Shown: positions 1 to 64,000 of the stretch, in pieces
How the letters are laid out: every line of letters starts with the position of its first letter
How positions within the stretch are numbered: position 1 is the stretch's first letter
Origin: Pseudoduganella namucuonensis
Lineage (GTDB): Bacteria > Pseudomonadota > Gammaproteobacteria > Burkholderiales > Burkholderiaceae_D
Direction: 5' to 3'
NCBI RefSeq assembly: GCF_900116645.1
Contig: NZ_FPBO01000001.1
Coordinates: 1 to 64,000, forward strand
DNA: 64,000 bases
The notes under the pieces: generated by a model
What the model was told of the DNA's origin: nothing
Database searches by the model: none
Seen by the model: only the letters and a program-made list of their open reading frames with translations
Program-made: the position numbers and the translations under genes

Positions 1-65
1 GGCTGGGTGTGGAAGCGCAGTAATGCGTTAAGCTAACCAGTACTAATTGCCCGTAAGGCTTGTCC
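1..65 (+). rRNA. rrl: 23S ribosomal RNA, 3' end (partial)
   Basis: The first 65 bases match the conserved 3' terminus of bacterial 23S rRNA: the strings AAGCGCAGTAATGCGTTAAG and CTAACCAGTACTAATTGCCC are visible, with the betaproteobacterial ending GTAAGGCTTG. The gene enters from the left edge. The exact mature 3' end cannot be fixed by eye. A spacer of about 140 bases, without any tRNA that I can see, leads to the 5S gene. Confidence 0.93.
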
Positions 66-204
66 CTATAACATTGATAAGTTGTAGGCGGGAAGTGCGC
101 ATGTTGTGCGTAGTTGATACGCGATCGCTACAATAATAAATCCGAATTCTTCCAAGTTTTAGAGCCTTGCTGCCCAATCGGGAGCAATGTCTCGTACAAG
201 TCAA

Positions 205-320
205 AGCCTGATGACCATAGCAAATCGGTCCCACCCCTTCCCATCCCGAACAGGACCGTGAAACGATTTTGCGCCGATGATAGTGCTGCAACCAGTGTGA
301 AAGTAGGTTATCGTCAGGCT
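205..320 (+). rRNA. rrf: 5S ribosomal RNA
   Basis: About 116 bases with the 5S hallmarks: GCCTGATGACCATAGC at the start, GGTCCCACCCCTTCCCATCC in the middle, CGAACAGGACCGTGAAACG, and GAAAGTAGGTTATCGTCAGG at the end. The terminal segments pair (GCCTGA with TCAGGC). It follows the 23S end and is followed by a terminator, so it closes an rRNA operon. End points are accurate to a few bases. Confidence 0.93.
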
Positions 321-333
321 AGTTATACAGAAG

Positions 334-366
334 AACCCCCGTTTGGCGAAAGCCGGCGGGGGTTTT
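334..366 (+). terminator. intrinsic terminator of the rRNA operon
   Basis: An AACCCCC arm pairs with GGGGGTT, and an inner GGC/GCC pair closes a GAAA loop; five T's follow. It lies 14 bases after the 5S gene, which fits the end of the rRNA transcript. Confidence 0.85.
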
Positions 367-388
367 TCGCTTTTGTGCGCCGTTTTTT

Positions 389-736
389 TTATATCCCCCA
401 CATCACGTCGTGGCCGTCCGTCATGGCGGTGCGCAGCATTTCCAGCAGCGGGTAGACGCGCGCGGCGAAGCCCACGTGCTGCTTTTCCACCAGGTCGGGA
501 CCGTCGCCGTCCAGTGCGTCGGTGTTGTGGGTGGAGTCCGGGTGGTGCTCGATGTCCATGTCCGGGTGCAGCTTGGAGAGCTCGATCTCCTTTTCCAGCG
601 CCGCCAGCGCCGTTGGCACCTCGGCGGCCGTGATCACCCCACGCGTCGGACTCTTGTTCAACAACTCAAGAATACGCTCGGCGTGTTCCTTGTACATCAT
701 GACGGCTGGAGATGATTTGGATTTGAACGTGATCAT
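389..736 (-). CDS. DUF1840 family protein
   Basis: A 115-residue cytosolic protein starting MITFKSKSSPAVMMYKEHAE. I recognise the DUF1840 pattern: the MITFKSK start, a MYxEHAxxxLxLL helix, the phrase RGVITAAEVP, and a final segment around a PLLEML helix. Its function is unknown. The region between residues 55 and 85 is acidic and likely flexible. The start at 736 was chosen over an upstream in-frame ATG because family members begin at MITFKS. It is convergent to the rRNA operon, with the rRNA terminator between them. No operon partner is evident; the next gene upstream (lipoprotein) is on the same strand about 75 bases away. Confidence 0.8.
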   Translation of the reverse strand: MITFKSKSSPAVMMYKEHAERILELLNKSPTRGVITAAEVPTALAALEKEIELSKLHPDMDIEHHPDSTHNTDALDGDGPDLVEKQHVGFAARVYPLLEMLRTAMTDGHDVMWGI

Positions 737-812
737 GGCCCTATTCCCATTCTTGTTGTTCGTGATGAAAAGATAGCACGACTTGCGCGCTCGCACACTA
801 CGCTTGCACTCA

Positions 813-1346
813 TCAATTCAGCTTGAACGAACTCATGAAGGTTTCAACTGCGTCCTTCACCATGTGTTTTTCCCGGCCAACAACGATAACCTGGTAAACA
901 CGTTTATCTTTGGCAACGAAATGCCCGACCATCAACACCGGCTCGCCGTTGCGCGAGCCCTTGGCTTCGATGTCGATGGTGCTTTGCTGGCGTCCGCCGG
1001 CGGACGAGCTGGCCTGCTTTTCCGACGTGACGGTGGCCTTGATGTTGCCCACCATGGTGGTTTTCATCGCGGCGAGCGCAAGCTGCGCCGCCGCGGGGTC
1101 CGGCAACTCCGCGCTGCCGACGGCGAACATGGCGCCGTCCACCTCGGCCGCCGCCATGTGCATGTTGACATTCTGGCCGCCCAGGCTGATGGCGCGGGTC
1201 TGCGTGGCCGGCTTGGCGGGGAACAGCACCGCGTACGGCGCCTCGCTGGCGCGGTAGTCGCGCCAGTCGAACTTGGGACTGCAGGCGCTGAAGACGCAAG
1301 CGGCCGCGACGGCGGTCCCTATCGTGACTAGGAATCTGATTTTCAT
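813..1346 (-). CDS. small secreted lipoprotein, function unknown
   Basis: A 177-residue protein beginning MKIRFLVTIGTAVAAACVFS, followed by a lipobox FSAC with the lipidated cysteine at residue 22, so it is probably anchored to a membrane facing the periplasm. After the cysteine comes SPKFDWRDYR and a single globular domain ending in a helix (DAVETFMSSFKLN). I do not recognise a named family with certainty. The pattern (a strand with the phrase APYAVLFPAKP, later a VYQVIVVG strand and the terminal FxSSFK) recalls small domains that are often annotated only as hypothetical. It lies 42 bases downstream of comM on the same strand and may be cotranscribed with it. The start at 1346 gives a canonical signal peptide; an upstream in-frame ATG would spoil it. 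Confidence 0.75.
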   Translation of the reverse strand: MKIRFLVTIGTAVAAACVFSACSPKFDWRDYRASEAPYAVLFPAKPATQTRAISLGGQNVNMHMAAAEVDGAMFAVGSAELPDPAAAQLALAAMKTTMVGNIKATVTSEKQASSSAGGRQQSTIDIEAKGSRNGEPVLMVGHFVAKDKRVYQVIVVGREKHMVKDAVETFMSSFKLN

Positions 1347-1388
1347 GGTGTGATGGTAGCAGGGCGCAAGCGCGCACGCCATCCACCC

Positions 1389-2903
1389 TTACAGGTCCAG
1401 CAGTGCGCGGCGGTACTGGATCGCCTCTTTCACGTGCTCGCATCTGATGGCCTTGGACTGCGCCAGGTCGGCGATGGTGCGCGCCACCCGCAGCACGCGG
1501 TGGTAGGCGCGCGCCGACCAGTTGAACTTGACCATGGAGTCGCGCAGCACGGCTTGCCCCTCCTTGTCCAGCTTGCAGTGGCGGTCGATCTCGCGCGTGC
1601 CCAGGCGCTGATTGCTGGTCCCCTGCCGCGCGTGCTGGGCGGCGAAGGCCAGCGCGACGCGCGCCGCGATGTCCGGCGACGGCTCGCCGTCCGCGTCCGC
1701 ATGCAACTCCTCGCTGGTCAGGGGCAGGACCGCCAGCAGCAGGTCCATGCGGTCCAGCAGCGGCCCCGAGATCCTGGCCTGGTAGCGCAGGATGGTGTCG
1801 GGCGGGCATTTGCAGCGCCCGCTGGGGTGGCCGTGATAGCCGCAGGGGCAGCCGTTCATGGCGGCGATCAGCTGGAAGCGGGCCGGGAAATCGGCCTGCC
1901 GCCGGGCCCGAGAGATGGTGACGCGGCCGGATTCCAGCGGTTCGCGCAGCACTTCCAGCACCCGGCGGTCGAATTCCGGCAGCTCGTCGAGGAACAGCAC
2001 CCCGCAATGCGCCAGCGAGATCTCGCCGGGATGGGGCACGCTGCCGCCGCCGACCAGCGCGGCGCCGGACGCGGTATGGTGGGGAGCCCTGAACGGGCGC
2101 AGCTTCCACTGGCCGGCGTTGAAGCGCCCGGCCAGCGATTGCACGGCGGCCGATTCCAGCGCCTCCTCGTCGGTCATGGCCGGCAGCAGGCCGGCGAAGC
2201 GGTTGGCCAGCATGCTTTTGCCGGTGCCTGGCGGTCCGACCAGCAACACATTGTGCGCGCCTGCGGCCGCCACCTCCAGCGCGCGCTTGATGAGCGACTG
2301 TCCCTTGACGTCGGCGAAATCGGGATAGCCGGGAATCGCGGGCGCCGGCGCGGACACGTGGCGCGCCAGCGCCGCCTGGCCGTGCTGCGCGAAGTGGGCG
2401 CACACCTCGGTCAGCGAGGTGGCGGGATAGATGGCCGCGCCTTGCACCAGGGCGGCCTCGTCGGCATTGGCCCGCGGCAGGATGAAGCAGCGGCCGGCGC
2501 TGCGCGGATCGCGCTGCATGGCGAAGGTCATGGCCAGCGCGCCGCGGATGGGGCGCAGCTCGCCGGACAGCGACAGTTCGCCGGCGAACTCGTAATCGCG
2601 CAGCGGGGTGGTGGGGATCTGGCCGGAGGCGGCCAGGATGCCGAGCGCGATCGGCAGGTCGAAGCGGCCGGATTCCTTGGGCAGGTCGGCCGGCGCCAGG
2701 TTGACGGTGATGCGTTGCGCCGGCATCTCGTAGCCGCCGTTCACGATCGCCGCCCGGACCCGGTCGCGCGCCTCCTTCACTTCGGTTTCCGGCAGGCCGA
2801 CGATGGCGAAGGCGGGCAGGCCGTTGGCCAGGTGCACCTCGACGCTGACTTCCGGCGCTTCCATGCCCGCCAGGGCGCGGCTGCGAACGACGGCTAGGCT
2901 CAT
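1389..2903 (-). CDS. comM: YifB/ComM family Mg-chelatase-like AAA+ ATPase
   Basis: A 504-residue cytosolic hexameric helicase. In other bacteria ComM drives branch migration during natural transformation. The N-terminal 170 residues form the Lon-protease-like fold (phrases VEVHLANGLPAFAIVGLPE and ITVNLAPADLPKESGRFDLP). The AAA+ core follows, with Walker A GPPGTGKS at residues 223-230, LFLDELPEF as Walker B, and a cysteine-rich insert NGCPCGYHG...GRCKCPP near residue 355. The C-terminal Mg-chelatase domain carries SARAYHRVLRVARTIADL. The length is usual for the family. It is followed by the lipoprotein gene; upstream, a gap of about 210 bases separates it from ubiK. Its presence suggests competence, but no uptake genes are in the window. 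Confidence 0.95.
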   Translation of the reverse strand: MSLAVVRSRALAGMEAPEVSVEVHLANGLPAFAIVGLPETEVKEARDRVRAAIVNGGYEMPAQRITVNLAPADLPKESGRFDLPIALGILAASGQIPTTPLRDYEFAGELSLSGELRPIRGALAMTFAMQRDPRSAGRCFILPRANADEAALVQGAAIYPATSLTEVCAHFAQHGQAALARHVSAPAPAIPGYPDFADVKGQSLIKRALEVAAAGAHNVLLVGPPGTGKSMLANRFAGLLPAMTDEEALESAAVQSLAGRFNAGQWKLRPFRAPHHTASGAALVGGGSVPHPGEISLAHCGVLFLDELPEFDRRVLEVLREPLESGRVTISRARRQADFPARFQLIAAMNGCPCGYHGHPSGRCKCPPDTILRYQARISGPLLDRMDLLLAVLPLTSEELHADADGEPSPDIAARVALAFAAQHARQGTSNQRLGTREIDRHCKLDKEGQAVLRDSMVKFNWSARAYHRVLRVARTIADLAQSKAIRCEHVKEAIQYRRALLDL

Positions 2904-3112
2904 GGCGCTTCCCGAGCTTGCGTGGACGGATTCCTAGGCTAGCAAACCGGGGCGGGGGGCGTTTTGCGGGCGCACAAAGGCCGGGCGGCGCGGCGATTTT
3001 CGCCGATTCACCGAAATGGTGCACGCGTCCGGGGAGGGGGCCAGGGAGCCGCCGGGGCGGCTGCGGGATGGCTTTTTTCGGTGCAGCACGCCGCGCCGAA
3101 AGGGGGGAACGG

Positions 3113-3358
3113 TTACTTCTGCTCGGCGATTTTGGCTTCCAGTTCGGCCAAACGCGTCTCCAGCGCCTCGAGCTTGGCGCGGGTCTTGGCCAGCACCTGG
3201 GTTTGCACGTCGAATTCCTCGCGCGTGACCAGGTCCAGCTTGGCGAAACCCTGGGTCATCATCGACTTCACGTTCTTTTCGATGTCCTTGGCTGGAGAAT
3301 TCTCAATCGCCTGGTTGATCTTGCTCTGCATTTCGTTGAAAAAATTGTTCATGTCCAT
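3113..3358 (-). CDS. ubiK: ubiquinone biosynthesis accessory factor UbiK (YqiC/BMFP family)
   Basis: An 81-residue protein, MDMNNFFNEMQSKINQAIEN, with the amphipathic N-terminal helix and the C-terminal heptad coiled coil (LAKTRAKLEALETRLAELEA) typical of the BMFP/YqiC family. UbiK binds UbiJ and lipid and helps aerobic ubiquinone synthesis. The phrase VTREEFDVQTQVL is the family signature. It diverges from the nitrogen-regulated porin operon; the start codons are 234 bases apart and the NtrC sites lie 40-75 bases upstream of ubiK. A GGAG stands nine bases before the start. Whether NtrC also affects ubiK cannot be told from sequence. Confidence 0.88.
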   Translation of the reverse strand: MDMNNFFNEMQSKINQAIENSPAKDIEKNVKSMMTQGFAKLDLVTREEFDVQTQVLAKTRAKLEALETRLAELEAKIAEQK

Positions 3359-3396
3359 GGTGTTTCTCCGTCGGGTGTGAGAGGTGCGTCTTAAAA

Positions 3397-3413
3397 TGCA
3401 CCAATCAGGTGCG
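3397..3413 (+). promoter_or_regulatory. NtrC binding site, distal
   Basis: TGCACCAATCAGGTGCG matches the NtrC consensus TGCACCA-N4-TGGTGCA-type dyad at nearly every position (TGCACC against GGTGCG). It stands about 95 bases upstream of the sigma-54 promoter, a usual enhancer position. Confidence 0.82.
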
Positions 3414-3417
3414 ACGA

Positions 3418-3434
3418 CGCATTAAGATGGTGCA
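3418..3434 (+). promoter_or_regulatory. NtrC binding site, proximal
   Basis: CGCATTAAGATGGTGCA has a perfect right half site (TGGTGCA) and a degenerate left half. Its centre is 21 bases from that of the first site, about two helical turns, so both lie on the same DNA face, as expected for cooperative NtrC dimers. Confidence 0.75.
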
Positions 3435-3495
3435 GATTTTCCGCGATAGTCGCCGCCGTGTGCGCTAACTAACCGACAAGTTTGTGGATCGTAGC

Positions 3496-3511
3496 TGGCA
3501 CGCATTCTGCT
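3496..3511 (+). promoter_or_regulatory. sigma-54 (RpoN) -24/-12 promoter
   Basis: TGGCACGCATTCTGCT has the invariant GG and GC separated by exactly ten bases and the preferred TGGCAC block at -24. With the two NtrC sites upstream it forms a complete nitrogen-regulated promoter for the porin-glnK-amtB operon. Transcription would start near 3523, giving a leader of about 70 bases. Confidence 0.87.
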
Positions 3512-3592
3512 AAAGGACTAGGGGAACGTTTAGGCCTAGCCTGGATTTTAAACCGCAATAGCTACAAAAGTTCAAACTAAAAGGATATCGCC

Positions 3593-4689
<1,097 letters not shown>

Positions 4690-4702
4690 GGGAATCTTTG
4701 AA

Positions 4703-6268
4703 ATGAAGAAAACTATAACCAAACTGCTGGCTGGGGCCGCCGTCCTGTTTGCCTTTAGCGGCGCCCTGCCTGCCTACGCGCAAGACGCCAAGCCGGCCGA
4801 CGCGCCGGCCGCTTCCGCCCCGGCCGCGGCAGCGCCCGCCGCCGAGGCACCCGCCGCCGCGCCCGCCGCCGCCGCCCCGGCTCCGGCCGCCGCCGCGGCG
4901 CCAGCCGCCGCGCCGGCCGACGCCCCGGCCGCGCCCAAGCCCGTCGCCAACAAGGGCGACACCGCCTGGATGTTCGTCGCCACGCTGCTGGTGATCCTGA
5001 TGACCATCCCCGGCCTGGCCCTGTTCTACGGCGGCCTGGTCCGTTCCAAAAACATGCTGTCCGTGCTGCTGCAGGTGTTCTTCGTGTTCGCGCTGGTGAT
5101 CACGCTGTGGTGCCTGTACGGCTACTCGCTGGCCTTCACCGAGGGCGGCGCGTTCTACGGCAAGTTCGACCGCCTGTTCCTGAACGGTATCTGGGATCCG
5201 GTCAACGCCACGTTCACCTCGGCCGCCACCTTCAGCAAGGGTGTCGTGATTCCCGAGTTCATCTTCGTCGCCTTCCAGGGCACCTTCGCCGCCATCACCT
5301 GCGGCCTGATCGTCGGCGCCTTCGCCGAGCGCGTGAAGTTCAGCGCCGTGCTGGCCTTCGTGGTGCTGTGGTTCACCTTCTCCTACCTGCCGGTCGCGCA
5401 CATGGTCTGGTTCTGGACCGGCCCTGACGCCATCGTCGACGCCGCCGCCGCCACCACCGAGGCGGCCAAGGCCGGCTTCATCTGGCAAAAAGGCGCGCTG
5501 GACTTCGCCGGCGGCACCGTGGTGCACATCAACGCCGCCGTGGCCGGCCTGGTCGGCGCCATCATGATCGGCAAGCGCGTCGGCTACGGCCGCGAATCCA
5601 TGGCGCCGCACTCCCTGACCATGACCATGGTCGGCGCCTCGCTGCTGTGGGTGGGCTGGTTCGGCTTCAACGCCGGCTCCGCGCTGGAAGCGGGCGACGT
5701 GGCCGCGCTGGCCTTCCTGAACACGCTGCTGGCGACCGCCGCCGCCACCGTGTCGTGGGTGTTCGGCGAGTGGATGGTGAAGGGCAAGCCTTCGATGCTG
5801 GGCGGCGCGTCCGGCGCGGTGGCCGGCCTGGTGGCCATCACCCCGGCGGCCGGCTATGTCGGCCCGATGGGCGGCCTGGTGATCGGCCTGCTGGCCGGCA
5901 TCATCTGCCTGTGGGGCGTGAACGGCCTGAAACGCCTGATCGGCGCCGACGACTCGCTGGACGTGTTCGGCGTGCACGGCGTGGGCGGTATCCTGGGCGC
6001 GGTCCTGACCGGCGTGTTCGCTTCGCCGTCGCTGGGCGGCCAGGGCATCTTCGACTACGTCGCCAACAAGATGTCGCCGGACTACTCGATCAGCGGCCAG
6101 GTCATCACCCAGCTGACCGCGGTCGGCATCACCATCGCCTGGTCGGCCGTGGTGTCGGTGGTCGCCTACAAGCTGGTGGACATCGTCATCGGCCTGCGCG
6201 TGCCGGAAGAGGAAGAGCGCGAAGGCCTGGACATCACCAGCCATGGCGAGTCCGCGTACCACTCCTGA
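4703..6268 (+). CDS. amtB: ammonium transporter AmtB
   Basis: A 521-residue inner-membrane ammonium channel. Residues 1-30 are a signal peptide (cleavage after AYA). Residues 31-85 are an alanine/proline-rich linker unusual in its length. The Amt core then starts at GDTAWMFVATLLVILMTIPG and carries the conserved phrases ALFYGGLVRSKN, GGTVVHINAAVAGLVGA, and GVHGVGGILGAVLTGVFAS, which contains the second pore histidine. The cytosolic tail ends in LDITSHGESAYHS, the GlnK-binding tail type. The start at 4703 gives the signal peptide and sits 13 bases after glnK; an upstream in-frame ATG lies inside glnK. A terminator follows. Confidence 0.95.
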   Translation: MKKTITKLLAGAAVLFAFSGALPAYAQDAKPADAPAASAPAAAAPAAEAPAAAPAAAAPAPAAAAAPAAAPADAPAAPKPVANKGDTAWMFVATLLVILMTIPGLALFYGGLVRSKNMLSVLLQVFFVFALVITLWCLYGYSLAFTEGGAFYGKFDRLFLNGIWDPVNATFTSAATFSKGVVIPEFIFVAFQGTFAAITCGLIVGAFAERVKFSAVLAFVVLWFTFSYLPVAHMVWFWTGPDAIVDAAAATTEAAKAGFIWQKGALDFAGGTVVHINAAVAGLVGAIMIGKRVGYGRESMAPHSLTMTMVGASLLWVGWFGFNAGSALEAGDVAALAFLNTLLATAAATVSWVFGEWMVKGKPSMLGGASGAVAGLVAITPAAGYVGPMGGLVIGLLAGIICLWGVNGLKRLIGADDSLDVFGVHGVGGILGAVLTGVFASPSLGGQGIFDYVANKMSPDYSISGQVITQLTAVGITIAWSAVVSVVAYKLVDIVIGLRVPEEEEREGLDITSHGESAYHS

Positions 6269-6305
6269 TCCGCACTCCTGAGCGCGATTTGTCGCGCAAT
6301 CAGTG

Positions 6306-6333
6306 AAAAGGCGCCCATTCGGGCGCCTTTTTA
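6306..6333 (+). terminator. intrinsic terminator after amtB
   Basis: AAGGCGCCC pairs with GGGCGCCTT around an ATTC loop, followed by further T's. It ends the porin-glnK-amtB transcript. Confidence 0.85.
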
Positions 6334-6427
6334 CGTTCATAAACCTTTAAATTCCCGGTTTTGCCCCGATTTGGTGAGTTTGCACGGTAATATAAGATTG
6401 TTTTCCGCTGTTGTTAAGGAAGTAACC

Positions 6428-7729
6428 ATGGTTCCCCACCTCGTCACGGCACTCACCGGACCGCTGCTCGACCTCGAAGAAAAGATCATCGCCGCCACGC
6501 CGGCCATCGAACGCTGGTTCCGCCTCGAGTGGCAGGAGCACACGCCGCCGTTCTATTGCTCGGTCGACCTGCGCAACGCCGGCTACAAGCTGGCCCCGGT
6601 CGACACCAACCTGTTCCCGGGCCGCTTCAACCACCTGGCCAGCGAGATGCTGCCGCTGTCCGTGCAGGCCGCCATGGCCGCCATCGACAAATACTGCCCG
6701 GACGCGCGCAACCTGCTGTTGATCCCGGAAATCCACGACCGCCACCCGACCTACCTGGACAACGTGGCGCGCCTGATGCAGATCTTCCGCCAGACCGGCC
6801 TGCACGTGCGCCTGGGCTCGCTGTCGCCGGAGATCACGCAGCCGACGCCGCTGGCGCTGCCGGACGGCAACATGCTGGTGATCGAGCCGCTGGTGCGCTC
6901 GCCCAACGGGCGCCGCCTGGGGCTGAAGGATTTCGACCCGTGCACCATCCTGCTCAACAACGACCTGTCCGCCGGCATCCCGGACATCCTGCAGAACATC
7001 CACGAGCAGAGCCTGCTGCCGCCGCTGCACGCGGGCTGGGCGCTGCGCCGCAAGAGCAACCATTTCAGCGCCTACGACGAGGTGGCCAAGAAGTTCGGCA
7101 AGCTGATCGGCGTGGACCCGTGGATGCTCAACCCCTTCCACGCCAAGTGCGGCGAGGTGGACGTGCACGGCGGCGACGGGCTGGATTGCCTGGCCACCAA
7201 CGTCGACGCGCTGCTGGCCAAGATCCGCAAGAAGTACAAGGAATACGGCATCAAGGACCAGAAGCCCTTCGTCATCATCAAGCCGGACGCGGGCACCTAC
7301 GGCAAGGGCATCATCTCGATCCGCGACGCGGCCGAGCTGAAGGACCTGTCGGCGGCCCAGCGCGAGCGCATGTCGGTGGTCAAGGACGGCAAGGTGGTGT
7401 CGGACCTGAACATCCAGGAGGGCGTGCCGACCTTCGAGAGCATCAAGGAATCGGTGGCCGAGCCGGTGGTCTACATGATAGACCGCTACGTGGTGGGCGG
7501 CTTCTACCGCGTGCACGCCGAGCGCGGCGTGGAGCAGAACCTGAACGCGCCGGGCGCGCAGTCGGTGCCGCTGGCGTTCGCGCAGCAGCACGCGGTGCCG
7601 GACGTCAAGGCCAAGCCGGGCACGGCGGCGCCGAACCGCTTCTACGTGTACGGCGTGGTGGCGCGGCTGGCGCTGCTGGCGGCGTCGCTGGAGATGGAGC
7701 GCACCGATCCGAATCCCGAGGTGTATTGA
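6428..7729 (+). CDS. gshA: glutamate--cysteine ligase (proteobacterial GshA type)
   Basis: A 433-residue enzyme that makes gamma-glutamylcysteine, the first step of glutathione synthesis. It belongs to the GshA family found in Burkholderiales-type bacteria (Pfam GshA), not the E. coli family. Recognised phrases are FYCSVDLRNAGYKLAPVDTN, FPGRFNHLASEM, HFSAYDEVAKKFGKLIG, and FVIIKPDAGTYGKGIISI, the last typical of an ATP-grasp-like nucleotide site. The start at 6428 has AAGGAAG nine bases upstream. It is followed by gshB 75 bases later, so both glutathione enzymes are probably made together. An AT-rich segment with TAATATAAG lies just upstream and may hold the -10, but I see no clear -35. Confidence 0.92.
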   Translation: MVPHLVTALTGPLLDLEEKIIAATPAIERWFRLEWQEHTPPFYCSVDLRNAGYKLAPVDTNLFPGRFNHLASEMLPLSVQAAMAAIDKYCPDARNLLLIPEIHDRHPTYLDNVARLMQIFRQTGLHVRLGSLSPEITQPTPLALPDGNMLVIEPLVRSPNGRRLGLKDFDPCTILLNNDLSAGIPDILQNIHEQSLLPPLHAGWALRRKSNHFSAYDEVAKKFGKLIGVDPWMLNPFHAKCGEVDVHGGDGLDCLATNVDALLAKIRKKYKEYGIKDQKPFVIIKPDAGTYGKGIISIRDAAELKDLSAAQRERMSVVKDGKVVSDLNIQEGVPTFESIKESVAEPVVYMIDRYVVGGFYRVHAERGVEQNLNAPGAQSVPLAFAQQHAVPDVKAKPGTAAPNRFYVYGVVARLALLAASLEMERTDPNPEVY

Positions 7730-7804
7730 CGGTATGGCCGCCCGCGCCGGTGCGGCGCGGCAAACTCGGCTAAAATCTGAGCATTATCTCAACCGGATGC
7801 GTCC

Positions 7805-8758
7805 ATGAAAATTGCATTCCTCGCCGATCCACTGGCAGGCTTCAAGACCTACAAGGATTCGACTTACGCCATGATGGCCGAGGCCGCGCGCCGCGGCCAC
7901 GAGATCCATGCCTTCGAACAGAAGGACATGGCGCTTTACGAGGGCGTGGTGAGCGCCAGGACCGCGCGCGTCACGCTGACCGGCGACGCCGACGACTGGT
8001 TCCGCGCCGAGCCGCAACAGGAATCGACGCTGGACGCCTTCGACGCCGTCATCCAGCGCAAGGATCCGCCGTTCGACATGGAATACGTGTACGGCACCTA
8101 CCTGCTGCAACTGGCCGAGAAGCAGGGCGCGCGCGTGTTCAACCGCCCGTCCGCGATCCGCGACCACAACGAGAAGCTGTCCATCGCCCAGTTCCCGCAA
8201 TTCACCGCGCCCACGCTGGTGGCATCGAGCGAGGCGCGCCTGCGCGCCTTCCAGGCCCAGCACGGCGACGTGATCCTCAAGCCGCTGGACGGCATGGGCG
8301 GCGCCGGGGTGTTCCGCGTCAAGGCCGACGGCCTGAACCTGGGCGCCATCATCGAGACGCTGACCGACAACGGCCGCCGCACCATCATGGCGCAGCGCTA
8401 CATCCCGGACATCGTCAAGGGCGACAAGCGCATCCTGGTGATCGACGGCAAACCGGTGCCGTACTCGCTGGCGCGCATTCCGCAGGCCGGCGAGGTGCGC
8501 GGCAACCTGGCCGCCGGCGGCACCGGCGTGGCGCAGCCGCTGACGGCGCGCGACCTGGAAATCGCCGAAACGCTGGGCCCGGTGCTGGCGGCGCGCGGGC
8601 TGTTGCTGGTAGGATTGGACGTGATCGGCGACTACCTGACCGAGATCAACGTCACCAGCCCGACCTGCTTCCAGGAGATCACGCAGCAGACCGGCTTCCA
8701 GGTCGCGTCCATGTTCATCGACGCGGTCGAGGCCAACACGCAGTCGGCGCAGGTGTAG
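7805..8758 (+). CDS. gshB: glutathione synthetase
   Basis: A 317-residue ATP-grasp ligase joining glycine to gamma-glutamylcysteine. It begins MKIAFLADPLAGFKTYKDST and has the family marks RKDPPFDMEYVYGTYLL, NRPSAIRDHNEKL, ILKPLDGMGGAGVFRV (glycine-rich ATP loop), DKRILVIDGKPVP, and LTEINVTSPTCFQEI (metal and substrate residues). Its length is normal. It lies between gshA and the EIIA gene; only six bases separate it from the latter, so a gshB-PTS transcript is likely. Confidence 0.96.
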   Translation: MKIAFLADPLAGFKTYKDSTYAMMAEAARRGHEIHAFEQKDMALYEGVVSARTARVTLTGDADDWFRAEPQQESTLDAFDAVIQRKDPPFDMEYVYGTYLLQLAEKQGARVFNRPSAIRDHNEKLSIAQFPQFTAPTLVASSEARLRAFQAQHGDVILKPLDGMGGAGVFRVKADGLNLGAIIETLTDNGRRTIMAQRYIPDIVKGDKRILVIDGKPVPYSLARIPQAGEVRGNLAAGGTGVAQPLTARDLEIAETLGPVLAARGLLLVGLDVIGDYLTEINVTSPTCFQEITQQTGFQVASMFIDAVEANTQSAQV

Positions 8759-8764
8759 GCGGCC

Positions 8765-9166
8765 ATGGTCGGCATACTGCTCATGACGCACGCGCCGCTG
8801 GGACAGGCCTTCATCGCGGCCTGCAACCACGTGTTCCGCGGCGCGACCGAAAGGCTGGAGGCGATCGACGTGGTGGCGGACCAGGACCTGGGCGAGGTCC
8901 AGCAACTGGCCAGCGAGGCCATCGCGCGCCTGGACGAGGGCGACGGCGTGCTGGTGATCACCGACATCAAGGGCGGCACGCCCGCCAACTGCTGCAACAA
9001 GCTGGCCGACGCCGGCCGGGTCGAGGTGATCGCCGGCATCAGCATGCCGATGCTGCTGCGCGCGATCACCTACCGCCGCGACACGCTGGACGTGGTGGTG
9101 GAGATGGCGCTGGCGGGCGCGCAGAGCGGCGCGGTCAGGGTGGACAACCGCATCCGGGTGGTGTGA
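8765..9166 (+). CDS. PTS EIIA component, mannose (fructose/Man) family
   Basis: A 133-residue soluble domain of the EIIA-Man fold. The phosphorylated histidine is H9 in LLMTHAPLGQAF. DGVLVITDIKGGTPANCCN is the conserved region after the second strand. No EIIB or membrane EIIC gene follows, so this cannot be a complete sugar importer. With HPr and EI directly downstream it forms the incomplete PTS known from many betaproteobacteria, where phosphorylation serves regulation (for example of carbon storage). Whether that applies here is inference. Confidence 0.9.
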   Translation: MVGILLMTHAPLGQAFIAACNHVFRGATERLEAIDVVADQDLGEVQQLASEAIARLDEGDGVLVITDIKGGTPANCCNKLADAGRVEVIAGISMPMLLRAITYRRDTLDVVVEMALAGAQSGAVRVDNRIRVV

Positions 9167-9205
9167 TGCCGCTGGGTTTATTAACGTAGGTCGAGACGAT
9201 AAAAA

Positions 9206-9475
9206 ATGATTCAACAAGAACTTGAGATTATCAACAAGCTTGGTCTGCACGCGCGCGCTTCCGCCAAATTCACCCAGCTGGCGGCGAAGTACAAGAGCGA
9301 CGTCTGGCTGACCCGCAACGCGCGCCGCATCAACGCCAAGTCCATCATGGGCGTGATGATGCTGGCCGCCGGCAAGGGCGCCAAGGTGATGCTGGAGGCC
9401 GACGGCGCGGACGAGGGCGATTGCATCGCCGCCCTGTCGGCGCTGGTCAACGACAAGTTCGGCGAAGGCGAGTAA
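9206..9475 (+). CDS. ptsH: phosphocarrier protein HPr
   Basis: An 89-residue HPr. The active-site histidine H15 is in NKLGLHARASAKF and the regulatory serine S46 in INAKSIMGVMML; both are intact, so control by an HPr kinase is possible. It takes phosphate from EI and passes it to EIIA. It lies 39 bases after the EIIA gene and its stop overlaps a possible ATG of ptsI in TAATG. Confidence 0.95.
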   Translation: MIQQELEIINKLGLHARASAKFTQLAAKYKSDVWLTRNARRINAKSIMGVMMLAAGKGAKVMLEADGADEGDCIAALSALVNDKFGEGE

Positions 9476-9534
9476 TGCCGGATGACCGCAGCAGCCCGCC
9501 GCCCCCACCGCTCCGCATCCTGACAGGCCCGCCC

Positions 9535-11280
9535 ATGGCATCGTTCACGCTCCACGGCATTCCCGTTTCGCGCGGCATCGCCATCGGCCGCGCGCACCTG
9601 CTGGCGCCGGCCGCGCTGGACGTCAAGCACTACCTGATCCCCGAGGAACACCTGGAGGCGGAGGTGCTGCGCCTGCAGGAGGCGCTGGCCGCCGTCCACC
9701 GCGAGCTGCAGACGCTGTGGAACGAGCTGCCCAAGGACGCGCCGACGGAACTGGGCGCCTTCATCGACGTGCACGCGCTGATCCTGTCGGACCCGCTGAT
9801 CTCCGAGGCGCCGCTGGACATCATCCGCGCCCGCCACTACAACGCGGAGTGGGCGCTGCTGACCCAGATCGACGAGTTGTCGGCGCAGTTCGACGAGATC
9901 GAGGACCCCTACCTGCGCGAGCGCAAGGCCGACATCCAGCAGGTGGCCGAGCGGGTGCTGAAGGTGCTGATGGGCAGCGAGCCGCTTCCGGTGCAGGGCG
10001 AGCTCGACATCGACGACTTCCAGGCCCAGATGATCGTGGTGGCGCACGACATCTCGCCGGCCGACATGCTCAAGTTCCGCGACCGCTCCTTCATCGGCTT
10101 CATCACCGACGTCGGCGGGCAGAACTCGCACACCGCCATCGTGGCGCGCAGCCTGGACATCCCGGCGGCGGTCGGCATGTCGCAGGCCTCGATGCTGATC
10201 GAGCAGGACGACTGGGTCATCATCGACGGCGACGCCGGCGTGGTGATCGCCAATCCGAGCGTGCTGGTGCTGCAGCAGTACCGCGAGCGCCAGCTGGCGC
10301 AGCAGCGCGCCCGCAAAAAGCTCAACAAGCTGAAAAAGACCGCCGCCGTCACGCGCGACGGCACCACCATCACCCTGCTGGCCAACATCGAGCTGCCGGA
10401 GGACACGGCGGCGGCGATGGAGGCGGGCGCCAACGGCGTCGGCCTGTTCCGCTCCGAGTTCCTGTTCATGGGGCGCGACGCGCGCATCCCGTCCGAGGAC
10501 GAGCAGTTCGAGCAGTACAAGAAGGCCGTGGTGGCGATGAAGGGCCGTCCGGTGACGATACGCACGCTCGACATCGGCGCCGACAAGCCGCTCGACCAGA
10601 CCGAGCACACCGCGCTCAACCCCGCGCTGGGCCTGCGCGCCATCCGCTACTGCCTGGCCGAGCCGCAGATCTTCCTGAGCCAGCTGCGCGCCATCCTGCG
10701 CGCCTCCGCCTTCGGCAAGGTGCGCATCCTGATCCCGATGCTGGCGCACGCCTTCGAGATCGACCAGTCGCTGGCCATGATCGAGCAGGCCAAGGGCCAG
10801 CTGCGCGACGCCGGCGTCAAGTACGACCAGGGCGTCGAGGTGGGGGCGATGATCGAAATCCCCGCCGCCGCGCTGTCGCTGCCGATGTTCGTCAAGCGCA
10901 TGAACTTCCTGTCGATCGGCACCAACGACCTGATTCAGTACACGCTGGCGATCGACCGGGTTGATTATGAGGTGGCGCACCTTTACAATCCCCTGCATCC
11001 GGCGGTGCTGCAGCTGATCGCCATGACCATCTCGGCCGGCCACAAGGCCGGCATCGACGTGGCCGTGTGCGGCGAAATGGCGGGCGACGTCAAGTTGACG
11101 CGGCTGTTGCTGGGCATGGGGCTGCGCGAGTTCTCCATGCACCCGGCGCAGCTCTTGTCGGTCAAGCAGGAGATCCTGAACAGCGACCTCGGCCTCATCA
11201 TGCCGCAGACCCGCAAGATCCTGCGCGCGATGGAACCGGACGTCATCGCCGACGCCGTGCACGCGCTGCAGCAGCTGTGA
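9535..11280 (+). CDS. ptsI: PTS enzyme I (phosphoenolpyruvate--protein phosphotransferase)
   Basis: A 581-residue enzyme that transfers phosphate from phosphoenolpyruvate to HPr. The phosphohistidine is H199 in GGQNSHTAIVARS. The C-terminal PEP-binding barrel shows GVGLFRSEFLFM, TLDIGADKPL, ALGLRAIRYCL, and the GTNDLIQYTLAIDR signature with the catalytic cysteine in VAVCGEMAGD. I chose the ATG at 9535 (MASFTLHGIPVSRG) because homologues start there. An in-frame ATG at 9475 overlaps the ptsH stop codon (TAATG) and would add 20 proline-rich residues, so translational coupling from that start is a real alternative. It is the last gene of the gsh-PTS cluster. Confidence 0.93.
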   Translation: MASFTLHGIPVSRGIAIGRAHLLAPAALDVKHYLIPEEHLEAEVLRLQEALAAVHRELQTLWNELPKDAPTELGAFIDVHALILSDPLISEAPLDIIRARHYNAEWALLTQIDELSAQFDEIEDPYLRERKADIQQVAERVLKVLMGSEPLPVQGELDIDDFQAQMIVVAHDISPADMLKFRDRSFIGFITDVGGQNSHTAIVARSLDIPAAVGMSQASMLIEQDDWVIIDGDAGVVIANPSVLVLQQYRERQLAQQRARKKLNKLKKTAAVTRDGTTITLLANIELPEDTAAAMEAGANGVGLFRSEFLFMGRDARIPSEDEQFEQYKKAVVAMKGRPVTIRTLDIGADKPLDQTEHTALNPALGLRAIRYCLAEPQIFLSQLRAILRASAFGKVRILIPMLAHAFEIDQSLAMIEQAKGQLRDAGVKYDQGVEVGAMIEIPAAALSLPMFVKRMNFLSIGTNDLIQYTLAIDRVDYEVAHLYNPLHPAVLQLIAMTISAGHKAGIDVAVCGEMAGDVKLTRLLLGMGLREFSMHPAQLLSVKQEILNSDLGLIMPQTRKILRAMEPDVIADAVHALQQL

Positions 11281-11315
11281 GGCCGCCGCCGTGACACTTA
11301 AATAAAAAGCAAGCC

Positions 11316-11342
11316 TGCGGAACCCATCCTCGTGGTTCCGCA
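11316..11342 (+). terminator. hairpin after ptsI, possible terminator
   Basis: TGCGGAACC pairs perfectly with GGTTCCGCA around a nine-base loop, 35 bases after the ptsI stop and before metX. No T run follows it, so it may be a weak or factor-assisted terminator or a processing signal. Confidence 0.5.
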
Positions 11343-11388
11343 TCGATTATTGGCCCGTGGGGCCGCGCAGTATTTTTTCTGACCTCCC

Positions 11389-12582
11389 ATGCCTTCGATA
11401 GGAATCGTCTCTCCGAAAACCATGCATTTCGCGGAGCCGCTGCAGCTGCAGAGCGGCGCGCAGCTGCGCGACTATATGCTGATGTATGAAACCTATGGCA
11501 CCCTGAACGCGGACAAGTCCAACGCGGTCCTGGTGTGCCATGCCCTGAACGCCTCCCACCACGTGGCCGGCGTGTACGCCGACCAGCCCAAGAACGTGGG
11601 CTGGTGGGACAACATGGTCGGCCCCGGCAAGCCGCTCGACACCGACAAGTTCTTCGTCATCGGCGTCAACAACCTGGGCTCCTGCTTCGGCTCGACGGGG
11701 CCGATGCACAACAATCCCGCCACCGGCAAGCCCTACGGCGCCGCCTTCCCCGTGGTCACGGTGGAGGACTGGGTGGCCGCGCAGGCGCGCCTGGCCGACC
11801 AGCTGGGCATCGCCCAGTTCGCCGCCGTCATGGGCGGCTCGCTGGGCGGCATGCAGGCGCTGGCCTGGTCCATCATGTATCCGGACCGGCTGCGCCACTG
11901 CGTGGTGATCGCCTCCACGCCCAAGCTGTCGGCGCAGAACATCGCCTTCAACGACGTGGCGCGCACCGCCATCCTGACCGACCCGGACTACCACGGCGGC
12001 GACTTCTACGAGCACGGCGTGGTGCCCAAGAACGGCCTGAAGGTGGCGCGCATGATCGGCCACATCACCTACCTGTCGGACGACGACATGGGCGAGAAGT
12101 TCGGCCGCAAGCTGCGCGACGCGGAAACCAACGGCGGCGGCTACAAATTCGGCTTCGGCGTCGACTTCGAGATCGAGTCCTACCTGCGCTACCAGGGCGA
12201 CAAGTTCTCGTCCTATTTCGACGCCAACACCTATCTCTTGATCACCAAGGCGCTGGACTACTTCGACCCGGCCCGCCACCACGGCGGCGACCTGGCCAAG
12301 ACCCTGGCCGGCACCCGCGCCCAGTTCTTCGTGGCCTCCTTCACCACCGACTGGCGCTTCTCGCCGGAGCGCAGCCGCGAAATCGTGCAGGCCTTGATTT
12401 CCAACCGGCGCGACGTCACCTACGCGGAAATCGACGCGCCCCACGGCCACGACGCCTTCCTGCTGGAGGATCCGCGCTACATGGGCATGGTGCGCGCGTA
12501 CTACGAGCGGGTGTGGGACGACATCGGGGGCAAGGCCGGCGGCGTCGCCGCGGCGGACACGGTCAGCAAGGAGGCCGCATGA
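11389..12582 (+). CDS. metX: homoserine O-acyltransferase (MetX)
   Basis: A 397-residue alpha/beta-hydrolase-fold enzyme that acylates homoserine at the start of methionine synthesis. Recognised are [52 protein letters not shown], the nucleophile serine in [13 protein letters not shown], and the catalytic His in [13 protein letters not shown]. Whether it uses acetyl- or succinyl-CoA cannot be judged safely by eye. It overlaps metW by ATGA, the standard metXW arrangement of proteobacteria. No methionine or SAM riboswitch is apparent in the 108 bases upstream. Confidence 0.95.
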
Positions 12583-13190
12583 ATTTCGAACAACTGAGCA
12601 GCGCGCGGCCGGACCTGGCCTTCATCGCGCACTGGGTGCCGGCCGGCGCCCACGTGCTGGACGTGGGCTGCGGCGACGGCGTGATGCTGGACTTCCTGCA
12701 GAGCGACAAGCGCTGCAGCGGCTACGGCATCGAGATCGCCGACGACAAGGTGCTGGAAAGCAGCAGGCGCGGCGTGCGCGTGATCCAGCAGGACATGGAA
12801 AACGGCCTGGGCCTGTTCGGCGACAACTCCTTCGACACGGTGCTGTGCCTGTCCTCGCTGCAGATGATGAAGCACGTCGAGCCGCTGCTGCGCGACATCG
12901 TCCGGGTCGGCAAGGAAGCCATCATTTCCTTCCCCAACTTCGCCTACTGGCCGCACCGGGTGGCGCTGCTGAAGGGGCGCATGCCGGTGTCCGAGACTTT
13001 GCCCTACGAATGGTACGACACGCCCAACGTCCGATGCGCTACCATCAGCGACTTCCGCGACCTCGCCGAGGAGGTGGGGCTGGAGGTGATCGAATGCGTG
13101 GCGCTGGCCGAGGGCCGCATCGTCAACGTCCTGCCCAACCTGCGCGGCGAGCTGGCCGTGTTCCGCCTGCGTAAGAAGGCGGCGCACTGA
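12579..13190 (+). CDS. metW: methionine biosynthesis protein MetW
   Basis: A 203-residue class I methyltransferase-fold protein with the SAM-binding motif [16 protein letters not shown]. Later phrases [20 protein letters not shown] and [20 protein letters not shown] are characteristic of MetW. It supports MetX in methionine synthesis. It overlaps metX by four bases (ATGA), so the two are translationally coupled. Confidence 0.94.
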
Positions 13191-13223
13191 CGGAAGCATG
13201 ATCAACGCACCAAGGGGTTTACT

Positions 13224-14126
13224 ATGAAATCGCTGAACATTGGCTGTGCCGCGCTGGCGCTGGTATTCAGCGCGCACGCGTCGGTGGCGCTGGCCGCGCC
13301 CGCGGCCCAGCAGGACGGCATCCCGGTCGAGGAGATGTCGCGCCTGCGCGGCATCGCCGGCGACGCCGCCCAGTTCGACCAGCAGTCGAAACAGCAGTAC
13401 CTGCAATTGATGAGCGAAGCCCAGCAAAAGGGCGCGCTGCTGCCGGACAACCATCCGCAGGTGCAGCGCCTGCGCGGCATCGCGCGCCGCATCGTGCCCT
13501 ACGCCACGCGCTGGAATCCGGAGGCGGCCAAGTGGGGCTGGCAGGTCAACCTGCTGAACGCGCCCACCATCAACGCCTTCTGCATGCCGGGCGGGCGCAT
13601 CGCCTTCTTCAGCGGCATCCTCACCAAGCTCAATCTCACCGACGACGAGGTGGCCATGGTGATGGGCCACGAGATCGCCCACGCGCTGCGCGAGCACGCG
13701 CGCGAGCAGGCCGGCAAGACCGCCGTCACCGGTTTCCTGTCGCGCCTGGCCGGCGCCGGCGCGGCCGCCTATTTCGGCGTCGATCCGCGCATCGGCGAAC
13801 TCGGTGGCAACCTGGTCACCAAGGGCGCCTCGCTGAAGTTCTCGCGCGACGACGAGCGCGAGGCCGACCTGGTCGGCATGGACCTGGCCGCCCGCGCCGG
13901 TTTCGACCCGCGCGCCGGCAAGACGCTGTGGGAAAAGATGGGCGCGGCCAGCAAGGGCGCGCCGCCGGCCTTCCTGTCCACCCACCCGGCGGGCAAGGAG
14001 CGCATCGAGCGCATGGAGAAGGCGCTGCCGCAGGTGATGCCGGTGTACGCCCGCACGCAGGGCAAGGCCATCAACGCGCTGCCGCCCTACCGCAGCGCGC
14101 CGATGCCGGCGGGCGGCGCCGGCTGA
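13224..14126 (+). CDS. M48 family metallopeptidase, periplasmic
   Basis: A 300-residue protein with a signal peptide (cleavage after ALA, about residue 24). The zinc-protease motif HEIAH lies in VAMVMGHEIAHALREHAREQ, and the third zinc ligand is in DEREADLVGMDLA. NAFCMPGGRIAFFSGIL is the typical M48 strand before the motif. Such proteins (LoiP/YcaL/BepA relatives) act in outer-membrane protein quality control; this one lacks the TPR domain of BepA. It follows metW by 33 bases and is two bases from the next gene. Confidence 0.92.
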   Translation: MKSLNIGCAALALVFSAHASVALAAPAAQQDGIPVEEMSRLRGIAGDAAQFDQQSKQQYLQLMSEAQQKGALLPDNHPQVQRLRGIARRIVPYATRWNPEAAKWGWQVNLLNAPTINAFCMPGGRIAFFSGILTKLNLTDDEVAMVMGHEIAHALREHAREQAGKTAVTGFLSRLAGAGAAAYFGVDPRIGELGGNLVTKGASLKFSRDDEREADLVGMDLAARAGFDPRAGKTLWEKMGAASKGAPPAFLSTHPAGKERIERMEKALPQVMPVYARTQGKAINALPPYRSAPMPAGGAG

Positions 14127-14128
14127 CC

Positions 14129-15046
14129 ATGCCGCGTCCGCGCGTCAGGGAGGCGGCGCCGCTGCCCATGCGCGACGGCGTCGCGCCCAGCTATCTGTGG
14201 CTGCCGGAAGGGCAATGGCCGGACATGCTGGCCTTCCTGGTGGCGTACTACCCCGCCGTCAGCGAAGCCTCCTGGCGCGAGCGCATGGCGCGCGGCGACG
14301 TGGTGGACGGCGATGGCCGTCCGCTGCAACCATCCAGCCCCTACCGGCGCGGCATGCGCATCTTCTACTACCGCGAACTGGAATTCAAGGAGACCCCCAT
14401 CCCCTTCCAGGAGGAGATCCTGTTCCAGGACGAGCACATCGTGGTGGTGGACAAGCCGCACTTCCTGCCGATGATACCGACCGGCCGCTTCCTGCACGAG
14501 ACGCTGCTGGTGCGGCTGAAAAAGACGCTGGGCATCGAGGAGCTCACGCCCATCCACCGGCTGGACCGGGAAACGGCCGGCGTGGTGGTGTTCTCGTCGA
14601 ATATCGCCACGCGCGGGCGCTACCAGTCCATGTTCCAGCAGCGCGTGGTGCAGAAGGAGTACGAGGCGCTGGCGCCGCGCCTGCACGGGCGCGAGTTCCC
14701 CTTCACCTACCGCAGCCGCATGGTGGACGGCGACAAGTTCTTCACCATGAAGGAGGAGGCGGGCGAGCCGAATTCTGAAACGGTGATCGACGTCGCCGAG
14801 CACGGGTACGCGGGCGGCGACGCCACCCTGTACCGCCTGTGGCCCCACACGGGACGCCAGCACCAGCTGCGGCTGCACCTGGCGTCGCTCGGCATCCCCA
14901 TCGTCAACGACGCCTTCTACCCGGTGGCGCTGCCCTGCAAGCAGGACGACGTGTCGCAGCCATTGAAGCTGCTGGCGCGCGCCATCAGCTTCCCCGATCC
15001 GCTGACGGACGAGATACGGCGCTTCGAAAGCCGCCGCGTCCTTTAG
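14129..15046 (+). CDS. RluA family pseudouridine synthase
   Basis: A 305-residue RNA pseudouridine synthase. The catalytic aspartate is in THE-type motif PIHRLDRETAGVVVFS, and the conserved LWPHTGRQHQLRLHLASLG is present. The N-terminal 90 residues hold an S4-like segment (SWRERMARGDVVDGDG). The target uridine cannot be named; relatives act on 23S rRNA or tRNA. The start at 14129 is two bases after the protease gene. Its stop codon overlaps that of the convergent giant gene by three bases, with no room for a separate terminator. Confidence 0.88.
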   Translation: MPRPRVREAAPLPMRDGVAPSYLWLPEGQWPDMLAFLVAYYPAVSEASWRERMARGDVVDGDGRPLQPSSPYRRGMRIFYYRELEFKETPIPFQEEILFQDEHIVVVDKPHFLPMIPTGRFLHETLLVRLKKTLGIEELTPIHRLDRETAGVVVFSSNIATRGRYQSMFQQRVVQKEYEALAPRLHGREFPFTYRSRMVDGDKFFTMKEEAGEPNSETVIDVAEHGYAGGDATLYRLWPHTGRQHQLRLHLASLGIPIVNDAFYPVALPCKQDDVSQPLKLLARAISFPDPLTDEIRRFESRRVL

Positions 15047-18000
15047 TACACGGCCAGGGCCAGGTTGTCCATCCACAGTCCCGTCCCGCCCGATTGCCCG
15101 ACCAGCGCGACCTCGTCCTCCGGCGCGGCGAAGGCCGCCGCCGGGGGCGGACCCGCCATGGTGCCGTAGCTGAACGCCACAGTGGACGACGCGGCGGAGG
15201 CGTTGCCGGCCCGGTCCAGCACCGCGTTGGCCGCCAGCGCGATGCCGCCGGTGCCGGCGCTCCCGGCGACGGGCGTCAGCAGCGCGTACCAGCTCGAGCC
15301 GCTGCCGGACAGGGAACCGAGCGCGCCGCCGGTCACGGTGAAGTCGGCCAGCGTCAGCCCCGTCACGGTTTCGTTGAACTGAATGTAGACACTGGCGGTC
15401 TGGCCGCTGGTCAGCGTGTAGTCGCCCAGCGTCACGGAAGCCGTGGGGGCCGTCTGGTCCAGCGTGTAGTACTTGGTGCGCGTGGTGCTTTCCTCGGAGT
15501 CGGTGGCCGTGCGCGCGTAGAGGTAGGACGGGCTTCCCGCCGCCACCGTGGCGTTGTAGGTCCAGCTGTTGCCGGACACCGTGGCCGCGTTCCAGGACGT
15601 GCCGCCGTCCACCGACACCTCCACGCGCTCGCCGGCCGCCAGCGCGCCCGTGAAGGTGCCGCCGATGGTTTGCGCCGAGACGTTGGTGATGGTGTCCGTG
15701 TCGCTGCTGCCGCTGTCGATCAGCGTGATGGCGCTGTCCACGGTGGCGGTGGGGCGGATGTTGTTGTAGCTGAACGAGGCGCTGACTGCGGCCGCGCCGC
15801 TGCCGTTGCCCGCCCGGTCGGTGACCGCGCCGCCCGCCACGGTCACCGTGCCGCTGCCGGTGGCGCCGGCGTCCGGCGTCAACAGCGCGTACCAGGTGGC
15901 GCCGCTGCCGGACAGCGCGCCCAGTGTGCCGCCGGTGACGGTGATGTCGGACAGGCTCAGGTCCGTCACGCTTTCGCTGAAGCGGAAATACACGTAGGTG
16001 TTCTGGCCCGGCGTCAGCGTGGTGTCGCTGATGTCGATGTCGACGTTCGGCGCCGCCCGGTCCAGGGTGTAGTACTTGGTCTGCCGCGCGCTGTTCTCGT
16101 ATTCGGTGGCGGTGCGCGCGTACACATAGCCCGGATGCCCGGTCGCGATGGCGCCGCTGTAGCTCCAGCTGTTGCCGGACACGGTGGCCTGGTTCCAGGT
16201 CGTGCCGCCGTCCAGCGACACCTGCACATGCTCGCCCGAGGCCAGCGTTCCCGTGTAGGTGCCGCTGAAGGTCTGCGCCGTGACGTTGGTGATCGCGTCG
16301 CTTCCGCTGGCGCCGCTGTCGATCAGCGCGATGGCGCTGTCCACGGTGGCGGTGGGGCGGATGTTGTCGTAGCTGAACGTGGCGGCGACCGCGCCGGCGG
16401 CGCTGCTGTTGCCCGCCGTGTCCTTGACCGCGCCGCCGGCCAGCGTGATGGAACCACTGCCCGCCGCGCCGCTGGCGGGCGTGAGCAGCGCGTACCAGGT
16501 GTTGCCGCTGCCGGACAGCGCGCCCAGCGTGCCGCCGGTGACGGTGATGTCCGACAAGGCCAGGTCCGTGACCGTTTCGTCGAAGCGGAAATACACATAG
16601 GTGGTCTGGCCCGGCGTCAGGGCGTTGTCGTTCAGCGTGACGGTGACGGTGGGCGCGGTCTGGTCCAGCGTGAAGTACTTGGTCTTGGCCGCGCTGTTTT
16701 CCTGGTCGGTGGCGGTGCGCGCCTGGACATAGCCCGGCCCGCCCGCCGCGACCGCGCCACTGTAGCTCCAGGTGTTGCCCGACACGGTGGCCGTGTTCCA
16801 GCTGCGGCCCGCGTCCAGCGACACTTCCACGCGCTCGCCGCTGGCCAGGGCGCCGCTGTAGGTGCCGCTGAAGGTTTGCGCGCCCGCGTTGGTGATGGCG
16901 TCCGAGGCGCTGGAGCCGGTGTCGGTCAGCGCGATGGCGCTGTCCACGGTGGCGGTGGGGCGGACGTTGTTGTAGCTGAACGCGGCGCCGACCCCGCCGG
17001 CGCCGCTGCTGTTGCCGGCCTTGTCGGCGACGGCGCCGCCGGCCAGCGTCACCGTGCCGGCGCCGGCCGCGCCGCTGGTGGGTGTCAGCAAGGCGGACCA
17101 GCTGGAGCCGCTGCCGGACAGCGCGCCCAGCGTGCCGCCGGTGACGGTGATGTCGTCCAGCGTGAAGCCGGTGACGGCCTCGTTGAAGTGGAAAGACACG
17201 TAGGTGGTCTGGCCCGGCGTGAGGGTGCTGTCGTTGAAGGTCACCGACGCCGTCGGCGCCGTCAGGTCCAGCGTGTAGGACTTGTACTGCGCGGTGCTGT
17301 GGCCATAGGCCGTGGCGGTGCGCGCGTAGACGTAGTCCTCGTTGTCCGCCGCGATGGTCCCGCTGTAGCTCCAGGTGTTGCCGGACACGGTGGCGATGTT
17401 CCAGCTGTGGCTACCGTCGATCGAGACCTCCACATGCTCGCCATCGGCCAGCGTGCCGGTGAACGTGCCGCTGATGGTCTGCGCCGTCGCGTTGGTGATG
17501 GCGTCGGTGGCGCTGCTCCCGCTGTCGGTGATGGCGATGGCGTTGTCCACGCTGGCGGTGGGGGTGATGTTGTTGTAGCTGAACGAGGCGCCGATGGCGT
17601 TGGCCGACGTGCCGTTGCCGGCCGTGTCGGCGGCCGCGTTGCCGGCCAGCGTCACCGTGCCGGTGCCGGCGGCGCCGGCGGTGGGCGTCAGCAAGGCGTA
17701 CCAGTTGGCGCCGCCGCCATTGAGGGCGCCCAGCGTGCCGCCGGTGACGCTGATGTCGTCCAGCGTCAGGCCGCTGACGGTTTCGTTGAAGCGGAAGTAG
17801 ACGTAGGTGGTCTGGCCCGGCGTGAGCGCGGCGTTGTCCACGGTGACGGTGCCGGTGGGGCCGGTCTGGTCCAGCGTGAAGCTCTTGCTCACCCGCGTGC
17901 TGTCGTCGGTGGCGGTGGCCGTGCGCGCGTACACGTAGCCGGGGCCCCCGGCGGCGATGGCGCCGCTGTAGGTCCAGGCGTTGCCGGACACGGTGGCCTG

Positions 18001-21000
18001 GTTCCAGGTGGTGCCGCCGTCCAGCGAGACTTCCACGTTTTCACCCGCGGCCAGCGTGCCGGAGTAGGTGCCGCTGAAGGTCTGCGCGGCGACGTTGGTG
18101 ATGTTGTCGGTGGCGCTGCCGCCGCTGTCGACGAGCGCGATGGCGCTGTTCACCGTGGCGCCGGTGTTCACGGCGGTGGACGTGGACGAGAACGTGGCGG
18201 CGCTGGCCGTGTTGGCGTTGCCGGCGGTGTCGGCGACGGCCGCCGCCGCCAGCTCGATGCTGCCGCTGTCGCTGCGGGACGCCAGCGTCGCCTGCCAGTT
18301 GGCGCCGCTGCCCGTCAGGTTGCTGAGGGTGCCGCCGGTGACGGTGAAGTCCGACAGCTCCAGCCCCGTGACCGCTTCGTTGAAGCGGAAGTACACCGTC
18401 GCGCTCTGTCCCGAAGCGACCGTGGAGCCGCTGAAGGTGATGGCGGCGGCCGGGGCGAACTGGTCCAGCGTGTAGGACTTGCTCTGCCGGGTGCTGTTTT
18501 CATAATCGGTGGCGGTGCGCGCGTAGATGTAGCCCGGATGGCCGGCGGCGATGGCGCCGCTGTAGCTCCACGCGTTGCCGGTCACCGCGGCCTGGTTCCA
18601 GGTGGTGCCGCCGTCCAGCGATACCTCGACCCGTTCACCGGTGGCCAGCGTGCCGGAGTAAGTGCCGCTGAAGGTTTGCGCGCCCGCGTTGGTGATGGCG
18701 TCCGAGGCGCTGGAGCCGGTGTCGGTCAACGCGATGGCGCTGTCCACGGTGGCGGTGGGGCGGATGTTGTTGTAGCTGAACGTGGCGCCGACCGCGCCGG
18801 CGCCGCTGACGTTGCCGGCCCGGTCCAGGACCGCGCCGCCGGCCAGCGTCACCGTGCCGGCGCCGGCCGCGCCGCTGTCCGGCGTCAGCGTGGCGGACCA
18901 GCTGCTGCCGCTGCCGGACAGCGCGCTCAGCGTGCCGCCGGTGACCGTGATGTCCGACAAGGCCAGGTCGGTGACGGCCTCGTTGAAGCGGAAGTAGACG
19001 GTGGTGGTCTGGCCCGGCGTCAGCGAGCCGTCGTTCAGCGTGACGGTGGCGGTGGGCGCCGTCTGGTCCAGCGTGAAGGACTTGGTTTTGACCGTGCTGT
19101 TTTCGTAGCCGGTCGAGGTTCGGGCCGAGACATAACCCGCGCCGTTGGCGGCGACGGCGCCGCTGTAGGTCCAGCTGTTGCCGGACACGGTGGCCTGGTT
19201 CCAGCTGGTGCCGCCGTCCAGCGATACCTCGACCCGTTCGCCGGTGGCCAGGGTGCCGGAGAAGGTGCCGCCGAAGGTCTGCGCGGCGGCGTTGGTGATG
19301 TTGTCGGTGCCGCTGCTTCCGCTGTCGGTGAGCGTGATGGCGCTGTCGACGGTGGCGGTGGGACGGTGGTTGTTGTAGCTGAAGGTGGCGCTGGCCGCGC
19401 CGGCCGTGCCGCTGTTGCCGGCGGTGTCGGTGACGGCGTTCGCCGCCAGCGTGACCGAGCCGGCGCCCGCGCTGCCGCTGGTGGGCGTCAGCGTGGCGTA
19501 CCAACTGGTGCCGCCGCCGTTGAGCGCGCCCAGCGTGGCGCCGGTGACGGTGACGTCGTCCAGCGTCAGGCCGGTGACGGCCTCGCTGAAAGTGAAATAC
19601 ACATAGGTGGTCTGGCCCGGCGTCAGCGCGGTGTTGTCCAGCGTGACGGTGGCGGTGGGGGCGGTCTGGTCCAGCGTGAAGTAATTGTATTGCGCCGTGC
19701 TGTGCCCGTAGTCCGTGCCGGTGCGCGCGTACACATAGCTGGCGTGGCCGGGCGCGATGGCGCCGCTGTAGGTCCAGGCGTTGCCGTTGACGGTGGCCGC
19801 GCCCCAGGTGTGGCCGTCGTCCAGCGAGACTTCGACCCGTTCGCCGGTGGCGAGGGTGCCAGAGTAGGTGCCGCTGAAGGTCTGGGCCGAGACGTTGGTG
19901 ATGCGGTCCGTGCCGCTGGCGCCGGTGTCGATCAGCGTGATGCCGCTGTCCACGGTGGCGGAGGGGCGGATGTTGTCGTAGGTGAACGTGGCGGCCACCG
20001 CGTTCGCCGCGCCGCTGTTGCCGGCCGTGTCGGCCACGGCGCCGGCGGCCAGCGTGATCGTTCCCGCGCCCGCCGCGCCCAGGGTCGGCGTCAGCTGCGC
20101 GTACCAGCTGGAGCCGCCGCCGTTGAGCGTGCCCAGCGTGCCGCCGGTGACGGTGATGTCGTCCAGCGTCAGGCCGTTCACCGCCTCGTTGAAGCGGAAG
20201 TAGACATAGGTGGTTTGGCCCGGCGTCAGGGCGCTGTTGTCCAGCGTGACCGTGGCGGTGGGGACGGTCTGGTCCAGCGTGTAGGACTTGTATTGCAGCG
20301 CGCTGTTCTCGGACGCGGTGGCGGTGCGCGCGTACACATAGCCGGAATTGGCGGTGATGGCGGCGCTGTAGGTCCAGGCGCTGCCGGTAACGGTGGCCGC
20401 GTTCCAGGTGTAGCCGTCGTCCAGCGAGACCTCGACCCGTTCGCCGGCGGCCAGCGTGCCGGAATAGGTGCCGCTGAAGGTCTGGGCCGCGACGTTGGTG
20501 ACGCGGTCCGTGGCGCTCGTGCCGGTGTCGATCAGCGTGATGGCGCCGTCCACGGTGGCGGTGGGGCGCACGTTGTTGTAGCCGATGGCCGCGCTGGCGC
20601 CGGCGGTGCTCGCGTTCCCCGCCCGGTCCATCACCGCGTTGGCCGCCAGCGTCACCGTGCCCGCGCCCGCGCCGCCGCTGGTGGGCGTGAACAGCGCGTA
20701 CCAGTTGGCGCCGCCGCCGCCCAGCGCGCCCAGCGTGCCGCCGGCGACGGTGATGTCGTCCAGCGTCAGGCCCGTGACGGCCTCGTTGAAGTTGAAGTAG
20801 GCGTAGGCGGTCTGGCCGGGCGTCAAGTTCTCGTTGCCGAAGCTGACGGTGGCGGTGGGCGCGGCCTGGTCCAGCGTGTAGTAGCGGTATTGCGCGGTGC
20901 CGTGCGACTCCGCCGTGGCGGTGCGCGCGTACACATAGCCGGGCGCGCCGGCGGCGACGGCGCCGCTGTGGCTCCAGGCGTTGCCGGACACGCTGGCCTG

Positions 21001-22161
21001 GTTCCAGCTGGTGCCGCCGTCCAGCGACACCTCGACCCATTCGCCGCTGGCCAGCGTGCCGGTGTATGTGCCGCCGAACGTCTGGGCCGCGACGTTGGTG
21101 ATCCCGTCCGTGCCGCTCGTGCCGCTGTCGACGATCGTGATGGCGCTGTCTATCGTCGCCACGCCGGGCGTGTTGTTGTAGGTGAAGGAGGCGCTGGCGG
21201 ACGCGCCGCCGTTGCCCGCCGTGTCGGTGACGGCGTCGGCGGCCAGCACGATGCTGCCGCTGCCCGGCGCGCCGCTGTCCGGCGTCAAGGTCGCGGTCCA
21301 GTAGTTGCCGCCGCCCGAGAGGCCGGAGAGCACGCCGCCGGTGACCGTGAAGTCCGACAGGGCCAGGCCCGACACCGCCTCGCCGAACTGGAAGTAGACG
21401 GTGGTGCTCTGGCCCGGCGCTATCGTGCCGCGCTCCAGCGTGATGGTGGCGGCGGGCGCCGCCGCGTCGTAGGTGTAGGCCTGGCTCTGGGAGGCGGAGT
21501 GGTTGCCCGAGGCGTCGCTGACGCGGGCCACCAGCACGCCGCCGGCGGCGATGGTGGCGCTGTATTGCCAGGTGTTGGCGGAGGCCAGCGCGGTGTGCCA
21601 GGTGGCGCCGTTGTCCAGCGAGACCTCCACGAACTCGCCGCCGGCCAGCGTGCCGCTGTACGTGCCGCTGAACGTTTGCGCCGCCACGTTGGTGACGTGG
21701 TCGCTGGCGCTGTCGCCGCTGTCGACCATGGCGATGGCGCCGCCGACGGCGGCCGACACCGTGCCGGCCGCCGTCGTGGTGAGCGCCAGCTTGAGCGTGT
21801 CCTTGATTCCAGCGTGGTTGTTGCCGTACAGGTCTTGCAGCACGCCTGCGGCCATCGTCACGCTGTAGCCGTGGTTGGGCAGCAGATCCGCCAGCGGCTT
21901 GATGGTGACGGTGTTGCCGCTGATGGTCACCTGCGCGCCGTCGGCGACGCTGATGGTGCGCGTGTCGGTGGCGCCCACGATGCGGGTTTTCAGCGTGCCG
22001 TCGTACGCCATGTAGGTCTGCGTGGCGCCGTCGCTGATGACGATGTTGCCGACGCCGGCGGCGATGGCTTCACTGAAGACGAGGACGATGTCGCCACCAG
22101 GGCTGATGGCGCCGGAGGTGGACGAGGACAGGGTGGGAGGGGTCTGGTCGGCGGTTGGCAT
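15043..22161 (-). CDS. giant Ig-like repeat protein 1 (2372 residues)
   Basis: Residues 1-130 form a module of the SbsA-like Ig type (IVLVFSEAIAAGVGNIVISD, ending in LKLALTTTAAG) without a signal peptide. Then follow eleven tandem units of about 201 residues. Each unit pairs a domain with VEVSLDGGTTW and YARTAT phrases with a bacterial Ig-like (Big_12-type) domain with LTPGQTTYVYFRFNEAVTGL, DITVTGGTLGAL and DTAGN. The C-terminal 40 residues are different and end in GLWMDNLALAVY. Unlike its two neighbours it has no GGxGxD array. It is probably a secreted or surface adhesin; the export route is unclear because no secretion genes are nearby. No Shine-Dalgarno sequence precedes the start, which was fixed by alignment with the two paralogues. 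Confidence 0.88.
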   Translation of the reverse strand: MPTADQTPPTLSSSTSGAISPGGDIVLVFSEAIAAGVGNIVISDGATQTYMAYDGTLKTRIVGATDTRTISVADGAQVTISGNTVTIKPLADLLPNHGYSVTMAAGVLQDLYGNNHAGIKDTLKLALTTTAAGTVSAAVGGAIAMVDSGDSASDHVTNVAAQTFSGTYSGTLAGGEFVEVSLDNGATWHTALASANTWQYSATIAAGGVLVARVSDASGNHSASQSQAYTYDAAAPAATITLERGTIAPGQSTTVYFQFGEAVSGLALSDFTVTGGVLSGLSGGGNYWTATLTPDSGAPGSGSIVLAADAVTDTAGNGGASASASFTYNNTPGVATIDSAITIVDSGTSGTDGITNVAAQTFGGTYTGTLASGEWVEVSLDGGTSWNQASVSGNAWSHSGAVAAGAPGYVYARTATAESHGTAQYRYYTLDQAAPTATVSFGNENLTPGQTAYAYFNFNEAVTGLTLDDITVAGGTLGALGGGGANWYALFTPTSGGAGAGTVTLAANAVMDRAGNASTAGASAAIGYNNVRPTATVDGAITLIDTGTSATDRVTNVAAQTFSGTYSGTLAAGERVEVSLDDGYTWNAATVTGSAWTYSAAITANSGYVYARTATASENSALQYKSYTLDQTVPTATVTLDNSALTPGQTTYVYFRFNEAVNGLTLDDITVTGGTLGTLNGGGSSWYAQLTPTLGAAGAGTITLAAGAVADTAGNSGAANAVAATFTYDNIRPSATVDSGITLIDTGASGTDRITNVSAQTFSGTYSGTLATGERVEVSLDDGHTWGAATVNGNAWTYSGAIAPGHASYVYARTGTDYGHSTAQYNYFTLDQTAPTATVTLDNTALTPGQTTYVYFTFSEAVTGLTLDDVTVTGATLGALNGGGTSWYATLTPTSGSAGAGSVTLAANAVTDTAGNSGTAGAASATFSYNNHRPTATVDSAITLTDSGSSGTDNITNAAAQTFGGTFSGTLATGERVEVSLDGGTSWNQATVSGNSWTYSGAVAANGAGYVSARTSTGYENSTVKTKSFTLDQTAPTATVTLNDGSLTPGQTTTVYFRFNEAVTDLALSDITVTGGTLSALSGSGSSWSATLTPDSGAAGAGTVTLAGGAVLDRAGNVSGAGAVGATFSYNNIRPTATVDSAIALTDTGSSASDAITNAGAQTFSGTYSGTLATGERVEVSLDGGTTWNQAAVTGNAWSYSGAIAAGHPGYIYARTATDYENSTRQSKSYTLDQFAPAAAITFSGSTVASGQSATVYFRFNEAVTGLELSDFTVTGGTLSNLTGSGANWQATLASRSDSGSIELAAAAVADTAGNANTASAATFSSTSTAVNTGATVNSAIALVDSGGSATDNITNVAAQTFSGTYSGTLAAGENVEVSLDGGTTWNQATVSGNAWTYSGAIAAGGPGYVYARTATATDDSTRVSKSFTLDQTGPTGTVTVDNAALTPGQTTYVYFRFNETVSGLTLDDISVTGGTLGALNGGGANWYALLTPTAGAAGTGTVTLAGNAAADTAGNGTSANAIGASFSYNNITPTASVDNAIAITDSGSSATDAITNATAQTISGTFTGTLADGEHVEVSIDGSHSWNIATVSGNTWSYSGTIAADNEDYVYARTATAYGHSTAQYKSYTLDLTAPTASVTFNDSTLTPGQTTYVSFHFNEAVTGFTLDDITVTGGTLGALSGSGSSWSALLTPTSGAAGAGTVTLAGGAVADKAGNSSGAGGVGAAFSYNNVRPTATVDSAIALTDTGSSASDAITNAGAQTFSGTYSGALASGERVEVSLDAGRSWNTATVSGNTWSYSGAVAAGGPGYVQARTATDQENSAAKTKYFTLDQTAPTVTVTLNDNALTPGQTTYVYFRFDETVTDLALSDITVTGGTLGALSGSGNTWYALLTPASGAAGSGSITLAGGAVKDTAGNSSAAGAVAATFSYDNIRPTATVDSAIALIDSGASGSDAITNVTAQTFSGTYTGTLASGEHVQVSLDGGTTWNQATVSGNSWSYSGAIATGHPGYVYARTATEYENSARQTKYYTLDRAAPNVDIDISDTTLTPGQNTYVYFRFSESVTDLSLSDITVTGGTLGALSGSGATWYALLTPDAGATGSGTVTVAGGAVTDRAGNGSGAAAVSASFSYNNIRPTATVDSAITLIDSGSSDTDTITNVSAQTIGGTFTGALAAGERVEVSVDGGTSWNAATVSGNSWTYNATVAAGSPSYLYARTATDSEESTTRTKYYTLDQTAPTASVTLGDYTLTSGQTASVYIQFNETVTGLTLADFTVTGGALGSLSGSGSSWYALLTPVAGSAGTGGIALAANAVLDRAGNASAASSTVAFSYGTMAGPPPAAAFAAPEDEVALVGQSGGTGLWMDNLALAVY
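15150..21760 (-). repeat. tandem 603-bp repeats, eleven units
   Basis: A marker (GTCCACGGTGGCGGTGGGGC and variants) recurs at 15736, 16339, 16942, 17545, 18148, 18742, 19345, 19948, 20548, 21148 and 21742. Spacings are 603 bases mostly, with 600 or 594 in four cases, all multiples of three. The copies are close enough at DNA level to recombine with each other. Confidence 0.92.
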
Positions 22162-22192
22162 GATGGCGGAAAAACGCGCGGATGGAGTCCAT

Positions 22193-22204
22193 TATCATAC
22201 CAAA
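22193..22204 (-). promoter_or_regulatory. extended -10 promoter of giant gene 1
   Basis: On the minus strand TTTGGTATGATA shows an extended -10 (TGGTATGAT), with its edge 32 bases before the start codon. The same element occurs before the two paralogues. No good -35 is visible. The leader of about 25 bases lacks a Shine-Dalgarno sequence. Confidence 0.65.
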
Positions 22205-22253
22205 GATGCATCTTAATTGCGCGTTTGCAACCCCCTCCGGGCGTGGAAACAAC

Positions 22254-22277
22254 GCGGGCGCCGCGCCGCGCGCCCGC
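22254..22277 (-). terminator. possible terminator of giant gene 2
   Basis: GCGGGCG pairs with CGCCCGC around a ten-base loop, six bases beyond the stop codon of the 2397-residue gene. On the minus strand it is followed by GTTGTTTCC, a weak U tract. Confidence 0.45.
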
Positions 22278-22282
22278 CGGGA

Positions 22283-25200
22283 TCAGGCGGTGTCCAGGTG
22301 CACCGCCAGGCCTGCCGCCGTCTGGACTCTCACGGTGGCCGAGCCGAGCGCATAGGTGTCGTAGTCGGCGTCGACCACGTCCACCTCGACCCACTGGCCG
22401 CTCAGGTACAGATGGGCGCCGGTCGAGCCGGTGATTTCCGCGTAGCCGCTGGACAGCGTCGTGATGTCGCTGGCGCCGACCCGCAGCGTGTTGCTGTTCC
22501 CCAGGGCGAGTTTCTCGAACGAGAACAGGTGCGTCAGCAGCGTGGACAGCGTGATGTCCTGGCTGGTGGTGTTGAAAATCAGCGTGTCGGTGCCGCTGCC
22601 TCCGCCGACGGAGCCGGTGGGGATGGCCGCCAGGCCGATGGTGTCGTCGCCGCCGCCGCCGGACACGTTGCCGGTGACGACACCGGCGATGGTGAGGATG
22701 TCGTTGTCGCCGCCGCTGTCGACGATGCCGCTGACCGTGTTGGTCAAGGTCATCTGGTCGTTGCCGTCGCCGCCGTCGATGGAACCCGCGGTGACGCCGT
22801 CGACGTTCAGGAGGTCGTTGCCGGCGCCGCCGGTCATGGCACCGCTCATCAAGCTGAAGACGGTCACGATGTCGTCGCCTTCGCCCCCGATGATGCCGCC
22901 GGCGGCTTCTAGAGTGGCGTAGACCAGGATGGTGTCGGCCCCGTCGCCGCCATCGATGTCGCCGCTGACCGCGCCGTTCAGCGTGATGGCGTCGACGCCG
23001 CCGCTGCCATGGATGGTGCCGCTCGTCGCGCCCGTTATCGTGAGCGTGTCGTTGCCGGCGCCGCCATCGATGGTGCCGGACACGCTGCCGCTGACGGTGA
23101 AGGTGTCGCTGTCGCCACCGCCGTCGAGGTAGCCGTCGGCGTTGCCGGCGGTGTTGATGGTGTCGTTGCCGGCGCCCGCGCGCAGGTGGGGCATGGTGGC
23201 GGCGTCGAAGGTGCCGCCATAGCCGTCGCCGATGTAGACCGTGTAGCCGGCCGCGTCGTCGCCGTGGCTGCCGATGTTGCCGGCGGTGTCGGTGACGCGC
23301 AGGCCGATCGCGCCGCCGCTGCTGACCGTGGCGCCGCTCACCGTCCAGGTGGCGCCGCTGACGCTGGCCTGCGACCAACTGCCGCCACCATTGAGCGTGT
23401 ACTCCACGTACTCACCGCTGCCCAGCGCGGCGCTCAGGGACCCGGAGATCGTCGCGATGGGGGAGCCAGTGCCTTCGAACGACGGATAGCTGGAGACATA
23501 GCCGGTCGGCTCCGTCGTGTCGATGGTCACCGCGGTGCCGAACTGCGCGCCGTTGCTGTAGTGGTCGGTGTCGTCGTACTGGCGCACCAGGATGTCGCCG
23601 TCGGCGTATTCGCCGTCGGGCGCCGTGAAGCTGCCGGTGCTGCCGGAACCCCTGGTTATCGTGGTCCAGTGCGTGCCGCCGTCGGTGGAGTAATCCCAGT
23701 AGGTGGAGTACAGGTCGGCGACCGCGATGCTGGCGTTGCTTGTAACGAGGTCGCTGCCGCTGCCGCTGCCGGTGGCGTAGCTGGTGTCGGTGAAGCTGAT
23801 GCTGGGCGCGTTCGGCGCCAGGACGGGCTGCTCGTCCACCGAGAACGAGAACAGCGTCGTCTCCACTTCAAGATAGTTGCCGGCCAGGTCGCCCAGCGAC
23901 GAGCTGAAAATCTTCACCTCATAGGTATAGCCGGACCACAGGTTCTCGCCCAGCTGGATGGTCACCGTGTGAGTATCGGCGTTGTAGCTGAGATATTCGT
24001 CGGGATCGCCCGATTCGAACACGATCTCGTGCGTGTCGGATCCGTTGGTCACTGAGAAACCGTTGACGCTTGAAATGTCGAGCGCCTCGCTGAAGGTCAG
24101 CGTCAGGCTACGCGTGTCGTAGTCCACGGTTTCGTTTGGCGCGATCGAGCTGGCGCTCAGCTCCGGCGCCGTATCGTCCAGGGTAAAGGCGAGCGGCGTG
24201 GCGCTGTGGACGCCGGTGTTGCCTGCCAGGTCCTCGGCGCGCAGCACCAGTTGGTGCGAGCCCGCCTCCAGCGCGTCGATTTGCATGGTGAAGGCGCTGG
24301 CGCCGGACGCCACTTCGGACGCCGCCACCGTGTGCAAGCCGACCACCGTCGAGGTGGAGAGGTCGTAGACTTGCAGCGTGTCGCCGTCCTCCAGGCTGGC
24401 GCCGGCCAGGTTGATGGACAGCGTGGGCGCCATGTCATTGGTGATCAGGTCGTCCGGTTCGGCGCCGCTGTCGCTGCCGCCGTACAGGGTGGGCGAGATC
24501 GACGCCAGCGATCCCGGATCGGTGCTGTCGACCGTCAGCGCGTAGCCCAGCGTGCCCGAACCGCTCTCGTTGCCCACGCTGTTGTATTGCTGGACCAGGA
24601 TGGTGCCGGCCGCGTAGGTGCCGTCGCCAAGCCCGATGGTGGAACCGCTGCCCACCGTCCAGCTGCCCCCGCCGTTGGTCGAGTAGCGCCAGTGGGCGGC
24701 CGTCACGTCGCCGACGGTGAGGGAGTTGTTGCCGGTGACATGGTCGGTGCCGGAGTCCCCATCGCTGGCGTTGGCGGTGTCCTCGTCCAGCGTGAGCGTC
24801 GGCGCCGCCAGGCCGGATGTGCCCAGGTTGGTCGTGAGGGAGGTCGCCACTTCCAGCGTCACCTCGTGGCTGGCGTTGAAGTAGCTGGCATAGCCGCCGT
24901 CCGCGCCGAGTTCCGCCCAGCTGGTATCGAGGTTCAGCGTGTTGCCGGCGCCGCCGTCGATGGTCAGCACACCGGTGCTGGTGAGCGCCGCCGCCGCCGC
25001 CGCCGACACGGACAGCGTGTTGCCGCTGCCCATGCTGATCGTCTCGAACGACGACAGGTACGCCACCGCCGACGACAAGTCGTAGCTTTGGCCGGAGGCG
25101 TTGAACAGCAGCGTGTCGGTGTCGCCGCCGCCGTCCACCATGCCTGAACCGGTCGGTATGGCGCTGATGGAGATGGTGTCGTTGCCATCGCCGCCATCGA

Positions 25201-28200
25201 TGGCGCCGGTGACATCGCCGCCAATCGTGAAGGTGTCGCCGTCGCCGCCGCCGTCCAGGTAGCCGTCCGCGTCGCCGGTGGTGGAGATGGTGTCGGAACC
25301 GTCGCCCGCGTGCAGGTAGCGCATGGTGTCGGCGTCGAGGCTGCCGCCGTAGCCGTCGCCGAGGTAGACCGTGTAGCCGCTCGCGACTCCCAGTTCCTCG
25401 TTGCCGCCCACGTTGCCGGAGCCGTCCACCACGCGCAGGCCGATCGCGCCACCGCCGGACAGGGTGACGCTGTTGAGCGTCCAGGTCGAGCCGCTGGTGC
25501 TGCCCGTGGACCAGCTCGAGCCGCCGTTCACCGTGTATTGCACGGACTCGCCCGCTTCCAGCGCCGCGCTCAGCGCGCCGGTGATCGTGTTGATCGCCGC
25601 GCCGCTGCCGAAGAACGAGGGATAGCTCGACACATAGGCCGAGGGTGCCGAGACGGTCGAGAGGGTCGAGAAGTGCAGCACTTCCGTGTCGACCGCCAGC
25701 GTGTTGCCGGCCTTGTCCAGCAGCGGGGAACCGTGGACGGACAGCGTGTAATCGCTGCCGTGTTCAAGCGCGTCGCCCAGCGTGATGGTCACCAGGTTGG
25801 TGCCGCTGTCGAACGACGCGTAGTCGCCGGGGCCGCTGCCGAACGCGATGGTGCGCGTGTCGCTGCCATTGCTGAGGGAGAAGCCATGGGTATCGTCTAT
25901 CGCCAGGTATTCGCTGGCGGTCAGCGTGATGGTGGTGGTCTCCGCGCTGATGGTGTCGCCCTCCGTCATCGAGGTGGGCGTCAGCGTGGGCCCGGTGTAG
26001 TCCTCGATCACCGTCACCGACGCGCCCGAGGAAGAGTTGCCGGCGAGGTCCTCGGCGCGCAGTTCCAGCACGTGCGTGCCCGCCGTCAAGGCGCTGATCT
26101 GCATCGTGAAGTTGACTTCCGCCGCCTCGGCGGCGCTCAGGGTATGCGTGCCGACCGAGGTGCCGGTGGTGACGTCGTAGATGCGCATGACAGTGTCCGC
26201 CGCCAAGCCGGCGCTATGCACATTGAGCAGGAATGTCGGTGCGCTGTCGTTAGTGACGCCGTCATCGCCGCTTTCGCCGGAATCGCTGCCGCCGTAAAGC
26301 TCGAAGGTGACGCCGGTGGGCGACGGAGGCGCCGTGGTGTCCAGCGTGTAGCTGTGGCTCTGCGTGCTGGTGGCGCCACTGGAGTCTGTCAGCCTGGCTT
26401 GCAGCGTGCCGGTGCCCGACGACAGCGTGACGCCCGTGGCGCTGAAAGTGTGCGTGTCATTGTCGACGGTTGCGAGGGTCCAGTTGCTGCCGTCGGCCGA
26501 GACTTCGATCTTGGCGCCGGTGGGGGCGTACACGGTGCCGCTGAAGGAACCCGTGACGGTCTGGCTGGCGGTCTTGGTCACGAAGTCCGTGGCCAGCTCT
26601 CCGGTGTCGGCCGATATGTCCAGCGTGTCCGCCGTCAGCGACGGGGTTTGCGTGTCGTAGTCGAAGGTGACGGCGGTGGCGCTGGCCGGGCCGGTGTTGC
26701 CCGCCTGGTCGCTGATCGAACCGGCCTGCAGCGTGACCGAGCCGCTGCCCGTGGCGCCGCTGGTCGGCGTCAGCGTGGCGGTCCACGTGAAGCCTTCATT
26801 GCTGGTGGTGAAGGCGCCAAGGGTGCCGCCCACGACGGTGAAGTCGGACGCCACCGGCGTGTCGGTGATCGGTTCTGCGAAGCTGAGCGTCACGGTGGCG
26901 GTGCCGCCGGTCGCCAGCGTGTTGTCGCTGATGGTCAGCGCGGGCGCGGGCGCCACGGTGTCGACCGTGAAGTTGTGCGTGCTGCTTTCCGCCACGTTGC
27001 CCGCCAGGTCGCGCGCGGACCCCGACTGGAGAACCAGGCCGGCGGCGCCGGTGTAGCCGGCTTCCGGCGTCAGCGTGGCGGTCCAGGTGATGTGGTCGGA
27101 GGTCTGCAAGTCGCCCAGGGTGCCGTGCGCCTGGCTGAATGCGGGAGTAAAGCCGTCGGACAGCTGTTCCGAGAAGGTGAAGGTCACCTGCGTGGTCTGG
27201 CCGGCTTTCAGCGAGTCGTCGCCGAACACCACGTTCAGCAGAGTGGGCAGCGTCGTGTCGTAGGTGTAGCTGTGCGAAACCGGAGTGGTGCTGGTGTCGC
27301 CATTGGTCACCCGCGCGATCAGCGTGCCGCTGTTGGAGATGGTGGGCGTGAACTGGAAGAAGTTGTTCGCGAGGAGCGTGGCCGTGCCCCACGAGACGCC
27401 GTTGTCCACCGACACCTCGATGGATTCGCCGCTGGCCAGTGTGCCGTCATACGTGCCGCCGATCTGCTGGCTGGACGAATTGGTGTAGTACGGCGAAACG
27501 CCCGAGGCCTGATTGAAGAAGTGCAGATTGGTCACCACCGCGGTGGGCGCGGCCGGCGCGTTGTAGCTGAAGCCGATGGCCGAGGATGCCGCCGCCGGGC
27601 CGGTGTTGCCGGCCAGGTCGCTCACCGTGCCGCTGTTCAGCGTGATGCTGCCTTCGCCGATGCCGGTGGCCGGCGTCAGCGTGGCGGTCCAGGTGATGCC
27701 CTGGTCGACGCTCGTGAATGTGCCCAGCGTGCCGTTCGAGATCGTGAAGTCGGTGGCGGCCAGGCCCGTGACTTTCTCGGCGAAGGTGACGGTGACCGTC
27801 GCCGTCTCGCCCGAGCCGAGCACCGCGTCGCTCAGCTCGATGGTGGGCGTGGCCGGGGCTGCGGTGTCGTAGTCGAAGTTGCACACCTGGGCGCCGGTGG
27901 CGCCGTTGCCGGCCAGGTCGGTCGCCACGGCGCCGCTCAGCGTGACGGAGCCGCTGCCGCTGGCGTTCGCCGTGGGGGTGACGGTCGCGGTCCAGGTGAC
28001 GCCTCCGTCGTTGCTGCCCAGGCTGCTGATGGTGCAGCCGCTGACGCTGAAATCGGACGTTTCCAGCCCCACCACCGCCTCGGAGAAGGTGATGGTGATG
28101 GTGGCAGTCTCGCCCGCCTTCAGGGATGTGTCGCTGAGCGTCGTGGTGAAGGTGGGCGTCGTCGCGTCGTAGACGTAGGTCTGGGACGCGGAGGCGGAGT

Positions 28201-29476
28201 GCAGCGTGCCGTTGGTCACGCGCGCCACGATGGTGTCGCTGGCGCCGATCGTGCCGCTATAGGACCAGGCGCCGGCGGTGGCGCCGGCCGTGTGCCAGGT
28301 CGTGCCGCCGTCCAGCGACACCTCGACGCTCTCGCCGGCGGCCAGCGTGCCGGTATAGGTGCCGGTCACCGTTTGCGCGGCGGTGTTGGTGATGTAGTCG
28401 GTGGCGCTGGATCCGCTATCGATGAAATGGATGGCGCCGCCGACGGCGGCGTCGGGCGCGCCGAGCACGTTGTAGCTGAAGCTTTTGGCGCTGGATGCGG
28501 CCGCCGGTCCCGTGTTGCCGGCCAGGTCGGCCACGCCGCCGGCCGCCAGCGCGATGCCGCCGGCGCTGTTGGCGCCGGCGCCGGCGGTGGGCGTCAGCGT
28601 CGCGGTCCAGGTGAGGCCGCCGTCGGCGCTGGTGAAGTCGCCCAGGGCGCCGCCGGTCACGGTGAAGTCGGCCGCTTCCAGGCCGGTCACCTTCTCGGCG
28701 AAGGTGACGGTGACGGTGGTGGTCTGGCCGGCCGCCAGGCTGTCGCTGGCCAGCGCGATGGCGGGAACGGCGGGAGCGGCGGTGTCGAGCACGAAGCCGT
28801 GGCTTTGCGCGCTGGTCGACAGGCCGGCCGCGTTGGCGACGCGCGCCATCACGGTGCCGCTGTCGGCGATGGTGGTGGAGTAGCTCCAGCTGTTGCCGGA
28901 GACGGCCGCCTGCTGCCAACTGGCGCCGCCGTCAAGCGACACCTGCACCATCTCGCCGGCGCCCAGCGTGCCGCTGTAGCTGCCGCTGAACACCTGGCTG
29001 GTGGCGTTGGTGATGTAGTCGGTGGCCAGCACGCCGGTGTCGGTCATGCCGATGGCGCTGTTCACGGTGGCCGTGGGCGCGGCGGCGGCCTCGGTGGTGA
29101 AGGCCAGCTTGGTGCTGTCCGCCAGGCCCTTGTAGCTGTTGCCCGTCAGGTCCCGCAGCACGCCGGTGGCCATTTGCACGCTGTATTTCACGCCCGCCTT
29201 CAGGTCGCCGGTCAGGTTGATGGTGACCGTGTTGCCGTCGATGGTGACCTGCGGGTCGGTGATGCTGATGGTGCGGGTGTCGGTCGCGCCCACCACCCGG
29301 GTGCGCAGCACACCGCCGCTGCTCATATAGGTCTGGGTGGCGCCATCGGTGATGACAATATTGCCACTGCCGGCGGCGATGGCTTCGCTGAAGGTCAGGA
29401 CGATGTTGGCGCCGGCGGCGATGGTGCCGGTGGTGGACGAGGCGAGGGTGGGGGCGGTCTGATCGACTGTAGGCAT
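22283..29476 (-). CDS. giant Ig-like and RTX-like repeat protein 2 (2397 residues)
   Basis: It starts MPTVDQTAPTLASSTTGTIA, aligned with its neighbours, and has no signal peptide. Residues 1-115 are the SbsA-like module (IVLTFSEAIAAGSGNIVITD). Residues 115-1300 hold divergent Ig-like domains (SLAAGQTTTVTVTFAEKVTG type). Residues about 1375-1460 carry a short GGxGxD block (LDGGGDGDTFTIGG). More Ig-like and SbsA-like domains follow to about 2080, and a second GGxGxD block of ten 19-residue units covers about 2115-2300. A tail ends VRVQTAAGLAVHLDTA. The order Ig - GGxGxD - Ig - GGxGxD suggests an internal duplication or fusion. GGxGxD arrays bind calcium and usually mark type I secretion substrates; none of the transporter genes are in the window. 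Adhesin is the likely role (inference). Confidence 0.88.
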   Translation of the reverse strand: MPTVDQTAPTLASSTTGTIAAGANIVLTFSEAIAAGSGNIVITDGATQTYMSSGGVLRTRVVGATDTRTISITDPQVTIDGNTVTINLTGDLKAGVKYSVQMATGVLRDLTGNSYKGLADSTKLAFTTEAAAAPTATVNSAIGMTDTGVLATDYITNATSQVFSGSYSGTLGAGEMVQVSLDGGASWQQAAVSGNSWSYSTTIADSGTVMARVANAAGLSTSAQSHGFVLDTAAPAVPAIALASDSLAAGQTTTVTVTFAEKVTGLEAADFTVTGGALGDFTSADGGLTWTATLTPTAGAGANSAGGIALAAGGVADLAGNTGPAAASSAKSFSYNVLGAPDAAVGGAIHFIDSGSSATDYITNTAAQTVTGTYTGTLAAGESVEVSLDGGTTWHTAGATAGAWSYSGTIGASDTIVARVTNGTLHSASASQTYVYDATTPTFTTTLSDTSLKAGETATITITFSEAVVGLETSDFSVSGCTISSLGSNDGGVTWTATVTPTANASGSGSVTLSGAVATDLAGNGATGAQVCNFDYDTAAPATPTIELSDAVLGSGETATVTVTFAEKVTGLAATDFTISNGTLGTFTSVDQGITWTATLTPATGIGEGSITLNSGTVSDLAGNTGPAAASSAIGFSYNAPAAPTAVVTNLHFFNQASGVSPYYTNSSSQQIGGTYDGTLASGESIEVSVDNGVSWGTATLLANNFFQFTPTISNSGTLIARVTNGDTSTTPVSHSYTYDTTLPTLLNVVFGDDSLKAGQTTQVTFTFSEQLSDGFTPAFSQAHGTLGDLQTSDHITWTATLTPEAGYTGAAGLVLQSGSARDLAGNVAESSTHNFTVDTVAPAPALTISDNTLATGGTATVTLSFAEPITDTPVASDFTVVGGTLGAFTTSNEGFTWTATLTPTSGATGSGSVTLQAGSISDQAGNTGPASATAVTFDYDTQTPSLTADTLDISADTGELATDFVTKTASQTVTGSFSGTVYAPTGAKIEVSADGSNWTLATVDNDTHTFSATGVTLSSGTGTLQARLTDSSGATSTQSHSYTLDTTAPPSPTGVTFELYGGSDSGESGDDGVTNDSAPTFLLNVHSAGLAADTVMRIYDVTTGTSVGTHTLSAAEAAEVNFTMQISALTAGTHVLELRAEDLAGNSSSGASVTVIEDYTGPTLTPTSMTEGDTISAETTTITLTASEYLAIDDTHGFSLSNGSDTRTIAFGSGPGDYASFDSGTNLVTITLGDALEHGSDYTLSVHGSPLLDKAGNTLAVDTEVLHFSTLSTVSAPSAYVSSYPSFFGSGAAINTITGALSAALEAGESVQYTVNGGSSWSTGSTSGSTWTLNSVTLSGGGAIGLRVVDGSGNVGGNEELGVASGYTVYLGDGYGGSLDADTMRYLHAGDGSDTISTTGDADGYLDGGGDGDTFTIGGDVTGAIDGGDGNDTISISAIPTGSGMVDGGGDTDTLLFNASGQSYDLSSAVAYLSSFETISMGSGNTLSVSAAAAAALTSTGVLTIDGGAGNTLNLDTSWAELGADGGYASYFNASHEVTLEVATSLTTNLGTSGLAAPTLTLDEDTANASDGDSGTDHVTGNNSLTVGDVTAAHWRYSTNGGGSWTVGSGSTIGLGDGTYAAGTILVQQYNSVGNESGSGTLGYALTVDSTDPGSLASISPTLYGGSDSGAEPDDLITNDMAPTLSINLAGASLEDGDTLQVYDLSTSTVVGLHTVAASEVASGASAFTMQIDALEAGSHQLVLRAEDLAGNTGVHSATPLAFTLDDTAPELSASSIAPNETVDYDTRSLTLTFSEALDISSVNGFSVTNGSDTHEIVFESGDPDEYLSYNADTHTVTIQLGENLWSGYTYEVKIFSSSLGDLAGNYLEVETTLFSFSVDEQPVLAPNAPSISFTDTSYATGSGSGSDLVTSNASIAVADLYSTYWDYSTDGGTHWTTITRGSGSTGSFTAPDGEYADGDILVRQYDDTDHYSNGAQFGTAVTIDTTEPTGYVSSYPSFEGTGSPIATISGSLSAALGSGEYVEYTLNGGGSWSQASVSGATWTVSGATVSSGGAIGLRVTDTAGNIGSHGDDAAGYTVYIGDGYGGTFDAATMPHLRAGAGNDTINTAGNADGYLDGGGDSDTFTVSGSVSGTIDGGAGNDTLTITGATSGTIHGSGGVDAITLNGAVSGDIDGGDGADTILVYATLEAAGGIIGGEGDDIVTVFSLMSGAMTGGAGNDLLNVDGVTAGSIDGGDGNDQMTLTNTVSGIVDSGGDNDILTIAGVVTGNVSGGGGDDTIGLAAIPTGSVGGGSGTDTLIFNTTSQDITLSTLLTHLFSFEKLALGNSNTLRVGASDITTLSSGYAEITGSTGAHLYLSGQWVEVDVVDADYDTYALGSATVRVQTAAGLAVHLDTA
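22575..23128 (-). repeat. 57-bp repeats encoding 19-residue GGxGxD units (protein 2)
   Basis: Ten units of the pattern DGGxGNDTxxxxGxVSGxI, nine of 19 residues and one of 21. Each unit has a single GGxGxD turn, unlike the nine-residue spacing of standard RTX repeats. Confidence 0.8.
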
Positions 29477-29507
29477 GATGGCGGAGAGGGGAGCGGGCGC
29501 AATCCAC

Positions 29508-29519
29508 TATCATAACAAA
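29508..29519 (-). promoter_or_regulatory. extended -10 promoter of giant gene 2
   Basis: TTTGTTATGATA on the minus strand contains the extended -10 TGTTATGAT, with its edge 32 bases before the start, the same distance as in gene 1. The leader again lacks a Shine-Dalgarno sequence; both leaders end in CCGCCATC before the ATG. Confidence 0.65.
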
Positions 29520-29552
29520 CCGGCACTATTTTTTTCATTTAGCAAACAATTT

Positions 29553-29591
29553 TGGCGCTGCAAACAACGAATACCCTTGGTTACAGCGCCA
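29553..29591. other. dyad symmetry between giant genes 2 and 3
   Basis: TGGCGCTG pairs with CAGCGCCA across a 23-base loop, in the 196-base gap between the stop of gene 3 and the start of gene 2. It could be a terminator for gene 3 (no clear U tract) or an operator upstream of the gene 2 promoter. Confidence 0.35.
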
Positions 29592-29672
29592 GTTGCCCGT
29601 TTCAGCCGAAATCCTGCTGCACCCGCGCGCCCGTCCGCAATTGCACGCTGCCGTTACCGGGGCCGCCGGACA

Positions 29673-32600
29673 TCAGGCATCCCACTCGATGTCCACGCCC
29701 GCGCCGAAGTGGGTGTAGACGTGCAGTACGGCGCCGGAAGACAGGTGGATGTAGGACACCCAGCCGAGCAGGTCGAGCGAGATGTGGTTGCTCCAGGCGC
29801 TGGCCTCCAGGTAGAGGGTGTCGGTGCTGTTGCCGTCGATCTTCAGCGTGTCGGTGTCGGACCAGGCCATCACGTCGGCGGGCGTCAGCGTCATGCTGTT
29901 GCCGCTGCCCATGCTGATGTTTTCGAACGACAACAACTCGCCCAGTTGCGCGGTCGCGATCGACAGGCCTGTGCCGCTGAGCACCAGGGTGTCGGTGCCG
30001 CTGCCGCCGTCGACGGTGCCGGTCGGCAGGCTGCTCAGAGAAATGGTGTCGGCGCCGCTGCCGCCCCGGACGGTGCCGCTGACCGCGCCGTTGAGGACGA
30101 TGGTGTCGTCGTTGGCGCCGCCGGTGACGTCGCCGGCGACCGAGCCAGAGAAGGTCAGCGTGTCGTTGTCGTTGCCGCCGTCGACGTCGCCGCCGACGGT
30201 AGTGGAGAAGGTCAACGTGTCGTTGCCGTCGCCGCCGTTGGCGCTGCCGCTGACAAGGCCGGAGAAGGCGATGGTATCAGCGCCATCGCCGCCCGTGATC
30301 GTGCCGGCGGTGGATAGCGCGCCGTTGACGGTGATGTTGTCGGCGCCTTCGCCACCGTCGATGGTGCCGCTGACCGCTTCCATGAGCGTGATCGCGTCGG
30401 TGCCGCTGCCGCCGCTGACGGCGCCGCTGACAGCGCCGTTGAAAACGAGGGTGTCGTTGTCGGTGCCGCCGGTGATCTCGCCGCTGACCGTGCCGGAGAA
30501 GGTCATGCCGTCGTCGCCGTCGTCGCCGTCGACGGTGCCGCTGACCGCGCCCGTGACCTCTATCACATCATTGCCGTCGCCGCCGTCGATGGCGCCGGAG
30601 ACGGCGCCGGTGATGCTGACGGTGTCGGCGCCGCCGCCGCCGTCGAGGTAGCCGGCCGCGTTGCCGCTGGTGCTGATGGTGTCGTTGCCGTAGCCGGCAT
30701 GCAGGTGGGGCATGGTGGCGGCGTTGAAGGTGCCGCCGTAGCCGTCGCCAACGTATACGGTGTAGCCGGAGGAGATATCCAGGTCGCCATTGCCGCCGAT
30801 GTTGCCGGCCGTGTCGGAAACGCGCAGACCGAAGGCCCCGCCCTCGGCGAGCTGCAAGCCGCTGAGTGACCAGGCGCTGCCATCGATGGTGCCGACGCGT
30901 GTCCAGTTGACGCCGTTGTCGGTGGTGTACTCGACGAACTCGCCGCTGCCGAGCGCTGCGCTGAGGCTGCCCGTCAGGGCGTTGATGACGACGCCGCCGA
31001 GACCGAAGAAGCTCGGGTAGCTGGACACGTAGGCGGAAGGGGCCGCGGTGTCGACGGTCAGCGCCTGCTCCAGGGAGGCATACTCGCTGATATTGCTAGG
31101 GTCGTCGTACTGGCGCACCTTCGGGTAGCCGGTGTAGGAAGCGCCGCCTTCCAGCGTAAAGGTGGCGCCGCCGTTGGCGATGGTGAGCGCATGCCAGTCA
31201 TCGTCCTCGCTGATCGTGTATTCCGCGTTGGCGGCGGTCAGGCCGCTGACGGTGATCAGGCCGTTGCTGGTGATGTAGTCGCTGCCCGTGCCGCTGCCGG
31301 TGGCGTTGGCGGTGTCGGTGAACGACAGCGTCGGCGTGGACGGAATGGACGCGGTGGTGAAGGTGGCCAGCGTGCTGCCCTGGGCGTATCCGATGTTGCC
31401 TGCGTAATCGGCCAGGTCGCCGTAGTTGATCGTGACCGTGTAGGTGGTGCCGGCGCTCAGCGTGATTGGCGGGGTGATGATGATGGAGTTGCCGCTTTGC
31501 GTGAAGCCGCCCGATTCGCCGGAGATTTCCTGGACCACTTGCGAGGCGGTCTGGATGCTGAAGGTGTGGCTGCCGTGGAGGTAGATCTCCTCGTCGAAGG
31601 TCAGCGTGATGGTCGAGTTGAGATTGACGCCGGTCGCGTTGGCGGTCGGCGACGTGCTTTGCAGCGTGGGCGCGGTGGTGTCCACGGTGATGCTCAGACC
31701 GGAGTCGCTGACCGTGCCGGTGTTGCCCGCCGCGTCGGCCGCGCGCAGTTTCAGCACGTGCGCGTCGCCGTCGCCGGCGTTCGAACTCAGTTGGTCGAGC
31801 GTGACGCTGATGGCGCCTTGCCCGGAGAGGTCGGCCGAAGTCAGCGTGTAGGTGCCGACCACTTCGTCCCCCTTGCCGGTATCGATGATGTCGATGATGT
31901 CGCCGGCCGCGAATCCGCCCGCCAGCGGCAGGCTGAAGGTGACGGTCGGCGTGGCGTCGCTGGTGACGCGGTCCGTGGTGCTGGCGCCGGTGTCCGAAGC
32001 GGTCAGCAGGGCCGGCGTCTTGCTGGACATCGAGCCCGGCGCGCTGGTGTCCAGCGTGTAGGCCTGGCTCTGGGCCGTCGAGTACAAGCCGGCGGCGTTG
32101 CCGACGCGCGCCATCACGCTGCCGCTGGCGGAGATGGTGGCGGCATAGCTCCAGATGTTGCTGGTGGCCGTGGCCGTGTTCCAGGTGGTGCCGCCGTCCA
32201 GCGACACCTCGACGAATTCGCCGCTGGTCAAGGTGCCGGTGTAGCTGCCGCTGAAACTCTGGCTGGTGGCGTTGGTGATGTAGTCGGTATCGCTGGAGCC
32301 GCTCTCGGTGATGGCGATGGCGCTGCCGACGGCCGCGGCCGGGGTGGTGGCGGTGTTGTAGCTGAACTCGGCGCCGCCCGACGTGTTGGCCGGGCCGGTG
32401 TTGCCGGCGATGTCGGTCACCGAACTCGCGGACAGCGTGACGCTGCCGGAACCGCTGGCGACGCCAGCGGTCGGCGTCAGCGTCGCGGTCCAGGTGAAGC
32501 CCAGGTCGGCCGTGTTGAATTCGCCCAGCGTGCCGCCGGACACGGAGAAATCGGTGTTGGCCAGGCCCGTCACTTTCTCGGTGAAGGTCACGGTCACGGC

Positions 32601-35600
32601 GGTGGTCTGGCCGGCCGTCAGGCTGTCGTCGGTCAGGACGATGGTGGGCGTGGCGGGCACGGTGGTGTCCAGCGTGTAGGCCTGGCTCTGGGCCGTCGAG
32701 TACAGGCCGGCGGCGTTGCCGACACGCGCCATCACGCTGCCGCTGGCCGAGATGGTGGTGGCGTAGCTCCAGGTGTTGCTGGTGGCCGTGGCGTGGTTCC
32801 AGCTGGTGCCGCCGTCCAGCGACACTTCGACGAATTCGCTGCCGTTCAGGGTGGCGTTGTAGCTGCCGCTGAAGCTCTGGCTGGTGGCGTTGGTGATGTA
32901 GTCGGAGTTGCTGGAGCCGCTCTCGGTGATGGCGATGACGCTGCCGACGGCTGCCGTCGGCGCGGCGGCGGTGTGGTAGTTGAACGTGGTGGCGCTGGAT
33001 GCGGCGGCCGGGCCGGTGTTGCCGGCGATGTCGGCCACCGTGCTGGCGGACAGTGCGACGCTGCCCAAGCCGTTGGCGACGCCGGCGGTCGGCGTCAGCG
33101 TGGCGGTCCAGGTGATGCCGGAGTCGCTGGTGCTGAACGCGCCCAGGGTGCCGCCCGACACGGTGAAGTCGGTGTTGGCCAGGCCCGTCACTTTTTCGGC
33201 GAAGGTCACGGTCACGGTGGTGGTCTCGTCGATCGTCAGGTTTTCGGCGCCGAGCGCGATGGTGGGTGTGGCGGGCGCGGTGGTGTCCAGCGTGTAGGCC
33301 TGGCTTTGTGCCGTCGAGTGCAGGTTGGCGGCGTTGGCGACGCGCGCCATCACGCCGCCGCTGGCGGAAATGGTGGCGGCGTAGCTCCAGGCGTTGCTGG
33401 CGGCGGTGGCCGGGTTCCAGGTGGTGCCGCCGTCCAGCGACACCTCGACGAATTCGCCGCCGGCCAGGGTGCCGGTGTAGCTGCCGCTGAAACTCTGGCT
33501 GGTGGCGTTGGTGATGTAGTCGGAGTTGCTGGAGCCGCTCTCGGTGATCGCGATGGCGCTGCCGACGGCCGCCGTCGGCGCGGTGGCGGTGTCGTAGCTG
33601 AACGTGGTGGCGCTGGACGCGGCGGCCGGGCCGGTGTTGCCGGCGCTGTCGGTCACCGCGCTTGCCGACAGGGTGACGCTGCCCGAACCGTTGACGACAC
33701 CGGCGGTCGGCGTCAGGGTGGCGGTCCAGGTGAAGCCCAGGTCGGCCGTGCTGAATTCGCCCAGCGTGCCGCCGGTCACGGTGAAGTCGGTGTTGGCCAG
33801 GCCAGTCACTTTCTCTGCGAAGGTCACGGTCACGGCGGTGGTCTGGCCGGCGGTCAGGCTGCTGTCGCCGAGCGCGATGGTGGGTGTGGCGGGCGTGGTG
33901 GTATCCAGCGTGTAGGCCTGGCTTTGTGCCGTCGAGTGCAGGTTGGCGGCGTTGGCGACGCGCGCCATCACGCTGCCGCTGGCGGAAATGGTGGCGGCGT
34001 AGCTCCAGATGTTGCTGGCGGCGGTCGCCGTATTCCAGGTGGCGCCGCCGTCCAGCGATACCTCGACGAATTCGCCGCTGGCCAAGGTGCCGGTGTAGCT
34101 GCCGCTGAAACTCTGGCTGGTGGCGTTGGTGATGTAGTCGGAGTTGCTGGAGCCGCTCTCGGTGATCGCGATGGCGCCGCCGACGGCCGCCGTCGGCGCG
34201 GTGGCGGTGTTGTAGCTGAAGGCGGTGGCGCTGGACGCGGCGGCCGGACCGGTATTGCCGGCGACGTCGGTCACCGCGCTTGCCGACAGGGTGACGCTGC
34301 CCGAGCCGTTGACGACGCCGGCGGTCGGCGTCAGGGTGGCGATCCAGGTGATGCCCTCGTCGGCGGTGCTGAACGTCCCCAGCGTGCCACCGGACACGGT
34401 GAAGTCGGCGCTCGCCAGGCCAGTCACTTTCTCGGCGAAGGTCACGGTCACGGTGGTGGTCTGGCCGGCGGTCAGGCTGTCGTCGGTCAAGGCGATGGTC
34501 GGCGCGGTGGGCGCGGCGGTATCCAGCGTGTAAACCTGGCTTTGTGCCGTCGAATGCAGGTTGGCGTCGTTGCTGACGCGCGCCATCACGCCGCCGCTGG
34601 CCGAGATGGTGGCGGCGTAGCTCCAGGCGTTGTCGGCGGCCGTGGCCGTGTTCCAGGTGGTGCCGCCATCCAGCGAAACCCCGACGAATTCGCCGCTGGC
34701 CAAGGTACCGGTGTAGCTGCCGCTGAAACTCTGGCTGGTGGCGTTGGTGATGTAGTCCGTGTCGCTGCTACCGCTCTCGGTGATGGCGATGACGCCGTCG
34801 ACGACCGCCGACGGCGCCGCGGCGGTGTCATAGCTGAAGGCGGTGGCGCTGGACGCGGCGGCCGGGCCGGTGTTGCCGGCGATGTCGGTGATGGAACCGG
34901 CGGACAGGGTGACGCTGCCCGAGCCGTTGGCGACGCCGGAAGTGGGCGTCAAGGTGGCGGTCCAGGTGATGCCCTGGTCGCTGGTGGTGAATGCGCCCAG
35001 CGTCCCGCCGGACACGGTGAAGTCGGCGGCGTCCAGGCCGCTCACTTTTTCGGCGAAGGTCACGGTCACGATGCTGGTCTGGCCCGCCGTCAGGCTGCCG
35101 TTGCTCAGGACGATGGTGGGCGTGACGGGGGGGGTGATGTCGAGCACGAAATCATGACTCTGCGCGGTGGAAGACACGCCGGCGGAGTTGATGACGCGCG
35201 CCATGACGCTGCCGCTGGCGGAGATGGTGTTGGCGTAGCTCCAGCTGTTGCCGGACACGGCCGCCTGCTGCCACGTGGCGCCGCCGTTCAGCGACACTTG
35301 CACGACCTCGCCGCCGGCCAGGGTGCCGGTGAAGGTGCCGCTGAACACCTGGCTGGTGGCGCTGGTGATGTAGTCGGTGGCCAGCGCGCCGGTGTCGGTC
35401 ATGCCGATCGCGCTGTCGATGGCGGCGCTGGGCGCGGCGGCGGCTGACGTCGTGAAACTCAGCCTGGTGCTGTCCGTCAGGCCCTTGAAGTCGTTGCCGG
35501 CCAAGTCTTCCAGTACGCCCGTGGCCATCTGCACGCTGTATTTGCGCCCGGCGCCCAGGTCGCTGCCCAGGTCGATCGTCACCACGTTGCCATTGATGCT

Positions 35601-35834
35601 CACCTCGGGACCGGTGATGCTGATGGTGCGGGTGTCGGTGGCGCCGACGATGCGGGTGCGCAGCAGACCGCCGCTCATATAGGTCTGGGTGGCGCCGTCG
35701 GTGATGACAATGTTGCCGCTGCCCGCCGCCATGGCCTCGCTGAAGGTCAGGACGATGTTTCCGCTGGTGCCGATGGTGCCGGAGGTGTACGAGGCGAGGG
35801 TGGGCATGCTCAGGTCGGGCGTGGAGGTGGACAT
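29673..35834 (-). CDS. giant Ig-like and RTX-like repeat protein 3 (2053 residues)
   Basis: No signal peptide. Residues 1-125 are the SbsA-like module shared with proteins 1 and 2 (IVLTFSEAMAAGSGNIVITD). Five full units of 206 residues and a sixth, partial one follow, each with VEVSLDGGTTWNTAT, VMARVANAANLHSTAQSQ and SLTAGQTTAVTVTFAEKVTG. From about residue 1265 there are other Ig-like and SbsA-like domains (TITLTFDEEIYLHGS). Residues about 1730-1955 are twelve 19-residue GGxGxD units, and the protein ends LHVYTHFGAGVDIEWDA. The GGxGxD array points to calcium binding and type I secretion (established for RTX proteins; inferred here). Likely an adhesin. It is the first gene of the block, 138 bases from xth. 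Confidence 0.88.
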   Translation of the reverse strand: MSTSTPDLSMPTLASYTSGTIGTSGNIVLTFSEAMAAGSGNIVITDGATQTYMSGGLLRTRIVGATDTRTISITGPEVSINGNVVTIDLGSDLGAGRKYSVQMATGVLEDLAGNDFKGLTDSTRLSFTTSAAAAPSAAIDSAIGMTDTGALATDYITSATSQVFSGTFTGTLAGGEVVQVSLNGGATWQQAAVSGNSWSYANTISASGSVMARVINSAGVSSTAQSHDFVLDITPPVTPTIVLSNGSLTAGQTSIVTVTFAEKVSGLDAADFTVSGGTLGAFTTSDQGITWTATLTPTSGVANGSGSVTLSAGSITDIAGNTGPAAASSATAFSYDTAAAPSAVVDGVIAITESGSSDTDYITNATSQSFSGSYTGTLASGEFVGVSLDGGTTWNTATAADNAWSYAATISASGGVMARVSNDANLHSTAQSQVYTLDTAAPTAPTIALTDDSLTAGQTTTVTVTFAEKVTGLASADFTVSGGTLGTFSTADEGITWIATLTPTAGVVNGSGSVTLSASAVTDVAGNTGPAAASSATAFSYNTATAPTAAVGGAIAITESGSSNSDYITNATSQSFSGSYTGTLASGEFVEVSLDGGATWNTATAASNIWSYAATISASGSVMARVANAANLHSTAQSQAYTLDTTTPATPTIALGDSSLTAGQTTAVTVTFAEKVTGLANTDFTVTGGTLGEFSTADLGFTWTATLTPTAGVVNGSGSVTLSASAVTDSAGNTGPAAASSATTFSYDTATAPTAAVGSAIAITESGSSNSDYITNATSQSFSGSYTGTLAGGEFVEVSLDGGTTWNPATAASNAWSYAATISASGGVMARVANAANLHSTAQSQAYTLDTTAPATPTIALGAENLTIDETTTVTVTFAEKVTGLANTDFTVSGGTLGAFSTSDSGITWTATLTPTAGVANGLGSVALSASTVADIAGNTGPAAASSATTFNYHTAAAPTAAVGSVIAITESGSSNSDYITNATSQSFSGSYNATLNGSEFVEVSLDGGTSWNHATATSNTWSYATTISASGSVMARVGNAAGLYSTAQSQAYTLDTTVPATPTIVLTDDSLTAGQTTAVTVTFTEKVTGLANTDFSVSGGTLGEFNTADLGFTWTATLTPTAGVASGSGSVTLSASSVTDIAGNTGPANTSGGAEFSYNTATTPAAAVGSAIAITESGSSDTDYITNATSQSFSGSYTGTLTSGEFVEVSLDGGTTWNTATATSNIWSYAATISASGSVMARVGNAAGLYSTAQSQAYTLDTSAPGSMSSKTPALLTASDTGASTTDRVTSDATPTVTFSLPLAGGFAAGDIIDIIDTGKGDEVVGTYTLTSADLSGQGAISVTLDQLSSNAGDGDAHVLKLRAADAAGNTGTVSDSGLSITVDTTAPTLQSTSPTANATGVNLNSTITLTFDEEIYLHGSHTFSIQTASQVVQEISGESGGFTQSGNSIIITPPITLSAGTTYTVTINYGDLADYAGNIGYAQGSTLATFTTASIPSTPTLSFTDTANATGSGTGSDYITSNGLITVSGLTAANAEYTISEDDDWHALTIANGGATFTLEGGASYTGYPKVRQYDDPSNISEYASLEQALTVDTAAPSAYVSSYPSFFGLGGVVINALTGSLSAALGSGEFVEYTTDNGVNWTRVGTIDGSAWSLSGLQLAEGGAFGLRVSDTAGNIGGNGDLDISSGYTVYVGDGYGGTFNAATMPHLHAGYGNDTISTSGNAAGYLDGGGGADTVSITGAVSGAIDGGDGNDVIEVTGAVSGTVDGDDGDDGMTFSGTVSGEITGGTDNDTLVFNGAVSGAVSGGSGTDAITLMEAVSGTIDGGEGADNITVNGALSTAGTITGGDGADTIAFSGLVSGSANGGDGNDTLTFSTTVGGDVDGGNDNDTLTFSGSVAGDVTGGANDDTIVLNGAVSGTVRGGSGADTISLSSLPTGTVDGGSGTDTLVLSGTGLSIATAQLGELLSFENISMGSGNSMTLTPADVMAWSDTDTLKIDGNSTDTLYLEASAWSNHISLDLLGWVSYIHLSSGAVLHVYTHFGAGVDIEWDA
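29965..30646 (-). repeat. 57-bp repeats encoding 19-residue GGxGxD units (protein 3)
   Basis: Twelve units such as DGGDGNDVIEVTGAVSGTV and DGGNDNDTLTFSGSVAGDV; eleven have 19 residues, one has 21. Each has one acidic GGxGxD turn and one VSG turn. The block lies just before the C-terminal tail. Confidence 0.82.
32030..35440 (-). repeat. tandem 618-bp repeats, five full and one partial unit
   Basis: The marker GTTGGTGATG (once GCTGGTGATG) recurs at 32271, 32889, 33507, 34125, 34743 and 35361, exactly 618 bases apart each time (206 codons). The middle copies are nearly identical over long stretches, which suggests recent duplication or gene conversion. Confidence 0.93.
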
Positions 35835-35866
35835 GATCTATTTCAGGAGGGATGGGAGCGGTCCCA

Positions 35867-35878
35867 TATAATAGCAAA
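35867..35878 (-). promoter_or_regulatory. extended -10 promoter of giant gene 3
   Basis: TTTGCTATTATA on the minus strand matches the element before the other two giant genes (TGCTATTAT as extended -10), with its edge 33 bases before the start. The leader contains CCTCCT rather than a Shine-Dalgarno sequence. Confidence 0.62.
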
Positions 35879-35941
35879 GGAGTATCAACCTTTGCACATG
35901 GGAAATGAAATTTAACGGGGAAACTACGGAGAAATGCGGCT

Positions 35942-35963
35942 TTCCGGGCCCAAAGGCCCGGAA
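35942..35963 (-). terminator. hairpin after xth, possible terminator
   Basis: TTCCGGGCC pairs perfectly with GGCCCGGAA around a four-base loop, nine bases after the xth stop. There is no U tract on the minus strand, so termination efficiency is uncertain. Confidence 0.5.
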
Positions 35964-35971
35964 TTGTTGCA

Positions 35972-36742
35972 TCAGGCGTGGTAGTCGATGATCAGCGGCG
36001 CGTGGTCGGAGAAGCGCTCGTCCTTGTAGATGGCCACCTGGTGCGCCTTGCCGGCGATGCCCTTGGTCGCCACGTGGTAATCGATGCGCCAGCCCACGTT
36101 CTTCGCGTAGGCCTGGCCGCGGTTGCTCCACCAAGTGTATTGCTCCTCGCGCTTGTCGATGCCGCGATGCACGTCCACAAAGCCCACCTCGTCGAACACG
36201 CGGGTCAGCCAGGCGCGCTCTTCAGGCAGGAAACCGGAGTTTTTCTTGTTGCCTTTCCAGTTTTTCAAGTCGATCTCGTGGTGGGCGATGTTCCAGTCGC
36301 CGCAAATCACGACTTCGCGCCCTTCGGCGTGCAACTGCTTCAAATGCTCGATAAACAGGTCCATGAAGCGGAATTTGGCCTCCTGGCGCTCGGGACCGGA
36401 CGAGCCCGACGGGCAGTACACGGAAATGATGGTCAGCGGGCCGAAATCGCAGCGCACGTAGCGCCCTTCGGCGTCGAACTCCGGGCTGCCGAAGCCGATC
36501 AGCACCGCATCGGGGGCGATCTTGCTGTAAATGCCGGTGCCGGAATAGCCCTTCTTCTCGGCGTAGTGGAAATGGCCGTGGTAGCCGCCCGGGTTCAGGA
36601 ACTCCGGCGTCATGTTCTCGGCTTGCGCCTTGAGTTCCTGCACGCAGACGAAGTCGGCGTCCTGGGCGGCCATCCAGTTGAAAAAGCCTTTGGTGGCGGC
36701 GGAGCGGATACCGTTCAGGTTCGCTGAAATGATTTTTGGCAT
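35972..36742 (-). CDS. xth: exodeoxyribonuclease III
   Basis: A 256-residue AP endonuclease / 3'-5' exonuclease of base-excision repair. It begins MPKIISANLNGIRSAATKGF (catalytic N). The metal-binding glutamate is in FVCVQELKAQ; CGDWNIAHHEIDL carries the catalytic Asp-Asn pair, WRIDYHVATKG the next, and the final His is in FSDHAPLIIDY. The length is usual. It diverges from pyrE with 83 bases between the start codons and reads toward the giant-protein block. Confidence 0.96.
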   Translation of the reverse strand: MPKIISANLNGIRSAATKGFFNWMAAQDADFVCVQELKAQAENMTPEFLNPGGYHGHFHYAEKKGYSGTGIYSKIAPDAVLIGFGSPEFDAEGRYVRCDFGPLTIISVYCPSGSSGPERQEAKFRFMDLFIEHLKQLHAEGREVVICGDWNIAHHEIDLKNWKGNKKNSGFLPEERAWLTRVFDEVGFVDVHRGIDKREEQYTWWSNRGQAYAKNVGWRIDYHVATKGIAGKAHQVAIYKDERFSDHAPLIIDYHA

Positions 36743-36825
36743 GGTCGGGCTATATGGTCGGGAAGGGAGACAGAGGCAGTGGCCGTGGAGTTAAAATACA
36801 GGCACTTTCTATTTAAGAGGCAACT

Positions 36826-37491
36826 GTGAAAAATTTACGGCAAGAGTTTATCGCGTTTTCCGTGGCGACGGGAGTTTTGCGCTTCGGCGATTTCACCACC
36901 AAGGCAGGGCGCCAGTCGCCGTATTTCTTCAACGCGGGCCTGTTCCACGACGGCGCCACGCTGGCCCAGCTGGCCCAGTTCTATGCGCAGACGCTGCTGG
37001 ACTCCGGCGTCGAGTTCGACATGCTGTTCGGCCCCGCCTACAAGGGCATCACGCTGGCGTCGGCCACCGCCGTCGCGCTGGCCGGCAAGGGCCGCAACAC
37101 CTCCTTCGCCTACAACCGCAAGGAAGCCAAGGACCACGGCGAGGGCGGCACCATCGTCGGCGCCAAGCTGCAGGGCAAGGTTGTCATCATTGACGATGTG
37201 ATATCGGCCGGCACCTCGGTGCGCGAGTCGGTGGAAATGATACGCGCCGCCGGCGCCGAACCCTGCGCCGTGCTGATCGCGCTGGACCGCATGGAGCGTG
37301 GCGCCAAGGATGGCCAGATTTCGCCATACTCGGCGGTGCAGGAAGTGACGCGCAACTATGGCATTCCCGTCATCTCCATCGGCAACCTGCAAGACTTGTT
37401 CGGTTTCCTGTCGGACGCCTCGGCCGATCCGGAACTGCAGAAGCACAAGGACGCCGTGGCCGCCTACCGCGCCCAGTACGGCGTGGCCTAA
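36826..37491 (+). CDS. pyrE: orotate phosphoribosyltransferase
   Basis: A 221-residue enzyme joining orotate to PRPP in pyrimidine synthesis. The PRPP loop [17 protein letters not shown] is intact, and [15 protein letters not shown] and [15 protein letters not shown] are family phrases. The start codon is GTG at 36826, preceded by [17 protein letters not shown] fits the family start. A TAAAAT at 36792-36797 is a possible -10. A strong hairpin follows the gene. Confidence 0.95.
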
Positions 37492-37499
37492 GGACGGAG

Positions 37500-37530
37500 C
37501 CGCAACGCCCGACGGGTTTGGGCGTTGCGG
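37500..37530 (+). terminator. hairpin after pyrE, possible terminator
   Basis: An 11-base perfect stem (CCGCAACGCCC with GGGCGTTGCGG) and a nine-base loop, nine bases after the pyrE stop. It lacks a T run. Confidence 0.5.
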
Positions 37531-37589
37531 CCCTTGGCGCGTGTGCTAGACTATATTTTCTTTGCTGTAACATTAAAAGTGGAGCAAGA

Positions 37590-37964
37590 ATGAATATAGC
37601 AACGTTGAAAGTGTACGGCGACGAGGCAGCGCTGATCGACGTGCGCGACGGTTTGCCGGTGGAGCCGGACAGCGACTGGAAGAAGGGCGATGTGCGGCCG
37701 GATGGCCGGGTACGCATCGATTCCGGTTTTTACGTCAATCTCGCCACCGACAAGGATCCGGGTTCCCTGTTAAAACAGGTGCATGGATTCCTGATTGAAT
37801 GCCAGGCGCGCGGCATCACCTTCGACGCGCCGTCGATCGCCGCCGAATTGCGCATCGCCTATACCGTCGGCGACGCGGCCGTCGGCGCACCCACCCTCGA
37901 TTTCTCGCTGGCCGAATTAGGCCTGCTGCTGGAAATGGGCATTACCCTCAGCATCACCTCCTGA
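37590..37964 (+). CDS. hypothetical protein, DUF4279-like
   Basis: A 124-residue cytosolic protein, MNIATLKVYGDEAALIDVRD. The pattern of an opening strand ATLKVYGDE, a segment with DWKKGD, then a region on hydrophobic helices ending LDFSLAELGLLLEMGITLSI resembles DUF4279 proteins; I hold this tentatively. Function unknown. GGAGCAAGA precedes the start at good distance. Its stop overlaps the start of the hydrolase gene in TGATG, so the two are translationally coupled. A TATATT about 35 bases upstream may be the -10. Confidence 0.75.
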   Translation: MNIATLKVYGDEAALIDVRDGLPVEPDSDWKKGDVRPDGRVRIDSGFYVNLATDKDPGSLLKQVHGFLIECQARGITFDAPSIAAELRIAYTVGDAAVGAPTLDFSLAELGLLLEMGITLSITS

Positions 37965-38821
37965 TGCGCTTTGCCGAAGACCGGCTGGCCCGGTTCAAAG
38001 GGCGCGGCGGTGCTGAGCGCACCATTCATATATGGGAACCATCGCAGCCGCGCGCCGTTATCATGGCTTTGCACGGCGCTTTGGCGCACGCGGGCGATTA
38101 TGTGACGCCCGCGCTTTATTTCCGCGACCACGACATCGCGCTCGCCAGTTTCGATATGTGCGGGCATGAGGGCAAGCGCCGCGCGGATATTCCGGATTTC
38201 GATATTTTCCTCGATGAAGCCGAGCTGTTTCTTCAGTGGATAAAAAAGCATTACCCGGACTTGCCCATATTTATCATGGGTCATTCCATGGGGGCGCTGA
38301 TCGCGACCAGGTTCGGCCTGGAACGCATGCGCCGCAGCGACGAAGTGAAGGGATTTATCCTTTCATCGCCGTATTATGTGAACGCGGTGAAAGTTCCGGC
38401 CATATTGCAGAATATATCGGGCTTGCTGGCGCGCTTCTTCCCGAAAATGAAAGTGCCGCTGGCGTCTTTTACCGATGTGCTGACGCATGACGCGGCCATT
38501 ACCGCCCGTCATCACGCCGACGAGGCGGATAATGTGCGGGCGTCGGAATTGACGGTGCGCTTCGGTCATGCGTTGAGCGAGGCGCAAAAGGGACTGGCGG
38601 CGAAAATGCCGACCTGGCGTTTCCCCATTTACGCGGTGGTCGCGGGCGACGATAAGCTGGCCGATGGCCGCGCCGCCGAGGCCATGTTGAAAACGGTGGA
38701 TGGCGGATTGCTGGAATATCGTTGCGAGCCGGCGAATTATCACGAGAATTTCAACGAAACCAATCGCGAAGACATTTTCGCCGATATCCTCCGCTGGATG
38801 ACGCCGCGCATCGGCGGCTGA
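37964..38821 (+). CDS. alpha/beta hydrolase (serine aminopeptidase / monoacylglycerol lipase-like)
   Basis: A 285-residue hydrolase with the nucleophile elbow GHSMGALIATRFGLE. The oxyanion region is in VIMALHGALAHAGDY; the acidic residue is probably in YAVVAGDDKLAD and the final His in NYHENFNE. FDMCGHEGKRRADIPDF resembles the GHG-type segment of lysophospholipase/MAGL-like enzymes (Hydrolase_4 group). No signal peptide. The substrate is unknown. It is coupled to the preceding gene by TGATG. The codon choice here is visibly more A/T-rich than in pyrE or gatA. Confidence 0.88.
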   Translation: MRFAEDRLARFKGRGGAERTIHIWEPSQPRAVIMALHGALAHAGDYVTPALYFRDHDIALASFDMCGHEGKRRADIPDFDIFLDEAELFLQWIKKHYPDLPIFIMGHSMGALIATRFGLERMRRSDEVKGFILSSPYYVNAVKVPAILQNISGLLARFFPKMKVPLASFTDVLTHDAAITARHHADEADNVRASELTVRFGHALSEAQKGLAAKMPTWRFPIYAVVAGDDKLADGRAAEAMLKTVDGGLLEYRCEPANYHENFNETNREDIFADILRWMTPRIGG

Positions 38822-38946
38822 TTCAAACCCTTCCCAATACTCGAATGTCCCTGGCGCCGCGTGCGCGCCCGGCGTCGTCACGGGCGGGTTATGCTAGATT
38901 CTGGCGTGATCGCGCCAGTTTCGGGCGCAATCCAAGTGCAAAAACC

Positions 38947-38973
38947 GGGGTCAGACCCAATGGGTCTGGCCCC
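38947..38973. repeat. intergenic palindrome GGGGTCAGACCC
   Basis: GGGGTCAGACCCA faces TGGGTCTGGCCCC with one base between them and one G-T mismatch. It lies between the hydrolase and gatB (convergent genes). The half-site is related to that in the inverted repeat at 49891-49997, so it may be a genome-wide intergenic repeat. Confidence 0.7.
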
Positions 38974-39000
38974 AGCCTCTGTCTTGGGTTGCGCCTCGCC

Positions 39001-39025
39001 AAAAAAACGGCGCCCGAAGGCGCCG
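39001..39025 (-). terminator. intrinsic terminator of gatB
   Basis: Minus strand: CGGCGCC, a TTCG loop, GGCGCCG, then seven T's; 21 bases after the gatB stop. Confidence 0.9.
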
Positions 39026-39046
39026 CTTTGACTATGCGGATTTAAA

Positions 39047-40507
39047 TCAGCCAGCCAGTTTCTTTTTCAGCAGTTCGGTCAATTGGGCCGGATTGGCCTT
39101 GCCCTTGGATGCCTTCATCGCCTGGCCGATCAGCGCATTGATGGCCGCTTCCTTGCCGGCGCGGTATTGCTCGACCGATTTCTCATTCGCCGCCAATACC
39201 TCGTTGACGATGGCTTCCAGCGCGCCGGTATCGGAAATCTGTTTCAGCCCCTTTTTGTCGATAATGGCGTCGACCAGGTTTTCATCGTCGCCATTGGCGG
39301 CCCACATGTCGCCGAAGATTTCTTTGGCTATCTTGTTGGAAATGGTGCCGTCGGCAATGCGCTTCAGCATATTGGCCAGCTGCGCGGGTTTCACCGGAGA
39401 ATCGGCAATATCCACATTCTCGCGGTTCAACGTCGATGACACATCGCCCATCAGCCAGTTGGCTGCGGTTTTCGCATTTTCCTTGCCGGCTTTCGCCACC
39501 ACGGCCTCGAAGTAATTCGCCATCGCTTTCGACGAGGTGAGTATCAGCGCGTCATATTCCGGCAACGCGTATTCCTCGATAAAGCGGGTGCGCATCACCG
39601 CCGGCAATTCCGGCATGTCGGCTTTGACGCGGTCTATCCAATCCTGCGAAATGGCCAGCGGCGGCAAATCCGGATCCGGGAAATAGCGGTAATCCTGCGC
39701 GTCTTCCTTGCTGCGCATTTGCCGGGTTTCTTTTTTATCCGGATCGTACAAGCGCGTCGCCTGCACCACCGTGCCGCCGTCTTCGATCAATTCGATCTGG
39801 CGGCGCACTTCAACGTGAACGGCTTCTTCGATAAAGCGGAAGGAGTTCAGGTTTTTAATTTCGCAGCGGGTGCCGAATTCGGTCGCGCCTTTGGGGCGTA
39901 CCGACACGTTGATATCGCAACGGAAAGAACCTTCCTGCATATTGCCGTCGCAAACGCCCAGCCACATCACCAGGCCATGCAGCGCCTTGCAATAAGCCAC
40001 CGCCTCGGCCGCGCTGCGGATTTCAGGTTCGGAAACGATTTCCAGCAACGGCGTGCCGGCGCGATTCAAATCGATGCCGGACATGCCGTGATAATCCTCG
40101 TGCAGCGATTTGCCGGCATCTTCTTCCAGGTGGGCGCGCGTCAGGTTCACCGTCTTGGTGACGAATTTGCCATCCTTTTCGTAGCCGAAGGTCAGCGCGC
40201 CGCCCACGACCACGGGGTCCTCGAACTGGCTGATCTGATAACCTTTCGGTAGATCCGGATAAAAATAGTTCTTACGCGCGAAGACCGATTGCGGGGCGAT
40301 TTTGCCGCCCACGGCCAAGCCGAAGCGGATCGCGCGATCCACGGCGGTCTTGTTCATCACCGGCAGCACGCCAGGCAGCGCCAGGTCGACCGGGCTGGCC
40401 TGCGTGTTCGGCTCGGCGCCGAATTTGATCGGCGAGCCGCTGAAGATTTTCGATTCGGTGGTGAGCTGCACGTGGTTCTCAATACCGATGACGACTTCCC
40501 ATTCCAT
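39047..40507 (-). CDS. gatB: Asp-tRNA(Asn)/Glu-tRNA(Gln) amidotransferase subunit B
   Basis: A 486-residue kinase/amidation subunit of GatCAB, which amidates misacylated Glu-tRNA(Gln) and Asp-tRNA(Asn). It begins [20 protein letters not shown]; family marks are [58 protein letters not shown], and the C-terminal YqeY-like tail with [17 protein letters not shown]. The start at 40507 was chosen because homologues begin at MEWEVVIG; an upstream in-frame ATG adds 17 unrelated residues. The gene follows gatA by 40 bases. Its codon choice seems more A/T-rich at third positions than gatA's. Confidence 0.96.
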
Positions 40508-40547
40508 ATTTCTGTTCTCGCTAATAGCTAATAGGTTAACGCAAGGG

Positions 40548-42029
<1,482 letters not shown>

Positions 42030-42041
42030 TGTTCTTCGCTC

Positions 42042-42077
42042 TTGGTCGATCACTCAATCGATCACTTAGTCGATTAC
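42042..42077 (-). repeat. three tandem 12-bp units at the end of gatC
   Basis: On the minus strand GTAATCGACTAA, GTGATCGATTGA and GTGATCGACCAA lie head to tail. The first encodes the last residues and stop of gatC (Val-Ile-Asp-stop); the second repeats that with its own stop. Confidence 0.9.
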
Positions 42078-42368
42078 CTTCGGCACCAGGTACAGGCCGT
42101 CTTCCGTCTTCGGCGCCACTTTCTGGTAGTCCTCGCGGCGGTTCGGCTCGGTGGCCACGTCCTCGCGCAGACGCAGTGCGATGTTGTTCATGTGCGCCGC
42201 CAGCGGATGGCTCAGCGGCGCGACGCCGTTGGTGTCCACGGCCTGCATTTGCTCGGCCAGCGCGAAGATGCCGTTCAGTTGTTCCAGGGCGGTGCCGGCC
42301 TGGGTTTCGCTCATTTCCAGTTGCGCCAGATTGGCGATGCGTTTTACGTCGGATAGTGTCAGGGACAT
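42066..42368 (-). CDS. gatC: Asp-tRNA(Asn)/Glu-tRNA(Gln) amidotransferase subunit C
   Basis: A 100-residue subunit that holds GatA and GatB together. It begins [20 protein letters not shown], the usual GatC start, and has the linker [10 protein letters not shown] and the C-terminal [20 protein letters not shown]. It is first in the gatCAB operon. It diverges from mreB across a 265-base gap that must hold promoters for both. That gap has an AT-rich part (42498-42533) with TATAAG and TAGAAT as possible -10 sequences for mreB, but no convincing -35. Confidence 0.94.
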
Positions 42369-42543
42369 GATGGCGAGAGGCGCGGTGTGCCGCGCGTTGT
42401 GATATGAATAAAGAACTTGTAATTCCTGCTATTTAGCCTTGAAATCCCGTCAATTGTCGTGCAATTCACGTTGTGCACGGTCGCACTTTAGAAGGGATTT
42501 TTGGTAAATGACATTCGAATTATAAGGTAGAATGGCGGGTTGA

Positions 42544-43677
<1,134 letters not shown>

Positions 43678-43685
43678 TCTGAGTA

Positions 43686-43712
43686 AGCGGGGCGGCCAGG
43701 AGCCGCCCCGCT
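43686..43712 (+). other. hairpin between mreB and mreC
   Basis: An 11-base perfect stem (AGCGGGGCGGC with GCCGCCCCGCT) with a five-base loop, eight bases after the mreB stop, without a T run. It may be a partial terminator or a 3' stabiliser of the mreB message. Confidence 0.55.
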
Positions 43713-43768
43713 GCATTATGTAGACTGAGACTGGGCTACCCGCTGGTTCGCGCCGGATTATTGGAAAC

Positions 43769-44878
43769 ATGGAATACAGTCCACCGCCACTCTTCAAGCA
43801 AGGCGCGCCCGCGCGCGTCAAAATGACTTTGTTCGCCTGCATTTCGATCGCGCTGCTGCTGGCCGACGCGCGCATGCACGCGCTCACCACGGTGCGCCAG
43901 GTGGTCGGCACCGTGCTGTACCCCCTGCAAATGGCGGCGCTGATGCCGCGCGACGCGCTGTACGGCGTGGGCGACTATTTCTCGTCGCAGGCCGCGCTGG
44001 AGCGCCAGGTGCGCGATTTGAAGCAGCAGCAGATCGTGTCGGCCCAGGCGATGCAGCAGGCGCAGCTCCACAACGCGGAAAACGCGCAGCTGCGCAAGCT
44101 GCTGGACGCGCGCGAGCGCGTGCCGGGCAAGTCGCTGCTGGCCGAGATCCTGTACGACGCGCGCGACAGCGCCAGCCGCAAGATCGTGCTCGACCGCGGC
44201 GTGCAGCAGGGTGTGGCCCTGGGCCTGCCCGTGATTGACAACCAGGGCGTGGTGGGGCAGGTGACGCGGGTGTTCCCGTTCACCTCCGAGGTCACGCTGC
44301 TGACGGACAAGGAGCAGGCCATTCCAGTGCAGGTGCTGCGCAACGGCTTGCGCAGCGTGGCGTACGGCCGCGGCCAGTCCGGCCAGCTGGACCTGCGCTT
44401 CATGGCGCCCAACGCCGACGTGCAGGTGGGCGACATCCTGATCACCTCCGGCATCGACGGCGTGTATCCGGCCGGCCTGGCCGTGGCGCGCGTGATGCAG
44501 GTGGAGAACAACGCCAACGGCGCCTTCGGCCGCGTGGTGTGCCAGCCGCTGGCGGGCATCCAGAACCACAGCCAGCTGCTGATATTGATGTCGCCTCCAG
44601 AACTGCCGCCACGGCCGCCGGAAGAGGAAGTGATCAAACCCGGCCGCAAAGGCAAGGCCGCCAAGGAGGCCGCCGCTGCCGCCGCCGCCGCCGCAGCGGC
44701 CACCGCCGGCGCGACGCCCGGCGCGGCCGGACCGGCCGCCGCGCCCGCGGGAACGACGCCCGCCGGCGTGACGCCCGCGCCTGCGCAGCGTCCGGCCGCC
44801 GCGGCTCCGGCCCCGGCCCCGGCGGCCGCCAGTCCGTCCGCCGCGCCGCGCGCCGAGCCGAAAAAGGAAACGCGATGA
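43769..44878 (+). CDS. mreC: rod shape-determining protein MreC
   Basis: A 369-residue periplasmic scaffold of the elongasome. One N-terminal membrane anchor (MTLFACISIALLLADAR) is followed by a coiled coil (LERQVRDLKQQQIVSAQAMQ and on) and the beta-rich MreC domain with VLDRGVQQGVALGLPVIDNQ and TSGIDGVYPAGLAVARV. From residue 285 the tail is alanine/proline-rich and lysine-containing, longer than usual and low in complexity. It overlaps mreD by ATGA. Confidence 0.95.
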   Translation: MEYSPPPLFKQGAPARVKMTLFACISIALLLADARMHALTTVRQVVGTVLYPLQMAALMPRDALYGVGDYFSSQAALERQVRDLKQQQIVSAQAMQQAQLHNAENAQLRKLLDARERVPGKSLLAEILYDARDSASRKIVLDRGVQQGVALGLPVIDNQGVVGQVTRVFPFTSEVTLLTDKEQAIPVQVLRNGLRSVAYGRGQSGQLDLRFMAPNADVQVGDILITSGIDGVYPAGLAVARVMQVENNANGAFGRVVCQPLAGIQNHSQLLILMSPPELPPRPPEEEVIKPGRKGKAAKEAAAAAAAAAAATAGATPGAAGPAAAPAGTTPAGVTPAPAQRPAAAAPAPAPAAASPSAAPRAEPKKETR

Positions 44879-45387
44879 ACCGCCCCCATTACATACTGCT
44901 GCCGGTCAGCCCGGTCTTCATCGCGTTCAGCCTGTTCTGCGCGTTCCTGCTCAACCTCATGCCCTGGGGGCACTTCGTCGGCGCGCCGGACTTCGTCGCG
45001 CTGACGCTGGTGTTCTGGGGCGTGCACCAGCCGCGCAAGGTCGGCATCGGCACCGCCTTCTTCCTCGGCCTGCTGATGGACGTGCACGACGCCACGCTGC
45101 TGGGCGAGAACGCGCTGGCGTACACGCTGCTGTCCTATTGCGCCATCATGATCCACCGCCGCGTGCTGTGGTTCCCGCTGATGACGCAGGCCATGCACGT
45201 GTTCCCGCTGCTGCTGATGGCGCAGTCGGTGCAGCTGATGGTGCGCTTCATCGTGTCCGGCAAGTTCGCCGGCTGGTGGTATTTCATCGAAAGCGTGGTG
45301 GCCGTGGCCCTGTGGCCATTCATCACCATGCTGCTGCTGGCGCCGCAGCGCCGCGCCGTGGATAAAGACCACACGCGTCCCATCTGA
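44875..45387 (+). CDS. mreD: rod shape-determining protein MreD
   Basis: A 170-residue inner-membrane protein with five or so hydrophobic segments, e.g. FIAFSLFCAFLLNLMPWG and YTLLSYCAIMIHRRVLWF. The phrase FLGLLMDVHDATLLGENALA is the MreD signature. It belongs to the elongasome with MreC and RodA. It overlaps mreC (ATGA) and lies 11 bases before mrdA. Confidence 0.94.
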   Translation: MNRPHYILLPVSPVFIAFSLFCAFLLNLMPWGHFVGAPDFVALTLVFWGVHQPRKVGIGTAFFLGLLMDVHDATLLGENALAYTLLSYCAIMIHRRVLWFPLMTQAMHVFPLLLMAQSVQLMVRFIVSGKFAGWWYFIESVVAVALWPFITMLLLAPQRRAVDKDHTRPI

Positions 45388-45398
45388 CCCGAAGCGCG

Positions 45399-47582
45399 AT
45401 GACCGAGTTAAAAAACACAGAACGCGAACTCCATCTGTTCCGCCTGCGCCTGTCGGCGCTGGGCCTGCTGGTGTTCGTCTGCTTCGCCGTGCTGCTGGCG
45501 CGCTTCGTGTGGCTGCAGGTGGTGCACCACGACCACTACATGACGCAGGCCGAGGAGAACCGCATCGCCTTCGTACCGGTGGTGCCCAACCGCGGCCTGA
45601 TCGTGGACCGCAATGGCGTGGTCCTGGCCCGCAACTATTCCGCCTACACGCTGGAGATCACCCCGTCCAAGCTGCGCCTGCCGCTGGAGACGGTGATCGA
45701 CGAAGTGGCCAAGCTGGTGCAGGTGGAGCCCAAGGACCGCAAACGCTTCAAGCGCCTGCTGGAGGAAACCAAGAGCTTCGAGGGCGTGCCGCTGCGCACC
45801 CGCCTGACCGACGAGGAGGTGGCGCGCTTCACCGCGCAGCGCTTCCGCTTCCCCGGCGTGGAGATCCAGGCGCGCCTGTTCCGCCAGTATCCGCTGGGCG
45901 AAACCGCCTCGCACGTGATCGGCTTCATCGGCCGCATCAGCCAGAGCGAGGCCAAGGTGATCGAGGCCGGCGACGACGCGCGCAACTACAAGGGCACCGA
46001 GCATATCGGCAAGGAGGGCCTGGAGAAGAGCTACGAGAAGCAGCTGCACGGCGTCACCGGCTACGAGGAGGTGGAAGTCTCGGCCGGCGGGCGCGCGGTG
46101 CGCACCCTGTCGCGCACCCCGGCCACGCCGGGCAACAACCTGATACTGTCGATCGACATCGAGCTGCAGAAGGTGGCGGAGGAGGCCTTCGGCGAGTGGC
46201 GCGGCGCGCTGGTGGCGATCGAGCCGTCCACCGGCGACATCCTGGCCTATGTGTCGCGCCCCGGCTACGACCCCAACCTGTTCGTGGACGGCATCGACCA
46301 GCAAAGCTGGAACGAACTGAACACCTCGCTGGACCGGCCCATGGTGAACCGGCCGCTGTCCGGCACCTACGCGCCGGGCTCCACCTTCAAGCCCTTCATG
46401 GCGCTGGCCGCGCTGGAGACGGGCAAGCGCACCACCGGGCAGACCATCAGCGATCCGGGTTTCTTCTACCTGGGCAGCCACAAGTTCCGCGACGACGTGG
46501 TGAACGGCCACGGCACGGTGGATATGCGCAAGTCCATCGTCGTGTCCTGCAACACCTATTACTATGTGCTGGGCCGCGACATGGGCATCGACGCGATCCA
46601 CGACTTCATGAAGCCCTTCGGCTTCGGCCAGCCGACCGGCATCGACCTGGAAAACGAGAAGACCGGCATCCTGCCGTCGCAGGCCTGGAAGCGCAACCGC
46701 TACAAGAAGAATCCGCAGGCCGGCAAGTGGGTGGGCGGCGACACCATTTCCGTTTCCAACGGCTCGGGCTACAACTCGTACACGCCGCTGCAGGTGGCGC
46801 ACGCGGTGTCCATCCTGGCCAACAACGGCGTGGTGATGAAGCCCCATCTGGTCAAGATCGTGGAGGACGGCGCCACCAAGGCGCGCAAGCTGACGGTGGC
46901 CAAGGAAAGCTACCGCATCCCGCTCAAGCAGGAGAACGTGGACTTCATCAAGGAGGCCATGGTGGGTGTGACCACCGAGGGCACCGCCGCGCGCGCCTTC
47001 GTCAACGCCGGCTATACCGTGGGCGGCAAGACCGGCACCGCGCAGGTGATCGCGATCAAGGCCAACGAGAAGTACAACGCGTCCAAGCTGGACGAGCGCC
47101 TGCGCGACAACGCCTGGTTCACCGCCTTCGCGCCGGCCGACAAGCCGCGCATCGTGATCGCCATGATCGTGGAAAACGCCGGCTTCGGCGGCGCGGTGGC
47201 GGCGCCGATCACGCGCAAGGTGCTCGACTACTACCTGCTGGGCAAGCGCCCGACGGAGAAGGACACGACCAAGGTGCCGAAGGAGGACGCGGCCGAATTC
47301 GAACCGGTGCTGGATCCGGCGGACGAGGAGGCGGCCGCCGTCGCCACCGAGGAGAAGCGCGCGGCCGCGGGCGGCGCCGCCCCGGCGCCCGCCGCTCCAG
47401 CCGCGCCGGCGGCTGCGGCCAAGCCGCAGCCGCTGGTGCAGCCGCCGCTGATACAGAAACCGCCCGTGCCGCAGCCGGGATCGGCCGCCCGGCACGGCAC
47501 CGTGGTGCCGCAGCCGGCCACGCCGCCGCACGCGCCGGTGCAGGGGCTGCCGCCGGCCACGCCGCCGCGCAAGAAAGAATAA
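45399..47582 (+). CDS. mrdA: penicillin-binding protein 2 (elongation transpeptidase)
   Basis: A 727-residue class B PBP that cross-links peptidoglycan in the cell wall with RodA. An N-terminal membrane anchor (LGLLVFVCFAVLLARFVWL) precedes the dimerisation domain (NRGLIVDRNGVVLARNYSAY). The transpeptidase motifs are all present: SxxK in PGSTFKPFMAL, SxN in VVSCNTYYYV, and KTG in VGGKTGTAQV. From about residue 612 there is a tail of about 115 residues rich in Ala, Pro and Glu, unusual compared with the roughly 630-residue E. coli protein; it has no recognisable domain. Confidence 0.96.
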   Translation: MTELKNTERELHLFRLRLSALGLLVFVCFAVLLARFVWLQVVHHDHYMTQAEENRIAFVPVVPNRGLIVDRNGVVLARNYSAYTLEITPSKLRLPLETVIDEVAKLVQVEPKDRKRFKRLLEETKSFEGVPLRTRLTDEEVARFTAQRFRFPGVEIQARLFRQYPLGETASHVIGFIGRISQSEAKVIEAGDDARNYKGTEHIGKEGLEKSYEKQLHGVTGYEEVEVSAGGRAVRTLSRTPATPGNNLILSIDIELQKVAEEAFGEWRGALVAIEPSTGDILAYVSRPGYDPNLFVDGIDQQSWNELNTSLDRPMVNRPLSGTYAPGSTFKPFMALAALETGKRTTGQTISDPGFFYLGSHKFRDDVVNGHGTVDMRKSIVVSCNTYYYVLGRDMGIDAIHDFMKPFGFGQPTGIDLENEKTGILPSQAWKRNRYKKNPQAGKWVGGDTISVSNGSGYNSYTPLQVAHAVSILANNGVVMKPHLVKIVEDGATKARKLTVAKESYRIPLKQENVDFIKEAMVGVTTEGTAARAFVNAGYTVGGKTGTAQVIAIKANEKYNASKLDERLRDNAWFTAFAPADKPRIVIAMIVENAGFGGAVAAPITRKVLDYYLLGKRPTEKDTTKVPKEDAAEFEPVLDPADEEAAAVATEEKRAAAGGAAPAPAAPAAPAAAAKPQPLVQPPLIQKPPVPQPGSAARHGTVVPQPATPPHAPVQGLPPATPPRKKE

Positions 47583-47591
47583 GGAGGCGCG

Positions 47592-48707
47592 ATGCCTATC
47601 AACGAGAGGCGCTCGCTGTGGCGCCGGATGAAACCGTACCTGATGGTGTTCGACCCGCCGCTGATGATCATCATCACGCTGCTGCTCGGCACCAGCCTGG
47701 TCACGCTGGTCTCGGCCAGCATGGGCATACCGGGCAAGATGGAGGACCAGGTGCGCAATATCTGCATGTCCTTCATGATGATGTGGATCGTGGCCAACGT
47801 GTCGCCGCAAATGATGATGCGCATCGCGCTGCCGGCCTACGTGATGACGGTGGCGCTGCTGGTGGCGGTGGCCCTGGTGGGCACCATCAAGCTGGGCGCG
47901 CGCCGCTGGCTGCACATCGGCGTGGTCGACATCCAGCCCTCCGAGTTCGCCAAGATCGCCGTGCCGCTGATGCTGGCGTGGTTCTTCCAGCAGCGCCAGG
48001 GTTCGCTGCGCTGGCCCTCCTACGCGATCGGCGCGGCGCTGCTGCTGGTGCCGGTGTTCCTGATCGCGCGCCAGCCCGACCTGGGCACGGCGCTGCTGGT
48101 GGTGATGGCGGGATTCTGCGTGATCTTCCTGGCCGGGCTGTCCTGGAAGGCGATCTTCGCGCTGGCGGTGGCCGCCGCCGCGAGCATGCCGGTGGCCTGG
48201 TCGATGATGCACGACTACCAGCGCGAGCGCATCATGACGCTGATCGACCCCACCACCGACCCGCTGGGCAAGGGCTTCCACATCATCCAGGCCACCATCG
48301 CCGTCGGCTCCGGCGGCTTGATGGGCAAGGGCTGGAAGGAGGGCACCCAGGCCCACCTGGAGTTCATCCCCGAACGCACCACCGACTTCATCTTCGCCGT
48401 GTATTCCGAGGAGTTCGGCCTGGTGGGCAACCTGTGCCTGATGCTGCTGTACCTGCTGCTGATCGGACGCGGCCTGATGATCGCCGCGAACGCGCCCAAC
48501 TTCTTCACCCGCCTGCTGGCCGGCGCCGTGACGATGATCTTCTTCACCTACGCCTTCGTGAACATGGGCATGGTGAGCGGCATCCTGCCGGTGGTGGGCG
48601 TGCCGCTGCCGTTCATGAGCTACGGTGGCACCGCGCTGCTGACGCTGGGACTGGCCTCGGGCATCCTGATGAGCGTGCAGCGCCACCGCAAGCTGGTGCA
48701 AACATGA
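47592..48707 (+). CDS. mrdB: rod shape-determining protein RodA (SEDS glycosyltransferase)
   Basis: A 371-residue polytopic membrane glycosyltransferase that polymerises peptidoglycan with PBP2. Family marks are WLHIGVVDIQPSEFAKIAVP, RQPDLGTALLVVMAGF, the catalytic-loop region EGTQAHLEFIPERTTDFIFA, and PLPFMSYGGTALLTLGLASG. It lies nine bases after mrdA and overlaps rlpA by four bases (ATGA). Confidence 0.96.
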   Translation: MPINERRSLWRRMKPYLMVFDPPLMIIITLLLGTSLVTLVSASMGIPGKMEDQVRNICMSFMMMWIVANVSPQMMMRIALPAYVMTVALLVAVALVGTIKLGARRWLHIGVVDIQPSEFAKIAVPLMLAWFFQQRQGSLRWPSYAIGAALLLVPVFLIARQPDLGTALLVVMAGFCVIFLAGLSWKAIFALAVAAAASMPVAWSMMHDYQRERIMTLIDPTTDPLGKGFHIIQATIAVGSGGLMGKGWKEGTQAHLEFIPERTTDFIFAVYSEEFGLVGNLCLMLLYLLLIGRGLMIAANAPNFFTRLLAGAVTMIFFTYAFVNMGMVSGILPVVGVPLPFMSYGGTALLTLGLASGILMSVQRHRKLVQT

Positions 48708-49891
48708 TGCGCCTGTCCTATTTCGCCATGCTGGCGGCGCTGCTGGCGCTGGCCGGCTGCGGCAACGCGCCGCAGCTGCCGTCGCCGGATGGCGCCCGGC
48801 CAGCCCCCGCGCCCACGCCATCCGGCAAGCCTCGCCAGGAGCCCGGCGTGCCGGTGCTGCCGCCCGCCGGTTCGGGACGCGGCGGCTATTACCAGGACGA
48901 CGGCCCGGGCGACAACCCGCCGCCCAACCTGATGCAGACGCCCGACGCGGAGGTGCGCAACGACCCGCCCATCCCGCGCTCCAACCGGCCCTACGTCGTC
49001 TTCGGAAAGACCTACACGCCGATCACGGACACGGACACGCCTTTCGTGCAGCGCGGGCTGGGAACCTGGTACGGCAAGAAGTTCCACGGCCAGCGCACCT
49101 CGTCCGGCGAACTGTATGACATGTACAAGATGACGGCCGCCCATCCCACGCTGCCGATTCCGTCGTACGCGCGGGTGACGAACCTGGACAACGGCAACCA
49201 GGTGGTGGTGCGCATCAACGACCGCGGGCCGTTCCACTCCACGCGCGTGATCGACGTCTCCTACACGGCGGCGCTGAAACTGGGCTTGCTGGGCAAGGGC
49301 AGCCACCAGCTGGAGGTGGAGCGCATCCTGCCGGCGGAGGCCGCGCGGCTGGCGGCCGGCGGCAAGCCGCGGACGAGCGCGGCGATTCCGCAGGGCGCGC
49401 CGCGGCAGGGCGTGCAAAAGATCATCCCGCCGGCCGTGGCCCCGGCGCCGCAGCGTCCCGTTGCGCACACGGCGGCGCTGCTGTATCCGCCGCCGCCGGC
49501 GAGCGCGCCCGATGCCGGCGCGCAGGCGGGCCCCATCATGGCCGCCCCGCTGATCGTGACGCCGGATCCGGCGCAGGCTGACGGCGGCGTCATGCTGGCC
49601 GGTGGCAGCGTCTCCGGCGCGTCCGCGGCGGCGATGCCGGCGGTCGGGACTCCTCCCGCCGCGCAAGGCGGTTTCTATCTGCAGCTGGGCGCGTATTCAC
49701 GCGCCGAGAACGCCGAATCCGCGCGCGCGAAAGTGGCGATGGAGACGTCCCTGTTCGGTCTGGAGGTGGTGCCGTCCGGCGCCGTGTTGCGCCTGTACAG
49801 CGGGCCGTATGCGACGCGGCAGGAAGCCGCGCAGGCGATGCAGGCCTTGCCTCCCGCCCTGGGTTTGAAGCCGCTGGTGATACAGCGCTGA
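48704..49891 (+). CDS. rlpA: RlpA family lytic transglycosylase lipoprotein with SPOR domain
   Basis: A 395-residue outer-membrane-type lipoprotein. The lipobox is LAGC (lipidated Cys near residue 18). A proline-rich linker precedes the double-psi beta-barrel domain: GLGTWYGKKFHGQRTSSGE, KMTAAHPTLPIPSYARVTN and NDRGPFHSTRVIDVS. A second low-complexity linker leads to a SPOR domain at the C-terminus (FYLQLGAYSRAENAESARAK), which binds glycan strands stripped of stem peptides. RlpA in Pseudomonas cleaves such strands at the septum. The ATG at 48704 overlaps the mrdB stop. The last gene of the mre operon; its stop lies in a long inverted repeat. Confidence 0.94.
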   Translation: MMRLSYFAMLAALLALAGCGNAPQLPSPDGARPAPAPTPSGKPRQEPGVPVLPPAGSGRGGYYQDDGPGDNPPPNLMQTPDAEVRNDPPIPRSNRPYVVFGKTYTPITDTDTPFVQRGLGTWYGKKFHGQRTSSGELYDMYKMTAAHPTLPIPSYARVTNLDNGNQVVVRINDRGPFHSTRVIDVSYTAALKLGLLGKGSHQLEVERILPAEAARLAAGGKPRTSAAIPQGAPRQGVQKIIPPAVAPAPQRPVAHTAALLYPPPPASAPDAGAQAGPIMAAPLIVTPDPAQADGGVMLAGGSVSGASAAAMPAVGTPPAAQGGFYLQLGAYSRAENAESARAKVAMETSLFGLEVVPSGAVLRLYSGPYATRQEAAQAMQALPPALGLKPLVIQR

Positions 49892-49997
49892 TAAACCAGC
49901 GGCAGAATCGGGGGACAGACCCGCGATCCGAGTCCCATGCTTTTGCGGCAGCTTGTGGCGCGGAGGGTCTGTCCCCGGTTGAGGCCGCTGGTTTTAT
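49891..49997. repeat. long inverted repeat spanning two convergent stop codons
   Basis: Left arm 49891-49923 and right arm 49964-49997 are imperfect reverse complements of about 34 bases: both contain CCAGCGGC and GGGGACAGACCC. The centre is about 40 bases. It overlaps the last base of rlpA and the stop of the convergent SPOR gene, so it may act as a two-way terminator. The GGGGACAGACCC block resembles that at 38947. Confidence 0.8.
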
Positions 49998-50686
49998 TTG
50001 CAGCCGCGGCTGACCTTGTCCTCGAAGCCGCCGCGTATCTTGTCCAGCTGCGCCTTCACCTCGGCGCTGATGCCGCGGAACTGGAAGGCCAGCTGTTTGC
50101 TGCCGCTCATGCGCGGCGCCACGCGGGCGCCATGCACGCCCTGTTTCTGCAGGCTGGCCAGCAGGTTCTGCGCCGCCGTCTCGCTCTTGAACACGCCCAG
50201 TGAAATCCCCCAGCGCTGGGTGGGATTGTCGGACATGACGAAGTAGTTGGTCACGCCCAGTTGGCGCAGTTCCGCCGTCTTCTTGTCCGCGCCTTCCTTG
50301 CCGCCCTGCGGCGGAATGTACACGATGTAGCTCGAAATCTCCGTGCCCGGCATGTTGATGCGCGCCTGGCGGTCGCCCAGGTCCAGCTTGGCCAGCTGCG
50401 TCTCAAACCTGCGCGCCTCCGGCAGCAGGAAATTGCCGATCTCCAGGCAGGCGATGGTCTCCGGCTTTTTCTCCACGGCCGCCGGCGCCGGCGCGGGCGC
50501 CGCCAGCGCGGCCATCGCGGCGTTGGCCTTGGCCGGCGCGATGATGAACAGCTTGTTGGCGTTCAGCTGATTCGCCAGCCGCGCCGGTTCGCGCTCGTTG
50601 CCGCTGAAATGGCCGAGATAGCCCTGCCCATACGCGTACAGCGCACCATTCACGGCAAGCAGGGACCAGAAGATAAATTTCAGCAC
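49994..50686 (-). CDS. SPOR-domain protein, membrane-anchored
   Basis: A 230-residue protein with an N-terminal membrane anchor (FIFWSLLAVNGALYAYG), an Ala/Pro linker (residues 55-72) and a C-terminal domain that looks like a SPOR fold (SSYIVYIPPQGGKEGADKK and WGISLGVFKSETAAQNLLAS). Such proteins bind septal peptidoglycan. Its start overlaps the coaX stop by seven bases, so it is last in a minus-strand operon (birA-coaX-SPOR). It ends convergent to rlpA, itself a SPOR protein. Confidence 0.82.
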   Translation of the reverse strand: MLKFIFWSLLAVNGALYAYGQGYLGHFSGNEREPARLANQLNANKLFIIAPAKANAAMAALAAPAPAPAAVEKKPETIACLEIGNFLLPEARRFETQLAKLDLGDRQARINMPGTEISSYIVYIPPQGGKEGADKKTAELRQLGVTNYFVMSDNPTQRWGISLGVFKSETAAQNLLASLQKQGVHGARVAPRMSGSKQLAFQFRGISAEVKAQLDKIRGGFEDKVSRGCK

Positions 50687-51486
50687 GGGCGATCCAGATC
50701 AGCGCCGCCATGGTCGGGATGAACCACGGCGGCATGCAAACCAATAAGCACGATATTATCCACCAATTGATGCGGCACGCGCGCCGTCAGGGCGGGGGAA
50801 ATGTACTGCGCGGCGCCGCCGGAGATCAAACAGTCCTCGGCCTGGTGCAGCATGCACGCGTGTTCGATGGCGCCCGCCTGGGCCGCCAGCAGGCCGCTGA
50901 GGATGGCGTCGTCGGTGTTGTCGGCGAAGCCGGACGGCAGCGGGCCGCCCTGCGCGATCTGCGGCAGCTGCGCCGTGTTGCGCGCCAGCGAGGTGGCCAT
51001 CAGGCCCAGGCCGGGCAGTATCATCCCGCCGAGGAAGACGCCGTCCGCCGTCACCGCGTCGATGGTGGTGGCGGTGCCGCAGTTGGCCACGATGATGGCG
51101 CGGCCCGGCGCCAGCGCGTGCGCGCCGATGGCGGCGGCGAAACGGTCGCAGCCCAGCTGGCCGGGATTGCGGTAGCCGTTCTTCACGCCGGCCCGTTCGG
51201 GTATGGAGGCGAACCACTCGATGGCCTCCGCGTTTCCGGCGGCGGCCAGCATGCGTTCCAGCTGCTCGCGGACCGCGGCGCCGGCCACGTTGGCGGCCAG
51301 CACGCGCGTGACGGCGCCATGGCCTTGCGCCGCGTGCGTGGTGAACGCGGCGCGCCACGCGTCCGCCAGCTGCGCGGCGTCGGCGTGCATCACGGCGCCG
51401 TAGTCCAGCCATTGGCCCGGCTTGGAGGCGTCGGCCGCCAGCGCCCATTTGATGCGGGTGTTGCCCGCGTCGATCAGCAGCATCAT
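50680..51486 (-). CDS. coaX: type III pantothenate kinase
   Basis: A 268-residue enzyme for the first step of coenzyme A synthesis. The phosphate-binding DAGNTRIKWAL is at the N-terminus, and the family motifs GQLGCDRFAAAIGA and VANCGTATTIDAVTADGVF follow, with GGMILPGLGLMATSLARNTA. CoaX binds pantothenate by a different fold from CoaA. Its ATG overlaps the birA stop by four bases, so it is coupled. Confidence 0.96.
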   Translation of the reverse strand: MMLLIDAGNTRIKWALAADASKPGQWLDYGAVMHADAAQLADAWRAAFTTHAAQGHGAVTRVLAANVAGAAVREQLERMLAAAGNAEAIEWFASIPERAGVKNGYRNPGQLGCDRFAAAIGAHALAPGRAIIVANCGTATTIDAVTADGVFLGGMILPGLGLMATSLARNTAQLPQIAQGGPLPSGFADNTDDAILSGLLAAQAGAIEHACMLHQAEDCLISGGAAQYISPALTARVPHQLVDNIVLIGLHAAVVHPDHGGADLDRPC

Positions 51487-52289
51487 GGCGCCAGCCTCAG
51501 CGACACGTCGCCGGACAGCACCGGCACGCGGCCGGCGTCGGTGTCGAGCAGCAGGCGGCCCAGTTCATCCACGCCGGCCGCGCGGCCCTCGTGCAGCACC
51601 TGGCCGCGGTCGATGATGGTGACTTGCTGGCCGCGCCAGGCCTGCAGCGCGTTCCAGCGTTCGGTGAAGGCGGCGAAGCCGGTGTCGTCGAATTCGGCCA
51701 GCGTGGCGGACAGGCGGTTCAGCAGCGCGGCCATCAACTGGTTGCGGTCCATCTGCGCCAGCCACGGCGCGGAGGCGACCTCGCGGCCGATGTCGGCCTC
51801 CAGCCGGTCCGGCATCAGCAGGTTGACGCCGGCGCCGATCACGGCCCAGATCTCGCCGTTCGGCGCGTTCTGCGTCTCGACCAGGATGCCGGCCAGCTTG
51901 GCGCCGTCCTTCAGCAGGTCGTTCGGCCATTTCAGCAGCACCGGCACGCCCAGCGCGGCGATGGCCTCGGCCAGGGCCACGCCCACCGCGAGCGGCAGGC
52001 CGACCAGATTTTGCAGCGGCCCCTTGAAGCGCCAGGCCAGCGAGAAGGTGAGCGTGGCGCCCGGCGCGGACAGCCAGGCGCGCCCGGCGCGGCCCTTGCC
52101 GGCGGTCTGGTTTTCGGCGATCAGCAGCACCGGCGCGGACAGCGCGGCGGCGTGGACGCGTTGCAGCAGGTCCGCGTTGGTGGAGCCGGTTTCGGCGACC
52201 ACTTCCAGCGCCACATGGGAGGCGCACTCCGCCACGTGGGGGGCGATGGCGGCCGGGCTTAATTGGTGGATGGTGTGTGGCTGGCTCAT
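51483..52289 (-). CDS. birA: biotin--[acetyl-CoA-carboxylase] ligase
   Basis: A 268-residue ligase that attaches biotin to the carboxylase carrier protein. Conserved parts are ETGSTNADLLQRV, the biotinyl-AMP loop region QTAGKGRAGRAWLSAPG, LLKWPNDLLKDGAKLAGILV and VIGAGVNLLMPD, with a C-terminal SH3-like domain. It lacks the N-terminal DNA-binding domain of the E. coli protein, so it is not a repressor. The start at 52289 was chosen since MSQPHTIHQLSP follows the SDR stop with ATGA overlap; longer frames run into the SDR gene. Confidence 0.94.
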   Translation of the reverse strand: MSQPHTIHQLSPAAIAPHVAECASHVALEVVAETGSTNADLLQRVHAAALSAPVLLIAENQTAGKGRAGRAWLSAPGATLTFSLAWRFKGPLQNLVGLPLAVGVALAEAIAALGVPVLLKWPNDLLKDGAKLAGILVETQNAPNGEIWAVIGAGVNLLMPDRLEADIGREVASAPWLAQMDRNQLMAALLNRLSATLAEFDDTGFAAFTERWNALQAWRGQQVTIIDRGQVLHEGRAAGVDELGRLLLDTDAGRVPVLSGDVSLRLAP

Positions 52290-53065
52290 CGTGCGTTCTT
52301 GCGCGGCTTGTGCGGCGCCTTGGCGAAGGCGAAATCGTAGACCGCGTTCGGCAGCAGGCGCAGGGCCTTGGCCACCACGCCCATCTGCCATGGGATGACC
52401 GAGTAGCTCGTGCCGCGCTCGATGGTGCGCATCGCGGCGGCGGCGAACTTCTCGGGCGCCATCAGGAAAGGCATGGCGTAGGGATTGTGCCTGGTCATGG
52501 GCGTGTCGATGTAGCCGGGGCAGATGGTCACCACGCCGATGCCGTGCGGCTTCATCTCGATCCGCAGCGATTCGCAGTAGCTGATGACGGCCGCCTTGGA
52601 TGCGCTGTAGCCGCCTCCGCCGGGCAGGCCGCGTATGCCCGCCACGCTGCCGATGCCCACCAGCCGCGCCGGCGTGCGCTGCGCCTTCATCGCGCCGATG
52701 AAGGGCGCGAAGGTGGCGAAGGTGGCGGTGACGTTGGTGGCCATGATGGATTCGAACACGGGCAGGTCTTCCGCGTGGTCGGTGAGGGTACCGTGCGAGA
52801 TGCCGGCGCTGGCGATCACCACGTCCACGCCGCCGGTGTATTCGATGTAGTCCATGGCGGCCGCGCGTATGCCCGCGTGGTCCAGCACATCGACCGCGTA
52901 GGCGCGGTGTTTTTCGGGGTTGGGCAGGGTGGCGATCAGCGCGTCCAGCGCGTCGCGGCGGCGTGACATCAAACCAAGGGTGGCGCCGTGCTGGGCGTAG
53001 CGCAAGGCGAGGGCGGCGCCGATACCGCTGGAGGCGCCCGTGATGAATACCCGTTTCAACGCCAT
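52286..53065 (-). CDS. short-chain dehydrogenase/reductase
   Basis: A 259-residue SDR enzyme. The NADP-type cofactor motif is TGASSGIGAALALRYAQHG, NAG-like ASAGISHG follows, the catalytic serine is in GIGSVAGIRGLPG and the YxxxK motif in YSASKAAVISY. Substrate unknown. It overlaps birA by four bases and lies seven bases downstream of dsbA. Confidence 0.9.
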   Translation of the reverse strand: MALKRVFITGASSGIGAALALRYAQHGATLGLMSRRRDALDALIATLPNPEKHRAYAVDVLDHAGIRAAAMDYIEYTGGVDVVIASAGISHGTLTDHAEDLPVFESIMATNVTATFATFAPFIGAMKAQRTPARLVGIGSVAGIRGLPGGGGYSASKAAVISYCESLRIEMKPHGIGVVTICPGYIDTPMTRHNPYAMPFLMAPEKFAAAAMRTIERGTSYSVIPWQMGVVAKALRLLPNAVYDFAFAKAPHKPRKNAR

Positions 53066-53072
53066 GCCGGGT

Positions 53073-53744
53073 TTATTTCTTTTCCGCTTTGGCTTTGGCG
53101 ACCAGATGGTCCATCACCTGCAGCGAGGCCGCGTGCAGGTCCACTTCCGTCGTATCCGCCGGCAGGCTCTGGCTGACCTGGTAGGCCGAGGTCTGATAGC
53201 GGCCATCGACGATCAGCATGGGCCAGGAATCGATCTTGTAATCGTTCATCATCTTCTCGGCGCGGGTCGCACGGGACTGGACCGCGAAGGAGCGGTAGGT
53301 GTCGATGAACTTCTGGCGGTCGATGCCGTTCTTCGCCACCCAGTCGAACACCTGCCCATCGCGCTCGAGCTTCTCGCGCTCCACGTGGATGGCTCGGAAC
53401 ACCTTGGTCTGGTACTTGTCCACCAGGCCCAGCGCCTCGAGCGTGAAGTACAGCTTTTGCTGCGGCTCGCCGCGCGGCACGTGCACGCGCTTGAACACGA
53501 TGTTGGCGCCTTGCTTCTTCACCCACGCGTCGATCATCGGCTCCAGCACGTTGCAGTGCGGGCACCAGTAGGCGAAGAACTCGATCACCTCGATCTTCTT
53601 GCCGGTGTCCGTGTTCTGCGCCGTCGGCAGCACCACGTAGTCGGTGCCCGCGACCGGGCTGGCCGGGGACGCCGAGGCGCCCGGCGCCATGAAGGCGCTG
53701 CCGCACAAGGCCAATACGCTCAGGATCCGCTTCACAATACGCAT
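53073..53744 (-). CDS. dsbA: thiol:disulfide interchange protein DsbA
   Basis: A 223-residue periplasmic oxidase that puts disulfides into secreted proteins. A signal peptide of about 25 residues ends in ASA. The active site CPHC is in EVIEFFAYWCPHCNVLEPM and the cis-proline in DSWPMLIVDGRYQ. The rest is the helical DsbA insert. The family form is that of betaproteobacterial DsbA. It lies 12 bases downstream of the second SPOR gene. Confidence 0.95.
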   Translation of the reverse strand: MRIVKRILSVLALCGSAFMAPGASASPASPVAGTDYVVLPTAQNTDTGKKIEVIEFFAYWCPHCNVLEPMIDAWVKKQGANIVFKRVHVPRGEPQQKLYFTLEALGLVDKYQTKVFRAIHVEREKLERDGQVFDWVAKNGIDRQKFIDTYRSFAVQSRATRAEKMMNDYKIDSWPMLIVDGRYQTSAYQVSQSLPADTTEVDLHAASLQVMDHLVAKAKAEKK

Positions 53745-53756
53745 GCTCGCTCCAGG

Positions 53757-54458
53757 TTATTTTTGGTTGCGCACGACGGCGACGTCGATGCCGTTTTCGG
53801 ACAGTTTGCTGCGTACCTTGTTCATCGTTTCCACCTGGGCGTAAGGCCCCATGCGCACGCGGTGCAGCACGCCGGTGTCGGTGGTGCGGTCGGACACGGT
53901 GGCCTCGAAGCCCAGCAGCGCCAGTTTGGCGCGGGTGTTTTCGGCGTCGGCCACTTCGCGGAAGGCGCCAGCCTGCAGATAATATACAAACTTCTCGTCG
54001 GCCGCCGAGGCCGGCGCCGCCGGAGCGGCGGCGGTGGCGGGAGCGGCCGCTGGCGCGGCGGCCGGAGCCTTGGTCTTGCCGGCCGCCTCGATCTTGTCCA
54101 CCACCTGCTGCAGTTCGTCCTTGGCGGGGGCCGGCTGGGGCGCGGGCGCCGCCGGTTGCGGCGCGGCCGGCGCGGCGGGGGCCGCCGGCTGGTGCTCGCG
54201 CGAGAAGTCGCGCGCCGCTTCGCGCGCGGCGTCCTTGTTGCCGTACATCGGCTTGTTAGGATCCGAGATCTGTCCCGCCGTCGGCTCGGCCGACTTGCCC
54301 ACCTTGCCAGACTTGTCGGTGAACGGCGTGGCGCCCTTGCTGATGACCAGTGCGACGACAACCGCGATAACCAGGCCGATGACCAGGCCGATGATGATGC
54401 CAACCAGCGTGTTGCCCTGTTGGCGCGCCGGTGGGGTAGGGCGGGAACGGAAACTCAT
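53757..54458 (-). CDS. SPOR-domain cell-division protein (FtsN-like topology)
   Basis: A 233-residue protein with a short cytosolic N-terminus, one membrane segment (TLVGIIIGLVIGLVIAVVVA), an Ala/Pro-rich periplasmic linker and a C-terminal SPOR domain (FVYYLQAGAFREVADAENTR and HRVRMGPYAQVETMNKVRSK). The layout is that of FtsN, but many short SPOR proteins share it. Its position directly after argS matches the common betaproteobacterial order argS-SPOR-dsbA. Confidence 0.9.
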   Translation of the reverse strand: MSFRSRPTPPARQQGNTLVGIIIGLVIGLVIAVVVALVISKGATPFTDKSGKVGKSAEPTAGQISDPNKPMYGNKDAAREAARDFSREHQPAAPAAPAAPQPAAPAPQPAPAKDELQQVVDKIEAAGKTKAPAAAPAAAPATAAAPAAPASAADEKFVYYLQAGAFREVADAENTRAKLALLGFEATVSDRTTDTGVLHRVRMGPYAQVETMNKVRSKLSENGIDVAVVRNQK

Positions 54459-54476
54459 TGTGCGTAGGATCCTCGA

Positions 54477-56186
54477 TTACATTTTGTTGGGAGCGGAGAC
54501 GCCGATCAGCGCCAGGCCGTTGCGCAGCACCTGGCGGGTGGCCACCATCAGCGCGATACGGGCCATCTTCAGCGCCTCGTCGTCCACCAGCACGCGCTCG
54601 GCGAAGTAGAAGCTGTGTAGCGCGGCGGCCAGGTCGCGCAGGTAGAAGGCCACCTGGTGCGGGCCGAGTTCGGCCTGGGCGCGGGCCAGCACTTCCGGAT
54701 ACGCGGCCAGCGCGGCCAGCAGCGTGGCCTCGCTCGGCGCGGTCAGCGGCGACAGGTCCACGCCGGCCAGCGAGGCCTCGTCGCCGGTCCACTGCTCCAG
54801 CATGCGGCAGATGCGCGCGTGGGCGTACTGCACGTAATAGACCGGGTTCTCGTCCGAGGTTTTCAGGGCGACGTCGACGTCGAACACGAATTCGGTGTCC
54901 GCCTTGCGGGAGATGAGGAAGAAGCGCACCGCGTCGCGGCCCTTGGCGATGTCGCCGCCGCCGGACCATTCGATCAGGTCGCGCACGGTGACGTAGGAGC
55001 CGGCGCGCTTGGAGATCTTCACTTCCGCGCCGTCCTTCATCACGGTGACCATCTTGTGCAGCACGTAGTCGGGGAAGCCCTGCGGCACGCCCATGCCCAC
55101 CGCCTGCAGGCCGGCGCGCACACGCGCGATGGTGCCGTGGTGGTCCGAGCCCTGCACGTTGATGGCCTGGGTGTAGCCGCGCTGGAACTTGACGATGTGG
55201 TAGGCCACGTCCGGCACGAAGTAGGTGTAGGTGCCGTCGGACTTGCGCATCACGCGGTCCTTGTCGTCGCCGTAGTCGGTGGTGCGCAGCCACAGCGCGC
55301 CGTCCTGCTCGTAGGTGGTGCCGGATTTGACCAGCGCCTCGACCGCGCCCTCGACCTTGCCGTCCGAGTACAGCGAGGACTCCAGGTAGTAATTGTCGAA
55401 TTTCACGCCGAAGGCCTGCAGGTCGATGTCCTGCTCGTTGCGCAGGTAGGTGACGGCGAAGGCGCGGATCGATTCGAAGTCGTTGGCGTCGCCGGAAGCG
55501 GTGGCCGGCGCGCCGTCGGAGGCGGACACGGTTTTCCTGGCCAGGAAGTCGTCGGCGATGTCCTGGATGTAGTCGCCGTTGTAGGCCGATTCGGGCCATT
55601 CGGCGTCGCCCGGCTTGAAGCCGCGCGCGCGCGCCTGGACCGAGGTGGCCAGGGTCTGGATCTGCACGCCGGCGTCGTTGTAATAGAACTCGCGGGTGAC
55701 CTGGTAGCCCTGGGAGCCGAACAGCGACGACAGCGCGTCGCCCAGCGCCGCCTGGCGGCCGTGGCCCACGTGCAGCGGGCCGGTCGGGTTGGCGGACACG
55801 AATTCGATGATGACGTTCTTGCCGGCGCCGGCGTCGCTGTTGCCGAATTGGGCGCCCTGCGCCAGCACGGTCTTGATCACGGCCTGCTTGGCGGCGGCGG
55901 TCACGCGCAGGTTGATGAAGCCGGGGCCGGCGATCTCGGCGCCCTCGACGATGTGCTTGCCGGCCGGGTTCTCCAGCAGCGCGGCGACGACCTTGGTGGC
56001 CAGCTCGCGCGGGTTCATCTTCAGCTGCTTGGCCAGCTGCATGGCGATATTGCAGGCCACGTCGCCGTGCGACGCGTCGCGCGGGCGCTCCAGCACGACA
56101 TTGGCGTTGACGCCGCTGCCTTCAAGGATGGGCGCCAGGGCGGCGTTGAACAGGGAGACGATCTCGGATTTTTGTTGGGCTAGCAT
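54477..56186 (-). CDS. argS: arginyl-tRNA synthetase
   Basis: A 569-residue class I synthetase. The HIGH-type motif is HVGHGRQA within [20 protein letters not shown]; the KMSK-like motif is [15 protein letters not shown]. The N-terminal additional domain ([20 protein letters not shown]) and C-terminal anticodon domain ending [13 protein letters not shown] are complete. The start at 56186 ([13 protein letters not shown]) fits the family; a frame extension upstream adds unrelated residues. It is first in the minus-strand operon argS-SPOR-dsbA-SDR-birA-coaX-SPOR. A promoter and hairpin are described separately. Confidence 0.96.
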
Positions 56187-56246
56187 GACGTATGGGGCAA
56201 ATGTGGGCGGCGGGGCCGCGCGGTATCTATCTTCTGGAAGCAAAAC

Positions 56247-56267
56247 GGCCGGGCGGTCAGCCCGGCC
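56247..56267 (-). other. leader hairpin of argS
   Basis: Minus strand: GGCCGGGC, a five-base loop, GCCCGGCC, then GTTTTG. It starts only a few bases after the expected transcription start, so it could be a 5' stabilising stem or an attenuator-like structure. Confidence 0.5.
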
Positions 56268-56278
56268 AAACTGGGGTA

Positions 56279-56284
56279 ATTATA
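56279..56284 (-). promoter_or_regulatory. promoter -10 of argS
   Basis: A perfect TATAAT on the minus strand, 92 bases before the argS start. TTTCCT about 17 bases upstream of it is a weak -35. The transcript would begin near 56272. Confidence 0.6.
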
Positions 56285-56364
56285 CTGGTTTGGCCGGGGG
56301 AGGAAACCGACTGGTGGGCGGGGGGCGGACGTACAATGAACTATCTGGATGGGAGGGCTGGAAA

Positions 56365-56592
56365 ATGCTGACCTTGGACGATCTGAAAAGGGAACTGCGG
56401 GCGCGGCCGGCGGAGGAACGGGCTGAGCTCGCCGAGATGCTGCTGGCGTCGCTGGATGATCAGCAGGATGCGGATGTGGAGGCTGCCTGGGCGCAGGAAA
56501 TCGCGGCCCGGATTGGCACATATGAACGTGGCGAGGCCGAGGTTTTTGCTGCGGAAGACGTGTTTGCGGAAGCGCGCAGACTCGCAAAATGA
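56365..56592 (+). CDS. antitoxin (addiction module component)
   Basis: A 75-residue protein, MLTLDDLKRELRARPAEERA, of the addiction-module component type (putative RelE/ParE partners with the phrase LAEMLLASLDD and acidic C-terminus). It overlaps the toxin gene by ATGA, which is the usual coupling. TACAAT at 56332-56337 is a likely -10. The pair lies divergent to argS and just before the CRISPR-Cas operon. Confidence 0.85.
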   Translation: MLTLDDLKRELRARPAEERAELAEMLLASLDDQQDADVEAAWAQEIAARIGTYERGEAEVFAAEDVFAEARRLAK

Positions 56593-56885
56593 AGGTCGCG
56601 CGCTTCCATGCACGCGCACGAGAAGAGTTTTTGGCCGAGATCGACTATTACGATCAGATTCAGCCCGGCTTGGGTGCGCGTTTCGCCGCCGCTATAGAAA
56701 AAACGGTAGCTCGAGCGCTGGCTTTTCCCAAGGCTGGGGCTCCGGCAGCAATGGGCGCTCGCCGGCTGATCGTGAAGCAGTTTCCTTTCTCTGTCGTTTA
56801 TCTCGGCAAACCGGACGGCATCCTCATTATTGCTATAGCTCATCAAGCCCAAAGGCCCGGCTATTGGCACACGCGCGCAATCTAA
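56589..56885 (+). CDS. RelE/ParE family toxin
   Basis: A 98-residue protein of the RelE/ParE toxin fold: MKVARFHARAREEFLAEIDY, the helix GARFAAAIEKTVARALAFPK, then RRLIVKQFPFSVVYLGKPDG and AIAHQAQRPGYWHTR. RelE members cut mRNA on the ribosome and ParE members poison gyrase; the sequence looks closer to ParE-like toxins (the RRxxxKxFPFxVxY core), but the target cannot be fixed. It overlaps the antitoxin by four bases. Confidence 0.88.
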   Translation: MKVARFHARAREEFLAEIDYYDQIQPGLGARFAAAIEKTVARALAFPKAGAPAAMGARRLIVKQFPFSVVYLGKPDGILIIAIAHQAQRPGYWHTRAI

Positions 56886-56918
56886 CCGTTGCGGCTGTAT
56901 TTCCGTGCATTTTGCTAG

Positions 56919-56933
56919 TTGTGAAAATCACAA
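56919..56933. promoter_or_regulatory. perfect palindrome upstream of cas3
   Basis: TTGTGA-AAA-TCACAA, 89 bases upstream of the cas3 start, in an AT-rich gap of 136 bases. It looks like an operator. The three-base spacing does not fit a CRP site (six bases). A TTGTGG...AATTAT pair at 56942-56970 with 17 bases between is a weak promoter candidate. Confidence 0.45.
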
Positions 56934-57021
56934 AATACCTGTTGTGGTTCGGAAATATTTCTGCAATTATTCCTGTCGGGTTGCTTTTTTGGTGGCTAAC
57001 TTACTTCTTGAAAGGTAAGTC

Positions 57022-59802
57022 ATGGTCGGCTTTGTTCATTGTCCCGCTTACTTTCATTATTGGGGCAAGGCACGTCCATCGAAGGCGGAAATTGCAGAAT
57101 TTCACCTGCTGGTTTTTCATAGTCTCGACGTCGCCGCAGTAGGTCGTATCTATCTACGGCGATCAAAGTCATTGCTTAAAGTGTGTGCAAGCTTGTTGCG
57201 CTGCTCCGAGGATGCGCTACTTTCCTGGGCGACGTTCATGCTGGCGCTGCATGATCTTGGTAAGTTCAGCGAGGCGTTCCAATCGCAGCGCGCAGACATT
57301 CTCCGGGTATTGCAAGAGCGGGAGCCGAACGGGGCTGTACGATATCTCGAACGTCACGATTCGCTGGGTGCCTGGCTCTGGATAGAGGAGTTGGTAGAGG
57401 ATGGCATCTTGGAGGCGCTTGGCTTGCCTCAAGCAAGCCATGTGGAACCGGCAATCAAAAGCTGGATATTCGCTGTGACCGGGCATCATGGCATGCCACC
57501 GAAAGCCAGCGGGCATGTTGATTCCTTTTTTCTAGAAACGGACAAGCGCGCTGCGCGAGACTATGTGCTGGCGATGGCTGACTTGCTGTTGACGTCTGAA
57601 GCCAGAGCAGTGCCGGCCGCGACGGGCGCCGATTTCGAACTGTTCAGTAAATTGCTTTCCTGGTGGTTTTCGGGCGTGACCGTATTGGCGGATTGGCTGG
57701 GATCGAATACCCAGTTTTTCCATTATCGTGACAGTTATGAGCCACTGGAAAAGTACTGGGCGACAGCTCAACGCGTTGCCGATCAGGCCCTTGATTGCAC
57801 CGGTGTGCTGCCGGTAGGCGTGGAAAAGCACAAGAGACTAACGGACTTCTTTCCCTATATTCAAGATCCCTCTCCCTTACAGAATTGGGCGGAAACAACT
57901 CCGGTTGATCTGGCTCCCCGCATCTACCTACTGGAAGACGTTACGGGTGCGGGTAAGACCGAAGCCGCTGTCATGCTGGCTTATCGATTGATGGCGCAAG
58001 GGGCCGCATCTGGATTTTTTGTGGGCTTGCCTACCATGGCGACCGCCAACGCAATGTACAAGCGTATCTCAGGCATTTACGGCCGCCTTTTCGAGGGCCA
58101 TGCGAACTTGACCTTGGCTCATGGGTTCAAAAGCTTGGTGGATGAGTTCGCAAAATCGATTTTGCCTGGGGATATGTCTGAAGACGACGCATTGCAGGCC
58201 GATGAAACTGCCTCTGCTCGCTGCACTGCTTGGTTAGCTGACCACAGCAAACGGGCCCTGTTGGCACCGGCCAGTGTGGGAACAATAGATCAAGTATTGC
58301 TATCTGTGTTGCATAGCAAGCATCAGTCGCTTCGGTTGTTGGGGTTGTTCAACAAAGTCCTGATTGTTGATGAGGTGCACGCATGTGATACGTACATGCA
58401 GAAAATTTTGGAAGTGGTGTTGGAATTTCACGCGCGGAGTGGCGGCTCGGTGATCTTGCTTTCTGCCACCCTACCGGGTCACATGAAGCAGTCGTTGCTC
58501 GACGCATATGCCCGGGGCCGCAATATGCACGCCGCACCGCATGTTATGTCGAACAATTACCCTTTGGCTACCGCATGGCATGACGGCATGGAACAGTTGA
58601 AGGAGGACTCTCTGGATTCGCGGCCGAATGTTACGCGCAGCGTTCAAATCCATTATGAATGCGACTTACAGCAGGTCTATTGCCATGTATTGAGTTCTCT
58701 ACGGGAAGGCAAGTGCGTGGCGTGGATACGTAATACGGTGGCTGACGCAATGGCTGCATACGATCATTTCTCAACTGTTATCGAAGCGGAAAAACTGACC
58801 TTATTCCATGCCCGATTTGCCATGGGGGACCGTCTTGACAAAGAGGCGGAGGTCTTGCGCATCTTCGGCAGCAACAGCGATGCAACGCTGCGTACGGGCC
58901 GTTTGCTGATTGCGACCCAGGTGGCGGAGCAGAGTTTGGACATTGACGCGGACGTACTGGTGACTGACCTCGCACCGATAGACCGCGTACTGCAAAGGGC
59001 AGGCCGCTTGCAGCGGCATGTGCGGGATGCCCACGGAAATCCCCTCACCGGGCAAGGCATGAAAGACGGGCGCGCCGCACCTTGCTTATGGGTTTATGGC
59101 CCAGAGTGGACCATGACGCCGAGAAGAGACTGGTTCGGTGCCACTTTTAAGGGTGGACAGTATGTCTATTCGCACCATGGGCAGTTGTGGCTCAGCGCAA
59201 AGGTTCTGCAAGCCGACGAGTTTTCCGTCCCGGGCGATGCACGGCAGTTGATCGAAACGGTGTTTTCCGGCAGAGAGCCGTGGCCGGAAGCATTGGAGTC
59301 GAACGCACGACAAGCTGAAGGAGGTGCTTGGGCGGAAAGCAGCTTGGCGCAGCAAAACACGCTGAAATTTGACCGTGGTTACCAGCGTGGAATGGTGGGG
59401 GATTGGTGGAACGAGGCAAAGTCGCCGTCGCGCCTGGGCGAGGAAACTCGTGAAGTGATGTTGGCCAGATGGGATGGATGCGAATTGATTCCATGGGTAG
59501 ATGGCGCTTGGGCCTTCAGTATGGTCAAGATAGCAGCGCGGTTACTAGAGCAACCTGAACTGCCGGCGGAAGCTCAACGGTTATCCCAATATCAGGCGTT
59601 ACTCCAGACTTTGCCTGCGCAAGGGAAATGGAGCACCTTGCTCCCCCTATCCCCCAACGGCGACGGCACATGGCAAGCCAGCGCGTGGAGCCAGGGTGAT
59701 GCCAAGCGCAGGAAGCCGCCCGAGTTGCTGACGTGGCTTTACGACAGCAAGTTCGGGTTCCGCTTGGCGCGCACGGACGCCACTACTGGTCCCGCAGATT
59801 GA
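57022..59802 (+). CDS. cas3: CRISPR-associated helicase/nuclease Cas3 (type I-E)
   Basis: A 926-residue HD nuclease fused to a superfamily 2 helicase; Cascade recruits it to degrade target DNA. Residues 1-270 are the HD domain: FHYWGKARPS, HDLGKFSEAF with the HD pair at 77-78, RHDSLGAWLW and GHHGMPP. The helicase has Walker A TGAGKTEAA (about 307), DEVH (about 449), the SAT motif LLSATLPG, and QVAEQSLDIDADVLVTDL with QRAGRLQRH (motif VI). The C-terminal domain ends RLARTDATTGPAD. The length is normal for type I-E. AAAGGT precedes the start. Base composition is lower in GC than the surrounding housekeeping genes, suggesting acquisition. Confidence 0.95.
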   Translation: MVGFVHCPAYFHYWGKARPSKAEIAEFHLLVFHSLDVAAVGRIYLRRSKSLLKVCASLLRCSEDALLSWATFMLALHDLGKFSEAFQSQRADILRVLQEREPNGAVRYLERHDSLGAWLWIEELVEDGILEALGLPQASHVEPAIKSWIFAVTGHHGMPPKASGHVDSFFLETDKRAARDYVLAMADLLLTSEARAVPAATGADFELFSKLLSWWFSGVTVLADWLGSNTQFFHYRDSYEPLEKYWATAQRVADQALDCTGVLPVGVEKHKRLTDFFPYIQDPSPLQNWAETTPVDLAPRIYLLEDVTGAGKTEAAVMLAYRLMAQGAASGFFVGLPTMATANAMYKRISGIYGRLFEGHANLTLAHGFKSLVDEFAKSILPGDMSEDDALQADETASARCTAWLADHSKRALLAPASVGTIDQVLLSVLHSKHQSLRLLGLFNKVLIVDEVHACDTYMQKILEVVLEFHARSGGSVILLSATLPGHMKQSLLDAYARGRNMHAAPHVMSNNYPLATAWHDGMEQLKEDSLDSRPNVTRSVQIHYECDLQQVYCHVLSSLREGKCVAWIRNTVADAMAAYDHFSTVIEAEKLTLFHARFAMGDRLDKEAEVLRIFGSNSDATLRTGRLLIATQVAEQSLDIDADVLVTDLAPIDRVLQRAGRLQRHVRDAHGNPLTGQGMKDGRAAPCLWVYGPEWTMTPRRDWFGATFKGGQYVYSHHGQLWLSAKVLQADEFSVPGDARQLIETVFSGREPWPEALESNARQAEGGAWAESSLAQQNTLKFDRGYQRGMVGDWWNEAKSPSRLGEETREVMLARWDGCELIPWVDGAWAFSMVKIAARLLEQPELPAEAQRLSQYQALLQTLPAQGKWSTLLPLSPNGDGTWQASAWSQGDAKRRKPPELLTWLYDSKFGFRLARTDATTGPAD

Positions 59803-60027
59803 CCCCATGAAATGAGGAACAGTGCCGGCCCTGCCTATTGTGACGAGGTCGCAGACGGTTCATCCCTTTCAAAAAGGGAAGGTGTCATCACTCGGATTCT
59901 ACAGGTTAGCGAGAACGGTGTGGATCCAATAGGTATGAGAGGTTGCAGACTTAAGAATTACTTGAATTTTGGCCTGCGCATGTCTAAGGTGAATGACTAG
60001 GCAACCAATGTTGGAAAGGGTCGCAAA

Positions 60028-60324
60028 ATGGAATCCTATCGCAAACGGCATGTGTATAGCGCAGAGTTCAAGGCAACACTTGCCTTACAAGCAGTGCGTG
60101 GATTGAGAACCGTTGGTCAGATCGCGCAGGTTTATGGCGTGCATCCCAGGGTAGTCGGAAGGTGGAAGAGGCGGCTTCTAGAGCAGTCCGATGTCTTGTT
60201 TCAGCCCAAGCCTAGCTCCAAACTGGCAGGGAAAGACAATCGCGAAGATCGGCTATACAGCGAGATTGGACGGCTCAAAATGGAGGTCGACTTACTTAGA
60301 AGAAAGCTCCGAATGCAAGGTTAA
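60028..60324 (+). CDS. orphan IS3-type transposase OrfA
   Basis: A 98-residue protein, MESYRKRHVYSAEFKATLAL. It has the IS3-family OrfA helix-turn-helix (TVGQIAQVYGVHPRVVGRWK) and the C-terminal leucine-zipper part LYSEIGRLKMEVDLLRRKL. No OrfB (DDE catalytic part) follows: the next frame leads into cse1. It lies inside the cas operon on the same strand, between cas3 and cse1. Either a remnant of an insertion or a retained DNA-binding protein. The inverted ends cannot be located, nor do I see a target duplication. The 225 bases before it hold a small hairpin (59863-59879) but no gene I trust. Confidence 0.78.
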   Translation: MESYRKRHVYSAEFKATLALQAVRGLRTVGQIAQVYGVHPRVVGRWKRRLLEQSDVLFQPKPSSKLAGKDNREDRLYSEIGRLKMEVDLLRRKLRMQG

Positions 60325-60452
60325 GGAACGTGATCTCTAGCCGGTCGGAAGAGGTGAGGAGGCTTCGACTTTCTGGCGGACGCGTTCATATCGTCTTTGC
60401 CGACGTGTCTGATCTAAATACGAGCCCGTGGTTATCGGATATCGAGGGGAAA

Positions 60453-62066
60453 ATGTCACTATTAGCTGAAGAGTGGATACCAGTGCTATGTCGCGATGGC
60501 CGGATGGCCTGGATCGCCCCACATCAGATCAGCGATCCAGATGTGGTGGCGCTTGCTGCCAACCGTGCTGACTTCAACGCTGCTTTGATGCAATTGTTGA
60601 TTGGTTTGTTGCAAACCACGACACCGGTCAAGAATGAAAGCGATTGGGTGGAATGGAACGACATTCCTCCTTCCGCCGATGTATTACAACAATGGTTCTC
60701 GTCGGTAGGTGGCGCATTCGTTCTGAGCGGCGATGGTCACCGTTTTATGCAGGATGCCCATATGTCGGGCGGAGCAGAATGTTCTATCGACGCACTGTTG
60801 ATCGACGCTCCTGGCGGATCGGCCGTGGATAAGAATACCGACCACTTCGTCAAGCGCAATACCGTCCAGTCGATGTGCCCCCATTGTGCGGCGACAGCCT
60901 TGTTCACCTTGCAAACAAATGCCCCGGCCGGCGGTGCGGGTCACCGTACCAGCCTGCGGGGAGGCGGGCCGCTGACTACGCTACTCGTCGCCTTGCAACG
61001 CCGCAGTCTTTGGCACGACATATGGTTGAACGTGCTGCCTCAGCGCGAGTTCATGCAACATGCTGGCGATGCCAAAAAGACTGCGCCCCACTTTACCTTT
61101 CCTTGGCTAGCGGACATCACTGCAATCCAGGCGCCTGGCGGCGAAACCCAACCCATGCAAGTGCATCCTCATCACGTCTTTTGGGCCATGCCGCGGCGTA
61201 TTCGGCTGGATTTCGGCGAGGCGAGAGAAGGCGTGTGTGACATTTGTAAGCGCGTCTCCACGCAATTGATTTCGCGTTACTTCACCAAGCCACAAGGACT
61301 GAACTATAAAGGCCCCTGGCGTCACCCTGCGTCGCCTTACTACGAAACCAAGGAGGGATGGTTGCCCGTTCACCCGCAGCCAACTGGATTCAGCTATCGA
61401 AATTGGCTGGCTTGGGTCTTGGGTAGTAGTCAGAGCAAAAAGGAAGTACAGGCGGCCACCATCCTCTCGTATTTCGTCGCCGAGAGGCGTCTCAGACCAT
61501 CATCGGACATCCGGCTTTGGATTAGCGGCTATGACATGGACAACATGAAACCGCGCTGTTGGTATGAAACGACTTTTCCGCTGTATTCCTTACCTAGGGA
61601 TAGTCGCACCGCACGTAAAAATCTCCAAGAGTTGATAAAGCGGCTGCTGGAAGCGGCGGAGTTGGCGGCCTTCTATCTTCGACAAGCCGTGAAGCATGCC
61701 TGGTTCGGTGAACTTGATGCCCGTGGAGACTTGAGCTTTGTGGACAAGGCGTTCTGGGACACTACGGAAATCGACTTCTACCAATTGTTGAAAGCGGCAA
61801 TGCACAGCGTAAGCATGGAGGCTTCAGAGCAAGAAGGCTTTCCGCAGTTTGCCATGCGATTCGGTGAAAAATGGCACACGGCACTTTTCGCGAAGTCCTT
61901 GGAGCTGTTTAGCAAGGACATCGTCGGCCTCACGTCACAGGGCAATCCTCGTAGGGTAGCCGAGGCGCATCGTCGTCTTAGGGGCGCGTTGACAGGTAAG
62001 ACGATTAGGGATGTTTTGCATTTGCCCGTTATGGAAAAACGTGTCTCGAGTTCCGATCCGGCGTAG
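60453..62066 (+). CDS. casA: Cascade large subunit Cse1 (CasA, Cas8e)
   Basis: A 537-residue large subunit that reads the PAM in type I-E Cascade. It begins MSLLAEEWIPVLCRDGRMAW, as Cse1 does, and contains TSLRGGGPLTTLL. Two cysteine pairs (CPHC near residue 139, CDIC near 263) could bind zinc, known in some Cse1 proteins. I chose the ATG at 60453 with GAGGGGA before it; an in-frame start at 60330 adds 41 residues that do not look like Cse1, and may be part of the inserted DNA. cse2 follows 25 bases later. Confidence 0.94.
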   Translation: MSLLAEEWIPVLCRDGRMAWIAPHQISDPDVVALAANRADFNAALMQLLIGLLQTTTPVKNESDWVEWNDIPPSADVLQQWFSSVGGAFVLSGDGHRFMQDAHMSGGAECSIDALLIDAPGGSAVDKNTDHFVKRNTVQSMCPHCAATALFTLQTNAPAGGAGHRTSLRGGGPLTTLLVALQRRSLWHDIWLNVLPQREFMQHAGDAKKTAPHFTFPWLADITAIQAPGGETQPMQVHPHHVFWAMPRRIRLDFGEAREGVCDICKRVSTQLISRYFTKPQGLNYKGPWRHPASPYYETKEGWLPVHPQPTGFSYRNWLAWVLGSSQSKKEVQAATILSYFVAERRLRPSSDIRLWISGYDMDNMKPRCWYETTFPLYSLPRDSRTARKNLQELIKRLLEAAELAAFYLRQAVKHAWFGELDARGDLSFVDKAFWDTTEIDFYQLLKAAMHSVSMEASEQEGFPQFAMRFGEKWHTALFAKSLELFSKDIVGLTSQGNPRRVAEAHRRLRGALTGKTIRDVLHLPVMEKRVSSSDPA

Positions 62067-62091
62067 GTACGCCAAGTCTTAGGAGGAATAT

Positions 62092-62604
62092 ATGTCGCAG
62101 AAGTTTTCGTGGGGGCCGGATACCCGACTTGGCAAGGAGCTTAAGCTGTGGTGGCTAGACTTGGAGGAAGCCCGCGCTAACCGTGCCATGCTCAAGCGCT
62201 GCGCCACGCTAAATGATGTCGTATTGAGCCCAGCGTATCAACGCTTTCATCGGCGTATGGTCGTTTGCGGCGGCTGGCCAGCTGATGCATCGGATCGAGA
62301 GAACGACAAACTAGCCGCCATCGCAGGGTTGCTGGCACATGTCAAAGAGATTAGCGAAGACGCGATGCCGGAAAGCTTTTCAGGGCGTGACAAAGAGAAG
62401 CAGTCCGTCTCTGAAATACGCTTTCGAGCCTTGTTGAAAGCCGATGATACAGACGACCTATTTCGCAGCTTGCGACGAACGTTGCCGCTGCTGAAGCACA
62501 CCCTGAACATTCACGCGCTTGCGCATGACGTTTTTTTGTGGGGCGACAAGATCAAGAAGAAATGGGCATACGGTTATCGCTGGCCCGACTCGAAACAGTC
62601 CTAA
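62092..62604 (+). CDS. casB: Cascade small subunit Cse2 (CasB, Cas11e)
   Basis: A 170-residue helical protein, MSQKFSWGPDTRLGKELKLW. It carries the Cse2 phrases RANRAMLKRCATLNDVVLSP and SEIRFRALLKADDTDDLFRS, and the C-terminal DVFLWGDKIKKKWAYGY. Two copies bind the complementary strand in Cascade. AGGAGGAA precedes the start. It lies between cse1 and cas7. Confidence 0.93.
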   Translation: MSQKFSWGPDTRLGKELKLWWLDLEEARANRAMLKRCATLNDVVLSPAYQRFHRRMVVCGGWPADASDRENDKLAAIAGLLAHVKEISEDAMPESFSGRDKEKQSVSEIRFRALLKADDTDDLFRSLRRTLPLLKHTLNIHALAHDVFLWGDKIKKKWAYGYRWPDSKQS

Positions 62605-62633
62605 CTCATTAACCCTACACTCAAGGAAGAGAC

Positions 62634-63689
62634 ATGTCCCGATTCATACAATTGCATATCCTAACCAGCTACCCTCCGTCCAACCTGAACCGCGATGACA
62701 CCGGACGACCCAAGACCGCTGTCGTTGGGGATTGCACGCGGCTGCGCATTTCGTCGCAGAGTCTGAAGCGAGCCTGGCGAACGTCGGACCTCTTTGAGGC
62801 GGAATTCAAGGGGCATCTTGGAACGCGCACCAAGGAGATGGGTGTCGAAATCCACAAGGGGTTGGCCCAGCAAGGTATCAGCGAAAAAAACGCCAGAGAA
62901 TGGTCGCGGCAAATCATCGCTGAATTCGGCAAGCCAAAGTCCGACAAGAAAACCGACAAAAATGAGGACCTGCATGTTGAACAGTTGGTGCATTTCAGCC
63001 CAGCTGAAATAAGCGCGATAGAGGATTTGGTGGCCCGGCTCGGGACGACAGAAAAGGCGCCCACGGCTGACGATCTGAAGTTGTTGCGCAAGCAGCACTC
63101 GGCTGTGGATATCGCGATGTTTGGCCGTATGCTGGCAAAGACACCTGCCTACAATACGGAGGCGGCTGTGCAAGTTGCCCACGCCATCACGGTACATAAA
63201 GCCGAGGTGGATGACGATTACTTCAGCGCGGTTGATGACCTCAACAACGGGGAGGACGACCGCGGCGCCGCGCACATTGGAGAATTGGGGTTTGGCGCCG
63301 GCGTGTTCTACCTGTATCTCTGCGTTAACCGGGAGCAGCTGCAAGAGAATCTGGGGGGCGACGCGGATCTGACCCAGCGGGCCCTAAAGGCACTCATCAC
63401 AGCTGCTACAAAGGTGTCGCCGACGGGCAAGCAAAACAGCTTCGCGTCGCGGGCGTACGCTGGATTCGTACTTGCCGAAAAAGGCGATCAGCAGCCTCGT
63501 TCGCTGGCGCAAGCTTTCCTTAAGCCGATCAAGGACACGGACACCATGGGTCGCGCGATCAAGGAGTTGCTGACGCGTCGCGACAATTTCGATACGGTCT
63601 ATGGGCCCTGCGCCGATAGCCATGTCCATTTTGACGTGGAGCGAGGGACCGGCAGTCTCGAGCAAGTGGCAGAATTTATTGCGGCCTGA
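62634..63689 (+). CDS. casC: Cascade backbone subunit Cas7e (CasC, Cse4)
   Basis: A 351-residue backbone protein; six copies hold the crRNA. It begins MSRFIQLHILTSYPPSNLNR and has the Cas7e marks DDTGRPKTAVVGDCTRLRIS SQSLKR (residues 21-47), DIAMFGRMLA and HIGELGFGAGVFYLYLCVN. AAGGAAGAGAC precedes the start. cas5e begins four bases after its stop. Confidence 0.94.
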   Translation: MSRFIQLHILTSYPPSNLNRDDTGRPKTAVVGDCTRLRISSQSLKRAWRTSDLFEAEFKGHLGTRTKEMGVEIHKGLAQQGISEKNAREWSRQIIAEFGKPKSDKKTDKNEDLHVEQLVHFSPAEISAIEDLVARLGTTEKAPTADDLKLLRKQHSAVDIAMFGRMLAKTPAYNTEAAVQVAHAITVHKAEVDDDYFSAVDDLNNGEDDRGAAHIGELGFGAGVFYLYLCVNREQLQENLGGDADLTQRALKALITAATKVSPTGKQNSFASRAYAGFVLAEKGDQQPRSLAQAFLKPIKDTDTMGRAIKELLTRRDNFDTVYGPCADSHVHFDVERGTGSLEQVAEFIAA

Positions 63690-63693
63690 TGCC

Positions 63694-64000
63694 ATGGAAA
63701 CATTGGTGTTCCAACTGTACGCGCCGCTGGCCTCTTGGGGAGATATGGCGGTTGGCGAGTACCGCCCGACTGCCGAGTACCCCAGTCGCTCCGCGTTGCT
63801 GGGTTTGCTTGGCGCGGCGCTGGGCATCGCGCGTGCTGACGAGCATGCGCAGGCCACAGTGAGCGCAGGGTATCGGTTCGCCATCGGCGTGCTGAACCAA
63901 GGGCGGTTGCTGCGCGATTATCAGACGGCACAAGTACCCGGGCGCGCAGAGCTGAAGAAGCGGGCGCATGCAACTCGGCGGGATGAGCTTGCGTTCGCCA
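63694..64000 (+). CDS. casD: Cascade subunit Cas5e (CasD), partial
   Basis: The first 102 residues of Cas5e: METLVFQLYAPLASWGDMAV, then EYPSRSALLGLLGAALGIAR and FAIGVLNQGRLLRDYQTAQV. Cas5e caps the 5' handle of the crRNA. The gene leaves the window at its right end. cas6e, cas1, cas2 and an array would be expected beyond. Confidence 0.93.
   Translation, partial: METLVFQLYAPLASWGDMAVGEYRPTAEYPSRSALLGLLGAALGIARADEHAQATVSAGYRFAIGVLNQGRLLRDYQTAQVPGRAELKKRAHATRRDELAFA

Follow-up and report, generated by a model that had tools for sequence, protein, structure and literature searches.

A tandem triplet of giant Ig-like proteins beside xth in Pseudoduganella namucuonensis: probable calcium-folded, type I-secreted adhesins

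Three giant paralogous genes, P1, P2 and P3, lie in tandem beside xth in Pseudoduganella namucuonensis. At a probability of about three in four, they encode calcium-folded, type I-secreted adhesins of the MpAFP/SiiE kind, amplified in tandem at a site to which such genes are native in the Massilia/Duganella/Pseudoduganella group. The genes occupy part of a window of 64,000 nucleotides, the whole stretch of DNA analysed (assembly GCF_900116645.1, contig NZ_FPBO01000001.1, positions 1 to 64,000). No paper was recognised as dealing with this locus, mostly as judged from literature listings.

We infer secretion, calcium dependence, adhesion, the type I secretion system (T1SS) used and the order of gains and losses as follows. 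Each protein would start with an N-terminal Ig-like module that lacks a signal peptide and continue into an extender of tandem Ig-like domains. P2 and P3 would then proceed into a calcium-folded beta-solenoid of 19-residue coils and a C-terminal cap, which would be read by a T1SS encoded elsewhere in the genome. The chain would leave the cell unfolded and cap-first and fold outside on meeting calcium, so that the Ig domains and the solenoid may be displayed and mediate attachment, be it to surfaces, to matrix or to other cells. A single ancestral gene would have been duplicated at least twice in this lineage, P1 thereafter having lost its C-terminal module.

Organisation of the locus

P1, P2 and P3 together fill positions 15043-35834 (Table 1). 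An initial annotation of the window had described three tandem giant ORFs between two housekeeping genes; their coordinates, lengths and minus-strand orientation are as it gave them, and the flanks are xth and a converging pseudouridine synthase gene. The N-terminal part of the synthase ORF is probably noncoding because it overlaps an M48 peptidase ORF. The three proteins have a pI of about 4.1, are rich in Thr, Ser, Gly and Ala, and contain 0-2 Cys residues. A search of the genome with full-length P3 gives matches confined to the locus contig, and the N-terminal module alone adds one weak match (E 7.9e-9) on contig C102, in an RTX protein whose repeats are of the classical kind. Type I-E-like CRISPR genes (Cas3, Cse1, CT1975-like) begin close to the right-hand end of the window, at 57022-63689.

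Table 1. Coordinates of the genes and of the features recognised within and around them
Feature	Position	Strand	Basis
P3, giant Ig/solenoid protein, 2053 aa	29673..35834	-	ORF + Pfam
P2, giant Ig/solenoid protein, 2397 aa	22283..29476	-	ORF + Pfam
P1, giant Ig protein without C-terminal module, 2372 aa	15043..22161	-	ORF + Pfam
xth (exodeoxyribonuclease III), conserved flank	35972..36742	-	
Pseudouridine synthase, converging, conserved flank	13532..15046	+	
P3 N-terminal Big_5-type module (aa 1-125)	35460..35834	-	
P2 N-terminal module	29102..29476	-	
P1 N-terminal module	21787..22161	-	
P3 tandem 618-bp Ig units, five full (bounds approximate)	32300..35440	-	
P1 array, 11 Ig units of about 600 bp (about 200 aa)	15154..21723	-	
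P3 beta-solenoid, 13 coils, period 19 (one of 21)	29952..30698	-	
P3 C-terminal cap, putative T1SS secretion end	29676..29951	-	
P2 beta-solenoid, 10 pattern-matched coils, one step of 38 residues	22547..23179	-	
P2 C-terminal cap, putative T1SS secretion end	22286..22546	-	
P2 internal second copy of C-terminal module	24836..25654	-	
P1 36-residue tail in place of C-terminal module	15046..15153	-	
TATGAT, -10-like, before P1	22194..22199	-	By eye
TATGAT, -10-like, before P2	29509..29514	-	Also found by sigma-70 scan
TATTAT, -10-like, before P3	35868..35873	-	By eye

The shared N-terminal module and the Ig-like arrays of the initial annotation are both borne out. Over their first 125 residues, P2 and P3 share 66% and 60% identity with P1, and no hydrophobic leader is seen by eye in the module of P3. 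The structure model of the module (pTM 0.62) is Ig-like, and a Foldseek search with it finds only generic Ig matches with low TM-scores, among which SiiE chains rank first (E 3.4e-6) with a TM-score of only 0.26. Behind the module, Pfam Big_12, Big_13 and Big_5 are far over cut-off in all three proteins, the E-values for Big_12 being 4.2e-225, 7.6e-112 and 4e-120. Among the 206-residue units of P3, units 2-5 are 84-91% identical in DNA and unit 1 is 78-80% identical to them, and the units of P1 are about 74-77% identical. Public records call the orthologues P0054 and P0055 "glycosyl hydrolase" or "DUF3060", names that look like misannotation from weak repeat matches.

The three genes had also been credited with matching promoters, which holds in part. 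The -10-like hexamers of P1, P2 and P3 lie 32-33 nt 5' of the respective ATGs and are alike by eye; however, a sigma-70 consensus scan finds the P2 site alone, one site against a shuffle mean of 1.2 and thus no excess over chance. A TATNAT- or TACNAT-like element is seen by eye in 24/25 leaders of relatives, L153 being the exception. Because scan sites are not beyond chance, it is conservation rather than the scan on which the leader element rests.

The C-terminal module

P2 and P3 end in a solenoid and secretion-like module that the initial annotation overlooked; P2 holds a second, internal copy, and P1 has none. A single alignment (A3) accommodates the final 130 residues of P2 and P3, the internal copy of P2 and 22 proteins of relatives. 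Reading of the locus in 22 relatives gave 25 orthologous proteins, all of which end in the module: the 22 A3 proteins and those of G007, G067 and G070, the last counted as one gene split over two contigs, with its N-terminal part on one and its C-terminal part on the other, next to the synthase gene. It also ends 7/7 further family proteins picked from a wider search. In many genomes the module scan scored only the best 36 candidates, so a miss there does not prove absence. Nor does the module occur at protein ends alone, since P2 holds its internal copy, and such copies are not peculiar to P2: in G001, each of the two tandem proteins has two matches. Weak A3 matches beside PrtD-type T1SS genes in G001, G012 and G064 were rejected as family members on account of another N-terminal domain and other ends, and at least the match in G001 is internal and partial.

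In P2 and P3, GGxGxD turns recur at a period of 19 residues and the region is modelled as a solenoid, with PF00353 below cut-off; P1 has no such turns. None of the curated T1SS-signal or RTX models reaches its cut-off for the module. NCBIfam matches to the 25 A3 members fall into 11 families with one member each, among them RTX_toxin (E 0.0026) and Ca_rpt_SMc04171 (E 0.0033), both sub-cut-off, and HemolysinCabind is found below cut-off in 6/25 members (best E 0.016).

Candidate secretion systems

As had been noted, no type I transporter is linked to the genes: the 501-kb contig C38 gives no ABC_membrane or TolC-family match, and all 11 ABC_membrane and 18 TolC-family matches of the genome lie off it. 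Unlinked T1SS genes, for which the initial annotation had suggested a search, do exist. A PrtD-type ABC, HlyD and TolC set lies on C32 (ABC 772.4 bits, cut-off 510.15), an HlyB-like ABC with HlyD lies on C10 (ABC 629 bits, below its cut-off of 725.55, with a weak C39 domain match), and further TolC-family genes over cut-off are found on C11 and C41. An ALTTAQ-repeat protein (PF20080), a candidate for a separate T1SS substrate, directly precedes the HlyB-like ABC and HlyD genes (L141:28-5297, G000:C10).

The HlyB-like ABC is present in 22/22 and the PrtD-type in 21/22 of the relatives that carry the locus, with genus-wide counts of 63/71 and 65/71, respectively. Because both types are near-universal in the genus, the phyletic profile is uninformative on the cognate exporter. 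A T1SS role for the module is favoured by G086, a genome from another family of the order, where a single PrtD-type ABC/HlyD pair has around it four module-bearing RTX proteins (E 1.5e-20 to 1.4e-10; C12, L183:1790-15482). Within the genus, the PrtD-type T1SS loci L178, L179, L180, L184 and L185 each hold a large, differently built protein whose start looks DUF4214-like by eye. LapG (PF06035) has no match anywhere in the P. namucuonensis genome, one control genome giving a match in the same search, which agrees with the earlier remark that no LapG-type control gene is nearby. LapA-type release is therefore unlikely.

The ending and state of P1

The stop codon of P1 overlaps that of the converging pseudouridine synthase gene. 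Among 5.8 billion proteins (7990 candidates scored), matches to the P1 tail are limited, besides P1, to P0004 and P0005, whose own ends are unlike it by eye, and ten other matches in 120 genomes, own included (E 0.006 to 0.04, 16-19 bits), are not convincing. Judged from sequence, the simplest history would be that P1 lost its C-terminal module. Because of this loss, P1 is most likely export-impaired unless the 36-residue tail acts as a signal; probably it is either impaired in this way or using an unrecognised signal.

The chances are about even that P1 is a decaying, export-dead remnant in which a deletion took the C-terminal module up to the stop codon of the neighbouring gene and which is now drifting, a fate compatible with the adhesin reading of P2 and P3. 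All orthologues read keep the module, the tail is without a convincing relative, and dN/dS between units is high, with a median of 0.625 (55 pairs) versus 0.516 (10 pairs) in P3. However, P1 retains 2372 codons without a stop or frameshift, a GC3 of 95.6% and its leader, and the median synonymous divergence of its units (0.317) exceeds the nonsynonymous one (0.21), although the two are about equal in two of ten adjacent pairs. The open frame is a weak pseudogene test because the antisense frame of P1 is likewise open. The functional diversification of the three paralogues that had been suggested is plausible at the level of sequence, and P1 may be degenerating rather than functionally diversified.

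Repeats, variation and assembly

The initial annotation had also raised the possibility of a phase-variable set, for which no positive evidence was found. An antigen-like family that varies in phase or length, through slippage or through recombination between units, would be compatible with the tandem 618-bp units, with exact repeats reaching 92 bp in P3 and 67 bp in P1, and with the wide length spread of relatives' proteins, 770-2448 aa in 24 proteins measured (that of G070 was not measured whole). However, simple repeats over threshold (a run of 8 or more, or a unit repeated 5 or more times) number just two in 22 kb, a G8 run within P3 (35127) and one (CGC)6, neither of them in a leader. Exact repeats shared between the three genes do not exceed 32 bp, and no recombinase was noticed among the subset of flanking ORFs scanned. 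Such a family is therefore unlikely here.

It is still less probable that the missing end of P1, or the triplet itself, arose from misassembly of repetitive DNA. The source assembly is a draft of 103 contigs with 5.36% contamination, and the region does contain repeats; assembly collapse is nevertheless unlikely because the longest exact repeat is 92 bp and the pairwise DNA identity of P1-P3 is at most about 76%.

The xth site across relatives

The N-terminal module had been proposed as a probe for homologues, and a search with it (E <= 1e-8) through 120 genomes, own included, reveals a locus common to 22/71 congeners. Matches occur in 24/120 genomes: P. namucuonensis itself, 22 of the 71 "same genus" relatives, and G085, where they lie away from xth. 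In all 22 positive relatives, which include Pseudoduganella flava, P. ginsengisoli, P. rivuli, and Massilia sp. Root351 and Root418, reading of the locus places the gene between xth and the pseudouridine synthase/M48 genes. The site holds one gene in 19 relatives, two in three (G001, G043 and G046), and three in P. namucuonensis only. The fraction 22/71 is a lower bound because a more diverged homologue adjoins xth in Massilia terrae (L066).

At the 18 negative loci read, to which 31 further match-less congeners are additional, the gene is absent throughout. At 14 of them, 0-144 bp separate the xth stop codon from that of the synthase gene, and 1.4-1.9 kb of other genes occupy the site at the other four (G008, G039, G048 and G055). 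The xth junction thus accepts other cargo, as three of these relatives hold about 1.4 kb that by eye resembles genes for a LysR-type regulator and a SnoaL-like protein (L163, L166 and L168, from G055, G008 and G039). In G029, 1.28 kb separates xth from the adhesin gene (L149:6530-7814), a segment that by eye presumably represents a DUF433/PIN-type toxin-antitoxin pair.

The initial annotation had likened the locus to an insertion, which holds as a description of presence and absence only. A recent insertion by horizontal transfer would account for the genes missing at all negative loci read, most with closely spaced flanking stops, and for the 8 changes in presence, at least 7 of them forced by starred branches, on a 40-tip tree built from six flanking genes by a quick method. 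However, the site is identical in 22 congeners, and presence is clustered on the tree, shuffled data requiring 13.6 changes on average and being as low in 0/500 shuffles ("present") and 1/500 ("absent"). The main groups of the N-module tree agree by eye with those of the flank tree, and P1-P3 are united in one clade with support 85, which is below the starred level. Consistently, GC3 is not foreign: the locus genes, at 92-96%, are near the more GC3-rich of their neighbours (73-94%). A recent insertion is thus highly improbable, and we read the locus as old, repeatedly lost and locally amplified, bearing in mind that the tree cannot tell gain from loss.

Comparison with known systems

MpAFP, also called MpIBP, of Marinomonas primoryensis is, according to PMC3492233, the product of a lone gene whose flanks also flank its homologues, without adjacent T1SS genes. 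P2 and P3 share with MpAFP, as described there, the order of Ig-like extender, 19-residue solenoid (region IV, PDB 3p4g) and C-terminal, in their case putative, secretion region, and their locus likewise lacks adjoining T1SS genes (PMC3492233). Unlike MpAFP, there are three tandem genes here, with a Big_5-type N-terminal module, Big_12-type units of about 200 aa and no ice-binding Thr array.

The coils of P2 and P3 fit the region IV pattern xGTGNDxuxuGGxuxGxux in their 19-residue spacing and in the G, D and hydrophobic positions. Pfam AFP_2 (PF18815) scores 13.6 bits at P3 against a cut-off of 25, and the solenoid sequence is compositionally biased (HMMER bias 42 bits). The 19-residue MpAFP-like form may be convergent because L035, an orthologue whose solenoid is long, steps mostly in multiples of 18 residues and has no PDB sequence match at E <= 0.01, and because 0-2 such turns are present in most orthologues. 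Retention of ice binding by the solenoid can practically be dismissed in spite of a coil length and fold equal to those of MpAFP, since Thr stands at position 3 in 1/13 coils of P3 and 0/10 of P2, versus 10/10 MpAFP coils. Asx is found at position 5 in 7/13 coils of P3 and 7/10 of P2. Because the ice-binding Thr array is missing, any ligand of the solenoid is not expected to be ice.

SiiE, a giant T1SS adhesin of Salmonella, resembles P1-P3 in its Ig arrays and in that their N-terminal domains are modelled as Ig-like. SiiE is the substrate of the SPI4-encoded T1SS, whereas no T1SS is linked to P1-P3 (PMC5466336). Like LapA-type adhesins, which PMC3492233 also mentions, the proteins are giant and have Ig-like repeats and, in P2 and P3, a putative C-terminal RTX-like region; unlike them, they come with no LapG in the genome and no recognised retention module, and their solenoid repeats are of 19, not 9, residues. 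BapP of Pseudoalteromonas tunicata, a large, calcium-dependent Ig-like adhesin with an inferred T1SS, is of the kind predicted for P1-P3, although it has a predicted Sec signal and its T1SS is suggested by gene neighbourhood (PMC12153261). The Giant1-5 proteins of Apilactobacillus kunkeei are likewise encoded by consecutive giant surface-protein genes that vary in number among relatives; however, they belong to a lactic acid bacterium, with alpha-helical repeats in Giant1-3 and other domains (PMC12863079).

Implications

The three proteins are otherwise ordinary in kind, being of a known adhesin type. Three features seem to be new: the triplet, P1's loss of the module, and the occurrence in this group of an MpAFP-type solenoid that lacks the ice-binding residues. 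A far-reaching and rather improbable extension is that P1 works outside the cell by means of its 36-residue tail or with help from P2 and P3, that the calcium-ordered, Asp/Ser/Gly-lined solenoid face of P2 and P3 grips some other regular lattice, such as a polysaccharide or mineral, and that the three would form one layered adhesive coat. The adhesin reading ties the MpAFP ice-binding fold to a Massilia-like family without ice-binding residues, which makes a role of the solenoid without ice testable. The xth site, with 0, 1, 2 or 3 genes, is a natural series for the amplification of giant adhesins and for the fate of a copy without its export module.
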